From Dioscorea cayenensis subsp. rotundata (lineage: Eukaryota; Streptophyta; Magnoliopsida; Dioscoreales; Dioscoreaceae): 64,000 bases of DNA. The position numbers were made by a program, and so were the translations under genes. Location: positions 2,321,622 through 2,385,621 of the forward strand of contig NC_052489.1 of NCBI RefSeq assembly GCF_009730915.1. The letters are read 5' to 3'. The notes beneath the pieces are model-generated. The model worked only from the letters and a program-made list of their open reading frames with translations. It did not search any database and was not told the origin of the DNA. Below are positions 1 through 64,000 of this stretch, in pieces; within the stretch, counting starts at the first letter, position 1; each line of letters opens with the position of its first letter.

Positions 1-267
1 CATTATTGGTTAGATTAGTGAATTTGATAGAAAGGCAATGAGCCCCTCTGTGGACCTCTTCACCCTTAAAAAGAATATTATTCCAACCAACAATGATTCC
101 ACCCGCCGAGCCATTGGCCGGGATAAAGAAAAGTGGTCTAAACAGTGGATATTCATTATATATTCTCCACTGTTTATGTTAGAGGAGAAAAAATTGGATG
201 GAGCCGGCTTCACCCGGGTCTCTCACTCATATGATGACACATGTATATTCATTAAATGTACAAGGTA

Positions 268-760
268 TAATTGCCATATAAGTCCCTATAATTGTGTACT
301 TTTTGCCTTTTTAGTCCTTGTAATACTTTTAGGTACATTTAAGTCCTCATATTTGATCGAGTTGGGACTTTCGAGTCTGAGGCGTAGATGGCGTTATCTT
401 CGCCGTTTCTTTTGAGCTGGCATGGTTTTAAATATTTGCTGTTATGTACAATTAAGTCCTTGTATTTGATCGAGTTGGGACTTTTTAGTCCCCCTATTTC
501 GTAATAAAAAAGTCACATTTGCAGTTAGGTCCAATTAAGTCCTCATATTTGATCGATTTGGGACTTTTTAGTCCCCCAATTTCATAATAAAAAAAGTCAC
601 GTCGAGCAAGAAAGAAAGCGGCAAAGTTAACGCCATCTATGCCATGACTAGAAAGTCTCAACTCGATCAAATATGAGGGACTTAAATGTACCTAAAAATA
701 TTACAAGTACTAAAAAGGCAGAGAAAAGTACACAATTACAGGGGACTCGTATGGCAATTA
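268..760. mobile_element. Foldback MITE-like element with long inverted arms and internal direct repeats
   Basis: The left arm (about 268-410) and right arm (about 605-760) are imperfect inverted copies of each other over roughly 145 bp. Both outer ends read TAATTGCCAT on opposite strands. The loop carries two direct copies of about 80 bp (around 451-520 and 532-600) containing the motif TTTGATCGA and the run GGGACTTTTTAGTCCCCC. The arms carry the same motif, so the element was probably built by repeated duplication of one unit. I saw no convincing target-site duplication, so the family is undetermined. Confidence 0.7.
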
Positions 761-825
761 AGAAGTTTTGGTTACCCTGCAACTACTGTAAGTAGTCAAA
801 TGTAACCGGTTTTACATGTAAAAAA

Positions 826-1558
826 AGTCGTTTGGTTTGTTGTGAAATCGCTTTTTACATGTAAACTGATTTTAGCGTTTTTGTACTTTTTCATGCATTT
901 TCAACTTACACAGAATTTTCTTTCGTAAGTTGAAATCTGACAAAAACATTTAGCTAAAATCATCATTCTTCACTCTCAAATTATGCATTAAAAATGAAAA
1001 CTTACATGTAATCAATTGTTAATATAATTAAACTTATACTTATTTATATTTTATTAAATTTATATTTAAAAATAAAACCAATTTGTATTTAATTTTAATT
1101 AAAACAATATTTTTTTATATAAAAATTAAAGAATTTTATATATTTTTTTAATTTAATAAAATTATTATTAATTTAATTAATTAATTAATTTACATTAGTG
1201 TTAAGAGTAGATGGGGAGAGTTAAATTAATTATTTAGAGTTAGTGTTTAATTATTTATGTTTCTTCTTATTATTTGGCTTAGTTATTTGAGTTTTCGATT
1301 ATTATTTTTTTAATGTAATAAATACTTTTATTAAATTATTTAATTAATTTAAAAAAATTAAATTAAATTAAATTAAATTAATTATTTTTAGTTTAAATTA
1401 TTTTTAAATGTATTAAATAATTAATAATAATACAGATATATTGGGGAGTAATCTCACCCTCTACTTTATATGGTGACTATGTCTTCTAATTTTACATCAA
1501 ACCAAAACAAATTAAAAGTAATGCAAACGATTTTTAAGTTACAACAAACCAAACATCG
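826..1558. mobile_element. Probable non-autonomous TIR element, A+T-rich core
   Basis: A motif TTTGGTTTGTTGTGAAATCG at 831-850 recurs inverted at about 1528-1553 (ACAACAAACCAAA preceded by CGATTTTTAAGTT). The interior is extremely A+T rich (runs of TTAAT/AAATT) and non-coding. Outside both ends there are also matching ACATGTAA-containing flanks, so the true boundary may lie further out. No target duplication could be fixed. Confidence 0.4.
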
Positions 1559-1635
1559 ATGATGTAAATAGAAATCGCAAAGATTTTTCACTTACGACCG
1601 TAATTTCATTTTACATGTAATTTCACTCACGGATC

Positions 1636-2465
1636 GTCGATTCGGGCTTGGCCCATCGGGACCCCACCCCACCAAATAAAAATGGGCGGGTTGGGTTGAT
1701 CTTTTATAGGCCCACCCGGGAGACTGGGCTTTAAACGGGCCAACCCGTGCGGGCCGCGGGTTGGGCGGGGCGGGCCGCGAGTTGGGGCGGGTCGGCCCGC
1801 CTCTAATATATATATAATATATTTTATATATAATATATATATATATATATATTGATATTGACATATTGTTAAGGATTTAAATTAAAAAATAAATAAATAA
1901 TTTTAATGAAGTTTAATATGCATTTAATTATGTTTTAAAAGAAATATGGAGATAACAAAACATTTTAATGACTATTGATTTTTGATGAATATTATGATTA
2001 GTAATGGATGTTTTTATTTTGTGCTTTGTTAATTTTTGTTAAATTTTTTTGTTGATTGTAATGGATGAATGTTATAATTGTAATAGATGTCTTTTATCTT
2101 ATGGTTTGTTGTTGTTTTAAATTTTGTTGATTGTAAATTTATAATAGTGTTTTTATTTAGAGATTTTGTAATTATTGTTGATTTTGTTAGTTTTTGAATA
2201 TTATAATGGATGTTTTTATTTTGTTAATTATTGCATGTTTTAATTTTTTTAATTTAGTTTTTTATGAATTTATAATGAATGTTTCAAATGTTTTATATAT
2301 TGCAACATTTATAAAAAAATAAAATAAATTAATTATTTTTGATTTTTGGTGGTGCCCGCCCAACCCACAACCCAAAAGCAGGGTCCAGTCGGGTTGGCAT
2401 TTTTGCCGCCCGCCATTTGACGAGGCAGCCCGGGCCCTGCCTCGCCAACCCGTTTGATCGCTTCT
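1636..2465. mobile_element. Candidate hAT-like remnant: GC-rich ends around an A+T core
   Basis: Two GC-rich blocks (1636-1808 and 2350-2465) stand out in otherwise A+T-rich DNA. Each is dense in copies of GGGTTGGC, CGGGCC and AACCCG. The low end reads CGATTCGGGCTTGGCC, and the high end on the opposite strand reads CGATCAAACGGGTTGGCG, an imperfect inverted match. Repeated short CG-containing motifs near the ends are typical of Ac/hAT non-autonomous elements. The family call is inference; the compositional contrast is what the sequence shows. Confidence 0.35.
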
Positions 2466-3686
2466 ACGACAACCAAATGTTTCTAAACCAAATGTGACAA
2501 AAACTTTTGTAACTTATGACAAATGGATTTTTTTAATTAACAAAAATTTTTTAATATCTTAACGTATAAAAAGTTAAGATTCTCGCACTAACAATATTAT
2601 GAGGAATCCGATAATAAATTTATTTAAATAAACTAAAAATCTTATCGGTTAAAAATTTTTATAATTAACTAATATATCAATTAGTGAAATGATGTAGATA
2701 ATAAACTCCTCCAAAAAAAATAAAAATTTTATCCATTAAAATTTTTATTTAATTAACTAATAATTAATTAGTAAAATCAAATAAGATAATAATATAATAA
2801 ATTCATTAAAAAAAACTCAAAATCCTAACCTATGAAGTTTTTATATTCTATCATTGAGAGGAACCGTTCTTTATAAATTATAAAGTTTTGTGCATTCAAT
2901 GAAATATATATATGTCAATATGTCATTACAAGAGTGAAAGACTCATCCATTTTTTCTCGGTGTAAGATGATGTTGTGTTTAGTAAATATATATATATATA
3001 TATATATAGGTGCGAGTGGGCCATAATATTATACTTTTAATTTATTTTCGATTTAAAAGTAAAATTTTTAGAAAATCAGGGACGTTTTGGATATTTGATA
3101 TAATTGAAGGACTTGTTGGAGAATTAAAATAGTTGGAGAGATTTGTTGTTAAATTAAACTCCTTAATTAATTTAGTTTTAGAAGGTATTGGTGACATCTT
3201 GGTGCATTTTAAGCTATCATAAATAATCAATTTTGTCCGAATTGTCTCCAATGAAAAAAAAAAAAACCTTAGAAATAAATTACCATAGTTACTCTGTTTT
3301 ATTAATCCATGATTGAAAAAACAGAAAGATTAATTTTTATCAAAAAATAAATGAAAAATTTAGTAATAAAAAAAAAAGGAGAAGATATACATTGAAAAAG
3401 GTGTTGTATTTTAGTGAAACTGTTGTGCCTATCCTTTAAAATGACATCATCCTAATGAAACTGAAGCTTTGAATTCAATTGACTTTGTATAAGAAACAAA
3501 CAAGTTTGAAAGAAGCAACTATATATATATGTGGTGCAATTTCATTGCAACTCTTAAAAGTCCAGTGAAAGGTGTCATCTTGCATGCCTCCCTTCCTTTT
3601 ATAATTAATTAATCCTTTATATATATATATATATATATATATGTATGGAAGTGATCATGCATATAGAACTTAGAGAAAAGTGAAGG

Positions 3687-4456
3687 ATGGGAAGAGCAAA
3701 GATACAAATAAAAAGGATTGAGAACATGATGAACAGACAAGTAACATTCTCAAAGAGAAGGAATGGATTGCTTAAGAAAGTTTATGAACTTTCAATTCTC
3801 TGTGACATTGATATTGCTCTCATTATGTTCTCTCCAGCTGGAAAGCTAGTCATGTTCTCATCAAAGAAAAGGTTCATTTCTTTATTTTCATTTCTTCTCT
3901 CTCTCTCTTTTTCTTAATGATCAGTGAATTCCTGTATATTTTTCTTTTCACCTTTTCAGTTTTGAAGATATTCTTACAAGGTTCCTTGCAGATCTCCCTC
4001 AAAAATCAAAGAGAAATGTAACCATTATTAATCTATATATATATATATACATATATTGTTTTGTTTGATATTATATATATCTTATGTTGTTTTCTTATGA
4101 TACTTAATTGGATGAAAAATCTTGAGCAGCAAGTGCAATGAAGAGGTATGTTTTTTTTATCACTCTTATTATTGTTCTTTTTTTTTAGTATTAATTAAAT
4201 AAACTTTCATGTTTTCTGCACAGTTATTGCAAAACATCTCTTCAGAAGTTAAATTATGAGAGTTCATTAGCTTCTCAGTGTTCTTCATCCAGGTTCTATT
4301 TAGTATTAATACTTTCTTTTGTTTTTCATACAAAAAACATAGGAACATTTAGAATGTATTGTTATTCTTTAATTGTTAACTATTAATTGCAGCTCAAGAG
4401 ATTCAATCAGGAAGAATATAGAGGTAAATAACTTGGCCAACTTTTTTCTTTTATAT

Positions 4457-4494
<38 letters not shown>

Positions 4495-5279
4495 TAATTA
4501 AGATTGTATGAAATTTTGTAGGACCTTTGTAATGAGATAAAGGAATGCAAGATCAAATTGGAGGAAGACACAAAGAAATTAAGGTATGGATTAGTCTCAG
4601 TTTAAGCTTGAAATTTAGAAATAATTTATTAAGAACTTGTGAGATAAGTTTGGATACATATAAATGAAAGGATTCTACATGGAGATGTGAGTAAAAAACT
4701 ATCTATGAATGAAGTTGAAGAGCATGAAGTCATATTAAATGAAGCTTTGAGCAAAGTGTTACAAAAAAAGGTTAGACCTCTCTTGATTTTCAAATAGCTT
4801 CTGTGTTTTTTCTCTTTAATCTTATGCTTAAATTCTCTAATTAACCAAAAAAAAATTAAATTAAATTTTATAGAAAACATTGGAAGGGAAAATGCAATCA
4901 GATGATGATCAAATTATAAGGTGATTATTTTTAATATATGTTCATTTATTTATCACATTATATATGTCTTGAAAATTTTTGTTTATTTTAATTTTAAGGG
5001 AAAAAAGATCAAGCTTTGGTGAATGTTTACATCCAAGCACAATGGACTTCATGGGCATTTTATCACAGGGAGATGAGATACAACCAACAAACCCAGTAAG
5101 TTTATATATATATATATATTCAAGGATAAATTGAAATATTTTTTATCTATTAAATCATATGTAACTTTGATGAGTATTATATGTTAATAAATGTTTAATT
5201 AAGTTTTCTTTTTTGGCTGCAGGGACCTGTCACAACAGTTCTACAGAATCAAGGGCTGGAAGATAATTTACACCTCTAA
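3687..5279 (+). CDS. MIKC*-type MADS-box transcription factor
   Basis: The protein opens with an intact MADS domain ([20 protein letters not shown] onward, about residues 1-60). The ending [18 protein letters not shown] followed by [13 protein letters not shown] is the signature of the AGL30/65/66/104 (MIKC*) class, whose dimers regulate pollen maturation genes. Supported exons: 3687-3871, 3960-4017, 4134-4145 (12-nt microexon), 4224 or 4246 to 4292, 4393-4423, 4522-4583, 4671-4770, 4874-4920, 4999-5095, 5223-5279; donors are GT and acceptors AG. The K region includes [16 protein letters not shown] and [17 protein letters not shown]. With the 4246 acceptor the frame is open (231 aa). The more conserved exon 4 from 4224 is one base out of frame (see findings). 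The DNA-binding domain call is firm; the middle exon structure is uncertain. Confidence 0.85.
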
Positions 5280-5917
5280 TTAGTGTGTTTGTTTCAAGTA
5301 ATTTCCTTCAAGTGGGTTTTATGTAAATATAAACACTTTTATTTTAATCCCTGAAATACAAAACATTTTTGCTTTCATAAATGTAGATATATTCATCCCT
5401 GTAAAACTAGTAGCTATTTATCTATTTACAGAAGCATCAGAACAGGATTTATGTAATTAAGAGATTTTGGAGGGTTATGAAAGCAAAAGAATCCCAAAAA
5501 TAAAAATTTCTTGATATATTTGACATGGTTTGGCAATAATACATGATACATTCTCACAAGAACTTCACATGAATCATCAATCAATCCTGAGAAAATAAAC
5601 AAACAGAGTACCAACAATTAATTCTCAGAAAAAAAAAAAGCAAAGAACAAAAAAGAAATTCATTTACACAACAATGACAATCACAAAAAACAAGTCTTTC
5701 ATTTTTTCTATCACAATGTGTTCAATATAATTCCTCCTGCACAATAAGACATTAAGAACAGATTCAGCTCCGAAAATTATCGTCTAGTGTTTGTCGAGAA
5801 GTGTTTGCAAGAGCAGAAGGTTTTATACATGACTTCTGCAGAAATTTCGGCTTCGCAGTGTGATTGCTAGCCGAGCACGGGCCAAGAAAGATCAAATCGA
5901 ACTAAAATTTTAACGCG
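5280..5917. other. Convergent 3' flanks of the MADS-box and MUB genes
   Basis: This gap lies between the MADS stop codon and the MUB stop codon, so it should hold both 3' untranslated regions. No coding potential is visible. Confidence 0.5.
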
Positions 5918-8439
5918 TCACAGTATACTGCATGTGCATCGGTTCTGTTTAGGGGATTTTGCAAGTTGTTTTTCTGCAAGAGACTAAGGAATTAGTCCCG
6001 GACTTAAAACAATGCGATTCAGTTAGAAATGGCAGATAAACTCGGCAACAAGTATTATCTATATATAAATATATAATCCTTGCATGTACAAATATATAAT
6101 TGTGTTAGGATCAGAATAGATGCAACAAAAAAAAAAGGAAAAATAAAACCTGTTTTCAGAAAAATAAACAGTTTTTCGGGTAAATCAGAGGACTTTGCTT
6201 CAAGCTGAGCAACTATTTGGTTAAAGTGATGATTTCAGAAAAAGAAGAGTATGGCAGTGAACAAAGCATCATTGTTTTCAATCCTGCAATTTTCACTTCA
6301 TATATAGAAACACACCAAAACAGGAGGAAATCAAGTTACTGATGTTCATTAAAAAATATAAATATTAAAAGAAAAGAAACTTTGAAAAAATGAACTACTT
6401 AGAGTGTTATTAGTCAGAGCAGAGGGTGATGGCCTACTCATCTAAGGCTTTCTATATTGTCACCCTTCAGTATATACATACACTTTGCCGCACATATATT
6501 TAAGCTCTTTCTGAAATTCATATAAACAAGCTTATCATTTTTGTTATGATCCATAAGAGCATTAAATTATGTTATTGTCATCACTGAACACACTAAACAC
6601 TTACAACTTGCAGGTCACCAACTCAACAGCACAATATTATTCTTACAGGAGCTCACCAACTCAGCAGCAAATCGTTATTCTAACATTATTCTAACATGTC
6701 CTTGCATCGTTCCATTGCAACTTAGCCCAAAAAAGATCTTTACTTACAGTTAGCAATCAAAAATTATAAAAGCCCTATTCAGTATTTTATATAGTCAAGC
6801 AAAAAGGAAAGAACATGATAAAGATAGTTAGGGAAAAAAACAAGTTAAAACCATAACAATGGTAATGATAATAATCACAAATAAATCAATAATCGACAAA
6901 GTCTAAACAAATGCCATGCAAATCTTGTTTTCTAAAACCAAAGCAAATTAGCAGATCCATGAAGAAATCAGCATAGATTATTATCATATATTTAAATGTA
7001 ATCAATTAAGAGGTTTCAAAATATATGGACAGTTTCAAAAGTAAAATCAAACATAATACCGTTATGTTTATCAGGTAGTGGAGGCCGCACAACAACATGC
7101 ATAGTGATTACACCACCAGGAAGTTCACCAACTGGAACTCTAGACTCAGCAAGTGTCCTATTGTCCTCCAGTACTTTTCCCGCGTTAATGAGCTTGATAT
7201 CATTTATTGTTTTCGGAGCAATTTCTTTATCTACATAAAGACAATTTTAGAGAAAATAAAATAAAATTACATCTTTCAATCACAAAACAGAGGATGTTGA
7301 AGTGTATATATTTTTGAAAGACAGCATATTGAGAAACTCATGATAAATGGTTTTCCTTAGCTGGCAAGAGAGCTGATTTACTACGCATCAAGTAACACTT
7401 AAAATGTTTTATTTCTTAAAAATAACAGTCCAATTGGGCAGATGATTTGTTCAATCTACATTTTGAACTATTGACACTCAGATGTTTCCAGTTTCAAGAA
7501 GCATGTTATATGGTAGATAAACTAGCTTCATTGTTCAATACAGGAACCAGGCCATGAATCACAATCTAATAGCTTCTACACAGAATTGATTACTGGTTGC
7601 AAAGAGTAACATATTGTATAGCAGACACATCTTAACTTACATAACCTTTCTATCATCAAATAAAGTCAGCTTCAGACTCAAGGCAAAAAATATAAATAAA
7701 AACCAGACAAACAAACAGATGCCACATTGAATAACTTTAATGAATTGCAAAACAATTTTAAAAATATAAAAGATATTTTACCAAAATCATCTAGTCACAA
7801 CCAAAATGAAAAACAGAAATGCTTTGTATCTGAAACATGCTTAGAATGGACAGAAGAGTAGTATACATACATATAACCAAGGTAAGACAATCGATCAAAT
7901 AATCAACTAGTTTATCCATTGGGTCTCCACAACAACAAACAAAGGAAAACCCCCACATATATCAGAAACAACAGTATAAACAGTTCTTCTCATCATCAAA
8001 GACTAAGTTTTTATAAATCAATAGATCAACCAGTTCTTGAATAAAGGATCAATTGAACAACAGAGACTATAATTCATTCAATCACACATAAAGAGTAGAA
8101 GAAGTAGTTAGAACAAAGTCACATCACAACAATTGATATCTGAAAGACTCTTGCACAATAATCTAAATAATTCATTTGAAATCAAAACTAATAATTTGCA
8201 GCAAATTAAAAAGCAGAACATGAATTATTTGCATAATTGGATCTATAAAGATCAAAGAAGCAATAACCTAGATCTCACTGAAAAATCACAAATGGCATGA
8301 ACCTCTTACCTTGAGGCCATCGAGAGAGTATAGATTCCTTCAGAGACGCAACCGACGACGATGGATTGAATTTGTTCGGCCCTATGTCAGTACCATCAAA
8401 AAGCCTGAATTTAAGGTCAATCCAATCCTCTCCAGCCAT
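5918..8439 (-). CDS. MUB: Membrane-anchored ubiquitin-fold protein (MUB)
   Basis: Three exons on the minus strand (8439-8310, 7230-7060, 5973-5918) join cleanly into a 118-residue protein, the usual MUB length. The N-terminal ubiquitin-like fold begins MAGEDWIDLKFRLFDGTDIG and continues SSVASLKESILSRWP. Exon 2 carries NDIKLINAGKVLEDNRTLAE and VGELPGGVITMHVVVRPP, and exon 3 ends CTCSIL. The last four residues (C-S-I-L) form a CaaX box whose final Leu favours geranylgeranylation, and the Cys two residues upstream is a possible palmitoylation site. MUBs sit at the plasma membrane and dock group VI ubiquitin-conjugating enzymes (UBC8 type). They have no GG tail for conjugation, and none is seen here. 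Introns are about 1.1 kb each. The 5' leader probably covers 8440 to about 8720. Confidence 0.93.
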
Positions 8440-10758
8440 TCCAAGAACGAGAATCAAAACCAAACTCCTAGAACTCCATGAATCCCCAGGAAAGAAAAAA
8501 ATCAACGAAATCCCAATGGAAAATCCAAACAAATGCAAAGAATAATCAATGAAGAAGCAGATCAAATCAACCACTAAAAACCCCGATGGATATATGATAT
8601 ATCTCCTCTAAAGATCCCAACTTTCATCGAATTTTTCCATCTCCGGATCGAGAAAACCCCTCAAAATAGGATCTTGATCAGTGGAAATCCTCCAAATCGA
8701 TCAAACCCGGTCCAAGATGACTTTTTTATTTATCACTTGCCCTCTCTTTCCATCTCTTCATATAAATATATAAATATATATATTTTTTAAATTGAGTTAT
8801 CTAATAATTTTATCCGAAAAATCTATATATTTTTTTTATATAATATGGTTAATATTATCATTTAATGAAAATTAACAATTCACATCTTTTTCTTTTTTTT
8901 AGAATTAATGATTAAGTTGGAGATAAGTGAAATCAAATCACAATCAAAAGATAGCATCAAAATGACAAGCAAGGCCCATCAAATGTCAACAAAAAAAGTT
9001 AATAATTAACTCCAATCCCAAGATTCCAAATTCCAAATGATAAAGAATTATATGTAGTGTGTTTTTTTAACATATATGTATATATCACCAAAATTTTCAA
9101 ATATATAAATATATATAGAAATATATATTTATATTTATATTTAAAAAAGAAACTTGCAAGAGAATGTTAATTGTATGATTGGAAACACATAAACATGGAT
9201 AGATGAACTCCAAAAGGTATCAAATTTCTTGTTGAACCTAATGACAAAGACAATCCACCAATTTCAAGCCTTTTGTTAAGCAATTTTTTTTTTTTAAATG
9301 AATGTAAACAACTCATATAAATGTTAATCTAGTCTAAAAGATCCGATGCCAATAGATTATACATTGACCAGATACCAATAAATTATACGGTGATCTGCTT
9401 TTTGTAAGCATTTGATAAAAAACAAAAAAAATAATTCTTTTTATTTTTATTTTTAATCAATTTTTTTGATAGATGAGGAAGAAGAAGACAAGAGCATCAA
9501 AAGTCTTCTCATGATCAAGAAATCAAGATGAGTAGGATGGCACTTGTTACTCTTGAGAATAAAAAAGATTAAGAAGTGAACACAAAGTGATAGTCTCATT
9601 TGTCAGAGATCATTTTGATTAATCTGCATTATGGAAATAATCTTTATTTTTAATGAGGGATTTTCTGCAGAATGACCTAACTTTTGGTAAATTTTTTTCA
9701 GAAAATCCCAGAACTATTTAGAAATAATTTTAATTTGTCACAAAGGTGTTGGCACAACACCCTTTATAAAATTTATTCTACAAAATAATCAAACATCTGG
9801 TAAACAGATAGATCAAGAAGTTTTTGAAAGTAAATATTGATAACTTTATGCAGCAAAACAACAGGCACAGTAACAATCTGGAAGTATTTCTGATGTCATT
9901 CAAAATAGCTGAGCATCAAACTTCAAGATTGAGAATATTAATAACTCATGTGATCAGTTAGTCCTAGATCAAGAGCACAATTTAAAAGCAACATACCTGA
10001 ATGAATAAATTATTTTTACTTGTTTCCAAAAGGAAAGATTACTACATTATTCCTTACAACAGAGGCTAATATAAGGAGACAAGTTAACAAAATCAACAAA
10101 GAACCAATGCAGCATGTAGGTGCTTGAAGCAGAATTTACCATCCATCAACTCTCTTCTTTTTCTTCATCTTCCTCTTAGCTTCCCTTTCGCATAGAGAAC
10201 TCGGTAGTAAGATACGGTAAAGAGTAGTATTTCATGAAAGGTATCCTCATTACATACATACATACACACATACATATATAACTTGCTAGGACAATTTGAG
10301 CAGAAACAACAAACCTCTTTTTAACTTTTATTGATTTTCTACAATTGACAGACTCAGAAAATAAATCGAATGCACGCAAGCTAATTTTTGAGAATTAAAG
10401 AAGCATTCTTAATATATAACAGTTTCTATTCTGGCAATTCGAGGTTGATAAGAACCATTTATGGCACATACAACATAAGGTTAAAATAAGAAACTATGCT
10501 TTGTTCATATACCCACCAATTTCAGACATTTGTCAGGTTCATCAATGTCTGAACTGACCGGAAAACAACCCACTTTTTACTTCTAGAAACAACAGAGCAC
10601 ACAACTTCAACTTCAGGTTATCACCATTGCAGAAAAGGCTCACAAACTCCACAAAATGCCGTTATCAGCTCATCAAGCAATTGAACTGAATTCCATACCA
10701 TATAAGAACTTGCGAGTTATATGAAAATCCTATAGCTTAAACATTTAGGGATTGACAG
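8440..10758. other. Intergenic: MUB 5' flank and F-box gene 3' flank
   Basis: No supported coding sequence. The left part should hold the MUB leader and promoter. The right part, ending at 10758, should hold the 3' untranslated region of the F-box/kelch gene. The rest is A+T rich with ATATAAATATA-type low complexity at about 8760-8790 and 9060-9150. Confidence 0.5.
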
Positions 10759-12207
10759 CTAACAAGCTCTGCCAGTGCCGAAATTTTTTCTAGCGATAAC
10801 CTTCCAAGCATTCATTTCTCCCTCTGACAAGTCAAAGCTTCCACGAGATGAACTGGCTGAACTAGAAGAAGCATTTCCGTGAGAGGAACTAGCATGTGTG
10901 GATGATGATCTTGAAGTGGAAAGGCATGTTTGATCTTGCAAGTCCGCTTGCAAAATCGTGGTGTTATTATCGGCGTCTTTTGTAATGACATGAACCTTTC
11001 CCAGCAAACTAGCAAGCAGATAACGGGAGTGCGAGTTTGTGAAATCATGAACTGGAACTGTTTCTACCACAATGTTCCATTCATCTTTCAGAAAATCGTA
11101 CCTCTTTATCTTAGCACCATCCGTAGAATTGGAAGGTTCCAAAGCATATAGATCCCCACCAACAATAACACTCAACTTGGTCCCTGCTTGCCGTGCTGGC
11201 CAACCATCTCCCATACCAGGTGGCATCTCAAACCATGAGTTGGTCTCAGGGTCATAGATCTGACCTCCAACATCAACAAAGAAAGGCCAGCAGTATAAAC
11301 TCTGAGGCACATACAACTTCCCCATATATGGAGTCATGCCAGTTGCCATAGGCTTTAGCATGTCAGCTAGTAAATCAATTGCTAGCAGATCAGCTTTTGC
11401 AAATGGCATGGTCGGCACTTCACTCCATTGCTCTGTACATGGATCGAATACTTCAGCAGACAGTAGAGGAGTTAAACTACCTCCATTCAAATTGACTCCA
11501 CCCACTACATAGAGCTTGTTATTCAGCAAACCAGTTTTACAAAAAGCCCTGCCAGTGGCCATGGATCTCACCTCTCGCCATTGATTGAGGCACGGATCAT
11601 AACGCCATACAGACTTCATGGCTGAGGCTGTAGAGAACCCCCCAACCACATAAAGGCAGCCATCAACAACCCCGGTGGCACAACCACACAACTTAATTCG
11701 CTCAAAGACATTTCTCCTCCCCATCCACCCTCTTATGTAGTCCGCAATCTTGACACTAGAACCCAGCACATTCCACATCCAAGAACCAATTAAAGCAGTA
11801 CTAGAAGACTCTTCCTCAGGAGCAACATATGGTATTGGTGGCAACCTCTGCCATTTCCTCGACACCGGGTCAAGGCCAAGCCACATAAGTGTGTTCTCTC
11901 TTTCCACTTTCACCAGTATATAAAGCCATTCTTCAGTCGACCCAAGTTCTTTCCTCAGCTGATATACTTCATTACTGGAAAGAGCAGCTTTCCAGTTCTT
12001 TGCCACCAGCTTCATACTCAGATAGTGAATCCTCGGAACTCTTGCAAGGATTTGAAATGAAATCTCATCAGGAAGACTAGGGATTAATCTTGGATTATCA
12101 TCACAACTCGCTGTCATCTTCAGCCTTTTACAGGTTTCAGTTTGGGAGGTTTCACAATCATCCAAGGACTTGGTTCTTGACACAGGGGCACTCAATAATG
12201 ATCCCAT
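10759..12207 (-). CDS. F-box/kelch-repeat protein (At1g22040-like)
   Basis: A single uninterrupted 482-residue frame. An F-box lies at about residues 43-88 (LIPSLPDEISFQILARVPRI, then VAKNWKAALSS). Kelch repeats span about 150-390, recognisable by CLYVVGGFST, KLYVVGGVNL and GKLYVPQ, each followed by a Trp-containing strand. The C-terminus is a Ser-rich linker ending GTGRAC. F-box proteins bridge a substrate to SKP1-CUL1 ubiquitin ligases, and the kelch propeller is the presumed substrate platform. The start MGSLLS fits the N-myristoylation pattern (Gly2, Ser6), as far as a motif can tell. A 5'-leader intron is apparent at 12231-12821 (donor GTATT and acceptor TTAG on the minus strand), giving a first exon from about 12900 to 12822. 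The overall domain order matches the At1g22040 family as I remember it. Confidence 0.93.
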   Translation of the reverse strand: MGSLLSAPVSRTKSLDDCETSQTETCKRLKMTASCDDNPRLIPSLPDEISFQILARVPRIHYLSMKLVAKNWKAALSSNEVYQLRKELGSTEEWLYILVKVERENTLMWLGLDPVSRKWQRLPPIPYVAPEEESSSTALIGSWMWNVLGSSVKIADYIRGWMGRRNVFERIKLCGCATGVVDGCLYVVGGFSTASAMKSVWRYDPCLNQWREVRSMATGRAFCKTGLLNNKLYVVGGVNLNGGSLTPLLSAEVFDPCTEQWSEVPTMPFAKADLLAIDLLADMLKPMATGMTPYMGKLYVPQSLYCWPFFVDVGGQIYDPETNSWFEMPPGMGDGWPARQAGTKLSVIVGGDLYALEPSNSTDGAKIKRYDFLKDEWNIVVETVPVHDFTNSHSRYLLASLLGKVHVITKDADNNTTILQADLQDQTCLSTSRSSSTHASSSHGNASSSSASSSRGSFDLSEGEMNAWKVIARKNFGTGRAC

Positions 12208-12945
12208 GACATCCTCTTCAAAGCAGCTTGCTAATCAACCACCAAATAGCATAAAAAAGGGAGCTTTTTAACGTTAATTTAATACATCATTCCTATAACA
12301 CAGAATCCTTGAACATCTAAAGCAACTCAAACTAAATTTCAATCAATAACGTGAAGAAAGAATTCCAGATACAATCAGCACACATAACATTTATAAAACA
12401 TTCAATTCATGAACAACATATCACCGGAGATAATATCAATCGAAGAAAATCCTTATCTTTTCAAAGGCTACGTGCACAAAACTCATCATAAAAGATTTCC
12501 AACAAAAAAAAAAAAGGAATCTTGGTAACCCCAAACAACAGAATTCCAAATAAAACCACAAAATGCGCAGAGATTCATCACCAAACAAATAAAAACATCA
12601 AAATACACCAACAAAATCCTTTTTTTTTTCCCAATCGGGGTTCTTCATGAAATCTAAAATCACTTCTATATCCAAATACAGCATAAAATAACAAAATTCG
12701 AACAGGAAAACCACTAAAACGGGAAAAACATCAGTAGGAAAGAGGCGATCATATTGTACTTCACTCAATTTAGTGAAAAACATCGAATCAATGGCTTAAT
12801 CGAAGGAAAATCAAGCAATACCTTCGCACTGACTTTTGGGGAAATTGGGAATGCGAAGCACTCTTCGTTATCGGAGAAAAAGAAATAAAGAAAATTTGAG
12901 CTTATATTATCATGTTTTTACAAATACCCCCCTGACAAATTTTTC

Positions 12946-15782
12946 TACTCCTTCCGTTTCTTTTTATGGGTGATGATTAACTGAATCTCACCAAAAAAAA
13001 ATTTAATTATGTCACACTCTGAACTCGGCTCAATAGATCCAGGACACTGACAAATAGCCATACACCTACAAAGCCGAAGCCAAATAGACATACAAAGTCT
13101 CAAATTTTGAACAAACAATCTAATAGAACTGTAATTTCAAAAGTTAACATCAAAATTTTACAAAGTTCAAAATTCCAACTTCAGATACAAACTGGTGTTC
13201 TATATATAAATCAAATACTCACACAGACAGAAAGACAACTCAAATTTAGAAGTGATCAAGAACACAATCTCTCGCTAGCTCACTAAGATGACTACTGTAT
13301 TAATCACTCTGAATCTGAAAAAAAAAATTTCAACAACAAAATTATGAGCTTAATAACCCAGTAAGTAACTCACTAAACATAACCGGGATCATAAAAAAGA
13401 TTTCCAGAAATTTAGAATTAAAAACCAATCATATCGGGGTTTTCAAATATTTATCAAAATTGTAGTCCATGAAATCAAAGATGCTCATCACAATATAATT
13501 TAATAGCAGACAGAAATATATATCTTCAAATCACTATGGCCAAAACAAAAATACCAGAGATTATTTGTTTACCCTCAGTGACCCGAGCCAGAATATCAGA
13601 GTTCATTTGTTTACCCTCGGTGACTCGAGCCAAAATATCAGAGGTCGTTATTCTTCACCGACGGAACGGTGTAAAACTATAGTTTCTTAACATAGTCAAA
13701 GTTTCATGTCGACATGGTCAGTGTTTAACCCCCAATGACAGGGTTATTGCCTAGTTAAATGGAGACTAAACGTATTTATATAAAAATAACTTTGTTATCC
13801 AAAAACAAACATAATTTTAGAATTTCAAACAAGTCAGGCAGACAGAATTTGCAGAATAATTTGCCAAGCAAACATACAAGCATATGCATGATCCCATTTG
13901 TTTATAGTAAAAATAATCCAATTATATTCAAAACAATTTACAAACATAATAATTTAAAGAATAACACACATGATCAGAATGTGGCAATTAATGTTTCGGG
14001 AAAAGAAAAGTAATTCAAAATTTTAATAAGTATATAATAACAAAAACTGGATCAAAGCCCAACAAATGTTTTAATATTATATAAGCAAGTTTTAAAAGAA
14101 TTTAAATAAATTCAAAATTGTCGATAATCAGAAATTATATATATAGAGAGAGACATTTATATGCAGTGTCACTTACTTGATTAACACCCAAAACTCCAAA
14201 TCTCACACTGAATCAAGTTTCTCAGAATACCCTATATTGGGAAGTAGCTTATTAGTTTCATTAACAAAATGAATTTTACAATAATCATGGGTTTACAAGA
14301 AAGCTTTAGAAGGTACAAATGCAAAAGATGAAGCTATCACTATACTTTCCTAAATATGGATCTTGTGAGGGTACAATAGCAATTATTCACTCTAAGGACA
14401 TATGAACAATTTCATAATAACTGTTGAGTACTAAACAACTTTACATATACTTTTCCAAATCATAAATTTGAAGATTCTGATAAATATAGACACCTAAGAT
14501 AATAACATATCCGAAATTCACATTATTTGGAATACTATTCAAATTATAACATTCATTTGATTCTCCAGCTATTTCTGCAAACTTATAATTCAGACATATA
14601 CTTTTAAAATATGCATATCTCTCAACCTACAACTCTAAAATAATACAATTTTACTAACAATCAGATAACTCAAAAATGAACAACTTTCCTATTTTTCACC
14701 TTATCCAATTCAATCTTCATGATCATCAAAAATGGCCATAATTCTTCAGGCTCTGCACAGAAATATCATCCGAGACACTTATAATAATAAAGTTATATCT
14801 CACAAACTATAGATGCTAAAAATTGAAATTTTGACATGTATTTAGGTAACATCAAAATCTACAACTTTCATATTTTACTCTCCTCCAAATTCCGCCTCTA
14901 AGATCCCTAAAATGGGAGAGAGATTTCTGCTATTATCAAAAACGAAAATCTAAAACTTATGAAATTAAATCAGCTTACAATTCCTTTCTCATGGCGAAAG
15001 ATTGTATCTCAATCAACCCTACATCGCATTACATCAAATATATCATGCAAAATCTCATCCTTCAGACGTGATTAAATCCATAAAAACAGCATGGTCAAAG
15101 ATCCTAAAGAGTATACTTAGGTGGACACATCAAAAGAGAAACAAAATTCCTTCAAAATACAAATTAGGAACAAACCCTAGAAACTCAAGGGCTAAAATCT
15201 ATGGTTTAAAGGTGAATAAAAAAATATGAACAAATTTTAGGATTTCAGAAAGAAAGAACTCTAACAGAGCCAACAAACATCAAGAAAATAAGAAATAAAA
15301 AAAATCTGCACAAAGCTCCAAGATCTTACCTTGAAAGTAGAAGCAAAACAACTCAAGATCCACTCGTCCTTGCCGATGGCACTACCAAGAAGGAAAGGAA
15401 AGGAAAATTGGAAGTTTTTTTCAACAATAGAAGATTGTGGGCGGTGGAGAGCAGTCAGATCGTGAGTTTTTTTGTTAAGAAGAAGGGTTTTAAAATCTTA
15501 AAATCAATGGCTCTGATTGAAAAAAGTTTGCATCGACGGCTATAATATAATCAGAGAGTAGGGTCTACAAGTTATTTCATAAAATTTTATAGAAAATTAG
15601 TTTTTTTTTAAATTACCCATAATTTATATTTTCACATTTCCCTTATTTTTAATTCCAATAAAGAGAGTTGAGTAAAATGTTAAAGGTAATTTTGAAAAAA
15701 AATAATAAATACTTTTTTATGTTAAAAAATGACTGATAAAACAGAACATGGATTTGTGACATAAATAGAAATTAAGGGAATA
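12946..15782. mobile_element. Possible TA-flanked TIR element, perhaps split by an LTR fragment
   Basis: TA at 12946-12947 is followed by CTCCTTCCGTTTCTTTTTATG. The right end before TA at 15781-15782 reads, on the minus strand, TTCCCTTAATTTCTATTTATG, which matches at about 15 of 21 positions. Such CTCCYTCCGT termini with a TA target are typical of Stowaway-like elements. Inside, at 13010, begins TGTCACACTCTGAACTCGG, which resembles the terminus of many plant Ty3/Gypsy LTRs (TGTCACAC...). Its other end was not identified. No gag or pol was seen. The nested interpretation is inference. Confidence 0.35.
13563..13650. repeat. Direct duplication, about 42-bp period
   Basis: The phrase TTTGTTTACCCTC followed by GTGAC(C/T)CGAGCCA and AATATCAGAG occurs twice in a row with a 42-bp offset. 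It lies within the putative LTR fragment and is relatively GC rich compared with its surroundings. Confidence 0.7.
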
Positions 15783-16240
15783 ATTATTAATTATGCATAA
15801 AGATCTCCCAGAATAAAAATTATCAAATGTCAGTATGGCGATATATTAAGATATATATAATTACCTTATAAACCTATATTTTACTATGCCAGTACCTATA
15901 TTAGATAGTTATTTTATATAATTATTATATTGTATTATGTTACAATGAATATCATTTATTGTACATTGTTATCATATATAGTTGTATTCTTACACTATGA
16001 GTGTCTTCTTAACGTTTATATTTAGTGCTATAGCTTTGTTTTTATGTAATATTGAGTTAATTCATATTTTTTTATTATTAATAAAAAAAAATCTAGTTTT
16101 CTCATCTCTTACTCTAGCATCTACTTTGTTTTAGGATCAATAAATTTTAATTGTAGAGGTTAAATATATATTAATTGATAACTTTGAAATGCAAAACTTT
16201 AAAATATTCAAACATAATTTATTATAGCACTAATATAATT

Positions 16241-16580
16241 CAGGTTTATAAGAATTGACCAATAATATCACTTTTCGAACATCTTAGAATTTACGAGTAT
16301 ATACACGACAAAATTTGTCGTAAGTGATTTAACTGATAATTTTATTTTATGTGTTGTCGATACATGACAATTTACAAAAAGATACATTGTCAAAAACCTT
16401 AAATATGATTCAGGCTTATAAGAATCGACCAATAATATCACTTCCAACATCTTAGAATTTACGAGTATATGCACGACAAAATTTGTCGTAAGTGATTTAA
16501 CTAATAATTTTATTTTATGTATTGTCGATACACCACAATTTACAAAAAAAAAATAAATCGTCAAAAACCTTAAATTTTGG
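16241..16580. repeat. Two-copy tandem duplication, about 170-bp period
   Basis: CAGGTTTATAAGAAT at 16241 recurs as CAGGCTTATAAGAAT at 16411, and the two units align along their whole length with scattered substitutions. Each unit carries the near-palindrome ACGACAAAATTTGTCGT. No coding role is apparent. Confidence 0.85.
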
Positions 16581-17339
16581 ACCTCAGTAAAATTGAATTA
16601 AATAATATTTTTGGTAAATCAATAAATATCAATAGCATAAATAGAATTAAAAAAAAAAACTTGAGAAACTATTATTTTAAAGGAACGGTGGGGTTTGCCA
16701 ACAATAACTACGGTGTAGTATGATTGAGAGGTTTCAAGTCAAATCTCTCAACTTGTATATTGCACTAGGTCCCCTGAGTGAGTTTTTTGTGAGAAATACA
16801 TCTCGTTCTCCCCTTCAAAATTACATGAAAAAAGGGTTTATTTTTAGGATGTCATTTAAGCCATCATAACTAGTGCACTTTTATACTGATTTGTCTTTTA
16901 ATTTGGTGTTTGTCGCCTTATATAAATATGTGTGTGTATATATATATATATATAATTTTAAAGAAGTACAACCCTTCACTTCAAGGCACTTTACAAGACT
17001 CCAATTTAGAGAAAATACTAAAAAAAAAGCTGTAAAATAGAGATAAACATTGAAATATAGAGAACCAAAACAAACTTCATCCCTTGTTGACAGGTGTAAT
17101 GAATATGTTGCAATATACATACATAATATATAAAAAAAATTTATGACGCACCATAACACGTGCTAAGCAAGCACCATTGAAACAATATATATATATATAT
17201 ATCAATGATATACAAAATCTACAATCACTTAACTCTAATGACATACTAATCACAACCCTTAATCTATGATTAGCTAACCCCAATAAATACACCAGCAACA
17301 CACTCAGTACTCATTCAGCCTTCTCTTCCTCAACTCTTC

Positions 17340-17725
17340 AAATGGCTCCATCTTATAAAGAGATAAAGAGAAAGAGTACTGAGAGAGATATGCACAAGCT
17401 TCTCTTTCTCCTTCTCTAGTTCCTCTCTCTTAGCTTCATCTACATTCATTATTTGCTTCTAATTAAGGTGATCTCTTTCTCTCTTTCTCTCTTTCTCTAT
17501 TGATCTATATATATATATATATATATATACATTTCAACTGTTAGAACTCTTCACAGAGTTCTCTTTCCCCTTCTTTAGCTCCTCTTCTCTTAGCATCATC
17601 TACATTAATTAATTGCCTCTAATTAAGGTGATCTCTTTCTCTCTTAATTTCTCTATTGATATATATATATATATATATGTATATATGCATTTCAATTGTT
17701 AGAACTCTTAATAGAGTTCTATTTC
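17340..17725. repeat. Tandem duplication upstream of the FAF-like gene, about 159-bp period
   Basis: A pyrimidine-rich segment TAG(T/C)TCCTC...CTTAGC(T/A)TCATCTACATT, then CTCTAATTAAGGTGATCTCT, starts at 17417 and again at 17576. TA microsatellites follow each copy. The motif AATTAAG|GTGATC could act as a splice donor in both copies, so this may be a duplicated 5'-leader exon end. A TATAAAGAG motif lies at about 17354. Promoter or leader assignment is inference. Confidence 0.7.
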
Positions 17726-18292
17726 TCTTGGTATATATCCATAGATCTACATATATACATGTCAAGCATTAGAACTAGTTCTTCACAAAGCTTTGTGTGT
17801 TTTTAAAGGGTGTATATATATATATATATATATATATGAAAACATGAAGAACATGAGGAGCTTTGAGATCTTAAGATTTCTGCATGGTTTTACAGTACTT
17901 TTGAATATTCAAATAATTTAAAAAATGTTTTTTTATTTATTTAAAGAGAGAGAAAGATTGAATCTTGGATTCCATTATCTTGGTTTCTGTGCACCTTTTT
18001 CCACTCCAGCCGGCCGTTTTGTTACTTCTTCCCAAGCTTGTCCTTGTCTGGAAATATAAAACATATGAGGGGGTTTCTGTGGATTTACCTTTATCTGCCA
18101 CGTGTCCAAGAATATCAATTGACGGTACCGATAGTGATGGAAATTTCGTAATTCATCCCTTTTTTTTATTCTTATTTGCAGATTAGTCCCCAGAGGTCAC
18201 TACAACACCCTGCTTATCTGGCACCGCTTTTCATTAAAACCCCTCACTTTGTGTCCATTATCAAATACCCCCTTAAAAACTTCAAGCTCAAC

Positions 18293-18835
18293 ATGCAAGC
18301 CCCTGAGCCATCATCCTCTCCTATCAAAGTTGAAGCTGAAACCCTAGAACTCAAAACCCTAGTTTCTCTGAATGACGACAGTGATGAATATGAAGATGAA
18401 GACGAAGAAGACAATGATGCATGTTGGGGATCATATGGAAGAAGAAACACAAGAATAAAATTTCCACGTCCAATTAACTTCTTAGTAAAATCATGCAGCA
18501 GTTCAACGTACAGAAGAGCATGGTTATGGAAAAAAGTACGTGGAGATAATCACATAATGATACAAGCAATGCCTTTCAATCGACATGAATGTATGGTTGC
18601 AGCAAAGGAAGGTGGAAATCTCAAACTTGAAGTTTTTGAGAAAGATGATTATGTGAATGAATGCAGAAGACTGATGAATTTGAAGAAAGAACAAGAGATG
18701 AGTGCAGTTACAGAGAATGTAGTTGAAGAAGTTATAAGTGGGGAAATGAAGAGCATGATGATCATGGATGAGAAGGTCTTGCCATCAAGTTTTGGAACAG
18801 GTTTAGCAGTGGGAGATGATCAATGTGGTGGATGA
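18293..18835 (+). CDS. FANTASTIC FOUR (FAF) domain protein, FAF-like
   Basis: Intronless in the coding part, 180 residues. The FAF-type domain spans about residues 60-125. FPRPINFLVKSC is followed by a Trp-Lys core (WLWKKVRGDNHIMIQAMPF), the H-E pair (NRHECMVAAK) and GGNLKLEVFEKDD. This matches the family pattern FPPPI..L, then R..DGRL, then HE..A...GRL.L. An acidic run (DDSDEYEDEDEEDND) precedes it, as in other FAF members. FAF proteins act in the nucleus and modulate shoot meristem size through the WUSCHEL/CLAVATA loop; FAF-like members are less well studied. The frame is open upstream to about 18176, but the first in-frame ATG is at 18293. A leader intron ending at the CAG near 18010 or TTGCAG near 18181 is plausible. 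Confidence 0.78.
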   Translation: MQAPEPSSSPIKVEAETLELKTLVSLNDDSDEYEDEDEEDNDACWGSYGRRNTRIKFPRPINFLVKSCSSSTYRRAWLWKKVRGDNHIMIQAMPFNRHECMVAAKEGGNLKLEVFEKDDYVNECRRLMNLKKEQEMSAVTENVVEEVISGEMKSMMIMDEKVLPSSFGTGLAVGDDQCGG

Positions 18836-18977
18836 GATTGATGTGGTTGAAAAACACAAGGGGTTTGTGCAAAGTGAAGGTGCATGGAGGAAAAGGTGAA
18901 GGTTTGTTTGTAGACTTTGTTTTGATTATTTGTAGCAGTGATGTGTCTAGTACAAGTGCATTACATATGTATATGTA

Positions 18978-19455
18978 TGCATGTATGTATGTATATATGT
19001 GGTTCATAATGCTGTAGTGTAGTTTGTATGTGATTTTGTAGTTAATTATAGTAGTTAAAATCTTGCTTTCTTTTATAGAGAAAATTCAATTAGTATTTTG
19101 CTAATTAAAGTTTTTCTTCTAATGTTTTCTCGCTTAGCATGTATGTATGTACGTATATGGTATATAATGTTAATATGTTATAGTGTAGTTTGTATGTGAT
19201 TGTAGTTGATTAGTAGTTGAAATCTTGCTTTCTTTTATAGAGAAAGATTTAATAAATATTTTGCTAATTAAAGTTTTAATTTCTTCTAATATTTTCTCGT
19301 TTAACATATGTATGTATGTATGTATGTGGTATGTATATAATAATGTTAATATATATATGTTACAGTGTAGTTTGTATGTGATTGTAGTTAAAATTGTGCT
19401 TTTCTTTTCTAGAGAATATTCAACATAAATTTTGCTAGTTAAAGTTTTGGTTTCT
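18978..19455. repeat. Three-copy tandem repeat in the 3' flank of the FAF-like gene
   Basis: The marker GTGTAGTTTGTATGTGATT occurs at 19017, 19183 and 19365 (periods 166 and 182). Each unit has the same order: a GTAT microsatellite, the marker, CTTGCTTTCTTTTATAGAG and TTTTGCTA(A/G)TTAAAG. The first copy begins about 140 bp after the stop codon, so the array may lie in or alter the 3' untranslated region. Confidence 0.85.
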
Positions 19456-19799
19456 ATTTTATTTTATTTCTTGGATATTAATTTGATTGTGAAAGAAAGG
19501 TACATTTGATCAAAGATTCAAATGAACAAAAATGGAAATTGATATTTATAGGGTAATTTTCTAATAATTCTAGATGTGAGACTCGCTTAATTTGATTGAG
19601 CAATAAGATTAATAATGAAAATTTTGTAAAATAAATAATAAAAAATAAATTATTATTGTGATTTTATTGTTTTTGTTTAATTAATCAATTTTTAATAGTT
19701 ATGATTTATACCGCAAAAAGAATAATTTTTTAAGATAATATTTTTTTTAATTTAAATAAAAGAGATTATTCAATTAATCAAAGAAAGAAGAACCCTGTC

Positions 19800-19841
<42 letters not shown>

Positions 19842-20949
19842 TTAACTATTTATATATATTTTTCTATATCTCTTTCTTGGAAAGTCTCTTTAATTTTTCG
19901 TAATATACCATGAAGTTTATAGTCCCAAAAAATATTCTCAATCACTCTATTTTTGTCCATGAAAACATATCTAGAAATTACGGTACATAATATAATTTGC
20001 AAAAACTAAATGAAGAACCTCATAATATATTAATATTTATGAAGTTATGATCTGTATTTCATTAATTGTAAAATCAAGTACATGATATTTATTTATTTAT
20101 TATATACAAAATTTAGATAGAGAGAGATTTGAATGCTAATTAATGGCCAACTTTTTTAGAGAAGGATAGAGAGTTATATTATTTATTTATTGATTATTAT
20201 TCATTTCTTCTTTTTTTTATTATTATTATTTGAAGATTCTTTTGATTTAATTATTGGATATGATTCCAATTTCAAACCATCTAAACATAAGTCAAAGTGG
20301 CTAAAACATGGTCTTAGCATCCAAGGTTAGTCAACATCATGAAACAAAATAAGCCTTGAAAATTCATGATTTTACCAACTAAATACTTTGAAATATCTAA
20401 TTTATAGTTTATTGAAAAGAATGGCATTTCCTTTTTTAAATAAAAAACGAAAGATAGAAGAATGGCATTTCCACATGTGAAAAGTTAGCCAGAGAGTAAT
20501 GTTTAGGTTATTTATATAACTGATTTTTTAATATGAAAAATTGTGCTTGCCAAAAAATACACATGTTAAAAAAAATTACAACTGATTTACTTAAATTAGA
20601 GAAATTTATTTTTTATTAAGCTTCTATTACTATATCATTCTAGAAAACATGCGAGTAAAAACATTAGTGTATCAATACTAAAATTAATCAAAATTATTAA
20701 GATATTTACTCTCACCCACGAAGTTGAGCGTTTGACTTCCTCGCGATGCATATAAATACTGTAGGGTATATGTAATTATATGTCTATTAAAAAAATAAAT
20801 AGAAAAAAACAAAAAGAAAAGGTTTACACTCTTGAGAAAAAGTCATATATATATATATATATATTATACTGCAGGTAAAATAAATAAATAAATAATACAA
20901 ACATGTGTTGATGGAGTGGTTTGTTTATGAAATAAGAGATTTTTTTTAT

Positions 20950-20991
<42 letters not shown>

Positions 20992-21183
20992 TTCCTGTTA
21001 AAAACAAGTACAACTAATTCTTCCACAAACAGATCATCCTCATAAATATGCTATTGAAAGCAAATACATAAATTTCTTGTTTTCTCCAAAAAGAAAAAAA
21101 AATTGCTTCCCAAATCTCAAATGGCTTCTCATCCATAATCAATTGTTAGTCTATTATTAATCTCTGTTTTTTGAGGAATAACA
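19456..21183. other. A+T-rich intergenic region with TTA and TAA microsatellites
   Basis: No supported gene. It contains (TTA)n at 19801-19841 and (TAA)n at 20951-20989, plus a TA run at about 20847-20864. The last 100-150 bases should include the SDR promoter and leader. Confidence 0.5.
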
Positions 21184-23663
21184 ATGGATTCAGAGGAGTC
21201 AGTGGTGGTAATCACAGGGTGTTCTGATGGTGGTATAGGGCCATGCTCTTGCCCTAGCTTTTGCTGAGAAGAATTGCTTGGTTGTGGCCACTAGTAGGTC
21301 TTTCGAGTTCAATGAGGAGTCTTGAGGGTGATTCTAGGGTTTTTCTTCAAGAACTTGATGTTGTTTCAGAGGAGAGCATTAGGAAAGTGATTGAGACTGT
21401 TTTGGAGAAGTATGGCAGGGTTGATGTGCTTGTGAACAATGCTGGAATGCATTTGGTTGGACCTCTGGCTGAGATTCCAATGGCTTCTGTTGAGCAAGTG
21501 TTCAATACTAATGTCTATGGTAATGCCCTATTTCTTTGGTACTTTTATTTGTTTTCTTGTTAGTTAAAATCATATTCATGTTTTGATTTTGTTGAGATTG
21601 TGGTGTGAATTGTGGATAGGAATTGGTTGTATTTGTGTTGGTTGAAAAAACTTCAAATTTATTATCTTGTTGAGATGGGTGGCAATGGCATGAAATGTGA
21701 GAGAAGTTGGGGAAGAATAGTATTAGGGTTGCTTGAAGAACATTGAGTTGTATGATTTTGTTGCAACTGTGGTATGAATTGTGGATTGGAATTGGTGGTA
21801 TCAGGGTTAGTTGAAAAAACTTCAAATTTATGATCTTGTTGAGATGGGTGGCAATGGCATGAAGTGTGGGAGAAGTTGGGAAGAATAGTACTAGGGTTGC
21901 TTGAAGAACATTTAGTTGTATGATTTTGTTGAAATTGAGGTATGAATTGTGGATAGTAATTGGTGGTATTAGGGATTAGTTGAAAAAACTTTGAATTTAT
22001 GATTTTGTTGAGATGGGTGGCATGAAGTGTGAGAGAAATTGGGAAGAATAGTACTAGGGTTGCTTGAAGAACAGTGAGCTGTATGATTTTGTTGAAATTG
22101 TGGTATGAATTGTGGATAGGAATTGGTGGTATTAAGGTTAGTTGAAAAAACTTTGAATTTATGATTTTGTTGAGATGGGTGGCATGAAGTGTGAGAGAAA
22201 TTGGGAAGAGTAGTACTAGGTTTACTTGACAAGAACATTGAGCTGTGTAATTTTGTTGAAATTGCAGCATAAAGTGTTAGTAAAATTGGAAAGAATATTG
22301 AATCGTATGATTTCTGTGGTGTAAACTGTGACTGCGACTCTGCGAGGGTAGTTGGATAGAATGATGCCAGGGGTACTTGTTAGAGATTGAATTGTTTATG
22401 TTCTCCAACGCTGAGGCCTTTTTTTCTTAAATCGACTCAAAGAATAGAGTGGATTAGTTTAGGTTCTTTTGTAAAGTTTTGTGGAATATCGAATGAGTAG
22501 ATAATAAAAGTTTGTCCTCGAGCCAAATAAATAAAATTTTGAGTGAGCAAAATGATTGCTCTGATTCAAACACAAGAAAATTTTGTTTGTGGATCTTAAA
22601 TTTTCAGATGGCTGTTGTAGCGAAGAGGATATCTTTCTGTGGTGTTCTTGTTCATCAATATGGAATTTTCCAACCTATGTTAAATTATTTTTTATTCTAG
22701 TCTTTTTTAAATTCTGTTTTCAAGGTGTTAATTATGAATCCAATTACTTACCGCTTACTAGCCTCTTCTATTGTCATCAAATTAGACATCATAATTGTTC
22801 TTTATAAACCAGCACTGAATTTTTGCATTTCCTGAAGTCGATGCAGTGATATGAAACATTGAGAATCAAATACATGCAGTGATTTTGTTTTAGCACATTC
22901 CATTATGTGATAACTTTTGATTTCTCATCTATTTTGAGTATCCAAGATGATACACTCCGCTACATATTGCAGTTATTACAATCATATTGCATTCAAGTAA
23001 ATTGCATTGTATGATTCATCACCGGTGTCACCTACACGAACTCCTTTTTTTATATTTACTTTGATTGTCATTTTATCTTCAGGTTCTCTAAGATTAATTC
23101 AAGCTGTTTTCCCACACATGATGAGTAGAAGGAAGGGGAAGATAGTAAATGTTGGAAGTGTTGCCGCATTGGCTCCTGGACCATGGGCAGGTGTTTATTC
23201 AGCTTCAAAAGCTGCAGTTCATGCCTTATCTGATAGCTTGAGGTTTGTATGAGCACCTTAAAAGATTTTCGTGTTTCAATTCTCCGTCGAACAATTGGCT
23301 TGAATTTGAAAACACTTTTCTGGTGTTTGCAGAGTCGAGCTAAGTACTTACGGCATCAAGGTAATCAATGTGGCTCCAGGTGCTATTACATCGAACTTGG
23401 GGAATTCTTCGTTGACTAGATACGAGCAGATGCCTGAATGGAAGTACTTTAATCAGTTTGAGGCTGCTATGAGGAAAAGAACAACAATCTCTCAGGGCCC
23501 AAGATCTACACCAGCAGAAGAGTTTGCGAAAAAGACAGTGGTTGTTGTGCTTAAGAAAAATCCACCACCCTGGTTCTCTTATGGGCGTATATCCACAATA
23601 CTCGGCATTCTGTATTATCTTCCGCTCCGCGTCAGGGATTGGATTTATAGATTGGTTTTCTAG
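21184..23663 (+). CDS. Short-chain dehydrogenase/reductase (AYR1-like), frame broken by two +1 bases
   Basis: Three exons (21184-21519, 23083-23242, 23333-23663) encode a classical SDR of about 274 residues. It has the cofactor loop TGCSDGGIG (11-19), NNAG (84-87), catalytic Ser137 (NVGSVA) and YSASK (Tyr150, Lys154). The C-terminal stretch [18 protein letters not shown] is hydrophobic, suggesting membrane association. The closest family is the 1-acyldihydroxyacetone-phosphate reductase-like SDR group; the substrate is not deducible. As written, exon 1 is out of frame twice: one extra base in the GGGCC at 21238-21242, and one extra T at 21301-21303. Removing one base at each site restores both protein similarity and the intron phases. 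Either the assembly is wrong or this allele is inactive. It runs convergently to the CID gene, 368 bp between stop codons. Confidence 0.85.
21591..22265. repeat. Minisatellite in SDR intron 1, four to five copies of about 165 bp
   Basis: The marker GTTGAAATTGTGGTATGAATT (with variants) recurs at 21591, 21760, 21928, 22091 and 22255 (periods 169, 168, 163, 164). Each unit also contains GTTGAAAAAACTT, GAGATGGGTGGCA, GAGAGAA(G/A)TTGG and GGTT(G/T)(C/A)TTGA. The fifth copy decays. Because 168 is a multiple of three, the reverse strand shows a fortuitous open frame of about 200 codons that is not a gene. Confidence 0.9.
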
Positions 23664-24031
23664 AATTTTTATGAAAAGCTAAAAGTATCAGTATATGCAT
23701 CAACTCGGTGACTTTATTATTTCGCATTCTTATTGAAGGAGAAAGTTATATGTTTATGGAAAAAGTGTGATTTGATTAGTTATACTCCATGAATCTGTTG
23801 TTTGTTCTGCTGTTGCAATTGATAATGTATGGACTTAGTTCTTCACAATCAGAATCCAGTTTTTATGATTCTATGCAAAAATGTAAGAAAAAACTAGTAC
23901 AAGTACAACAGCAGGGCATTCTCAAAATCTTAAGCCAAGAAACCTGTCAGAATTATATAACTTTTTTCATTCAGCTCAATTCCGAACATTGTTTTGAAAT
24001 TGTATAGCATTGTAACAATGATACAGAGAAG

Positions 24032-26662
24032 TCACTGTGATTGGTGGTGGAAAAATTGCATGCCAGGAGGTTGGAGAGGTCTGTAACTTGGTGGTGCAGG
24101 TTGCTGGAGAGCAAGCTGTTGATTCATCGGCGGCATTGCAGGTTGCTGAAGAGCCATCGTGGGTGGCATTGCCGGTGGTTGCTGTATCATAGCCATGGGC
24201 TGCTGTGGAGGCATTGGCCCCGGTCTTGCCATGTTCAACATCTGGGGTGGTGGAGGTGGGGGAGGTAGGTTGCTGTAGGTATACGGAACACCGATCATGA
24301 CACCTCCGGTCGGTTGCAGATACTGCTGTGTTGAAGCTGGGTAGAGGTTATACGGAGGCTGGGGAGTCGAAGCTTGGTTCTGGATAGGCCCTTGTTGGAC
24401 TAAAACAGTTTGATGTTGAAGTGGGACGGAAACAAATGCCGGGGCGGCGGCTGAAGAGGGCAGAGGCTTCTCAAGGTTCACATTGACCCTGTCATGTGTA
24501 ACTTCAGATAAGGAACTGGATGCAATGGCCGTGTTCTTCGCCTCCTCCGCAGCGAAGGTGGAAAGCACTGATGTCATTATCTGCTGGGACCGGCTTGAAG
24601 CTGCAAGCTTGTCTGCAACTTCGGCTGCAATAGCAGCCGCTGTCTTTTTTGAAATCTCAGTGGCTGATGATCCCCTGGAATTTGTTTCCACAATTGGTTC
24701 ATTGTTGAGCCGCCGTCTCATGTTCGCTGCTTCATCTACCTGTGCCTGAGCCACCTGGCAAGCAAAGTTGTACACATTCAGGTTAGGAAGGGAAGGATAT
24801 TGACTTTTAACTCCAATTTGTTCATTTTGAGGCATTGTAGCATTCTGATATAACAACCACCTCCGCATCCTACGGTGGTAGAAAATAACTGAGGTGCAAC
24901 AAGCCATATAACACACCTGTAATTGAGTGCGGACGATCTCCAGTTCGGATTCCTGAACAACTTCATTGAGTGAGTAAGCAAAACTCCATGCACATCCATA
25001 ATCAAAATTCAAATGCGGAAGATATATCAAGCAAATCCATACTCATCTGCGTGCAAAATATTCATAATCTCAAACACGCATGAGAGGATCAGTAGAAATG
25101 TGATTTAACTCAAACCTGTTCCTGCAGCGCTGCTCTCAATTGAGAAATAAGGGCCACTCTATTTGATTCAAATGATTTAAGCTTCTCAATGCATGTTTTT
25201 AAGGTTGCCTCCTCCTCTTGCAATTCCTCCGTCAACCTCACCCTGCGAGGGTCTCCGTCTGAAAACGGATGCAGTACGGTGAAACAAATCTAAAGAGAAG
25301 AAGATCATAATGTACAATCACTAATACATATCATCTGAACATTCTAATCAGCAAGCTTCATAATGCTGTAGAATCATACACTTACCCTGCATGCAGGCAG
25401 CGGTGACATCCTTCTCCATCTTTCCCACCCGACGAACCGCCTCCTTTGCATTTACTCAAGTCGGAATCTTCAGCTGAGTGCTCACTTTGTACTGAGTGCA
25501 ATGCTGATATAATCTTTTCTGCCATTCCTCCAACAGACAATTTCTTATAACCAAAAGAGAGAACAAGCGTCAACAATCATACACATCTCAATTATCAATA
25601 AATGAAACATTAGAAAGCATTAGACCCTTACTAGTTTAATGGACCGTGAATCTCGTTTCATTATTCTTACAGAACGTGATCGTTTCTTATTCAATTCTAA
25701 AGCCGGTGGTGGCTCATTTCCGAGCATCAAATCTTTAAGACCCTTTGCATATGATCCAAATACTTTTCTTTCCTCCCAAATACCAACCTGCAATTGAGAA
25801 CACATGATGCCCAATAAGTTAAATGCTCAATATATTGCCATGGGCATAAAGTTAATCTTGCAAGTAAGAACTCTACAACATCGCCACATGCAAGTTTGCA
25901 GCAAACGGTACTTTCTTATCTCAACAGAGATAGTTGTGACAAGGCTTATCAAGAATTGTCAAATATTATTAAAACTATTGACAGAAAAAATATTAAGCAT
26001 TCATTTTTGTTGCATAAGTCAATATACTAACCAATCTCGAGACCACGTTTTTCCCACGATCATCCCCATTTTCCATGACATCCTTAAGTGCTCCAGGGAG
26101 AACTTTCCAAAACTCCCCAACAAATTCAGTTCCATTGCGTTTGCTGTTCTGTAAGATGTCATTGGCAACATACAGCAGCGGGATCTTTTGTTCCTTCTGT
26201 GAACTATGAAATGCCTTATCCCATGTCTGAACTACCTGTTCTGCCTTCTTTCGGTGGAATATGCACCAATGAGATAAAGCTATTGACAAATATAAGTTAA
26301 GGCACCAAGTTCAGATCAAGCTTGTCATACATATCATAAAAATAGCACAAGCACTAAAATTTACAGAAAGTGTGAATGAACCACCATGTCAATATTGTAG
26401 AAAATAAAATCTTAAAAAAGTTTAAAAAAAAATTACAATGAATCTAGAGAAGAACCAAAGTAAAAGCTAAAACAACATGCAAACTGTGAGGACAGAACTT
26501 CACAATAAAGATCTAGACAACCAACATGGAGCAAGATAATCATCTTAAAGCAAAATTTCATAGTCTCAGAACCATCCATTAAAGACATATTCTACAAAAA
26601 TACACTACTCATCAACAAAGAAAGAAAAACATAAAAGAACTCAACCAGAACTCTAAGAAAAC

Positions 26663-26708
<46 letters not shown>

Positions 26709-26890
26709 TTTTCAACACATGCTTATAAGATTAAGATTACCAATAATGATATTGAAGAACATCAAATCAGAATCAAAACAATACAAAAGCATAGAGAAAC
26801 ATTGAAAAAGATACTCTCAATGCACTGTTGTGTACTATTGAGCTTGGCGAGCTTGTCCGCGAGTACTTGCTCATTGAAAGCACTATTCAT
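24032..26890 (-). CDS. CID-domain (RPRD/Rtt103-like, ENTH/VHS family) pre-mRNA regulator, one +1 frame break
   Basis: Seven coding exons on the minus strand: 26890-26815, 26279-26032, 25787-25632, 25543-25386, 25258-25116, 24952-24917, 24754-24032; about 512 residues once corrected. The N-terminal CID (about 1-130) starts MNSAFNEQVLADKLAKLNST and includes LLYVANDILQNSKR and FWKVLPGALKDV. CIDs bind the phosphorylated C-terminal repeats of RNA polymerase II, so a nuclear role at 3' processing or termination is expected. A coiled region (TEELQEEEATLKTCIEKLK) and a long Pro/Gln-rich tail with PPPPPPP follow. In exon 4 the minus-strand AAA (plus 25445-25447) has one base too many. With it the frame reads KCKGGGSSGG; without it KCKEAVRRVGKMEKDV, the family sequence, and the exon 4/5 phase then fits. 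Confidence 0.88.
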
Positions 26891-28114
26891 CCCACCTCAA
26901 GATCAAAGAGACGATCCACTTTCTCTTTCACCGCAACAAAATTAACCTAAAAAATCAAACCAAAAGTAATTAAAAAAAGAGAAAACAAGAACCTTTAAAA
27001 AAAACTCAGCTTTTTATCTCCAAACTATAAAAAATTCAATATTTAATCCCTAAACCTAGACAAGATAGCAAAACCAACCTGAAAACAAGCAAAATGGAAA
27101 ACTCGAACATAACGACAAAGGATTTGCAGAAGATAAACCCTAAAAAGGCAAGGAAGGAGGAGATAATTAGCACAAACAGATGAATTTATCCAGCATTCAC
27201 CCCGAAAACCAAGAATTGAAAAAAAAGGGATCGGATCTGGGAATTAGGGTTTTGCGGTGATTAGGGTTTTTAAGGGAACTTGTGACCTTCCCCAGTTTGG
27301 TTCTTTGGTTTCACTATTTTTCGTATTTAGAAATAAATTTACAAAGTGGTCCCTTGAGAATGAGAATTTATATTTTAGTCTAATCTAGCCATTTGATCAT
27401 GCTTTGAGGACTTAAAAAATTACAAATAAAATTACAAATAAGTCCAATATAGGGAAATTTTTTTGAATTTTCTCATAATTTTATTTATGATATATGGAAA
27501 ATTTCTCCGCGTTTGCATACTTAAAATGCTGTTAAATGTTTGCATATTTATCTTATTTACTTTAAAAGTGTATTTATAATTGAAAAGAGATAGAAAAAAA
27601 TTAATTAAAAAAATTTTTTTTTCTTTTTAAGTTATTTTTTATTATTTTCTTGTCTTTATTATGTCACAAATCAAATAGATACATTATAAAAAAACCTTCC
27701 GGCATGTATTGAAATATTAACTCCTCAATTATATATATCCTCGAACAAAAGAGTGTTTATCGTCTATTTGTTAAGTAAATGTATATAAATAAATGCATGA
27801 AAGCGAGAGAGGATGCTGATAAGATTAAATCCATACAGATCTATACAGAATCTGAAATGATACCGCTTGAAGACATTCAAGATTCAAGAGGAGCTGGACT
27901 TTCTCTTATTTTATATATATAAATAAATATAAAAAATAAAAACATTCAAACAGTTAGTTGAACATACACACAAAAGATGTATGAATGATCTACACTGCAA
28001 AAACTAGCTAAGCTAAAGGCAAAGTTTTCTTTTTCTTCATTAACCTAAGGATAATTTTTAACCAACATTTTCATCTGAAGCTAACTTCAACTGAAGAGAA
28101 CTCGAGAAAGCCGA
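26891..28114. other. CID gene 5' flank and ACINUS-like 3' flank
   Basis: The upstream side of the CID gene has a leader, with a likely leader-intron acceptor just upstream of the start codon, then roughly 800 bp of A+T-rich DNA. The ACINUS-like gene's 3' untranslated region should lie just below 28115. No further coding sequence is visible. Confidence 0.5.
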
Positions 28115-31100
28115 CTATGATCTTCTTCGCTGCTTTTCCGCGGTAATCTTGGCTGCGACCTCTTCTTCAGATAAAGGCAGGTAATAGATCCTCGGAGTAG
28201 CCTTCGTCTTCCGGAAGAGATCATCGAGGGTCAAAAGGGGCGGTTCTGGTTCTGGTTCTGGTTTCTTTGGGATAACTGGAGGTTCTGGACGTGTATCGGT
28301 TTTAGCTGGCAGCGGAGACGGAAGGTGCAGCTTTGAGACATCTTGGCGTGGTTGAGATAGGAATGCCGGTTGTGTCTGAACCGGAGGGGCTGTTGGAGTG
28401 GATGGACTTGGGGCGACCGGTGATGGTAGCACTTGAGGGCCTTCGACACAAACTTTTACTTCTTGTGGATCAACAAAATCGGCCACCAGAAGACGTCCTC
28501 CGTTCGGGGGCCACTGAAGATTGTAAACAGCATTTCGAGTGGCTATGGCCTCCTCAACCGATGAGTACTAAATGAGAAGGATTCTTGTTAATATAACTGA
28601 TGATTTATACAACAAAAAGGACAGTTTACCATAAGTTTCCCTACAAATTTGACGAATATGATTAATATCATGAAATGCGGTTCATAACTTTTGTCAACAA
28701 TTTCGTTAATTAAGAAAGGCTTTTTCAACAATTTTGTGAATTAAAGAGACATGAAAACTTAAAAAACATTCTTCAGTCCTAAACATGAAAGAATGATAAA
28801 GCACAAAATACAGACATGCATATGTAATTGGAAATCAATATCATAGCATCATTCATATGAAATTACTTCAATTATTCTCTAGCAGAAATGAAAGAAAACA
28901 CATATTTTAGCATGACCATGCTGAATATAGGCTGAATGTAATTTCATGCCAGCTTTTTTCCCAAGTTCCATAACCAGTGCAAACTCATTTTGTAGAAAAT
29001 ATTACTCGAACAAAGTGGATTGATATGAATTGAGTTAGAAACATGATAACATCAACAAAATCGGTTACTAAATTAAACATAGTTTCCAACCCTTCCATTC
29101 AAAATCTCCAGAAGTGCACTCTAAAAATTCATGAAATTCAAAAGATTAGGGAAAAGAGAACACCTACAGTGACATAGCAGTGGGTCTTGATCTGGTCCAT
29201 CCAAAAATTGCAAATAGTTCCAGTTTTTCCAAGGAGTTCCTTCACCGCAGTGAGAGTAAAGGGCCGCAAAAATCGATCAATTCTCAAAGAATTGGTAGCA
29301 GTATTTTGTGACGGTGGTACTACAAGCCAAAATAAATAAATAAATAAATAAATAAATAAAAAGGAAAACTTTAAGTAACTAGACGATAAATAGGAAAAAT
29401 CTGTGAAATCTTGTTAATGAAAGCTTACCTATCCGTTCCTTCAGAGCCTCTCTGCTGACCGAGGAATCAGACCTATTAAATAAGCGCTTAGTACTTGGCT
29501 GAAATACATCTTTTGGTGTAGTTATTGGACTGATGTTGGATGGCTGCAGATCAGCAACCTTAATGCTCTCTGAGTTCCATCTTCGTTGTCGCTTTGGCGG
29601 GTTTGTGGCAGCAGATCCTTGGTTTTCTAAAATTTTAAAAAAAACACACACAAAGAAAGAAAACAAGGTTAAATTTTTTTTATGCCACAAAGAATATAGG
29701 GCTAATAGCAATCAGAACTTGATCTAAATCAAGGGGGAAGCAAGTAACTTGTAGAACAGATGGAAAAGATTGGTCTCATGCACAATACTTGTTCTAAGGA
29801 TTATCACTTCTTGACATTTATATGGTTGGGAATATGGGGAAAAACACTTGCAAGACAACTAAAAGGAATAATATTCAACTTGAGGTCATTTAGTTTATAT
29901 AGAACTATTGGATTTCTCATTGTTCCAGGAACTACTATGAATGTCTCATGTCATTACTAGCAAAGTTGATTGAAGTTTATGCTTAGGTTAAAATTATATC
30001 TAGTCTAGTGGTTATATATCAAGAGTAACTTAAAAAAGAGGATGAATGCTGTACTTCCACATAACAGAATGGAAAATAGAAGATGGCTAGAAAGACATGT
30101 ATGCCTTTCAAAGTGGCTTCAACATCAGGATCAAGACTAGAATATAAAGAGGATGACAAAAGTAAGCATCAAATTTTCATCCACTTCCCATTGTTTCAAT
30201 CACTACAACATTTACAATTAAGTCAAAACAAGGAGCAGCAAAAATTATGTAAACCAATAAAAAACTAGATGATCAAATATCGATGTAGAAAACATCTGCA
30301 AGATCTTTTAATTCTGAATAAGTCAATCACTGAACTTAAGAACTCAAAATGACGAATCCTTGATCAATAAATCCAAAAATCAATAAAAATCTCACATCTA
30401 CCTACAAAGACAAATTAACATAACACAAGACAACCGAACATATCTTTCTTTTATCAAAGTGAATCTGCATGTAAAGTCATCTAAGGGGTAACTTACCTCA
30501 TACATTGCTCATACTACAAAATTAGCAACTAAAACTTCCAATTGTAATAATCATCGTACCTTCCACTTTTCTTTTCTCAGTTGAAGCTGCGGGTTCACCA
30601 TTGTCATCAGCAATAGTGTCCTCCGCTGGTAGCATGGCAACATCAACAAGGTTTTCCGCTTTTCCAACTTGTGCTTTGATGTCCTCAATCTTTCCTCCCA
30701 GCTTGTCAGAATTATCATTAGACTCAATCTGCTTAGTTTCCAACACATCCTCATCCATTGAGTCATCACCAGAACTCCTGTCCAAGTTAAGCTTTTCTGG
30801 AGATTCCCCATCTACAATATCATTCTTCTTGCTAAGATCAGCATCTGTAACAGTCTTGACATCATCAACATCTACAAAAGAAACAGGTTTGTCATTCAGC
30901 TCTTGTACATCATCCACCATGCATGAACCACTGCCAACAGAATGATCATTGATGGATGGTGAAGGCAATGTCTCTGATTTAGCTTCCGGTTCTAAACTGG
31001 CATTATCAGCATTTAAACTATCCTTTAGTTCATCCTTTATATTGATTGACACAGAATCATTAGAACCAAATTCAGATTTTGCTGGACAATCTAAATCCTG

Positions 31101-31838
31101 GTTGATCTCAGATACCTTATTGTTTTGCTCCTGTGGTTCAAGCTTGACATCATGGGAATGGGGTTTTGAATCTTCATCCTGTTCAGCATATTTTAAGGTC
31201 TCTTCAGCAAGAGGCTTTGAATCCTCATCCATTTCATTGAATTGTGTAGCATCCTCACCAGGAGGCTTCAGGTTCTCATCCAATTTATCACACTTCAAGC
31301 TGTCTTCAGCAGAAAGCTTCAAGTCCTTCTCCCGTTCATTATACCCCAAATCATTGCCGCTTGAATCCATTTGTGTAATCAAGTTATGAGTCTCAGTTGC
31401 ACTGTGTTCTATGGTGAGTGCATTTGCAGCTGTACCATCTGGTGTCCCTTCCATTTCGGTGCCCACAGTTGAATCAACAGACTTATCCCCATAGTCTTGG
31501 TTAACATCTAAATCGACATCTTTCTTGTTAACCGGTGTGCAATCAGAAGCAGGTTTCATGTTCTCGTCTGCTATGACCTTTATATTATCCTCTGTCAATG
31601 GCTCAGCTATCTCTTCATCATGCTTATTGGCAGGATTGGATTCAGGTTCAGCACCAGCATATGCTTCATGTTCCTTCTCTAGTTCCCTCTCTCTCCGAAT
31701 AGCTTCAGCTAGTCGCTTTACTAAATCCTCCTTCACACCTTTTATTGTGATTTTTCTTCTCCGGAGCTCATCTTTTAATTCAACAACCTTCCACTGGTTG
31801 ATGGGTCGGTTATCAAGAATGGGATATTGTGTAGACAT
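28115..31838 (-). CDS. ACINUS-like SAP-domain protein (ASAP/PSAP splicing complex)
   Basis: Four coding exons on the minus strand (31838-30560, 29626-29429, 29319-29168, 28567-28115) give 693 residues without any frame break. The SAP domain lies at about 10-48 (INQWKVVELKDELRRRKITI, then DLVKRLAEAI). A long acidic, low-complexity linker (Asp/Glu/Ser, 60-420) and the basic stretch PPKRQRRWNS follow. An RRM-like fold begins near residue 500 (LRIDRFLRPFTLTAVKELLG, then FWMDQIKTHCYVTY and GGRLLVADFV). Near the C-terminus are a Pro-rich segment and the RSB-type motif LDDLFRKTKATPRIYYLPL. In plants and animals this motif binds RNPS1/SR45 and SAP18 in the ASAP complex, linked to splicing and gene silencing. 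A leader intron is visible at 31849-32334. The adjacent MIC60 locus recalls Arabidopsis At4g39680/At4g39690. Confidence 0.92.
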
Positions 31839-34392
31839 CTTCTACAATCTGTAGAATAGCAGCTCATACTCAGGCTTCACAATATACATTCAACATTACT
31901 ACAACTATGCATATTAAATAAACTACTTCATCAAAGAGCATATTAACCCTAGAATGATAAACCTTTGACCTTTCCTCAGAATCTTTTTTTCCCCTTCTGA
32001 AAGAAAGGACCATACAGAATAAAGCAACACCGTAGCAAACCATTATCCTTAAGGAATTAATCAGAAAATAAGAAAGGAACATATCAAAGAACAATACATG
32101 TTTGGGGAAAAATTAAAATACAAAAATTTGAGCAGCAGAACAGATTTAGCACAGACCCTAAAGCTAAAACCATAACAAGATCAAAGAAAAGGTCAAGTTT
32201 TTCAATAGGGAAACTGAAAAAGAAAAAAAGAAGATACTAGTGCTCAATAGACACAAAATAACACGTAAATAAGCCCTGATCTTTCAAGCAAACATATAAA
32301 GACATAGAAAAAAAAAAAGGTCACCGAAACTCACCACCCTATCCAGCGACACAACGAGGGATCTTAATCTTAACACACAGGCGAGAGGCAGAAGAAAACC
32401 CTAAGTCCAGAACACAAAAGAGGCATTAGATGAAAAACCAAACAAAATCGAAATCCAACAGGCTAAAATCTCAACAGTATCGATCGTTCTACAGCCCAAT
32501 CACCCAAGAAACCCTCCTTTCCACCCTGAAATAAAAATCGCAAACAAAAAAACCCAAAAAATCGCAAAAAAAATCCACAAAAAAATGGAGAGAAAGATCA
32601 AGAGAAGGTGAGGATGCTCCTATAGCGAAGGAAAACGGCAGAAAGATGTCTCCTTTGAGGGGATTCCCCAACGCGCGAGGCCTCTAATCCCCGGATGGAG
32701 CTCCGAACGCCGAGCGCGAGAGAAAAGAAGCGGAGTTCTTGTGGTACCAACGAACCCGTGCAAGTCTATGACTCTTTAATATATCCTTTTATTGAATTTT
32801 TGTTTTCCAAAATAACCCCCATGAATATATCAAATTACGTAATTATCTCTATAGCTCAAAATTATAAATATTTTTCCGGAGATCACAATTAAAAATTAAT
32901 AAAATTTTATCGGATTATTTATTAATAAGCGACAAAGTAAAAAACAAACAGAAGTATTGTTATGCACCTGACTTGTTGATTAACTTTTTAAGAGCAGTTT
33001 GGTTCGCGGTAATGTAAAAAAATTTACCATGTATTAAAATTACCACGTTTGGCATTGCACCAGTGGTAATGTAGATAGTAATATCACATTACCAACTTAT
33101 AAATATTACAAAAAAATGATAATTTTTTGTGTCTATCTTGGATTACCATGGTAATCTTATAATTTTTTATATTTTAACATATTGATTACCATGACAACCA
33201 AACACAGTAATAAACTATTCCCGGTAATAAGAGTTCTCAACCAAACATGGTTATATTAAATTGCCGTAATATTCCCAACCATATAACATTCTCACTTATA
33301 TTACTATGGTAATCTCGTTACGTGATAATATATACCACAAACCAAATGGCCCCTTAGGGATAAACCCCCGTCATGTAATCTTAGAGGGAAAGAACGAAAG
33401 GTATTCCTCATAAACTCCCACAGCGGACTCTTGAAAATAAATTGTAATTTGAAAGACTGTAATGACTCATTAGGATAGGTATTCAATAGGTGGATTACGA
33501 TAGTTAATCCCAAATGCAGAGGCCTATTAAAGGGAAGGAGAAGAGAGCAAGAAATGTATCGAAGAAGTGAGATCTTAGGCTCGTTTATGTGGAGAAGAGA
33601 GAGGAATTCGATGGTGTGTGCTGCAGGATTTGGTTATCTTAATTTTAGTACTTTCATTTCTGTTACTTGTTGGATGATTTGATAATGTGAATTAGACCTC
33701 TGATGATGAATGCTTGTTATTTGTTAGATCTGAACAATATTTGCTTGAATTCATGGCTTGAATGTTGAATATAAACCAAGTTTTATGAGATTTACCTGAA
33801 TTGTTACACTTCTTCTGTGACTGAGTTTTTTTTTGAGGGAAGAGGAGCGGGACAAACCCACTAGAGACCCCAAGGGACGTGTACAAACTTCGGTGGAACA
33901 AGTGGAGACAGAGCCGCGCTCACGTGGACTAGAGTTGATTGAGTGGCTAGACCTGTTAGTTTTGTTATTGTGGATTGAAAATTCATAACAAAAGCTCAAA
34001 CTCATGACCTCTCAATCACAAGTACAGACACAATTATCAACCTGGCAGAGAGGAGATATACGACTATATCATGTAATTTAAGTCTTTTCATGATAAATGT
34101 GAATAAACTACGGAATAAAATACTTAATTTTTGAGTTCTGAAAAAAAAAAAATACCAACTCTAGTATTAAGGCGGAGAGTAGTCCTAATTCCTTTCACAC
34201 TGCCCTTCTTAAGATGTATATATATATAACAAAATTGGTTTTAACAATCTCAAGCTGATCACTGTTCGTAGTTTGGAACAAAAAAAGCATGAAATGCAAG
34301 AACAAGCGCCATAAAACATTTGAAATTACAAGCAGAGAACAGAGCTCCCAAAACTGAAAACAAAGTGCATTTCCAAAATTCATTGCATTACT
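31839..34392. other. ACINUS-like leader and promoter, then TSR3 3' flank
   Basis: A leader intron (31849-32334) and a leader exon (about 32335-32690) of the ACINUS-like gene are supported by GT/AG signals on the minus strand. Beyond 32700 the DNA is non-coding and contains the Harbinger-type MITE at 32991-33353. A stretch at 33840-34080 has a moderate GC content and phrases such as CTCATGACCTCTCAATCACA, possibly a decayed repeat. No gene was recognised. Confidence 0.5.
32991..33353. mobile_element. PIF/Harbinger (Tourist)-like MITE, 363 bp, TTA target
   Basis: The left end reads AGAGCAGTTTGGTTCGCGGT and the right end, on the opposite strand, GGGGCCATTTGGTTTGTGGT. Both are flanked by TTA (32988-32990 and 33354-33356), the 3-bp target typical of PIF/Harbinger. 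The interior is rich in GGTAAT/ATTACC motifs and can fold back on itself. It encodes no protein. Confidence 0.75.
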
Positions 34393-37300
34393 TCATTCAC
34401 TTTCTTCATTGCTTTCATCGCTGTCCTCCACCGTCAAATGATTCAAGTTCCGCTCGAGAGGCGGGAGTCCGTCTTCAGAGTCAACGTCGGACCCGTCATT
34501 GCAATTAGGCAGCTTCCCATCAATTACTGTTATTCAGCAAAAAAACAATATTTAGTTGAAGAATATTGAAAGACGGCTTCCATAAAAGGAATATAAGTTT
34601 ACCGTCCGCACAAGGAGTTGCCTTCGGAATTCTTGAGTTGCTTGACAGCCATTCATTTTGAACAGATATTATCTCGGAGCCATTCTCACAATTGGAGTAC
34701 GCCTTAAGAAGGTCTCTGCAAATTCAGGATTAAAAATGAAAATCAGAATGAACCCAAACTTTCCAATGCTTAAATCGTTAAGTTAAAATGGCACAAATCA
34801 TTGTGCCTATGCACTAAACATTGGATGGAACATTATTAATCCAACTAAAGATGATGAACATCTGGCTTTTAAGAACAACTATCGCGCTGCTTCTTGAGAC
34901 TATGGTTCAGAGCATCATCCAAGTTGAGCATATACCTGTTAAGAGACAAGAATGAATGACCCCACTTGAACTTGCCTAAAATTAGATTCGCAGTTTCCTC
35001 TTCCCCACTGAAAAAAAGATAACGAAACATTATCAATGTTGATATGAAGTTCTGAATGATTGAACATTCACAGAATAACTTCAAATGCTATACTTGAAAT
35101 TTGTTAGTTAGTCATATACTTTTAATAAATTTTATCTGAAAAGAGAAAATTATTTCAGCATTTGATTTGATTGTAGTAGCTAGAACAATGAATCATTAAC
35201 ACTTTTGTCCACCCAAAAAAAGGTTACTTGTAAACATACTGAATGCATGTAAAAGGGCAGATAGATCTTAGTACCATATTATCAAAGCTGCTGACAATGC
35301 TTCAACACAAGATAACTCACACGGTCGTCCATAGTTTACTGGGTTTGCAGCAACCAACCATGGCACTGGAATCCAATAGAGCTATATCAGTGAGATCTCT
35401 AGATAAACAAGTGTGCTTGTTATTCTACTTTATTAATATCTCAGGACAGGATATTTATTAATGTCACCGGATAATTGCTAAAGATCAAGGCAAAACAAGC
35501 AGATAGTACATAAGTCAGTAAAATGGCAACAATAATAATCCATGAATCAGCTAATATAGTGATAATCAGTTACTTGGTAGCCAAAATCTAGGCCCTTCTT
35601 TATCACACATTCACTGTTGCTAGAAGTGAGCATGAGAAATTCTATCCATTAACTACGTTGTCATGTTGCTAAATGTTTTGTATAATGGACACAAATGCAC
35701 GTAACGTTCAATACATAAGCTTGAGAGGAACAATGAACCATTCAAATTTGAATACAGGATAGGACAGCATTTTTGGAGTCTTAAACACCAAATCTAAGTC
35801 CCTGCTATTCAATTCCTCTTTGTAAGGGTAACAAAAGATAACAACGTCACTAGAAAAAAAAGAAAAAAGGCAACAGTAGAAGACAACTTGTTCAAAAGGA
35901 TTATTAGTTTTTGCATTAAAAAAGTGACAGTCAAGTTATATAGCTCTCGTTCTGCTGACTAACAAAAATATAGAAAAGCAGATGGAAAGACAAGTTTGGG
36001 ATTCTCACAGAGTCGAGGGGCAGCACAGCGAAGCTTCACAAAAGGGACATCATTGAGGCGTGCCCATGAGCAATCAACAACAGCAAGACCTTTTCTTTTG
36101 ATTAACAAATGATCATCCCTTTGAGATGCATTGAGTACCAACAGGGCTGCCAACATAAACAAAAGCCACCAAAAGGCATGTCGAAAGATGTTATCATGAG
36201 TCACTCCACAGCATGAATAGTACAACCATAAAAATTGACAGTACCAGTAACCTAATAAGTACAAGACAACTGATACTATAGGTAACTCTGATTATAGTAG
36301 AACTAAATCAGGTATAATTTAGCAAAATATATAAAAAAAGGTTTAGGTGGTTGCTTCCAGATATTCGACTGGGCTAAATTAATCCACAAAGGGACAAAGG
36401 TTATTGTTAACAAATAGCCTATTTGAACTCATACATCTAGTTTCACTATCGAGCTCCACATTCCTGCAAGCAGAGAAAGCTCGGTGTACTTCCACAGGAT
36501 AGACATTACTTGAAGAACCCTAAGTATTTGTGATAATTATTATTTTAATAAAAAATCTTTCTTCGCTAAATGGTGAAGTATGTCAAAAGTACCTTAATGC
36601 AATGCCCCCAAAGCCACTGGTCACCCGCAACTCCTGTAAGACCAATACACATATTAGTCATTATAATTGACGACAGGCAGTTAAAAAAAAAATATCAAGC
36701 TAGTCCAAATCAACACCATAGGCTAATAACAACTTATGATCTATAATAATTCACCCAAAAAATAGCAGTAGAATGCATTACTACAACCATAATGCTATGC
36801 TCTAATTTTACAAATTTTTGCATTGTTTCAAGTCCATCTATTTTGGAGTTATTTCAGCGGATGACATGAAAGAACACAGATACCATTATTTAAAAAAACA
36901 AATGTCAGCAAATGTGCTGAATAGAGGATCTTAGTCTTTGAAATTAAAAAAAAAAAAGCACAAATTTCATTAGAAACTTTCCTTCAAAAAGCCAAATCTT
37001 GATAGTTTACGTCCTGTGCACCTTTTCACATCGCAATGCCCAAAATCCTGAACCCACGAAAGAATATTTTACTGTAATGAGAACATAAGACATAATGTAT
37101 CATTCAGGCGTGTAAACATACCCACATTGCCAGCTGAATTTTTGGAACATGAGCTTCCTCGCTAGTTTCTCCTGGAAAAACAAAGGCTAAATTAATCATT
37201 ATAAGTTCCATCAAGCTTGAGCAGCCAAGTAACTGCTCCAACCCAACCAGCCTAGTAGCTATCAAAGCAAGTGGATTTTAGTGACAATCCCCGTGAAGCA

Positions 37301-38193
37301 AGTTGGCTGTCAAGATATGCCCAATCCTAAATTCTTCACCAGGGATTGTAGTACTGAGAAACAAGCAAAGCATTATACATAATATTCACTGAAAGTAATG
37401 CATGTTACAAGTTACAATTGTTCCCCCTACATGGGATACAAATAAGATTTTGAACTGAAAAAGAATAAACTAATGTCAAGATTAACCTCCACATAATTGT
37501 TGACAAACTAATTCTCAAGAAATAAGAATTTTCAGAAAAGGAAGCCAAATATCATTTCCTCAAATACAAATTTCTACACATATTATTGTTTTCCATCCCA
37601 AATCAAATATGCATTCAACTTTTTATGTAAAGCATTAATTCATATTGAAAGATTATGACAGATAACAAAAGAAAATGAATATGAAAATTTACCTTGATGA
37701 GTTGGTAGAGACTCCCCTTCATGATCAGCATCCCTAAGCAATCAAAAGTAAAAGGAATTAAAAGAGAGTTTTAAAAGAAGATTCAACCCAAACACAAGAA
37801 AACAATTTCCTTTCTATTTCACCTCAATCTAAAAACCCTTTAAATTTCAACAACAACACAAACTATCTCGCAATAACAACAACAAAAAAAAGTGCAGATT
37901 TTTAACATCAACCTAACAAGTATTGCTCAAATAAACCACATCAAATTCCCAATTTTAACAAGCTAAACTCCTCAAAACACATGAACATCGAAAAAATTTA
38001 ACAATTAACAACATAAAAAAACAACAATGAAAATCCCAAAGAAAAAAAAAATCAGAAAGTTATAAAAGGAAGGCAAGAGTAGTGAATCCAAGGCTATAGA
38101 AGCTCACAACTGGAATTCAAGTTTGCTTCCAGGCTTCCCCCGGCGAGAGACGGAGTTCCTCGGCCGGCGGCTCTTGTTATTGTGACCGCCCAT
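34393..38193 (-). CDS. TSR3: TSR3, 18S rRNA aminocarboxypropyltransferase, frame broken by one or two +1 bases
   Basis: Ten exons on the minus strand: 38193-38108, 37733-37693, 37171-37122, 37047-36978, 36633-36593, 36146-36009, 35365-35275, 35007-34936, 34715-34603, 34526-34393; about 277 residues when corrected. Family landmarks run in order: [98 protein letters not shown]; the tail is acidic. TSR3 transfers the aminocarboxypropyl group of S-adenosylmethionine to a methylated pseudouridine of 18S rRNA, late in cytoplasmic 40S maturation. Two frame problems occur. Exon 4 ends GAAA before the donor, where GAA would fit exon 5. Exon 6 has AAAGGG (plus strand about 36117-36122) with one base too many. 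It is divergent from MIC60 across 434 bp. Confidence 0.88.
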
Positions 38194-38627
38194 CGGAGAG
38201 AAGAAGAAGCGCGGAGGACCAGATCCTGCCCCAGGTAACGTGCAGGAGTGTTTATAACTTTATACTTTGCTAAACTTGATTACAATCACTCGCGGTGAGA
38301 ATAAAGTGCGTCTCGCCACTGATGTTATCGAACTTCGGCGCTAGATCCACCGATTTTAACAGAACTATATTTTTGAAGTTTTTAAGGGGTTAGAAAGCAA
38401 AAAATGGGGAAAAATTAAGAAGTGTATACGATCGCCGTAGATCATTGCCTCGAGATTCGTTCCAATCAGCCTCGGGATCCGTAACCAATGAAATTACGCC
38501 TTTACCCCTTCTCCTTCTCAATGGTGTGACCTCGGTTTCTCTCGTTCATGGTTCTCTCTGGAGCTCGCCAGACGTTTGAATCGAAGGAGCGGTGGTAGTA
38601 GTGGAATCTCTTCGATTTCACCGCGCG
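38194..38627. promoter_or_regulatory. Shared 434-bp divergent promoter of TSR3 and MIC60
   Basis: The start codons of TSR3 (minus) and MIC60 (plus) are only 434 bp apart, so both leaders and promoters must lie here. The segment is higher in GC than the surrounding intergenic DNA, with no clear TATA box in either direction, which fits two broadly expressed housekeeping genes. Bidirectionality is inferred from geometry only. Confidence 0.6.
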
Positions 38628-41600
38628 ATGCTTCGAAGGTTCTTCTGGGTTTTGCTTTCTTTCTTAGAATAGTCTAGGGTTTGCCGGATTCTAGTTTTGT
38701 TGTTCTCTTGAGGGTTTTGATCGCTTTAAAGTTGTTCTTCTTTTTCCAATGATTTATCTATGTTTTGGTGTTGCAGGTGTATATGGGAGCTGTCCTCAGC
38801 TCGATCGGTGCATAGGCGGCTCACATCTCAGGTATATGTTTCGTGTTTTCTTGGTTTTTGTTTGCCATTTTTAGTTTTTTTTGTTGAATTCTTCTTGCTT
38901 GGGCATGGATTTTGTTAGTTTTTGTGTAATTGAGGAAATGAAGCCCTAAAAGGCATAAATTTGTCTCAGAAGCGCTAGTGTTTGTGAGCTAATAATTTAT
39001 TGGTTTTGTTTAGGTTTTCATGGTTTAGGAATTTATTTGGATAGAGCAAAGATAGAATATAATGCAAAATGGTGAGGAAAAGAGACAAAAACTTTAGAGT
39101 TGGTTTTGTAGTAATGCTTTTAATTTGGGAGTTTCATACATGAAGTTAGCATCTAGACTTGATGTAAATTGAGTTTGGGTTGAGAGTATTATTCATGAAA
39201 CCTTCGTTATATTTACTCTTTTTTAATTAATGACTTAAGTTCTTAATTAGCCTTTATTTAGCCAACCAGTAAAATCCTTTACTCTCTACCTAGAACTGAA
39301 TGTGTTACTATAATCTTTTGTCCTAGTGAATGTTTGATTTTGTTTGCTTATCTTTGATGTCATGTAAGCAGATGCCTTTTCTGCTTTCTGCAAGAAACGG
39401 GTTCTCAAATACATCTCAACGTGATCAATCCCAGAGACCTGCTCCTCCAGGAAAAATTTCTGCTGAAGAGCCATCTCATCGAGGGAACGCTGGTTCTAAA
39501 CTTGTGCTTGGCACTGTTGTCTTTGGTGTTGCTCTTCTTGCTGCTTATCAAACTGGTTACATAGATCAATTTTTTCAAAAGGGAGAACAATCTTCGGCCA
39601 AATCTACGACATTTGACTCCATAAAGGCACCTGAGGACTTGAAACAATCAGTTCATGAGGAGGCCCTTCTAAGTGATGAAAAGACAAGCACAGCAATGCC
39701 TAATGCTGATATTGTTGAGGATAAAGACAGAAATGAACACCTTAAAGTCTTGAAAGATATCACAGAGGATGTAGTTAAAGAGAAAGCACCAGAGGAAGGG
39801 AGAATTCCTGTCGAAGTCAATGAGTCAGCACAAATTGCTCATGAGACTCTGGAACCAGCAGCAGAACAAACTATGGATCCCCAGATAGCTTCTGATGACA
39901 GTTTGATTGTTAACAATAAGGATTCCGTGAAGCAAAATGAGATGACTGAATCTGAAAGTTCTACAGAACAAAATGACAGGATTGATAGTTCAACCCATGT
40001 TTCTGAAGAAACTGGGATCACGAATGCTTCACATGAAGGCATGACTATAGAAACTCCAAAGGTATGATGTTATTCAGATTTATTTTATCCCTTTTCTGAT
40101 GGATAATTTGATTATTATGCCACCCACATGGTGTGAAAAAACAATTTAAGAAGAACATAACCTTTTTTTGCTTTGGTTTGGTATTTACAAATGTAGTATG
40201 TAGAGACTTGTTCAGCAAATATTTTTGGTGTTCGTTGTCATTTTACCCATTTTTAAATGAAGAGGTTTCATTTGACTTATTTCTGCTAGGATAATGCACT
40301 CTATCATGCTACTTGAGCCTTTGTAAAATGGGTTAGCTATCAGTGTTATTAGCCATTAATTCTGTACCTCCCATGCAGCATTGCATCTTCACCTCTAGAA
40401 AATGCCACGTATTTAGGTAAGTTTGTAACTTTCTCACATCTATCATCAAATGATTAACCTTGCAGGTTTCAATTGATGAGGAGAAGGTACAGAAACCCCT
40501 TGCTCACTCATACTCACTGCAAGAGGATGAACTTCCAGATGTCTCTGTAAACCAAGAGAGAGCTGGTGCTTTTTTGACAACAGCTGAAGATAAAGAGGTT
40601 ATTTCATGGCAAGAATCTTCTATCTATGTTTTGTCACCGTGTTGACATATTCCTTATTTAGTTGTTTTTTTCACTATTATCCTTCTTTTTCTGAATTTTG
40701 ACTTAAATTGAAGGCTTTTTCATATACTAGGATCCAAAAGACATCAACAAACCAGAAGATGGCAGGATATTGCTTGATTTGATAGATGCTATTCATGCTG
40801 CTGAAAAAAAGCAGGCTGAGACAGATGCTTTTATATTTGCTGAGGAAAAAAGAAAGCTGAAGGTATGGAATTTTATAGGCTTTTTCAGATGCTGCTTATA
40901 GTGATATATTTTCTGGTTGACTTTTTTTTTTTTTTTGGGTTTTGAAACCAGTCAGTTGCAGCTGCATAACCATAGTAAAAAACAGAATAATTGGCAACAA
41001 ATAGAACCTCTGTAATATCAACCTTGTGATTTGTAAAACCTTGTTTTAAATGAATGCTACAATGCATGCACTCTAAAACCAGTCATTTGCAGCTGCATAA
41101 ACCATAGTATAAAACAGCATCATTGGCAACAAGTAGAACCTCTATAATATCAACCTTGTGATTTGTAAAACATTGCTGTAAATGAATGCTACAATGCATG
41201 TACTTTATCAGATGGTAAGTCTTGATCAATGAACCACATCTTGAGTTCTGTTTATATTATCAGGATGACTGATGCACTGATCACTGACACAAATGTCTGG
41301 AATTTTGTCTGTGTAATAACTTTGATCCCTCACCCATCTTGTCCCATATTTATTCATATAGTGTGAGGTTCTCTCATGGTAAAGATTAGTGATTCATGAT
41401 CCAAATTATTCATGAAAACTCAAGGTTATTGCCAATTTATTGGAATCACTACTAAGTATTTTACAGCAATTTATGCTCTAAAAGGTCTGAGTTCAGTATA
41501 ATATTGCTAATTCATAAAATATTGAAAACTCAAGTTATTGCCAATTTATTTGGATCACTGCGAAGTATTTTACGGCAATTTATGCTAAAAGGTCTGAGTT

Positions 41601-44600
41601 CGTATAATATTGCTAATTCATAAAATATGTTTTTCCTGTCATATTTGAAAATTGAAATTTTAGGTGAGAATAAGTGCCTTCCACAATTTTAAAAAGTCCT
41701 AGATAAAGGAGTGAAAATGGTTTATTTGACATTCTTTTGGTCAGATAGTCAGGAGACACCATTACAAAAATACTCATGTGTTTCTCTCTTATATGGTTCA
41801 AAATTGTTGTCTGCAGTCTGCTATATTCATGTTCTCTGTTAATGTGTATCACTCCAGGAGAAATATGAGAAGGACCTAAAGGATGCAAGAGCAAGGGAGC
41901 TTATGTATGCTGAAGAGGCAGCAATTTTGGATAAGGTTGAGAACTTTGTGAAACCATTGTTTTCTTGATATTCTTCTCTACTGTGATCAAGCTACCTTTC
42001 TGTACTGTTTTGTCCTTCATTCTGATATTTACTTCGATATAGTCATTGACATTATTTCTATCACCTTTTGCCTTTATTCATATAATTAAGCTGCAGTTAT
42101 CATTTGTCAACCAATTCGTTTTCATTAATAACATTCGTCTATACTGTGATCAAGCAACCGTTCCATACTGTTGTGCCCATTATTTGTATATTCACTTAGA
42201 CACAGTCATTACATTATTTTTTTCACCTTTTAATTAAGCTGCAGCTATTGTTTGCCAACCAATGTTTTTTTCATTGGCAACACTCTTCTCTAGGCATGTA
42301 GTGATCTTCTTGTGCTTCCTTTGATCTTAGTTTATTAACAGTTAGTTGTCTATAATGGATATGTACTAAAATTAGCTTGTGAAAAACATTATCAAAGAGT
42401 TATTACAGTATACATTTTGCATTGCTTGATGATGATTGTGTCATCATGTCATATTTACAAAAGCAAGTGCAGGATGTGGATTTGAGTTATGAGGCTTGGA
42501 TGATTATTTAACCACACAGAAATGCAAAAAATAAGTATCTGAAATATTTTTTTAAAGCACTCTTTCTGTTGAAGTTGGTTTAGCGATGTTAATTTTTCTA
42601 TGCTATGTTCTAGGAATTGAACAAAGAAAAAGCTAAGGCTGCGGCTACAATCAAGTTACTTGAAGAAAATGCTGAAAAACATCTTCGGGAGGAACTGCAA
42701 CATAAGGTCTTCTTTAGTTTTTTTTCTTTAACCAGCTTCCTTAATCTAGCCTGGTTATATTGTTTGTCTATTTTGAGTACAATTGAGTCACATCACATGG
42801 TTAACGTTTGGTGCCACAGGAGGAGGAAGCTCAAGAGCTGGTTCAGAAAGTTAAAGATTTGGCAAAAGCTGAATTAGCTGCCGCCATTGCAGCTGAAAAG
42901 TCATCCCAAATAGAAAGAATTGCTGAAGCAAACCTTAATGTATGCCATCTGCTGCCATGGCTTTAATAAGCTGATACTTAATCCTTTCATGCTGACATTT
43001 TATTATTATTTGTCACACCCCGCCGTCCCGCCCCCACCCCCCAAAAAAAGTCAATTTCATTTTGTATATAATCAATTGGATAATGTCTGATTGATTTTTG
43101 TAGATAAATGCGTTATGTATGGCTTTCTATGCAAGATCTGAAGAAGCCCGACAATCTCATTCTATTCACAAACTTGCTTTGGTAAATTCATTTTTCAATT
43201 TGAACTTTCTATGTTCAGCTTATATAAGAAATTCTAGCATTTTAATCCTCTTGAAAGCATCTTTGATTAAGGAGAATGTTTTGTATGTACCATACAGGGA
43301 ACCCTTGCTCTGGAAGATGCTTTGTCTCAAGGATTGCCTATTAGGGCTGAAATAGACGCATTGCATAAGTCTCTTGATGGCATTGATAGGGATTCATTGC
43401 TAAGTTTGGCACTTTCATCTCTTCCAGAAGAAATCTTAAGCTTTGGAACATACACCCAAATGCAATTAAATCAGAAGGTACGTCATTATGATTAGCAAAC
43501 TAGCTTTTTATGTACACATCATTAGTGCTCAGGGTAACCCATATGTATATTGTGTTTACTTTGTTACTGCTATTTGGTATCAACCATCAAAACTGTCATC
43601 TTTTATGGGTACTTAAATTTTCTTTATCTACATATGCACTGCATATCGGCATCACTTTTTTTTTGGGAGTGATTTCATCAGCATGATCGGCTACCTATCT
43701 AGCTAGATCTAGTTAGTAATCTTGGAATTATATCTTTTTCATATGGATCTAACACGAATGATTGAGGATAGTAGTGATGCAGACTGAAGCAAGATTTTTA
43801 CTTTTATAGCCTTTTAATTAATTTTATTTATGTTTTATTTTATTTATTTTAATTTTGTTTAATCTTAGGGGTCTCTTTGCATTCTAGGGGTTTTTAGGGT
43901 TTCCATTATTATAAATGCTTGTAACATTGAAGCAAGCAGGGAATGGAATAATTTTCCAAAAACAAGTTTTCTCATTCTATTGATCGGTGTATCCACTGCG
44001 TCAAGTAGTCATTCTGTGACTACATCTTAAAATGTTCGCTGCTGATCTCTTTTCGATGTTCAACTCCAGAATAACTAACTGGGACTAGTATGTTTTGTTT
44101 CACATGGTAGTTTATAGTTTATTGCTTGTCCGATAGTTGCTACATGGCCAACGTTAGTTGAAAACTATAATCAATCCTCGTCTTGCTTGCAAAATCCTTC
44201 TGTTGCAACTGAAATCTCTGGCAAATGACAACACTTCATGCATCTTCACATTATCCAACATAATAATAATATGATTCATTCACTTGCTAGTATTTGATTG
44301 TCATAGGATTCTGTCTTGCAGTTTGATTCCTTGAAAGGAACACTCCGCCATTTTAGCCTTATTCCAGCTGGTGGTGGTGGCATCCTTGCGCATACTGTGG
44401 CTCACATTGCATCCTCAATAAAGGTACAACAATAAAAATTAGTAACAATCATGATTTTCGAGGCTAGCCATACAACGTGGTTGACATTATTTTTCTCTTA
44501 ATTCTTTCATTGAAACCATCACCTTCTAAATTTAACCTGCCACTGTTTTGGCGGATCGCTTATACCCTTCATCTGAGAAAATGATCTGATGATTGTTTGC

Positions 44601-44946
44601 TCTGGTAGGACCTTGTGACCTCTGCACATACAATACTATAATTTATGAATTTGTGCTCTACCTTACTGTAAATGAAAAGATAACTTCCTGTTTTTATTTT
44701 CGAATTATTTTCCAGATGAAAGGGGGTGAAGATGGAGACAACATCGAATCACTCATTTGCAGAGTGGAGAAGTATCTACTAGATGGTAACCTCGCCGAAG
44801 CAGCGAATACCTTGGAAGTAGGAGTCCGTGGCAGTGAAGCAGAGGGTGCAGTCATTGAATGGGTGAGGCAAGCGAGGAATCGCGCGATTGCTGAGCAAGC
44901 TCTCGCGGTGCTTCAATCTTATGCCTCGTCCATAACCTTCTCATAA
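38628..44946 (+). CDS. MIC60: MICOS complex subunit MIC60 (mitofilin)
   Basis: Twelve exons (38628-38638, 38777-38831, 39372-40061, 40466-40597, 40731-40862, 41858-41935, 42614-42706, 42820-42939, 43104-43181, 43298-43477, 44322-44423, 44716-44946) give 633 residues without frame breaks. The N-terminus MLRRCIWELSSARSVHRRLT is an Arg-rich mitochondrial presequence. A single membrane span follows at about 65-84 (KLVLGTVVFGVALLAAYQTG). The middle is an acidic linker and then a long coiled coil (exons 5-8, e.g. KYEKDLKDARARELMYAEEA). The C-terminal mitofilin signature includes GGGGILAHTVAHIASSI and AEQALAVLQSYAS. MIC60 is the inner-membrane core of MICOS, shaping crista junctions and, in plants, affecting lipid transfer. 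Exons after the second are all in phase 0. The introns hold three tandem duplications and a solo LTR. The position beside the ACINUS-like and TSR3 genes recalls At4g39690. Confidence 0.95.
40945..41205. repeat. Tandem duplication in MIC60 intron 5, about 130-bp period
   Basis: ACCAGTCAGTTGCAGCTGCA at about 40948 recurs as ACCAGTCATTTGCAGCTGCA at 41078. Both copies continue through ATTGGCAACAA, TAGAACCTCT and AATGCTACAATGCATG with few differences, so the duplication is fairly recent. Confidence 0.9.
41415..41632. repeat. Second tandem duplication in MIC60 intron 5, about 110-bp period
   Basis: GAAAACTCAAG(G)TTATTGCC at about 41413 recurs at about 41524. Both copies share GTATTTTAC(A/G)GCAATTTATG and CTAATTCATAAAATAT. 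It is separate from the 130-bp duplication upstream in the same intron. Confidence 0.88.
41971..42300. repeat. Tandem duplication in MIC60 intron 6, about 163-bp period
   Basis: TACTGTGATCAAGC at 41979 recurs at 42142. Both copies contain TCATTGACATTATTT-like and AATTAAGCTGCAG(T/C)TAT blocks and CCAACCAAT. The copies differ more than those in intron 5. Confidence 0.8.
43775..44003. mobile_element. Solo LTR (229 bp) in MIC60 intron 10
   Basis: The segment begins TGATGCAG and ends CTGCGTCA, a 7 of 8 inverted match with the canonical TG...CA ends. It is bracketed by AGTAG at 43770-43774 and 44004-44008, a 5-bp target duplication. Inside are a TATAAATGC box and a TTGTAACATTG block typical of an LTR promoter and polyadenylation region. 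No gag or pol remains, so this is a solo LTR or a short TRIM-type relic, probably Copia-like given its size. Confidence 0.75.
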
Positions 44947-47069
44947 GCATGAGATAAGTGCACTCCCATCAGTTCACTCTTTCTATTTTTTGCCTTTAGT
45001 TTTAATATGAGGATAAAACCATGATATCGGCTATCATGAATCAACCTCCACAACAAAATTTATACAATGTTGCTGTTCTTACCATTGGTGAAAAATTTTG
45101 CAAATTCATTCCTTTTGATCACTGGAAGTAGAACTGATGCCATCAGGCTAAACAAATGGCTAATAATAAAAGTTTTGTTTTGCATCTCTTGGTTTACTAA
45201 AATCTAAGACTGTTGGAATTCTGGGTTACATGGATTTTTTGTGATTTAGGGGTCGTTTGGATCACAGAAATGATATATTATATATAATGAGATTATCATG
45301 ATAATGAGATCGGAAATATTATATGCCCAGAAATATTACTACATATATAAGTAAAATAAAATATTATTAATAAATTTGAACTGCTAACTAAGTAATAATA
45401 CTAATCAAGTAACCATGGCTTAAAATTGTCAACTTGAAGGTGAGCACTAACAAAAACTTTTGGAGGTGGTAGTTAGAATGTTGATATGAAAGGTACACTC
45501 CAACAATTATGCTCAAATATATATATATATATATAAATATATTGATTGAGCAGTTGTTCAAATGTCTCTTATCAATTGATGCATTACCTTCTTCACCATT
45601 TCATACCTCTCTTTCTTATCATTATTTTGTGGATATGAAACCTTTGTCAGACTCTTCCTCAACATCATTCTCTTAAAAAAATTAAAGAGAGAGAGAGAGA
45701 GGAAACTTCTAACCACAACAACAACAACAACAACCTGTTAGTCTTAATTATTTGAGATTTATATTATATTAATATATAATCCCTTGATTTACAGAATAGC
45801 TCAAATTCAAATATATGACACTTGAGTAAAGTTTTTAATTCCTAATTAAGTATCAACAACCACCATTAACTCATGCTCCTTGTGTTATTATTGTAAGATA
45901 AATTTTATAATAAAAATAAATAATGATAAATGAAATTAATTAGAAAAAAAAAATGAAGATTTGCATGTTATGCCAGCACAAGAGAGTGGTGGGATGAGGG
46001 ACCCCTCAAACTCTCAAAACTTGTCCATAAAAACAAAAAACAATGAACAAGTGAAGCATGTTCCAAGCTCAAATCACTGTTCTATTATTATTGTCTCTGT
46101 GTTCTTCTGTGTCATGTCCAATGAGTTTCCAGATAGTTTGGATAATGAAATCCCAATCACCCTTTCTTCAAACTAAATTTCCAATCTCCAATTTTATTTA
46201 TATATTTTTATCACATGAAAATAATATTCTCAGAAATCAAAATATAGCCTAGTGATTTTTTATCTTACTTGTGACCTTTCTGGCGCAATGCAAAAAAATA
46301 AAAATATGACTATTATCAATTTATTGACATAATAATAATAATAATAATAATAATATTTTCACAAATTATTTTTTTTTTATTTTATTTTATAAATGTGATA
46401 AATGCAACAGCTAAGCTAAGAACGTGCCTATAACCAAAAATTGAACATGTAGGTCATACATTCTGAGCCCTGTGCAAATTTAAAATATTATTAATGAAAC
46501 TATATTTGCATTGAGGAAGAAAATACATATAATATAGTGGCAATAAGAAATATTGAAATATTTATTGAATATTTAAATAAATAAATAAATAAATAATTGT
46601 GTACATATATAAATGATTTAATTGTTTATTGGACTTGTGATGCTGACAATCCAATTCTAGACCTCGTCATTCATTTTCATTTTGGACCAGGAATCAACTC
46701 TTTTCCACTTAAAAATAATTTTAAAAATATATATATTTTTATTATATTTGTATCCCTGTAAAACCTTAAAATTACACACACATATCTTATGGAAAATTGA
46801 GATAGTTGAGCATTGGTTTTCCTAATTCATAAAAAAAACCTTGCTTAAATTTCTACTTGCTCATTATACTAATTATATGAATAAATATGACTTTATTTTA
46901 TAAAATTTTTATAACTTGTCAAATTATATATATATTACTTATTTTTATCTATTAATTAACTTGGCTCACAGGGATATATATACATGTGTGTGTGTAATTT
47001 TCAGATTATATAGGGATATTTATCACACAAAAAATGGAAAGCAAGATGATGACCAAAGTGAGAGATTTG

Positions 47070-47114
<45 letters not shown>

Positions 47115-47697
47115 TTGGTAGGAATTAGTGAGAGTGCTTTTTATGGGATCACTTGTAGTGCAAGTATTTAGGGAGTTGATATGAAATTAATTAATAAATT
47201 CTATGATAAGAAAAATGAAACAAAAAAAAGGTTGATGCCAAGCATCAATGAACCTCCTTTTCAACCCTTTTTTGTCTTTAGCTTTAACAAATTAATTAGT
47301 TAATTAATTAATTAATTAATTAATTAATCAATATAAAATTATAGCAGTCATTAATTGTTGGATTAATTTAAGACAAAAGTGATTAATCACAGTGTTCTAA
47401 CTTCTAGGAAAAGAAAAGTTAAACCAAGTTCTTGGACTAGTAGGTTGAAGATTCCACATAGTTGTTAAGAAGACAAATTAGTATGTATTTTAATAATTTA
47501 ATCAAGTGTTAGTCTTATCATTAATCTTTTAATTACTAGTGCTTTGCCAGCTATATCCCTCTTTGGTGTGATATAGCCATGGCTTTGCCCATTAAGTTGG
47601 CTAATGATAGCAACATGAGTTTCAAATATCTATATTTTATACACACAGATATATATTTGAGATAATTCCCTTCTTCTTCTTCTTCTTCTTCTTCTTC

Positions 47698-47733
<36 letters not shown>

Positions 47734-49340
47734 TACAATTATTTAAATCACATTTTTTTTTTTTATTCTATTTAACATATTAATTTTACAAGAAATGGGG
47801 TAGGTATAATATACATTTTCTTTTAAGTGTATAGCTGGTTTCAAGTAGGCACGAGTTTTAAACCAGTCTAAGGAAAAATACTGGGAGTTTGATAAGATGT
47901 AAATTTTTTTTAAACTAGTGTTTTTACTTCTTTCTGTACATAAGGATTGGAATCCAAAATCACTAAATCACTTAGTCTTTATTATTTGAATCAATCTCCA
48001 TTGATTATTATACATTCATTTGTACTGTACGGCATAGGAAAAAAATAGTGTTAAATTTTTTTTTTAATGTAAAAGTTATTAAAAATAAAATAAAAATAGA
48101 TAAAAATAAAATCAAACCACTACTTTTTAATTAAATTTCTAAATATTATTTTGTTTCGTATATGGGGGAATCATTATTCCTCTCATAGTCAATTCATACA
48201 AAGATTACCAAACAGTGCTGATAAACAGTATTTGTCTTTAATGTATAATCGATAATGTGTAAATAGTACTGATAATAAATTTTAATTTTCAAAACATAGT
48301 CGCATTACAAATTCCCGCATTAATGTTTTAATGTTATTATCCAATCCAAATTGTGTGATACTGAAATAAACTCACATATAACTTTGTCAAGGAGGTGGAG
48401 AAATTAATGGTTAAAAATAAAGATATAAAAACTAATAATATTCATTTTCAATAAAATAAAATATGGTTTTAACATATCTCTATTAAAAGTACCTAAAAAT
48501 TATAAAAATGGAAAAACTTTTTTTAATAAAAAAAACCTAGCAATAGAAATCACATGTTAGCATGTGACAAATGACAAGCTCATGCAAACTTATCCATAAA
48601 TATACTTCACAAGTGCTTCCCTTTTCCATGCAAGTGATAAATTTGGATCCAAACCAATTAATACAAAATAAGGAATAATCTAAATATTCTCATCTTATTC
48701 TAAGTTCTAACTATTACTTAAATAATGATAATAATGAAAGATAAATTATTCTCTTTAATTAAAAGCCAATATCTTGTTGTCACATCAAATAATATAATGA
48801 TCACAAAATTATTATTTATATTATTTTACATGATTGAAATATATTAATCACAAGAATGCACATGATGAAGCACATAAATTGCTAAAATATAAATTTTAAA
48901 TTTATCGGTTAACATATTATTATTGTACTTTTTTTTTAAATTTTATTGATTAAATCTTGTGCATAAAAATTTATTATAATTTTATATTGTTATTTAAAAT
49001 AAAATAACATAGTTTTTATTTCTAAGTTTCCATTTGTTAAATCCATAAATTAGAAAAGAAAAAAAATCATATTGCAATGGATTAAAAAAAGAAGAAGAAG
49101 AATTCAGTTGGTGGTAATGTAATTTATATATAAATTTAAAATGAAACACTAAATTGTATGGTACTATTTTTTTATTGAATAATTTTTTTAAAATATTTTA
49201 TAGATTATTCAGACATTGCTTGTCGGTTGTTAGGCTCGGCTCGGCGCAGCTCAGCTTCGGCTTAGAACAGGCTCGAAGCCGCCGAGAAATGCGCCGCCCT
49301 TCGAAATGTCGGCGGGTGTTGGATCTCAGAGACTTGTTAG
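44947..49340. other. A+T-rich intergenic region between MIC60 and CSI1
   Basis: No supported gene over about 4.3 kb. It includes the MIC60 3' flank and a motif GGGGTCGTTTGGATCACAGA at about 45249 that looks like one end of a TIR element whose partner I could not find. Microsatellites present: a run of TTA at 47070-47114, TTAA copies at about 47290-47330, and a TTC then TA run at 47671-47730. The last 150 bp turn GC rich and form the CSI1 promoter. Confidence 0.5.
47671..47730. repeat. Compound microsatellite (TTC)n-(TA)n
   Basis: About ten TTC units run directly into about fifteen TA units. Such compound tracts are likely to vary in length between individuals and to be hard to assemble. Confidence 0.9.
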
Positions 49341-49349
49341 TATAAAAGG
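49341..49349 (+). promoter_or_regulatory. Probable TATA box of CSI1
   Basis: TATAAAAGG lies at the end of a short GC-rich stretch (49230-49330) that stands out from the A+T-rich intergenic DNA. A transcription start about 25-35 bp downstream would put a first leader exon at roughly 49370-49512, ending in the donor TTGCAG|GTTTAA. The coding exon at 50164 follows an intron. Confidence 0.6.
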
Positions 49350-50163
49350 CCAGCAAAAAACACTGAAAATTATCCCCAAAATTGGAAAAAAAAAAGAGAA
49401 AAAAATTCGAGAAATTCTCTCCGGAGCTACAGAGGAGAGAGATCTTCGGCCATTTTGTCCTAAAGATCTCCTCCCTCTTCTCTCTCTATCTCGTTTTCAC
49501 TCTGAATTGCAGGTTTAATTTGATTATAGGTTGGTGGTGTTGAAATTTTTTTTTTTTTTCGCATTTTTTGTTGTGTTTTTGGGTGGATTGATTTGGATTT
49601 GAGTTCAGGTTGATGATCTGGATGGGTTTGAGGATTCTAGATCAAATGCAGGGATTCATTTGTTGGATTTGTTTGATTTTGAGCTGTGATTTGAGAAATT
49701 CTGGGGCTTTTGAGTTTAATCGGTTGTTTTAGTCGGCATTTGATGGATTTTTGTTGAGTTGTTGGGGTTTTTATTTGTTCTGTTAGATCTGTGTTGAAAA
49801 GATTGTTCCTTTGGTGGTATAAGGGAGATGTGAGTGCTTATCGCTTCAGATCTGGACTTGGTTTGTCTATAGATTTTAGCGAAATGAATAAAGTTTTGAA
49901 CTTGAATTGTTTTTGGGGATCGAGAGCTTGATTAATCTATGTTTCGATGGGTCATTTGAAATTGCATGCATCTCACTTGTTTGATGAGCGAGTTCTTTCT
50001 TTGATTCTTGTGCTTTGGTTTGGTTGCATTTCTTTGATTTGGATTTGATGTAGATCTTAGAACTAGTTTGGTTTTCTTTGATTTGAAGTAGATTGGAGTG
50101 GAGAAGTTGACAACTTGAGATCCTTCTGGACTTCTAGGAGAGTATCATTGAATTGTAGCAAAG

Positions 50164-53100
50164 CTGGCGGCTACACTTGCGTGGAGGTACACAAACAACA
50201 ATGGCGGTAGCCATGGAGCTTCGGATCTGGTGAGCTCCTGAATGCTTGCTGATTGGTTTCTAAAGATCTCTAATTGACTGTTATTTTAGAGTGTTTTCTA
50301 TCATTTTTATAAGATCTGAATCACTAGTAAACTTGTATGTGTTGTTTCTGCATTCACTAGTGTTCATTTTGAGAGATGTGACACAGTATAGTGATGTAGG
50401 ATCGTAATTTTTTATTTAGATATTCAAGGTAACAGATGAGATCTTTATGGATTCAGACATGAGTTTATTCTATTCGTTTAAATTATCAGAGGAGTGCTTG
50501 TTATTAACAGGCTTTCTGAGTTCTCTTTTTTTGAGTCCAATCCATCCATAGCCCTACTGAAGTCCAGATGTAAGGAGCCATTCTGTTCCTGCAGTTGTGG
50601 AGCCGCTAAGGTTGTTGAATGATGCTAAGTGGCAGTTCCCATTCCCTTCTGTTTATGGATTTCGATAACAAACACTCCTTTTTGTTGCAACCATTCTCCG
50701 TGCGATTTTTTTTTTATTTGTCATCCAATCGGATGATCATAGAATCACTACCTGAGGTTTTTTTTATTCATTCTATATGCAAAATACCCATTATTTCCAT
50801 CTAATTTATGCTCCAAAACTTGAATTTTAGTGCACGTTCATGCAGAATGAATGTCGAGTGAGTTTCTGGATTTGGTGATGTTGTCCTATCTATGCAACAT
50901 ATATTGTACTTTGTTTATGCTACATTTTAAATGCAACTACCAGAAGGATCTTCCATGTTAATAGTTTGATGTTTTCGACAAATATGAAGATGCCACCAGG
51001 AATACGCTTTATTGAATTGATTTGGAGTTGTAGTTTGAACTATCATACATTTATCATCCAAAGACAGGTTATTGCTTATTACAGAATAAATTTAAATTCT
51101 TCCATACGCTAGACAATGTTGTCGGTACTAGCAATCAAACCTTTCTAGCAAGTGACGCAAATTGGTAAGTTTGTTAGGAGCACGTGGCCTCCTGGAGGAG
51201 GAGTTCAGTTGATAAGATGGACAAAATGGGATCGAGTTTGTTAGCAACCACTCAAGACTTGTGTATCACTTAAAAATCTTTTATTTAATTTGAAACAAAG
51301 ATAAAAGAGTAATGCTATTCCATCCGAATAGCTTCTCCAAATTCATTACACGAAATGAGATGGCATCCTTGTCACTAATGACGTGGTGTCCATGTCATAC
51401 CTAATGTTTCTTTCTTTCTCTCAAATATCATGAAACCCTAAAAATTGGGGATGGATCGCCGGCATACAGACTCCATCGTCGGGAGAAAGCTTAGATTATA
51501 TCTCTTTCTCTCAAATCTTATGAAACTCTAGAAAAGGCATGGATCGCTGGGATGCCGGCTCGATCATCGGAAAAGTTCATAAAATATCTTTCTCTCAAAT
51601 CTCATGAAACCCTAGAACATGGTGGATTGCCAGCGTGACAGAGAAGCTTAGAATATATTTCTCTCAAAACTCATGAACCCTAGAAATAGGGGATGGATCA
51701 CCGGCACGCCGGCTCTATTGTTGGAGAAACTCAGAATATCTCTTTTTCTCTCAAATCTTATGAAACCCTAGAAATTGAGTATGGATTGCCGGCGTGACGG
51801 CTCAATCGTCAAAGAAGCTCAGAATATACATCTCTCTCTCAAATCTAATGGAACCCTAAAAATTGGCGATAAATTTGTAGCTAGACTTGCATCCACAAGA
51901 GAATCAGAAGCATGCTGTGCTTGGCTGTTTGGCTCCGGCCTAGGTGACGTTACGGGGGGATCTTATTCACCGGAGAAGGATGCTACATCGATTGTCACGT
52001 GGGCACCACGCCATTAGTGACAAGGATGCCACCTTATTCGTGTAATGAATTCAGAGAAGCTATTGGGATGGAATAGCATTACTCAAGATAAAATACCGTA
52101 ATATACAAGGGAACTAATATTTTTATTTACCTCAGAGAATTTGCTACTATAGATTGAAAGAAAATAACTTTTTAGGCTCAAAATGGGTTAAGATTGGGCT
52201 AGTTGGTCAAATAAAATATTGGAAGGGGAAACAATAGATGATGGGTGAAGAATATACTGTTTGTTATTTGGGAGAAATGGTAATTAAGTGAAAGTTCCCA
52301 TCATAAATATTGTTGTTGGAAATGATGCCTTTTACTTTACTGATTCCTTTTGAATTAATGTATTTTTATATGATCTCAGGAGAGAAATGTGGATGGTAAA
52401 GCTCATGACATGGAGCCCCCAACACCACACTCAGTCATGAAAGCGAACTCAAGGTGATGTTTAATTATATGATTCCAGTTGTTATAGCAGTAGGTCTCTT
52501 CATGATTGGGCCATCATTCATATTATCAATTATCTAATTAAGCTTGTAATTGGCATAAATATTGATAATTTTTTAATGTTTGCTGTGAGCATTTCTTTTC
52601 TTCTATAAACAATAGCTATTGCTGTCCATTCTTAGATTGGAATCTCTTTGATGTTGCTATGCATACATCAGTCAAGCACATCAGTAATAGCTATTGTTAT
52701 TGTGAAAACTGACACTTTCTTTAGAGAGCAAAAGATTTAGGAATAAACTGAAGGAATAAGCATAAATCAATCTTAATTGAATTAAAGTTGGTCTTACTTG
52801 CATGGAGATTGATTTCAATGGGTCACTGGTTACAAGTATTTCAAGGGAGGGTTAAGTAAAACCATCCTCAGTGGCATATGATTTCAGTATTATTTTAATG
52901 GTCCGTGTTTTAAAAACTATGGAAATCTATAATACCTGAAAATGCTATTTGGCTTGTTTCATTTCTTGCGGATGCAATCTTCTTAACTTACACTAGAACA
53001 AATTTGTAGACATCCAGGCTCCTTGATAAAAGATTTAATATGAATAGCTTGATATCATTCCAAAGATATGAACATTGATAAAAGTGTTGTGTCTATATGC

Positions 53101-56100
53101 CTGAGAGCATTGTGTTCGCTTTTTATTGATCAAGTTTGATTCAAAATGCCAAACTTTTATTAGACTATATTGCCCATATTTGAGCTTAGACCTTTCTGAT
53201 TAGATTATAAAACTTGGATGTCTGGTTATCATTTCAAATATGTATCCCTGAGACTTCATTTTACTTTTACCGAAGTATTAAAGCTGATAAAACCATCATG
53301 CAATATCTCATACTTATGGGTAATTTTTTTTTTTATATTTTAATGTGTATGATTTATTTGCAGGGACCGTGGTACAGTGGAGGATTCAGATGGAACTCTA
53401 TCAAGTGTTGCACAATGCATTGAACAATTGCGCCGTAGTGCTTCTACAGCTCAAGAGAAAGAGAACTCTTTGAAACAGTTGCTTGATCTTGTTGAAACTC
53501 GTGAAAATGCTTTTGGAGCTGTGGGATCACATTCCCAAGCAGTGCCAATACTCGTTTCTCTTCTGAGGTCAGGATCATTTGGTGTGAAGATGCTCGCTGC
53601 TACTGTGTTGGGATCACTTTGCAAGGAGGATGAGCTAAGGGTAAAAGTCCTGCTTGGTGGCTGCATTCCCCCATTGCTTTCCCTTCTCAAGTCCAGCTCA
53701 GCTGATGGTCAGATTGCAGCCGCAAAAACTATTTATGCAGTTTCTCAAGGTGGCGCAAAGGATCATGTTGGTTCAAAAATATTTTCAACCGAAGGTGTTG
53801 TTCCTGTTCTCTGGGAGCAGCTTAAAATTGGCATTAAGAATGGCAGTGTAGTGGATAATCTTCTTACTGGAGCATTGAAGAACTTATCGAATAGCACAGA
53901 AGGGTTTTGGTCGGCGACAATTGCTTCTGGGGGAGTTGATATTCTTATAAAATTGCTTGCCGCTGTGCAGACAAGTACTCAAGCCAATGCCTGCTACCTT
54001 CTTGGATGTGTGATGATGGAAGATGCATCTGTTTGTTCTAAAGTATTGGCCGCAGAAACCACTAAACTACTCCTCAAGTTACTAGGATCTGGTAACGAAG
54101 CCCCCATTAGAGCTGAGGCTGCTGGTGCTCTTAAATCTCTTTCTTCACAATGCAAGGAAGCCAGGCGTGAGATAGCTAATTCAAATGGCATTCCTGCTTT
54201 AATAAATGCCACTATAGCCCCATCAAAAGAATTTATGCAAGGAGAATCTGCCCAGGCATTGCAGGAGAATGCAATGTGTGCTTTGGCAAATATCTCTGGA
54301 GGGCTGGCTTATGTCATATCTAGCCTGGGAGAAAGCCTTGAGTCATGTACATCATCAGCACAAATTGCTGACACACTGGGTGCTTTGGCTTCAGCACTCA
54401 TGATTTATGATGCAAATGCTGAGTCCATTAGAGCATCAGATCCTATAGTCATCGAGAAGGTATTGGTAAAGCAGTTCAAACCTAAGGCCCCATTTCTTGT
54501 ACAGGAGCGGACAATTGAAGCCTTGGCCAGTTTGTATGGTAACACTATTCTTTCAAGGACTCTAGCCCATTCTGAAGCAAAACGCCTTCTTGTTGGTCTG
54601 ATCACAATGGCAACCAATGAAGTGCAAGATGAACTCATGAAATCTCTTCTCAGACTTTGCAGCAAAGAGGGTCGTCTGTGGCATGCGATGCAAGGACGGG
54701 AGGGCGTTCAGCTGCTGATATCTCTTCTTGGCCTTGCTTCAGAACAACAACAAGAATGTGCCGTTGCTCTGCTCTGCCTTTTGTCAAATGAAAATGATGA
54801 AAGCAAATGGGCGATAACTGCTGCTGGTGGCATACCCCCTCTTGTTCAAATTCTAGAAACAGGATCTTCAAAAGCCAAAGAGGATTCTGCAGCGATACTT
54901 GGGAACCTCTGCAATCACAGTGAAGATATAAGAGCATGTGTTGAAAGTGCTGATGCTGTTCCTGCTTTGTTGTGGCTGCTGAAAAACGGAAGTGAAAATG
55001 GAAAGGAGACTGCAGCAAAAACATTGAACCATCTCATACACAAGTCAGATACTGGGACAATCAGCCAGCTTTCTGCTCTCCTGACAAGTGACCAGCCGGA
55101 GTCTAAAGTTTATGTTCTCGATGCCCTCAGGAGTTTGCTCTCTGTGGCACCTCTTACTGATATTCTGCATGAAGGAAGTGCTGCAAATGATGCCATTGAG
55201 ACCATGATAAAAATCTTAAGTTCTACAAAGGAAGAAACTCAAGCTAAATCTGTGTCAGCACTGGCAGGACTCTTCCATTGCCGCAAAGACTTGAGAGAAA
55301 GTCATCTTGCTGTAAAGACACTTTGGTCGGCAATGAAGTTGCTTAATGCGGAGTCTGAAAAAATTCTTATGGAGGCTTCAAGTTGTCTTGCTGCTATTTT
55401 CCTTTCAATTAAGCAAAACAAGGAAGTTGCTTCTGTTGCAAGAGATGCTTTAGCACCATTAGTTTTGCTTGCTAATTCTGCAGCTCTTGCAGTGGCAGAA
55501 CAGGCCATACGTGCTCTGGCGAACCTGTTTCTAGATACAGAGGCATCTCTACAAGCCTTTCCAGAAGAGTTCATGTTCTCCATCACACATGTTCTGAGAG
55601 ATGGCACACTTGACGGCAGAACTCATGCTGCAGCTGCAATTGCCCGTCTTCTTCATTGTCGTGCAGTAGATGATGCATTATCAGATAGTGTAAATCGTGC
55701 TGGGACTGTTCTTGCACTTGTCGCCCTCCTAGAGTCTGCCAGTATTGAAGCTGCTGCTACATCAGAAGTTCTTGATGCACTGGCTCTATTATCAAGGTCA
55801 AGAGCAACTGGAAATATAAAACCACCATGGGCCATCCTTGCTGAGTATCCTCACACAATTGCCCCTCTTGTTTCCTGTATAGCTGATGGCACACCGTTAT
55901 TACAAGATAAAGCCATAGAAGTTCTATCAAGACTATGTTGTGATCAGCATGCTATTCTAGGAGAAGCAATATCTAGTACCACTGGGTGCACATCATCAAT
56001 CGCAAGGCGTGTCATTGGCTCCAATCTATTCAAAGTCAAAGTTGGGGGAGCTGCACTTCTTATTTGCGCGTCGAAAGAGTACAGTCAGAAGCTGGTGGAT

Positions 56101-59100
56101 GCTCTGAGAGAGTCTAACGTTTGCAATCAACTTATTCATTCCCTAGTTGCTATGCTCAGTTCTACAAATCCATATCCTGAGGGTGAAAGCAAGATATGCA
56201 TATACAGACACCATAAAGAGCAACTTAGAAATGATGAGATTGAATGTAGCACTGCTGTGATCTCGGGTCACATAATCCCCATTTGGTTACTTTCTGTGCT
56301 TGCTTGTCATGATGACAAAAGTAAAATTGCAATATTGGAAGCTGGTGCAGTTGAGATTCTTACTGACAAGATCTCCCATTGTAGTTTCTTGGCTTCACAG
56401 GTACATGAAATTTCCTTTTGATGTTGAAATGTCATTTTATTGATCCTGGTCTAAAAATGTTATGTGCACATGATCCTACCAGAACTTTTTTTTTTGACCT
56501 AACTTTGTTTTTATTGTGTGCTTTTATTCATAATGCATTAGGCAAAGTTCTAATGGCCAATTTTGATGCTTCTACTGACTTCTGTAAATGTGTTCTGCAG
56601 AGTGATTCTAGGGAAGATAGTAGTGCGTGGGTCTCTGCTTTACTGCTTGCTGTTCTGTTTCAAGATAGAGATATCATCCGATCAAACGCAACCATGCGTA
56701 CCATTCCAGTACTATCGAATTTGTTGAGATCAGAGGAGTCAGCAGATAGATATTTTGCTGCTCAAGCATTAGCCAGCCTGGTCTGCAATGGAAGCAGAGG
56801 GACCCTGTTAGCTGTTTCTAATTCAGGAGCAGCTAGTGGGCTTATATCTTTGCTTGGTTGTGCTGACAGTGATATATCTGACCTTCTTAGTTTAGCAGAG
56901 GGGTTTCACTTGGTGCGCAATCCTGATCAAATTGCACTTGAAAGGTTATTCAGAGTAGATGACATTAGGGTTGGTGCAACTTCTCGGAAAGCCATTCCTG
57001 CGCTTGTCGATTTACTCAAACCAATCCCTGACCGACCAGGTGCACCTTTTCTAGCATTGGGTTTACTGACTCAACTAGCTGTAGATTGCCCATCAAACAT
57101 GCAAGTGATGGTGGAAGCTGGTGCGCTGGAGGGACTTACGAAGTATCTTTCACTTGGACCACAAGATGCCACTGAAGAAGCCACCACTGATCTGCTAGGT
57201 ATTCTGTTCAGCAGTGCCGAAATAAGACGTCATGATTCTGTGTTTGGTGCTGTTAATCAACTAGTTGCGGTCTTGCGTCTCGGAGGAAGAAATTCCAGGT
57301 ATAGTGCAGCCAAAGCATTGGAGAGCCTGTTTTCCTCGGAGCATATCAGAAATGCAGATTCTGCTCGGCAGGCTATCCAACCTTTGGTGGAAATTCTAAA
57401 CACTGGTTTGGAGAGAGAGCAGCATGCAGCTATTGCGGCATTGGTAAGGGTCTTGCGCGATAATCCATCAAGAGCGCTTGCTGTGGCAGATGTTGAAATG
57501 AACGCAGTAGATGTTCTTTGCCGTATTCTTTCCTCAAACTGTTCAGTGGACCTGAAGGGAGATGCAGCAGAGTTATGTTGTGTTCTTTTTGGAAACACAA
57601 GGATTCGGTCTACATTAGCTGCAGCACGTTGCGTGGAACCCCTGGTGTCACTGTTGATGACTGATTCTAGCCCTGCTCAGATCTCAGTTGTTTGTGCATT
57701 GGATAGGCTATTAGAGGATGAGCAGTTAGCGGAGCTAGTTGCAGCTCACGGTGCTGTTTCTCCCCTTGTTGGTCTTCTATCTGGTAAAAATTACACACTT
57801 CATGAGGCTGTATCTAGAGCTTTGGTGAAGTTAGGGAAAGACAGGCCAGCTTGCAAAATGGAAATGGTGAAAGCTGGGGTTATAGAAAGCCTTCTAAGTA
57901 TCCTCCGCGAGGCTCCTGATTTTCTCTGCGGTGCCATTGTTGACTTGTTCCGGATATTAACCAACAATGCTAACATTGCCAAGGGTCCGGCTGCAGCTAA
58001 AATTGTTGAGCCTCTCTTCGGGTTGCTTTCTAGACCAGAAATAGGTCCTGATGGACAGCACAGTGCATTGCAGGTTCTTATTAACATTTTGGAATATCCT
58101 GAGTGCCGAGCAGAGTATAGCCTTACACCACAGCTGGCTCTTGAACCAGTTATCTTTTTGCTTGATTCACCTACCCAAGCAGTACAACAATTGGCTGCGG
58201 AACTCCTGTCTTATCTGCTCTTAGTGGAACACCTACAGAAGGATGCAATCGTACAACAAGCAATTACTCCTCTTATTCAGGTTCTTGGTTCAGGTGTTCA
58301 TATTTTGCAGCACAGAGCTATCAAAGCCCTAGTTAACATCGCATCAGTTTGGCCAAATGCAGTAGCAAAAGAGGGTGGTGTTTACGAGCTATCCAAAGTG
58401 ATAATGCAAGCTGATCCGCCCCTACCTCATGCTTTGTGGGAATCTGCTGCTTCAATTTTATCCAGTGTACTTCAAAATAGCTCCGAGTTTTTCTTGGAAG
58501 TACCTGTGGCTGTACTTGTACAATTACTTCGCTCTGGAACAGAGGGTACTGTTGTTGGGGCGCTAAATGCCTTGCTTGTGCTGGAAAGCGACGATTCAAC
58601 GAGTGCAGAAGCAATGGCTGAGAGCGGTGCTATTGAGGCACTTTTGGATCTACTGAGGAATCATCATTGCGAGGAAACTGCAGCAAGACTGCTAGAAACA
58701 TTGCTGAATAATGTGAAAATCAGAGAAACAAAATCTGCTAAGGCTGCCATTTCACCATTATCGCTCTACCTTTTAGATCCTCAAACACAATCTCAGCAAG
58801 GAAGATTGCTGACAGCTCTTGCTCTTGGTGATCTTCTCCAGAACGAGGGTCTTTCTCGATCTACAGATGCTGTTTCAGCATGCAGGGCCTTGGTAAATCT
58901 TCTTGAAGATCAGCCCACTGAAGAAATGAAAGTGGTGGCAATATGTGCTCTGCAGAATCTTGTGATGTACAGTCGATCAAATAAAAGAGCAGTTGCAGAA
59001 GCTGGCGGAGTTCAAGTTGTTCTGGACCTTATCAGCTCAAGTGATCCCTGACACATCTGTCCAGGCAGCGATGTTTGTCAAACTTCTGTTCTCTAATCAT

Positions 59101-60160
59101 ACCATCCAAGAGTATGCCTCAAGTGAAACAGTGAGAGTTGTAACGGGTGAGTTCTCTCTTCGACATGTTATTATTGTTATGTTTCTTTGAAATATGACAT
59201 ACCAGCCTTAATATATTTAATGTGGCATTTTTTTTCGCAGCTGCTATTGAGAAGGACTTTGTGGGCCTCCGGAAGTGCGAATGAGGAGTACTTGAAAGCA
59301 TTAAATGCACTGCTCGGCAACTTTCCTCGATTGAGAGCCACCGAGCCTGCTACACTATGTATTCCTCATCTTGTCACATCCCTGAAAACTGGTTCTGAAG
59401 CAACCCAGGAAGCAGCATTGGATGCACTATTCCTCCTGAGACAAGCTTGGTCTGCATGCCCAGCTGAAGTTTCTAAAGCTCAATCTGTCGCGGCATCAGA
59501 GGCTATTCCTTTGTTGCAATACTTGATTCAGTCAGGGCCGCCTCGGTTCCAAGAAAAATCTGAGCTCCTTTTACAGTGTTTACCAGGTACATTGATGGTC
59601 ATAATAAAGCGAGGGAACAATTTGAAGCAGTCAGTGGGAAATCCTAGTGTTTACTGCAAGATCAAACTCGGCAATACGCCTCCAAGACAAACCAAGGTAA
59701 TGTACTATAATTACATGCAAATATAAGAAATCACACAATTCAACAATCTTATTCAGGCACTTCAACTACTGTTGCATGTTATTTCAGATTGTTTCAACTG
59801 GTCCTACACCCGAATGGGACGAAGGTTTTGCATGGGCATTTCGATGCACCTCCGAAAGGTCAAAAGCTTCACATATCATGCAAGAATAAGAGCAAGTTTG
59901 GCAAGGTAAAAGCCCGAAAGCCGGAATTCAATGCTCTACTTATTACTACTAGAGCAGAGTGTTTAAAATTCATTCTAATTTGTCTGGAACTGATTACATT
60001 TTACTGCTATTAACAACAGAGCTCATTCGGAAAGGTGACGATCCAGATTGATCGTGTTGTGATGTTAGGATCAGTAGCCGGAGAGTATACTCTACTGCCG
60101 GAAAGCAAAAGCGGAGTTTCTCGAAATTTGGAGATCGAATTCCAATGGTCAAACAAATAA
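50164..60160 (+). CDS. CSI1: CELLULOSE SYNTHASE INTERACTIVE 1 (armadillo-repeat and C2 protein), three +1 frame breaks
   Basis: Seven coding exons (50164-50229, 52380-52453, 53364-56400, 56601-59146, 59241-59696, 59788-59905, 60020-60160) encode about 2,144 residues, the usual CSI1 length. Short conserved N-terminal exons ([11 protein letters not shown], then [12 protein letters not shown]) lead into more than 20 armadillo repeats. A C-terminal C2 domain begins near [19 protein letters not shown] and ends [14 protein letters not shown]1/POM2 links plasma-membrane cellulose synthase complexes to cortical microtubules. The frame needs one base removed at CCC 59046-59048, TTT 59258-59260 and TTT 59839-59841; afterwards all exon phases agree. 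No in-frame ATG opens exon 1. CTG at 50164 is the homologous start position, with A at -3 and G at +4. The next in-frame Met is in exon 2. Exon 3 is very long and intact. Confidence 0.92.
51307..52084. mobile_element. Mutator-like element, 778 bp, in CSI1 intron 1
   Basis: Terminal inverted repeats of about 95 bp begin GAGTAATGCTATTCCATCC at both ends on opposite strands and stay similar through CATCCTTGTCACTAATG(A/G)CGTGG. The element is flanked by a perfect 9-bp duplication, AAGATAAAA, at 51298-51306 and 52085-52093. Long TIRs plus a 9-bp target duplication are diagnostic of Mutator-like elements. No transposase is present, so it is non-autonomous. The core is a minisatellite, annotated separately. 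Confidence 0.88.
51421..51865. repeat. Minisatellite core of the Mutator-like element, six copies of about 85 bp
   Basis: The phrase TCTCTCAAATCTCATGAAACC starts units whose TCAAAT (TCAAAA in the fourth) lies at 51421, 51511, 51595, 51664, 51751 and 51839 (spacing 90, 84, 69, 87, 88). Units share CTAGAA, GGGGATGGATCGCC-like and GCCGGC blocks. They are much richer in GC than the surrounding intron. Confidence 0.88.
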
Positions 60161-60621
60161 CAACTCTTGATTGAGCAAAGGTTTACCATAATTTTCCTCT
60201 CTGTAATTGGCTAATAAATCTGAAAATCTTCTCTTTGTTGTATTATTGTATATAAATGGCAGGAGTGGTTTGCTGTGTTAGTTGCTTCTGCCACTGAAAA
60301 AAAGGCATGCTTGTTTCTTGTGATGAATTATTCTTTATTTTTTGTTTTTTTGTTTTTTGTTTTTGCACATTTATATTAAGAAAAAAGTTGTGGTAAAGAG
60401 TATGTAAGTTGGTTCTTTTTTGTGGTCTTGTAATAATTTTCTTTTTGTTTCTAGAGTTTGTTGAGGAGGTTTGTTTTTGTATTAATTTTGAGTTCTTGAG
60501 GATTGTTTCTAAATTATATTATTGTACTAATTCAATTGATTTTCTTGTGTATTTTCAGAGAACAACATGGCAACGTTTGAACGTTATATACTATTTTTTT
60601 TTTCTTTATCAATATCGCTGC

Positions 60622-60668
<47 letters not shown>

Positions 60669-61129
60669 CTATGTTGCATCTGCCATGAGAATATATATTT
60701 ATATATATAACATATTACATATTAATGCATATAATATAAAAAATTATTTTTAGAAAAAAAATATTTATGAAAATTTATTGTTTGGTTTTTTTAATATTTC
60801 ACGAATTGATTTATATAATATATATATTTTTAAAAGTCTATTGTTTGGCCAGTAGGTTTTTTTAGAAAAATTATATTTGTAAAATTTTATTTTTTAGCCT
60901 TTGGATATTTAATAGATTGGTTATATAGTAACAAAAAAAATTTTGTAAAAATTTACTATTGGGCAACTTGATTTTCTATATATATATATATAAATATATT
61001 AGTAAAATATTTATAAAAATATATTATTAATGTACCTCCTTCACTTTTTACTAGTCTTCTAAAATAATTTTTAGTACCTTTTTAAAAATATTTTCACTCA
61101 TACCCCAAAAAATTTCCTGCCTCTCTGCA

Positions 61130-61130
<1 letters not shown>

Positions 61131-61191
<61 letters not shown>
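61131..61191. repeat. (TA)n microsatellite, about 30 units
   Basis: An almost uninterrupted TA run of about 60 bp, the longest in the window. Other long TA runs are at 4459-4491, 26668-26706 and 47701-47730. Confidence 0.95.
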
Positions 61192-61195
<4 letters not shown>

Positions 61196-61633
61196 AATTT
61201 TAATTTTTGATGTTTATGACTATTAAATAATATATACCTCATTCAAGTCTTAGTCAAAATGATGTTATTTAATTTTATCCTGAATGAGATCTATCTCTAT
61301 CTAAACAAAGATATATTTGTGAGCACTAATTAGTAAAAACCAAAACATAAACAAATAGTCAACTTTACAGTCATTGTCATTCGAGGATAAATTATCAAAA
61401 TGGATTTAATACAAATCATTGCTATATTTTTTAACTTGAAAGTTATATTTCTACCTCATTTTATGGTGCAAGATTTTACATCTAGCCAATAAACACTTAA
61501 CATTTTTCTCATGATTTTGACAAGCATGATCTTTCTTTATTTCTTAATATTATTTTTTTATTAGATTTGGATAGAAAATGAAGATTATCAATGAAAACGA
61601 AGGGAAATCATTTCCTTTTCAAGTGAGAAATTA

Positions 61634-62010
61634 AGGGTAATTTTTTTCAAAGTCACTAAACTTTTTCTCATTTTTATTTTAATCATCAAATTTCAATTTG
61701 TATCAATTTGGTCATTCAATTTTAATTAATTTCACTGGGTAATAAATCAAGATATTTCGGCCCCAAATGAATGATATGGCTATTTTTTTAATGATATAGA
61801 CACCTCCAATAGACTTAATAATATGTCATGAGAAGAACTGACTCAGATTTTTAGACAGCTATATAGTCAATTGGGGGTTTGAAATCCTTGATTTATATAT
61901 TGCCTAGTGAAATTAAATTAAAGTTGAGTGATCAAATTGATATAAATTGAAGTTCGGTAATCAAAGTGAAAATAAGTCAAAGTTTAGTGACATAATAAAA
62001 AATTTACCAG
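61634..62010. mobile_element. Mutator-type MITE, 377 bp, with 9-bp target duplication
   Basis: The left end (AGGGTAATTTTTTTC, then GTCACTAAACTTTT) and the right end on the opposite strand (TGGTAAATTTTTTATTATG, then TCACTAAACTTTG) form terminal inverted repeats of about 120 bp. The perfect 9-mer GAGAAATTA flanks both sides at 61625-61633 and 62011-62019. Only about 130 bp of unique DNA separates the arms and no protein is encoded. Confidence 0.85.
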
Positions 62011-64000
62011 AGAAATTAAAGGCTCAATTAACTTTCGCAATGGCAGAAATATGTGATTTGTCTATAATTATAAAAAAAAAAAAATTACAATATGATCTTT
62101 TCATTCTATTTAGATTAGGTTATGGAAAAAAAAATCTTTTAAACTTTTTTAATGACATTTTTAAAAACTAATATTAAGTGTTTCTTGAAACATACTAAAG
62201 CATTATGATGATGTTTTCGGAAAACTCATATGTATTTAATAGTTGCATTTTTTTTTTTTATTAATTTTTCATTGATATATGAATGGTTTATTTTAAGAAT
62301 AATTGAGCAAGAAAAAAAATGGTAATACATATAAGTGACAAATGGGGGGAAAAAGCTAATTCTTTTTAGCATAACAAATGAATAAAGTTTTCCCCCATTT
62401 AGAAAGTTAATGTTCAAATAAAAATAATGATTATATATATGAGAAATAATGATAATAAAAGCCATAAATATGTAGTTAATGGAATGCAATTTCTAGAAAT
62501 ATTCTTTTATCACTTTAAAACAAATTAAATCTAAACTTTTACAAATATATTCGAGACTATCATCAAACTTTCATGTTCAACACCTGTGTTATCTTTTTAA
62601 CACCAATAATAATGCAATAATATCATTTCACTATTACCATTAAAAATATGGTTATTTTAACAACACAAATAATGAGTTTAAGTCCAAAATATCACGCATC
62701 ATTAATTATTAATAACACATCATGCTAGCCAACATTAATTATAAAACTAATAACTTGTTTAATAATTAGTATTGTGCTTGCCATGAAGAAAAGAAAGAAA
62801 TAACTAAGAAGGTGGAGGAGAAGCTATATATAAATATAATAAAACACAAAATATATAATTCCCCACCACTAAGGAAAAATAAATAAATAAATAAATAAAT
62901 AAATAGAAATAGAAAAAGAAAACAAGTATTAATTCTTTGCAAGCAAGTAAGTCTCCACTTCAATGAATCTTTTTTTTTTTTCTCTTTTTTTATTTTTAGA
63001 GACTTTGTCTTGTGTTCATGGGCAACTTTGGCATCCAATTATTGACATTGATATGAAGTCTTTAGCCATTGTTTGGTGTGAGGTCCTTGTTAGTTTTACT
63101 ATACCATTAATTCCCCTTTAATTTCTTTATTCATTTCTTTATTATTTTTTCTTTTTAAATTTGTTCTCTTTGTCTCTTCCTTGCCAATCTTTGCAATAAT
63201 ACATATTTTGAATTTAAATGAATTAAAGTGAATCTATCATGTGTACTTGTGCTGTCTTTTGTAGAGGAAGTCGGTGGCATTGTTTTATTTATTAATTTGT
63301 TTGTTTGTTTTTATTTTAATTATTTAAGTAGATTTTTTAATGGAATAATGGAGAAATTGTAAGACGTGTCTTCCATTTGATTTTTTGGAGGATTTGGAGA
63401 TTTTATTATGGCCCCGAAACTAAAATTTGAATATTATGAGTATATATATATTCATGAGAAGTTTTATAATAAAAATGTAAAAATCAAAGATAAATATATC
63501 TTTAATAATGTTTTTATATTATGAAATGACAAAAAGCTTTATTGACACTCGGTTCTATACAAGATGTTTGTGTTCTTACCAAAAAAGCTAAATTGAACCT
63601 CACTTCACATAGGGTACAAGCACAAGTGTGTTGAGATAATAACTCCACATTTGTGTACGCTCCTGTCTGTGCACGCCTCTAATATAGTTTGTCCATATGT
63701 CGTCAAAAAAAAAAAATTTATATTAGTTTTTGAGCATAAAAATAAATAAATAGATAATCTTAGTTTATTGGGATATGTAAGTAAATATACACATAGAAGA
63801 TAATAATAATAATAATAATATACTTTTTTTATTTATTTTGCTTATTTTTCAATAGAATATTTGAATGCATGGTTGAGAATGCAAGCCATGTCTTGTATTT
63901 GATTTGGAGAATTTGAAGATTCCATGTTTGTTGGTGATTACTCTTTATTAAGTTAGGTTTTTTTTGGAGGTCAATCAAGGTCTAAAGCAAAACCTTTTAT

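What the first reader, a model, noticed from the sequence alone, without database searches (positions are those of the whole stretch)
21238..59841. All frame breaks in this window are +1 insertions, nearly all at short homopolymers
Comparing each exon with its family pattern shows single extra bases at 21238-21242 (GGGCC), 21301-21303 (TTT), 25445-25447 (TTT), 36117-36122 (CCCTTT), 59046-59048 (CCC), 59258-59260 (TTT) and 59839-59841 (TTT), probably also 36978-36980 (TTT) and near 4224. None is a deletion and none is a substitution-made stop. In four clear cases the exon phase arithmetic works only after removing exactly one base per site. A one-sided pattern in unrelated conserved genes points to residual insertion errors of a long-read assembly rather than independent pseudogenes. 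Other long coding genes (MIC60, ACINUS-like, F-box, MUB) are clean.
Basis: partly seen in the sequence, partly recalled or inferred. Interest (0 to 1): 0.7.

Follow-up and report, generated by a model that had tools for sequence, protein, structure and literature searches.

The report
Assembly errors breaking plant gene frames
Several ordinary plant genes here look broken by single extra letters, and the surrounding sequence suggests that these are uncorrected mistakes of the genome assembly rather than real mutations.

Summary
The window is plant nuclear DNA from a 584 Mb assembly. I modelled nine genes (15,762 bp of coding sequence): five clean, four broken. With one base fewer per site the four genes have no inner stop and all exon phases fit. 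The two 'probable' sites are not established: 36978-36980 fits a substitution in a splice donor at least as well, and the one near 4224 is ambiguous.

Assembly error is well supported, but not through strict one-sidedness. The window lies in one 78.7 kb contig between two 1000-N gaps. A PPR gene at that contig's left end, outside the window, has about seven breaks in 0.75 kb: five insertions and two deletions. Two neighbouring contigs are redundant copies of one locus; over 4.8 kb they differ by 12 substitutions but 33 one-base indels. In 27 PPR genes elsewhere I found two breaks. The window's coding error rate corresponds to about Q33.5.

Most likely this is patchy, poorly polished consensus with a bias to insertions. 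No reads could be mapped, so it is not proven. It is an artefact of a known kind, of low biological interest.

The parts
21184..23663 (+). Short-chain dehydrogenase gene, 3 exons (21184-21519, 23083-23242, 23333-23663), two +1 breaks in exon 1
   Evidence: PF00106 E 2e-52 for the read-through; PDB relatives
21238..21242 (+). +1 break, GGGCC (extra G or C)
21301..21303 (+). +1 break, TTT
24032..26890 (-). CID/RPRD-like gene, 7 exons, one +1 break in exon 4
   Evidence: RPRD1A/1B CID relatives
25443..25447 (-). +1 break, AAAGG on the coding strand (extra A or G)
34393..37733 (-). TSR3-like gene, 9 exons modelled (5' start not modelled), one +1 break and one abnormal splice donor
   Evidence: PDB TSR3 5ap8, 5apg; Fer4_RLI and Ribo_biogen_C
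36117..36122 (-). +1 break, AAAGGG on the coding strand
36978..36981 (-). Uncertain site: splice donor reads GA instead of GT (AAG|gaaagt); a substitution or a +1 both give the same protein, with different splice sites
   Evidence: the only one of 36 modelled introns that is not GT-AG
4224..4234 (+). Uncertain site in a MADS-box gene; exon structure ambiguous, +1 not established
   Evidence: by eye; MADS domain by PF00319
52380..60160 (+). CSI1-like gene, 6 exons modelled (5' end not modelled), three +1 breaks in the last 800 bp
   Evidence: C2 domain
59046..59048 (+). +1 break, CCC
59258..59260 (+). +1 break, TTT
59839..59841 (+). +1 break, TTT, inside the C2 domain
38628..44946 (+). MIC60-like gene, 12 exons, no break (control)
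28115..31838 (-). ACINUS-like SAP gene, 4 exons, no break (control)
10759..12207 (-). F-box/Kelch-like gene, one exon, no break (control)

Best explanation
The seven breaks are residual one-base consensus errors of a patchily polished assembly. The window is most of one short contig (78.7 kb) in a stretch of short, gap-separated contigs, part of which was assembled twice. Where reads were few or mapped ambiguously, polishing failed, leaving one-base indels, mostly extra bases in short runs. In the plant the four genes (SDR, CID/RPRD-like, TSR3, CSI1-like) are most likely intact. Shown here: the +1 breaks, the contig bounds, the worse contig end, and the indel excess between redundant copies. 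Inferred: the cause (failed polishing), the platform, and that the plant lacks the extra bases.
For: All four broken genes become fully open with correct phases after one base less per site, and 35 of 36 modelled introns are GT-AG. The contig is bounded by exactly 1000 N at both ends. A PPR gene at its left end carries 5 insertions and 2 deletions within about 0.75 kb, and its read-through is a full PPR array, PF01535 E 4.5e-84. Contigs C19:2226930-2314248 and 2394962-2412075 hold one locus twice, inverted, with 255 substitutions and 72 one-base indels; 4.8 kb of it has 12 substitutions and 33 one-base indels (stretch chosen after seeing the data). Of 27 PPR genes elsewhere (about 53 kb of open frame) I found two breaks, so the window is enriched (p = 0.0007; control not matched). 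About Q33.5 in coding sequence, inside the Q30-35 that passages of PMC8081667 give for long-read contigs before polishing; the same passages describe a locus left unpolished because its other haplotype drew the reads, giving frameshifts.
Against: No reads or transcripts were available. Passages of PMC12007338 report mostly false deletions in one of its long-read bacterial assemblies (1708 against 900 insertions), so the insertion bias is not explained by a generic rule. The ATP synthase delta coding exon is free of indels in both redundant copies, as selection on real alleles would also give. The 72 indels cannot be polarised (longer in one copy 33, in the other 39). No second copy of the SDR or CSI1 breaks is in the assembly, so split mapping is not shown for the window itself.
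Confidence: 0.92

Rival explanations
1. The breaks are real: one haplotype of the plant carries four independent pseudogenes.
For: The sequence as given; a plant may be heterozygous, and mTERF and PPR neighbours belong to families with many copies.
Against: Seven frame breaks but none of the decay that should accompany them: no inner stop remains outside the shifts and 35 of 36 introns keep GT-AG. The SDR and CSI1 3' queries find no other close copy in the assembly (best other match 71% over 311 bases), so loss would leave none. Error-like indels abound in neighbouring non-coding DNA.
Confidence: 0.06
2. Programmed +1 frameshifting lets the plant read through these sites.
For: All seven are +1 and sit in short runs.
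Against: No shared slippery motif or stop context among the seven (one search prints them); the same kind of break occurs in unrelated genes and together with deletions at the contig end; close homopolymer indels also occur in non-coding DNA. No case in plant nuclear genes is known to me (recall, not searched).
Confidence: 0.01
3. The errors come from a real duplication: reads of a close paralogue were collapsed into this consensus.
For: A redundant locus exists beside the window.
Against: Only self and a 71% match for the CSI1 3' end, and only self for the SDR exon.
Confidence: 0.02

Closest known systems
Frameshift-causing indels of unpolished long-read contigs (VGP assemblies, PMC8081667, passages seen)
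   Same: Short indels from consensus calling that break frames; error rate near Q33; patchy loss of polishing where haplotypes are both present
   Different: Insertion-biased in coding sequence here; platform unknown; no reads examined
Gene-fragmenting errors in long-read assemblies (Kastor, PMC12007338, passages seen)
   Same: One-base indels at homopolymers breaking conserved genes, found by comparison with relatives
   Different: In one assembly quoted there deletions outnumber insertions; here accepted breaks are 18 insertions and 3 deletions
Unitary or recent pseudogenes
   Same: Conserved genes with disrupted frames
   Different: No other decay, several breaks in one gene, and the same indels in neighbouring redundant non-coding DNA

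Membership tests
Residual assembly (consensus) error | Frame breaks are single-base indels in otherwise intact conserved genes | tested here: met
   seven one-base events, no other inner stop in nine models
Residual assembly (consensus) error | One-base indels out of proportion to substitutions between redundant copies | tested here: met
   33 against 12 over 4.8 kb (stretch chosen after the fact; whole overlap 72 against 255); tested on neighbouring contigs, not on the window's own
Residual assembly (consensus) error | Errors vary between contigs and rise near contig ends | tested here: inconclusive
   One contig end is dense in breaks and a sample elsewhere sparse, but the other end holds no gene that I examined and contigs were not sampled systematically
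Residual assembly (consensus) error | Reads of the same accession lack the extra base | not testable with these tools
   no reads available
Insertion-only error profile | No deletions | tested here: not met
   two deletions in the PPR gene of the same contig, one in a DYW-PPR fragment at C19:2289802
Pseudogene | Loss of constraint: extra stops, splice-site decay | tested here: not met
   one abnormal donor in 36 introns; no stops other than those made by the shifts
Programmed +1 frameshifting | Common slippery site | tested here: not met
   the seven contexts share only a run of three

The most novel reading that the evidence does not exclude
The extra bases are real and arose in one burst of insertion-biased replication slippage in this haplotype, hitting four conserved genes along 40 kb and the neighbouring contigs; the plant would then be living on the other allele.
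Probability: 0.03. Interest if true: 0.75.

Novelty: not a real feature. Interest (0 to 1): 0.12.

Why it matters
The window is a practical warning: four conserved genes, among them a CSI1-like gene and TSR3, would be annotated as truncated, split or lost in this assembly, and gene-loss claims based on it would be wrong. It also shows that error rates differ strongly between contigs of one pseudo-chromosome, so a genome-wide quality figure hides such patches.

Tried and rejected
Tandem repeats inside the window as a yardstick for indels against substitutions: copies too diverged and gaps placed arbitrarily; not used.

A first frame-switch scan over the window found none of the seven, because the pieces between breaks and introns are too short; the scan is insensitive for intron-rich genes. 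Its flank output gave seven +1 events and no -1, but several were antisense or low-complexity, and the recursion let codons overlap, so I rewrote it. The rewritten scan listed 30 candidates in the 200 kb of flanks: I accepted 5 (4 insertions, 1 deletion) as lying in recognisable plant proteins and dropped 25 (10 insertions, 15 deletions) as mobile-element, antisense, low-complexity or untranslated sequence. The choice was by eye. Pfam supports the pieces of the mTERF breaks only in part and does not support the metallophosphatase-like one (C19:2450152) at all.

In the PPR sample the scan also called sense-strand events in L023, L024 and L026 (one of them a deletion); I dropped them because they lie before or at the likely start codon. 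L028 has a PPR frame interrupted by a longer non-coding stretch, not counted. PPR genes were chosen as the best-scoring hits, so the sample is not random.

Clustering of the seven sites on the coding sequence: p = 0.064, with a distance cut chosen after seeing them. SNP and indel density between the redundant copies are not correlated (Spearman 0.13, p = 0.28).

Species: size 584,211,761 bp with a 31.6 Mb pseudo-chromosome made me think of white Guinea yam, Dioscorea rotundata v2; the match of the total size is recall, untested. Passages of PMC9010478 and PMC13128126 concern that genome; neither states its indel errors in what I saw. Papers seen only as passages: PMC12007338, PMC6529160, PMC6418295, PMC13128126, PMC9010478, PMC8081667, PMC6169393; all others only as search listings.

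A genome-wide test of break direction by family searches (GRAS, BAHD transferases, glycosyltransferases) did not complete.

Full report
What the window is. Plant nuclear DNA, 33.6% G+C, no N; it is C19:2321622-2385621 of a genome of 584,211,761 bases in 2,249 contigs; C19 is 31.6 Mb. Rfam gives no match at gathering threshold.

The observation. I built exon models for nine genes: MUB-like (partial), F-box/Kelch-like, an unnamed single-exon gene at 18293, SDR, CID/RPRD-like, ACINUS-like, TSR3, MIC60-like and CSI1-like, in all 15,762 bp. Several names (MUB, ACINUS, MIC60, CSI1, F-box/Kelch) are recalled from the look of the proteins and come from no call; SDR, CID/RPRD, TSR3, the C2 domain and the MADS domain have database support. 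Five models have no inner stop as they stand. 35 of 36 modelled introns are GT-AG. The direction (+1) follows from the change of frame; a loss of two bases would give the same frame but add a residue, and the profile alignments at SDR, TSR3 and the C2 domain show no such missing residue, apart from a gap of one or two residues at the second SDR break in one of three chains shown. The exact base is ambiguous at 21238 and 25445.

The two uncertain sites. At 36978-36980 the TSR3 model with the best acceptor has a donor that reads GA; one substitution there would give a canonical donor, while a +1 would move both splice sites. The protein is the same either way, so this site cannot be counted as an insertion, and 'no substitution' is not established. 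Near 4224 a tiny preceding exon can be placed in more than one way, and the family length does not clearly favour a +1.

Context. Exactly 1000 N stand at C19:2314249-2315248 and 2393962-2394961, so the window is 64.0 of 78.7 kb of one contig; neighbours are 87.3 and 17.1 kb. At the left end of the same contig a plus-700-residue-type PPR gene on the minus strand (566 residues before the gap, read through) has seven breaks between about 2316.1 and 2315.4 kb: two deletions and five insertions. Two of its apparent -1 to +2 changes could be read either way; I chose the reading that keeps the PPR spacing, and Pfam finds eight PPR stretches over the read-through. In the 200 kb of flanks I accepted three +1 breaks in mTERF-like genes, one +1 in a metallophosphatase-like gene (no Pfam support) and one -1 in a DYW-PPR fragment, whose DYW profile continues 1-38 and 40-93 across the break.

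Redundant copies. Contigs at 2226930-2314248 and 2394962-2412075 hold one locus twice in opposite orientation. Over about 14.3 kb they differ by 255 substitutions and 72 one-base indels. In the 4.8 kb from 16,600 to 21,400 of the first contig there are 12 substitutions and 33 one-base indels. Real alleles should show far more substitutions than one-base indels (general knowledge, not tested here), so most of these indels are probably errors in one copy or the other. Which copy is longer is even (33 and 39), so these do not speak to insertion bias. The only clear gene there, ATP synthase delta, is intact in both, which is a result against a uniform error rate or for selection.

Sample elsewhere. 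Thirty PPR loci, 27 distinct genes with 17,719 residues of open frame (my sum), gave two breaks, both +1: L025/L033, at an AAA run, and L038, on an unplaced contig. The window is denser (7 in 15.75 kb against 2 in 53.2 kb, p = 0.0007), though the sample was picked by hit score.

Direction overall. Window 7 insertions to 0; outside 11 to 3; together 18 to 3, p = 0.0015. The bias is real for accepted breaks but not exclusive; the candidates that I dropped were 10 to 15, so the scan itself does not favour insertions.

Interpretation. About Q33.5 in coding sequence is what a paper gives for long-read contigs before polishing (Q30-35), and the same paper shows a locus left unpolished because its other haplotype took the reads, with frameshifts in a gene (PMC8081667, passages). 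That fits a region where a locus is present twice. It is not shown for the window itself: its SDR exon and CSI1 end occur once in the assembly, unless a haplotig was purged after polishing. The insertion bias does not identify a platform; in one assembly of PMC12007338 deletions prevail.

Verdict. An artefact of a known kind, with a good first reading; interest is low.

Noticed in passing
C19:2226930-2314248 and 2394962-2412075 (outside the window): One locus of about 14-15 kb is assembled twice in inverted orientation on both sides of the window's contig, probably two haplotypes both kept in the pseudo-chromosome.
   Followed up: yes
window 21541-22264: The first SDR intron holds four tandem copies of a 163-169 bp unit.
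   Followed up: no
window 36978-36981: TSR3 intron with a GA donor in an otherwise canonical site.
   Followed up: partly
window 6900-8439, minus strand: MUB-like ubiquitin-fold gene whose visible last exon ends in KICMAFV, without the C-terminal CaaX box that I recall for the family.
   Followed up: no
window 3684-5280: Short MADS-box gene with very small exons; could be a real divergent gene or a decaying one.
   Followed up: partly
C19:2263300-2284400: Cluster of mTERF-like genes, some intact and at least two with +1 breaks.
   Followed up: partly
contigs B and D: One-base indels between the redundant copies peak at run lengths 1 and 4-5 and are nearly absent at 6 or more.
   Followed up: no
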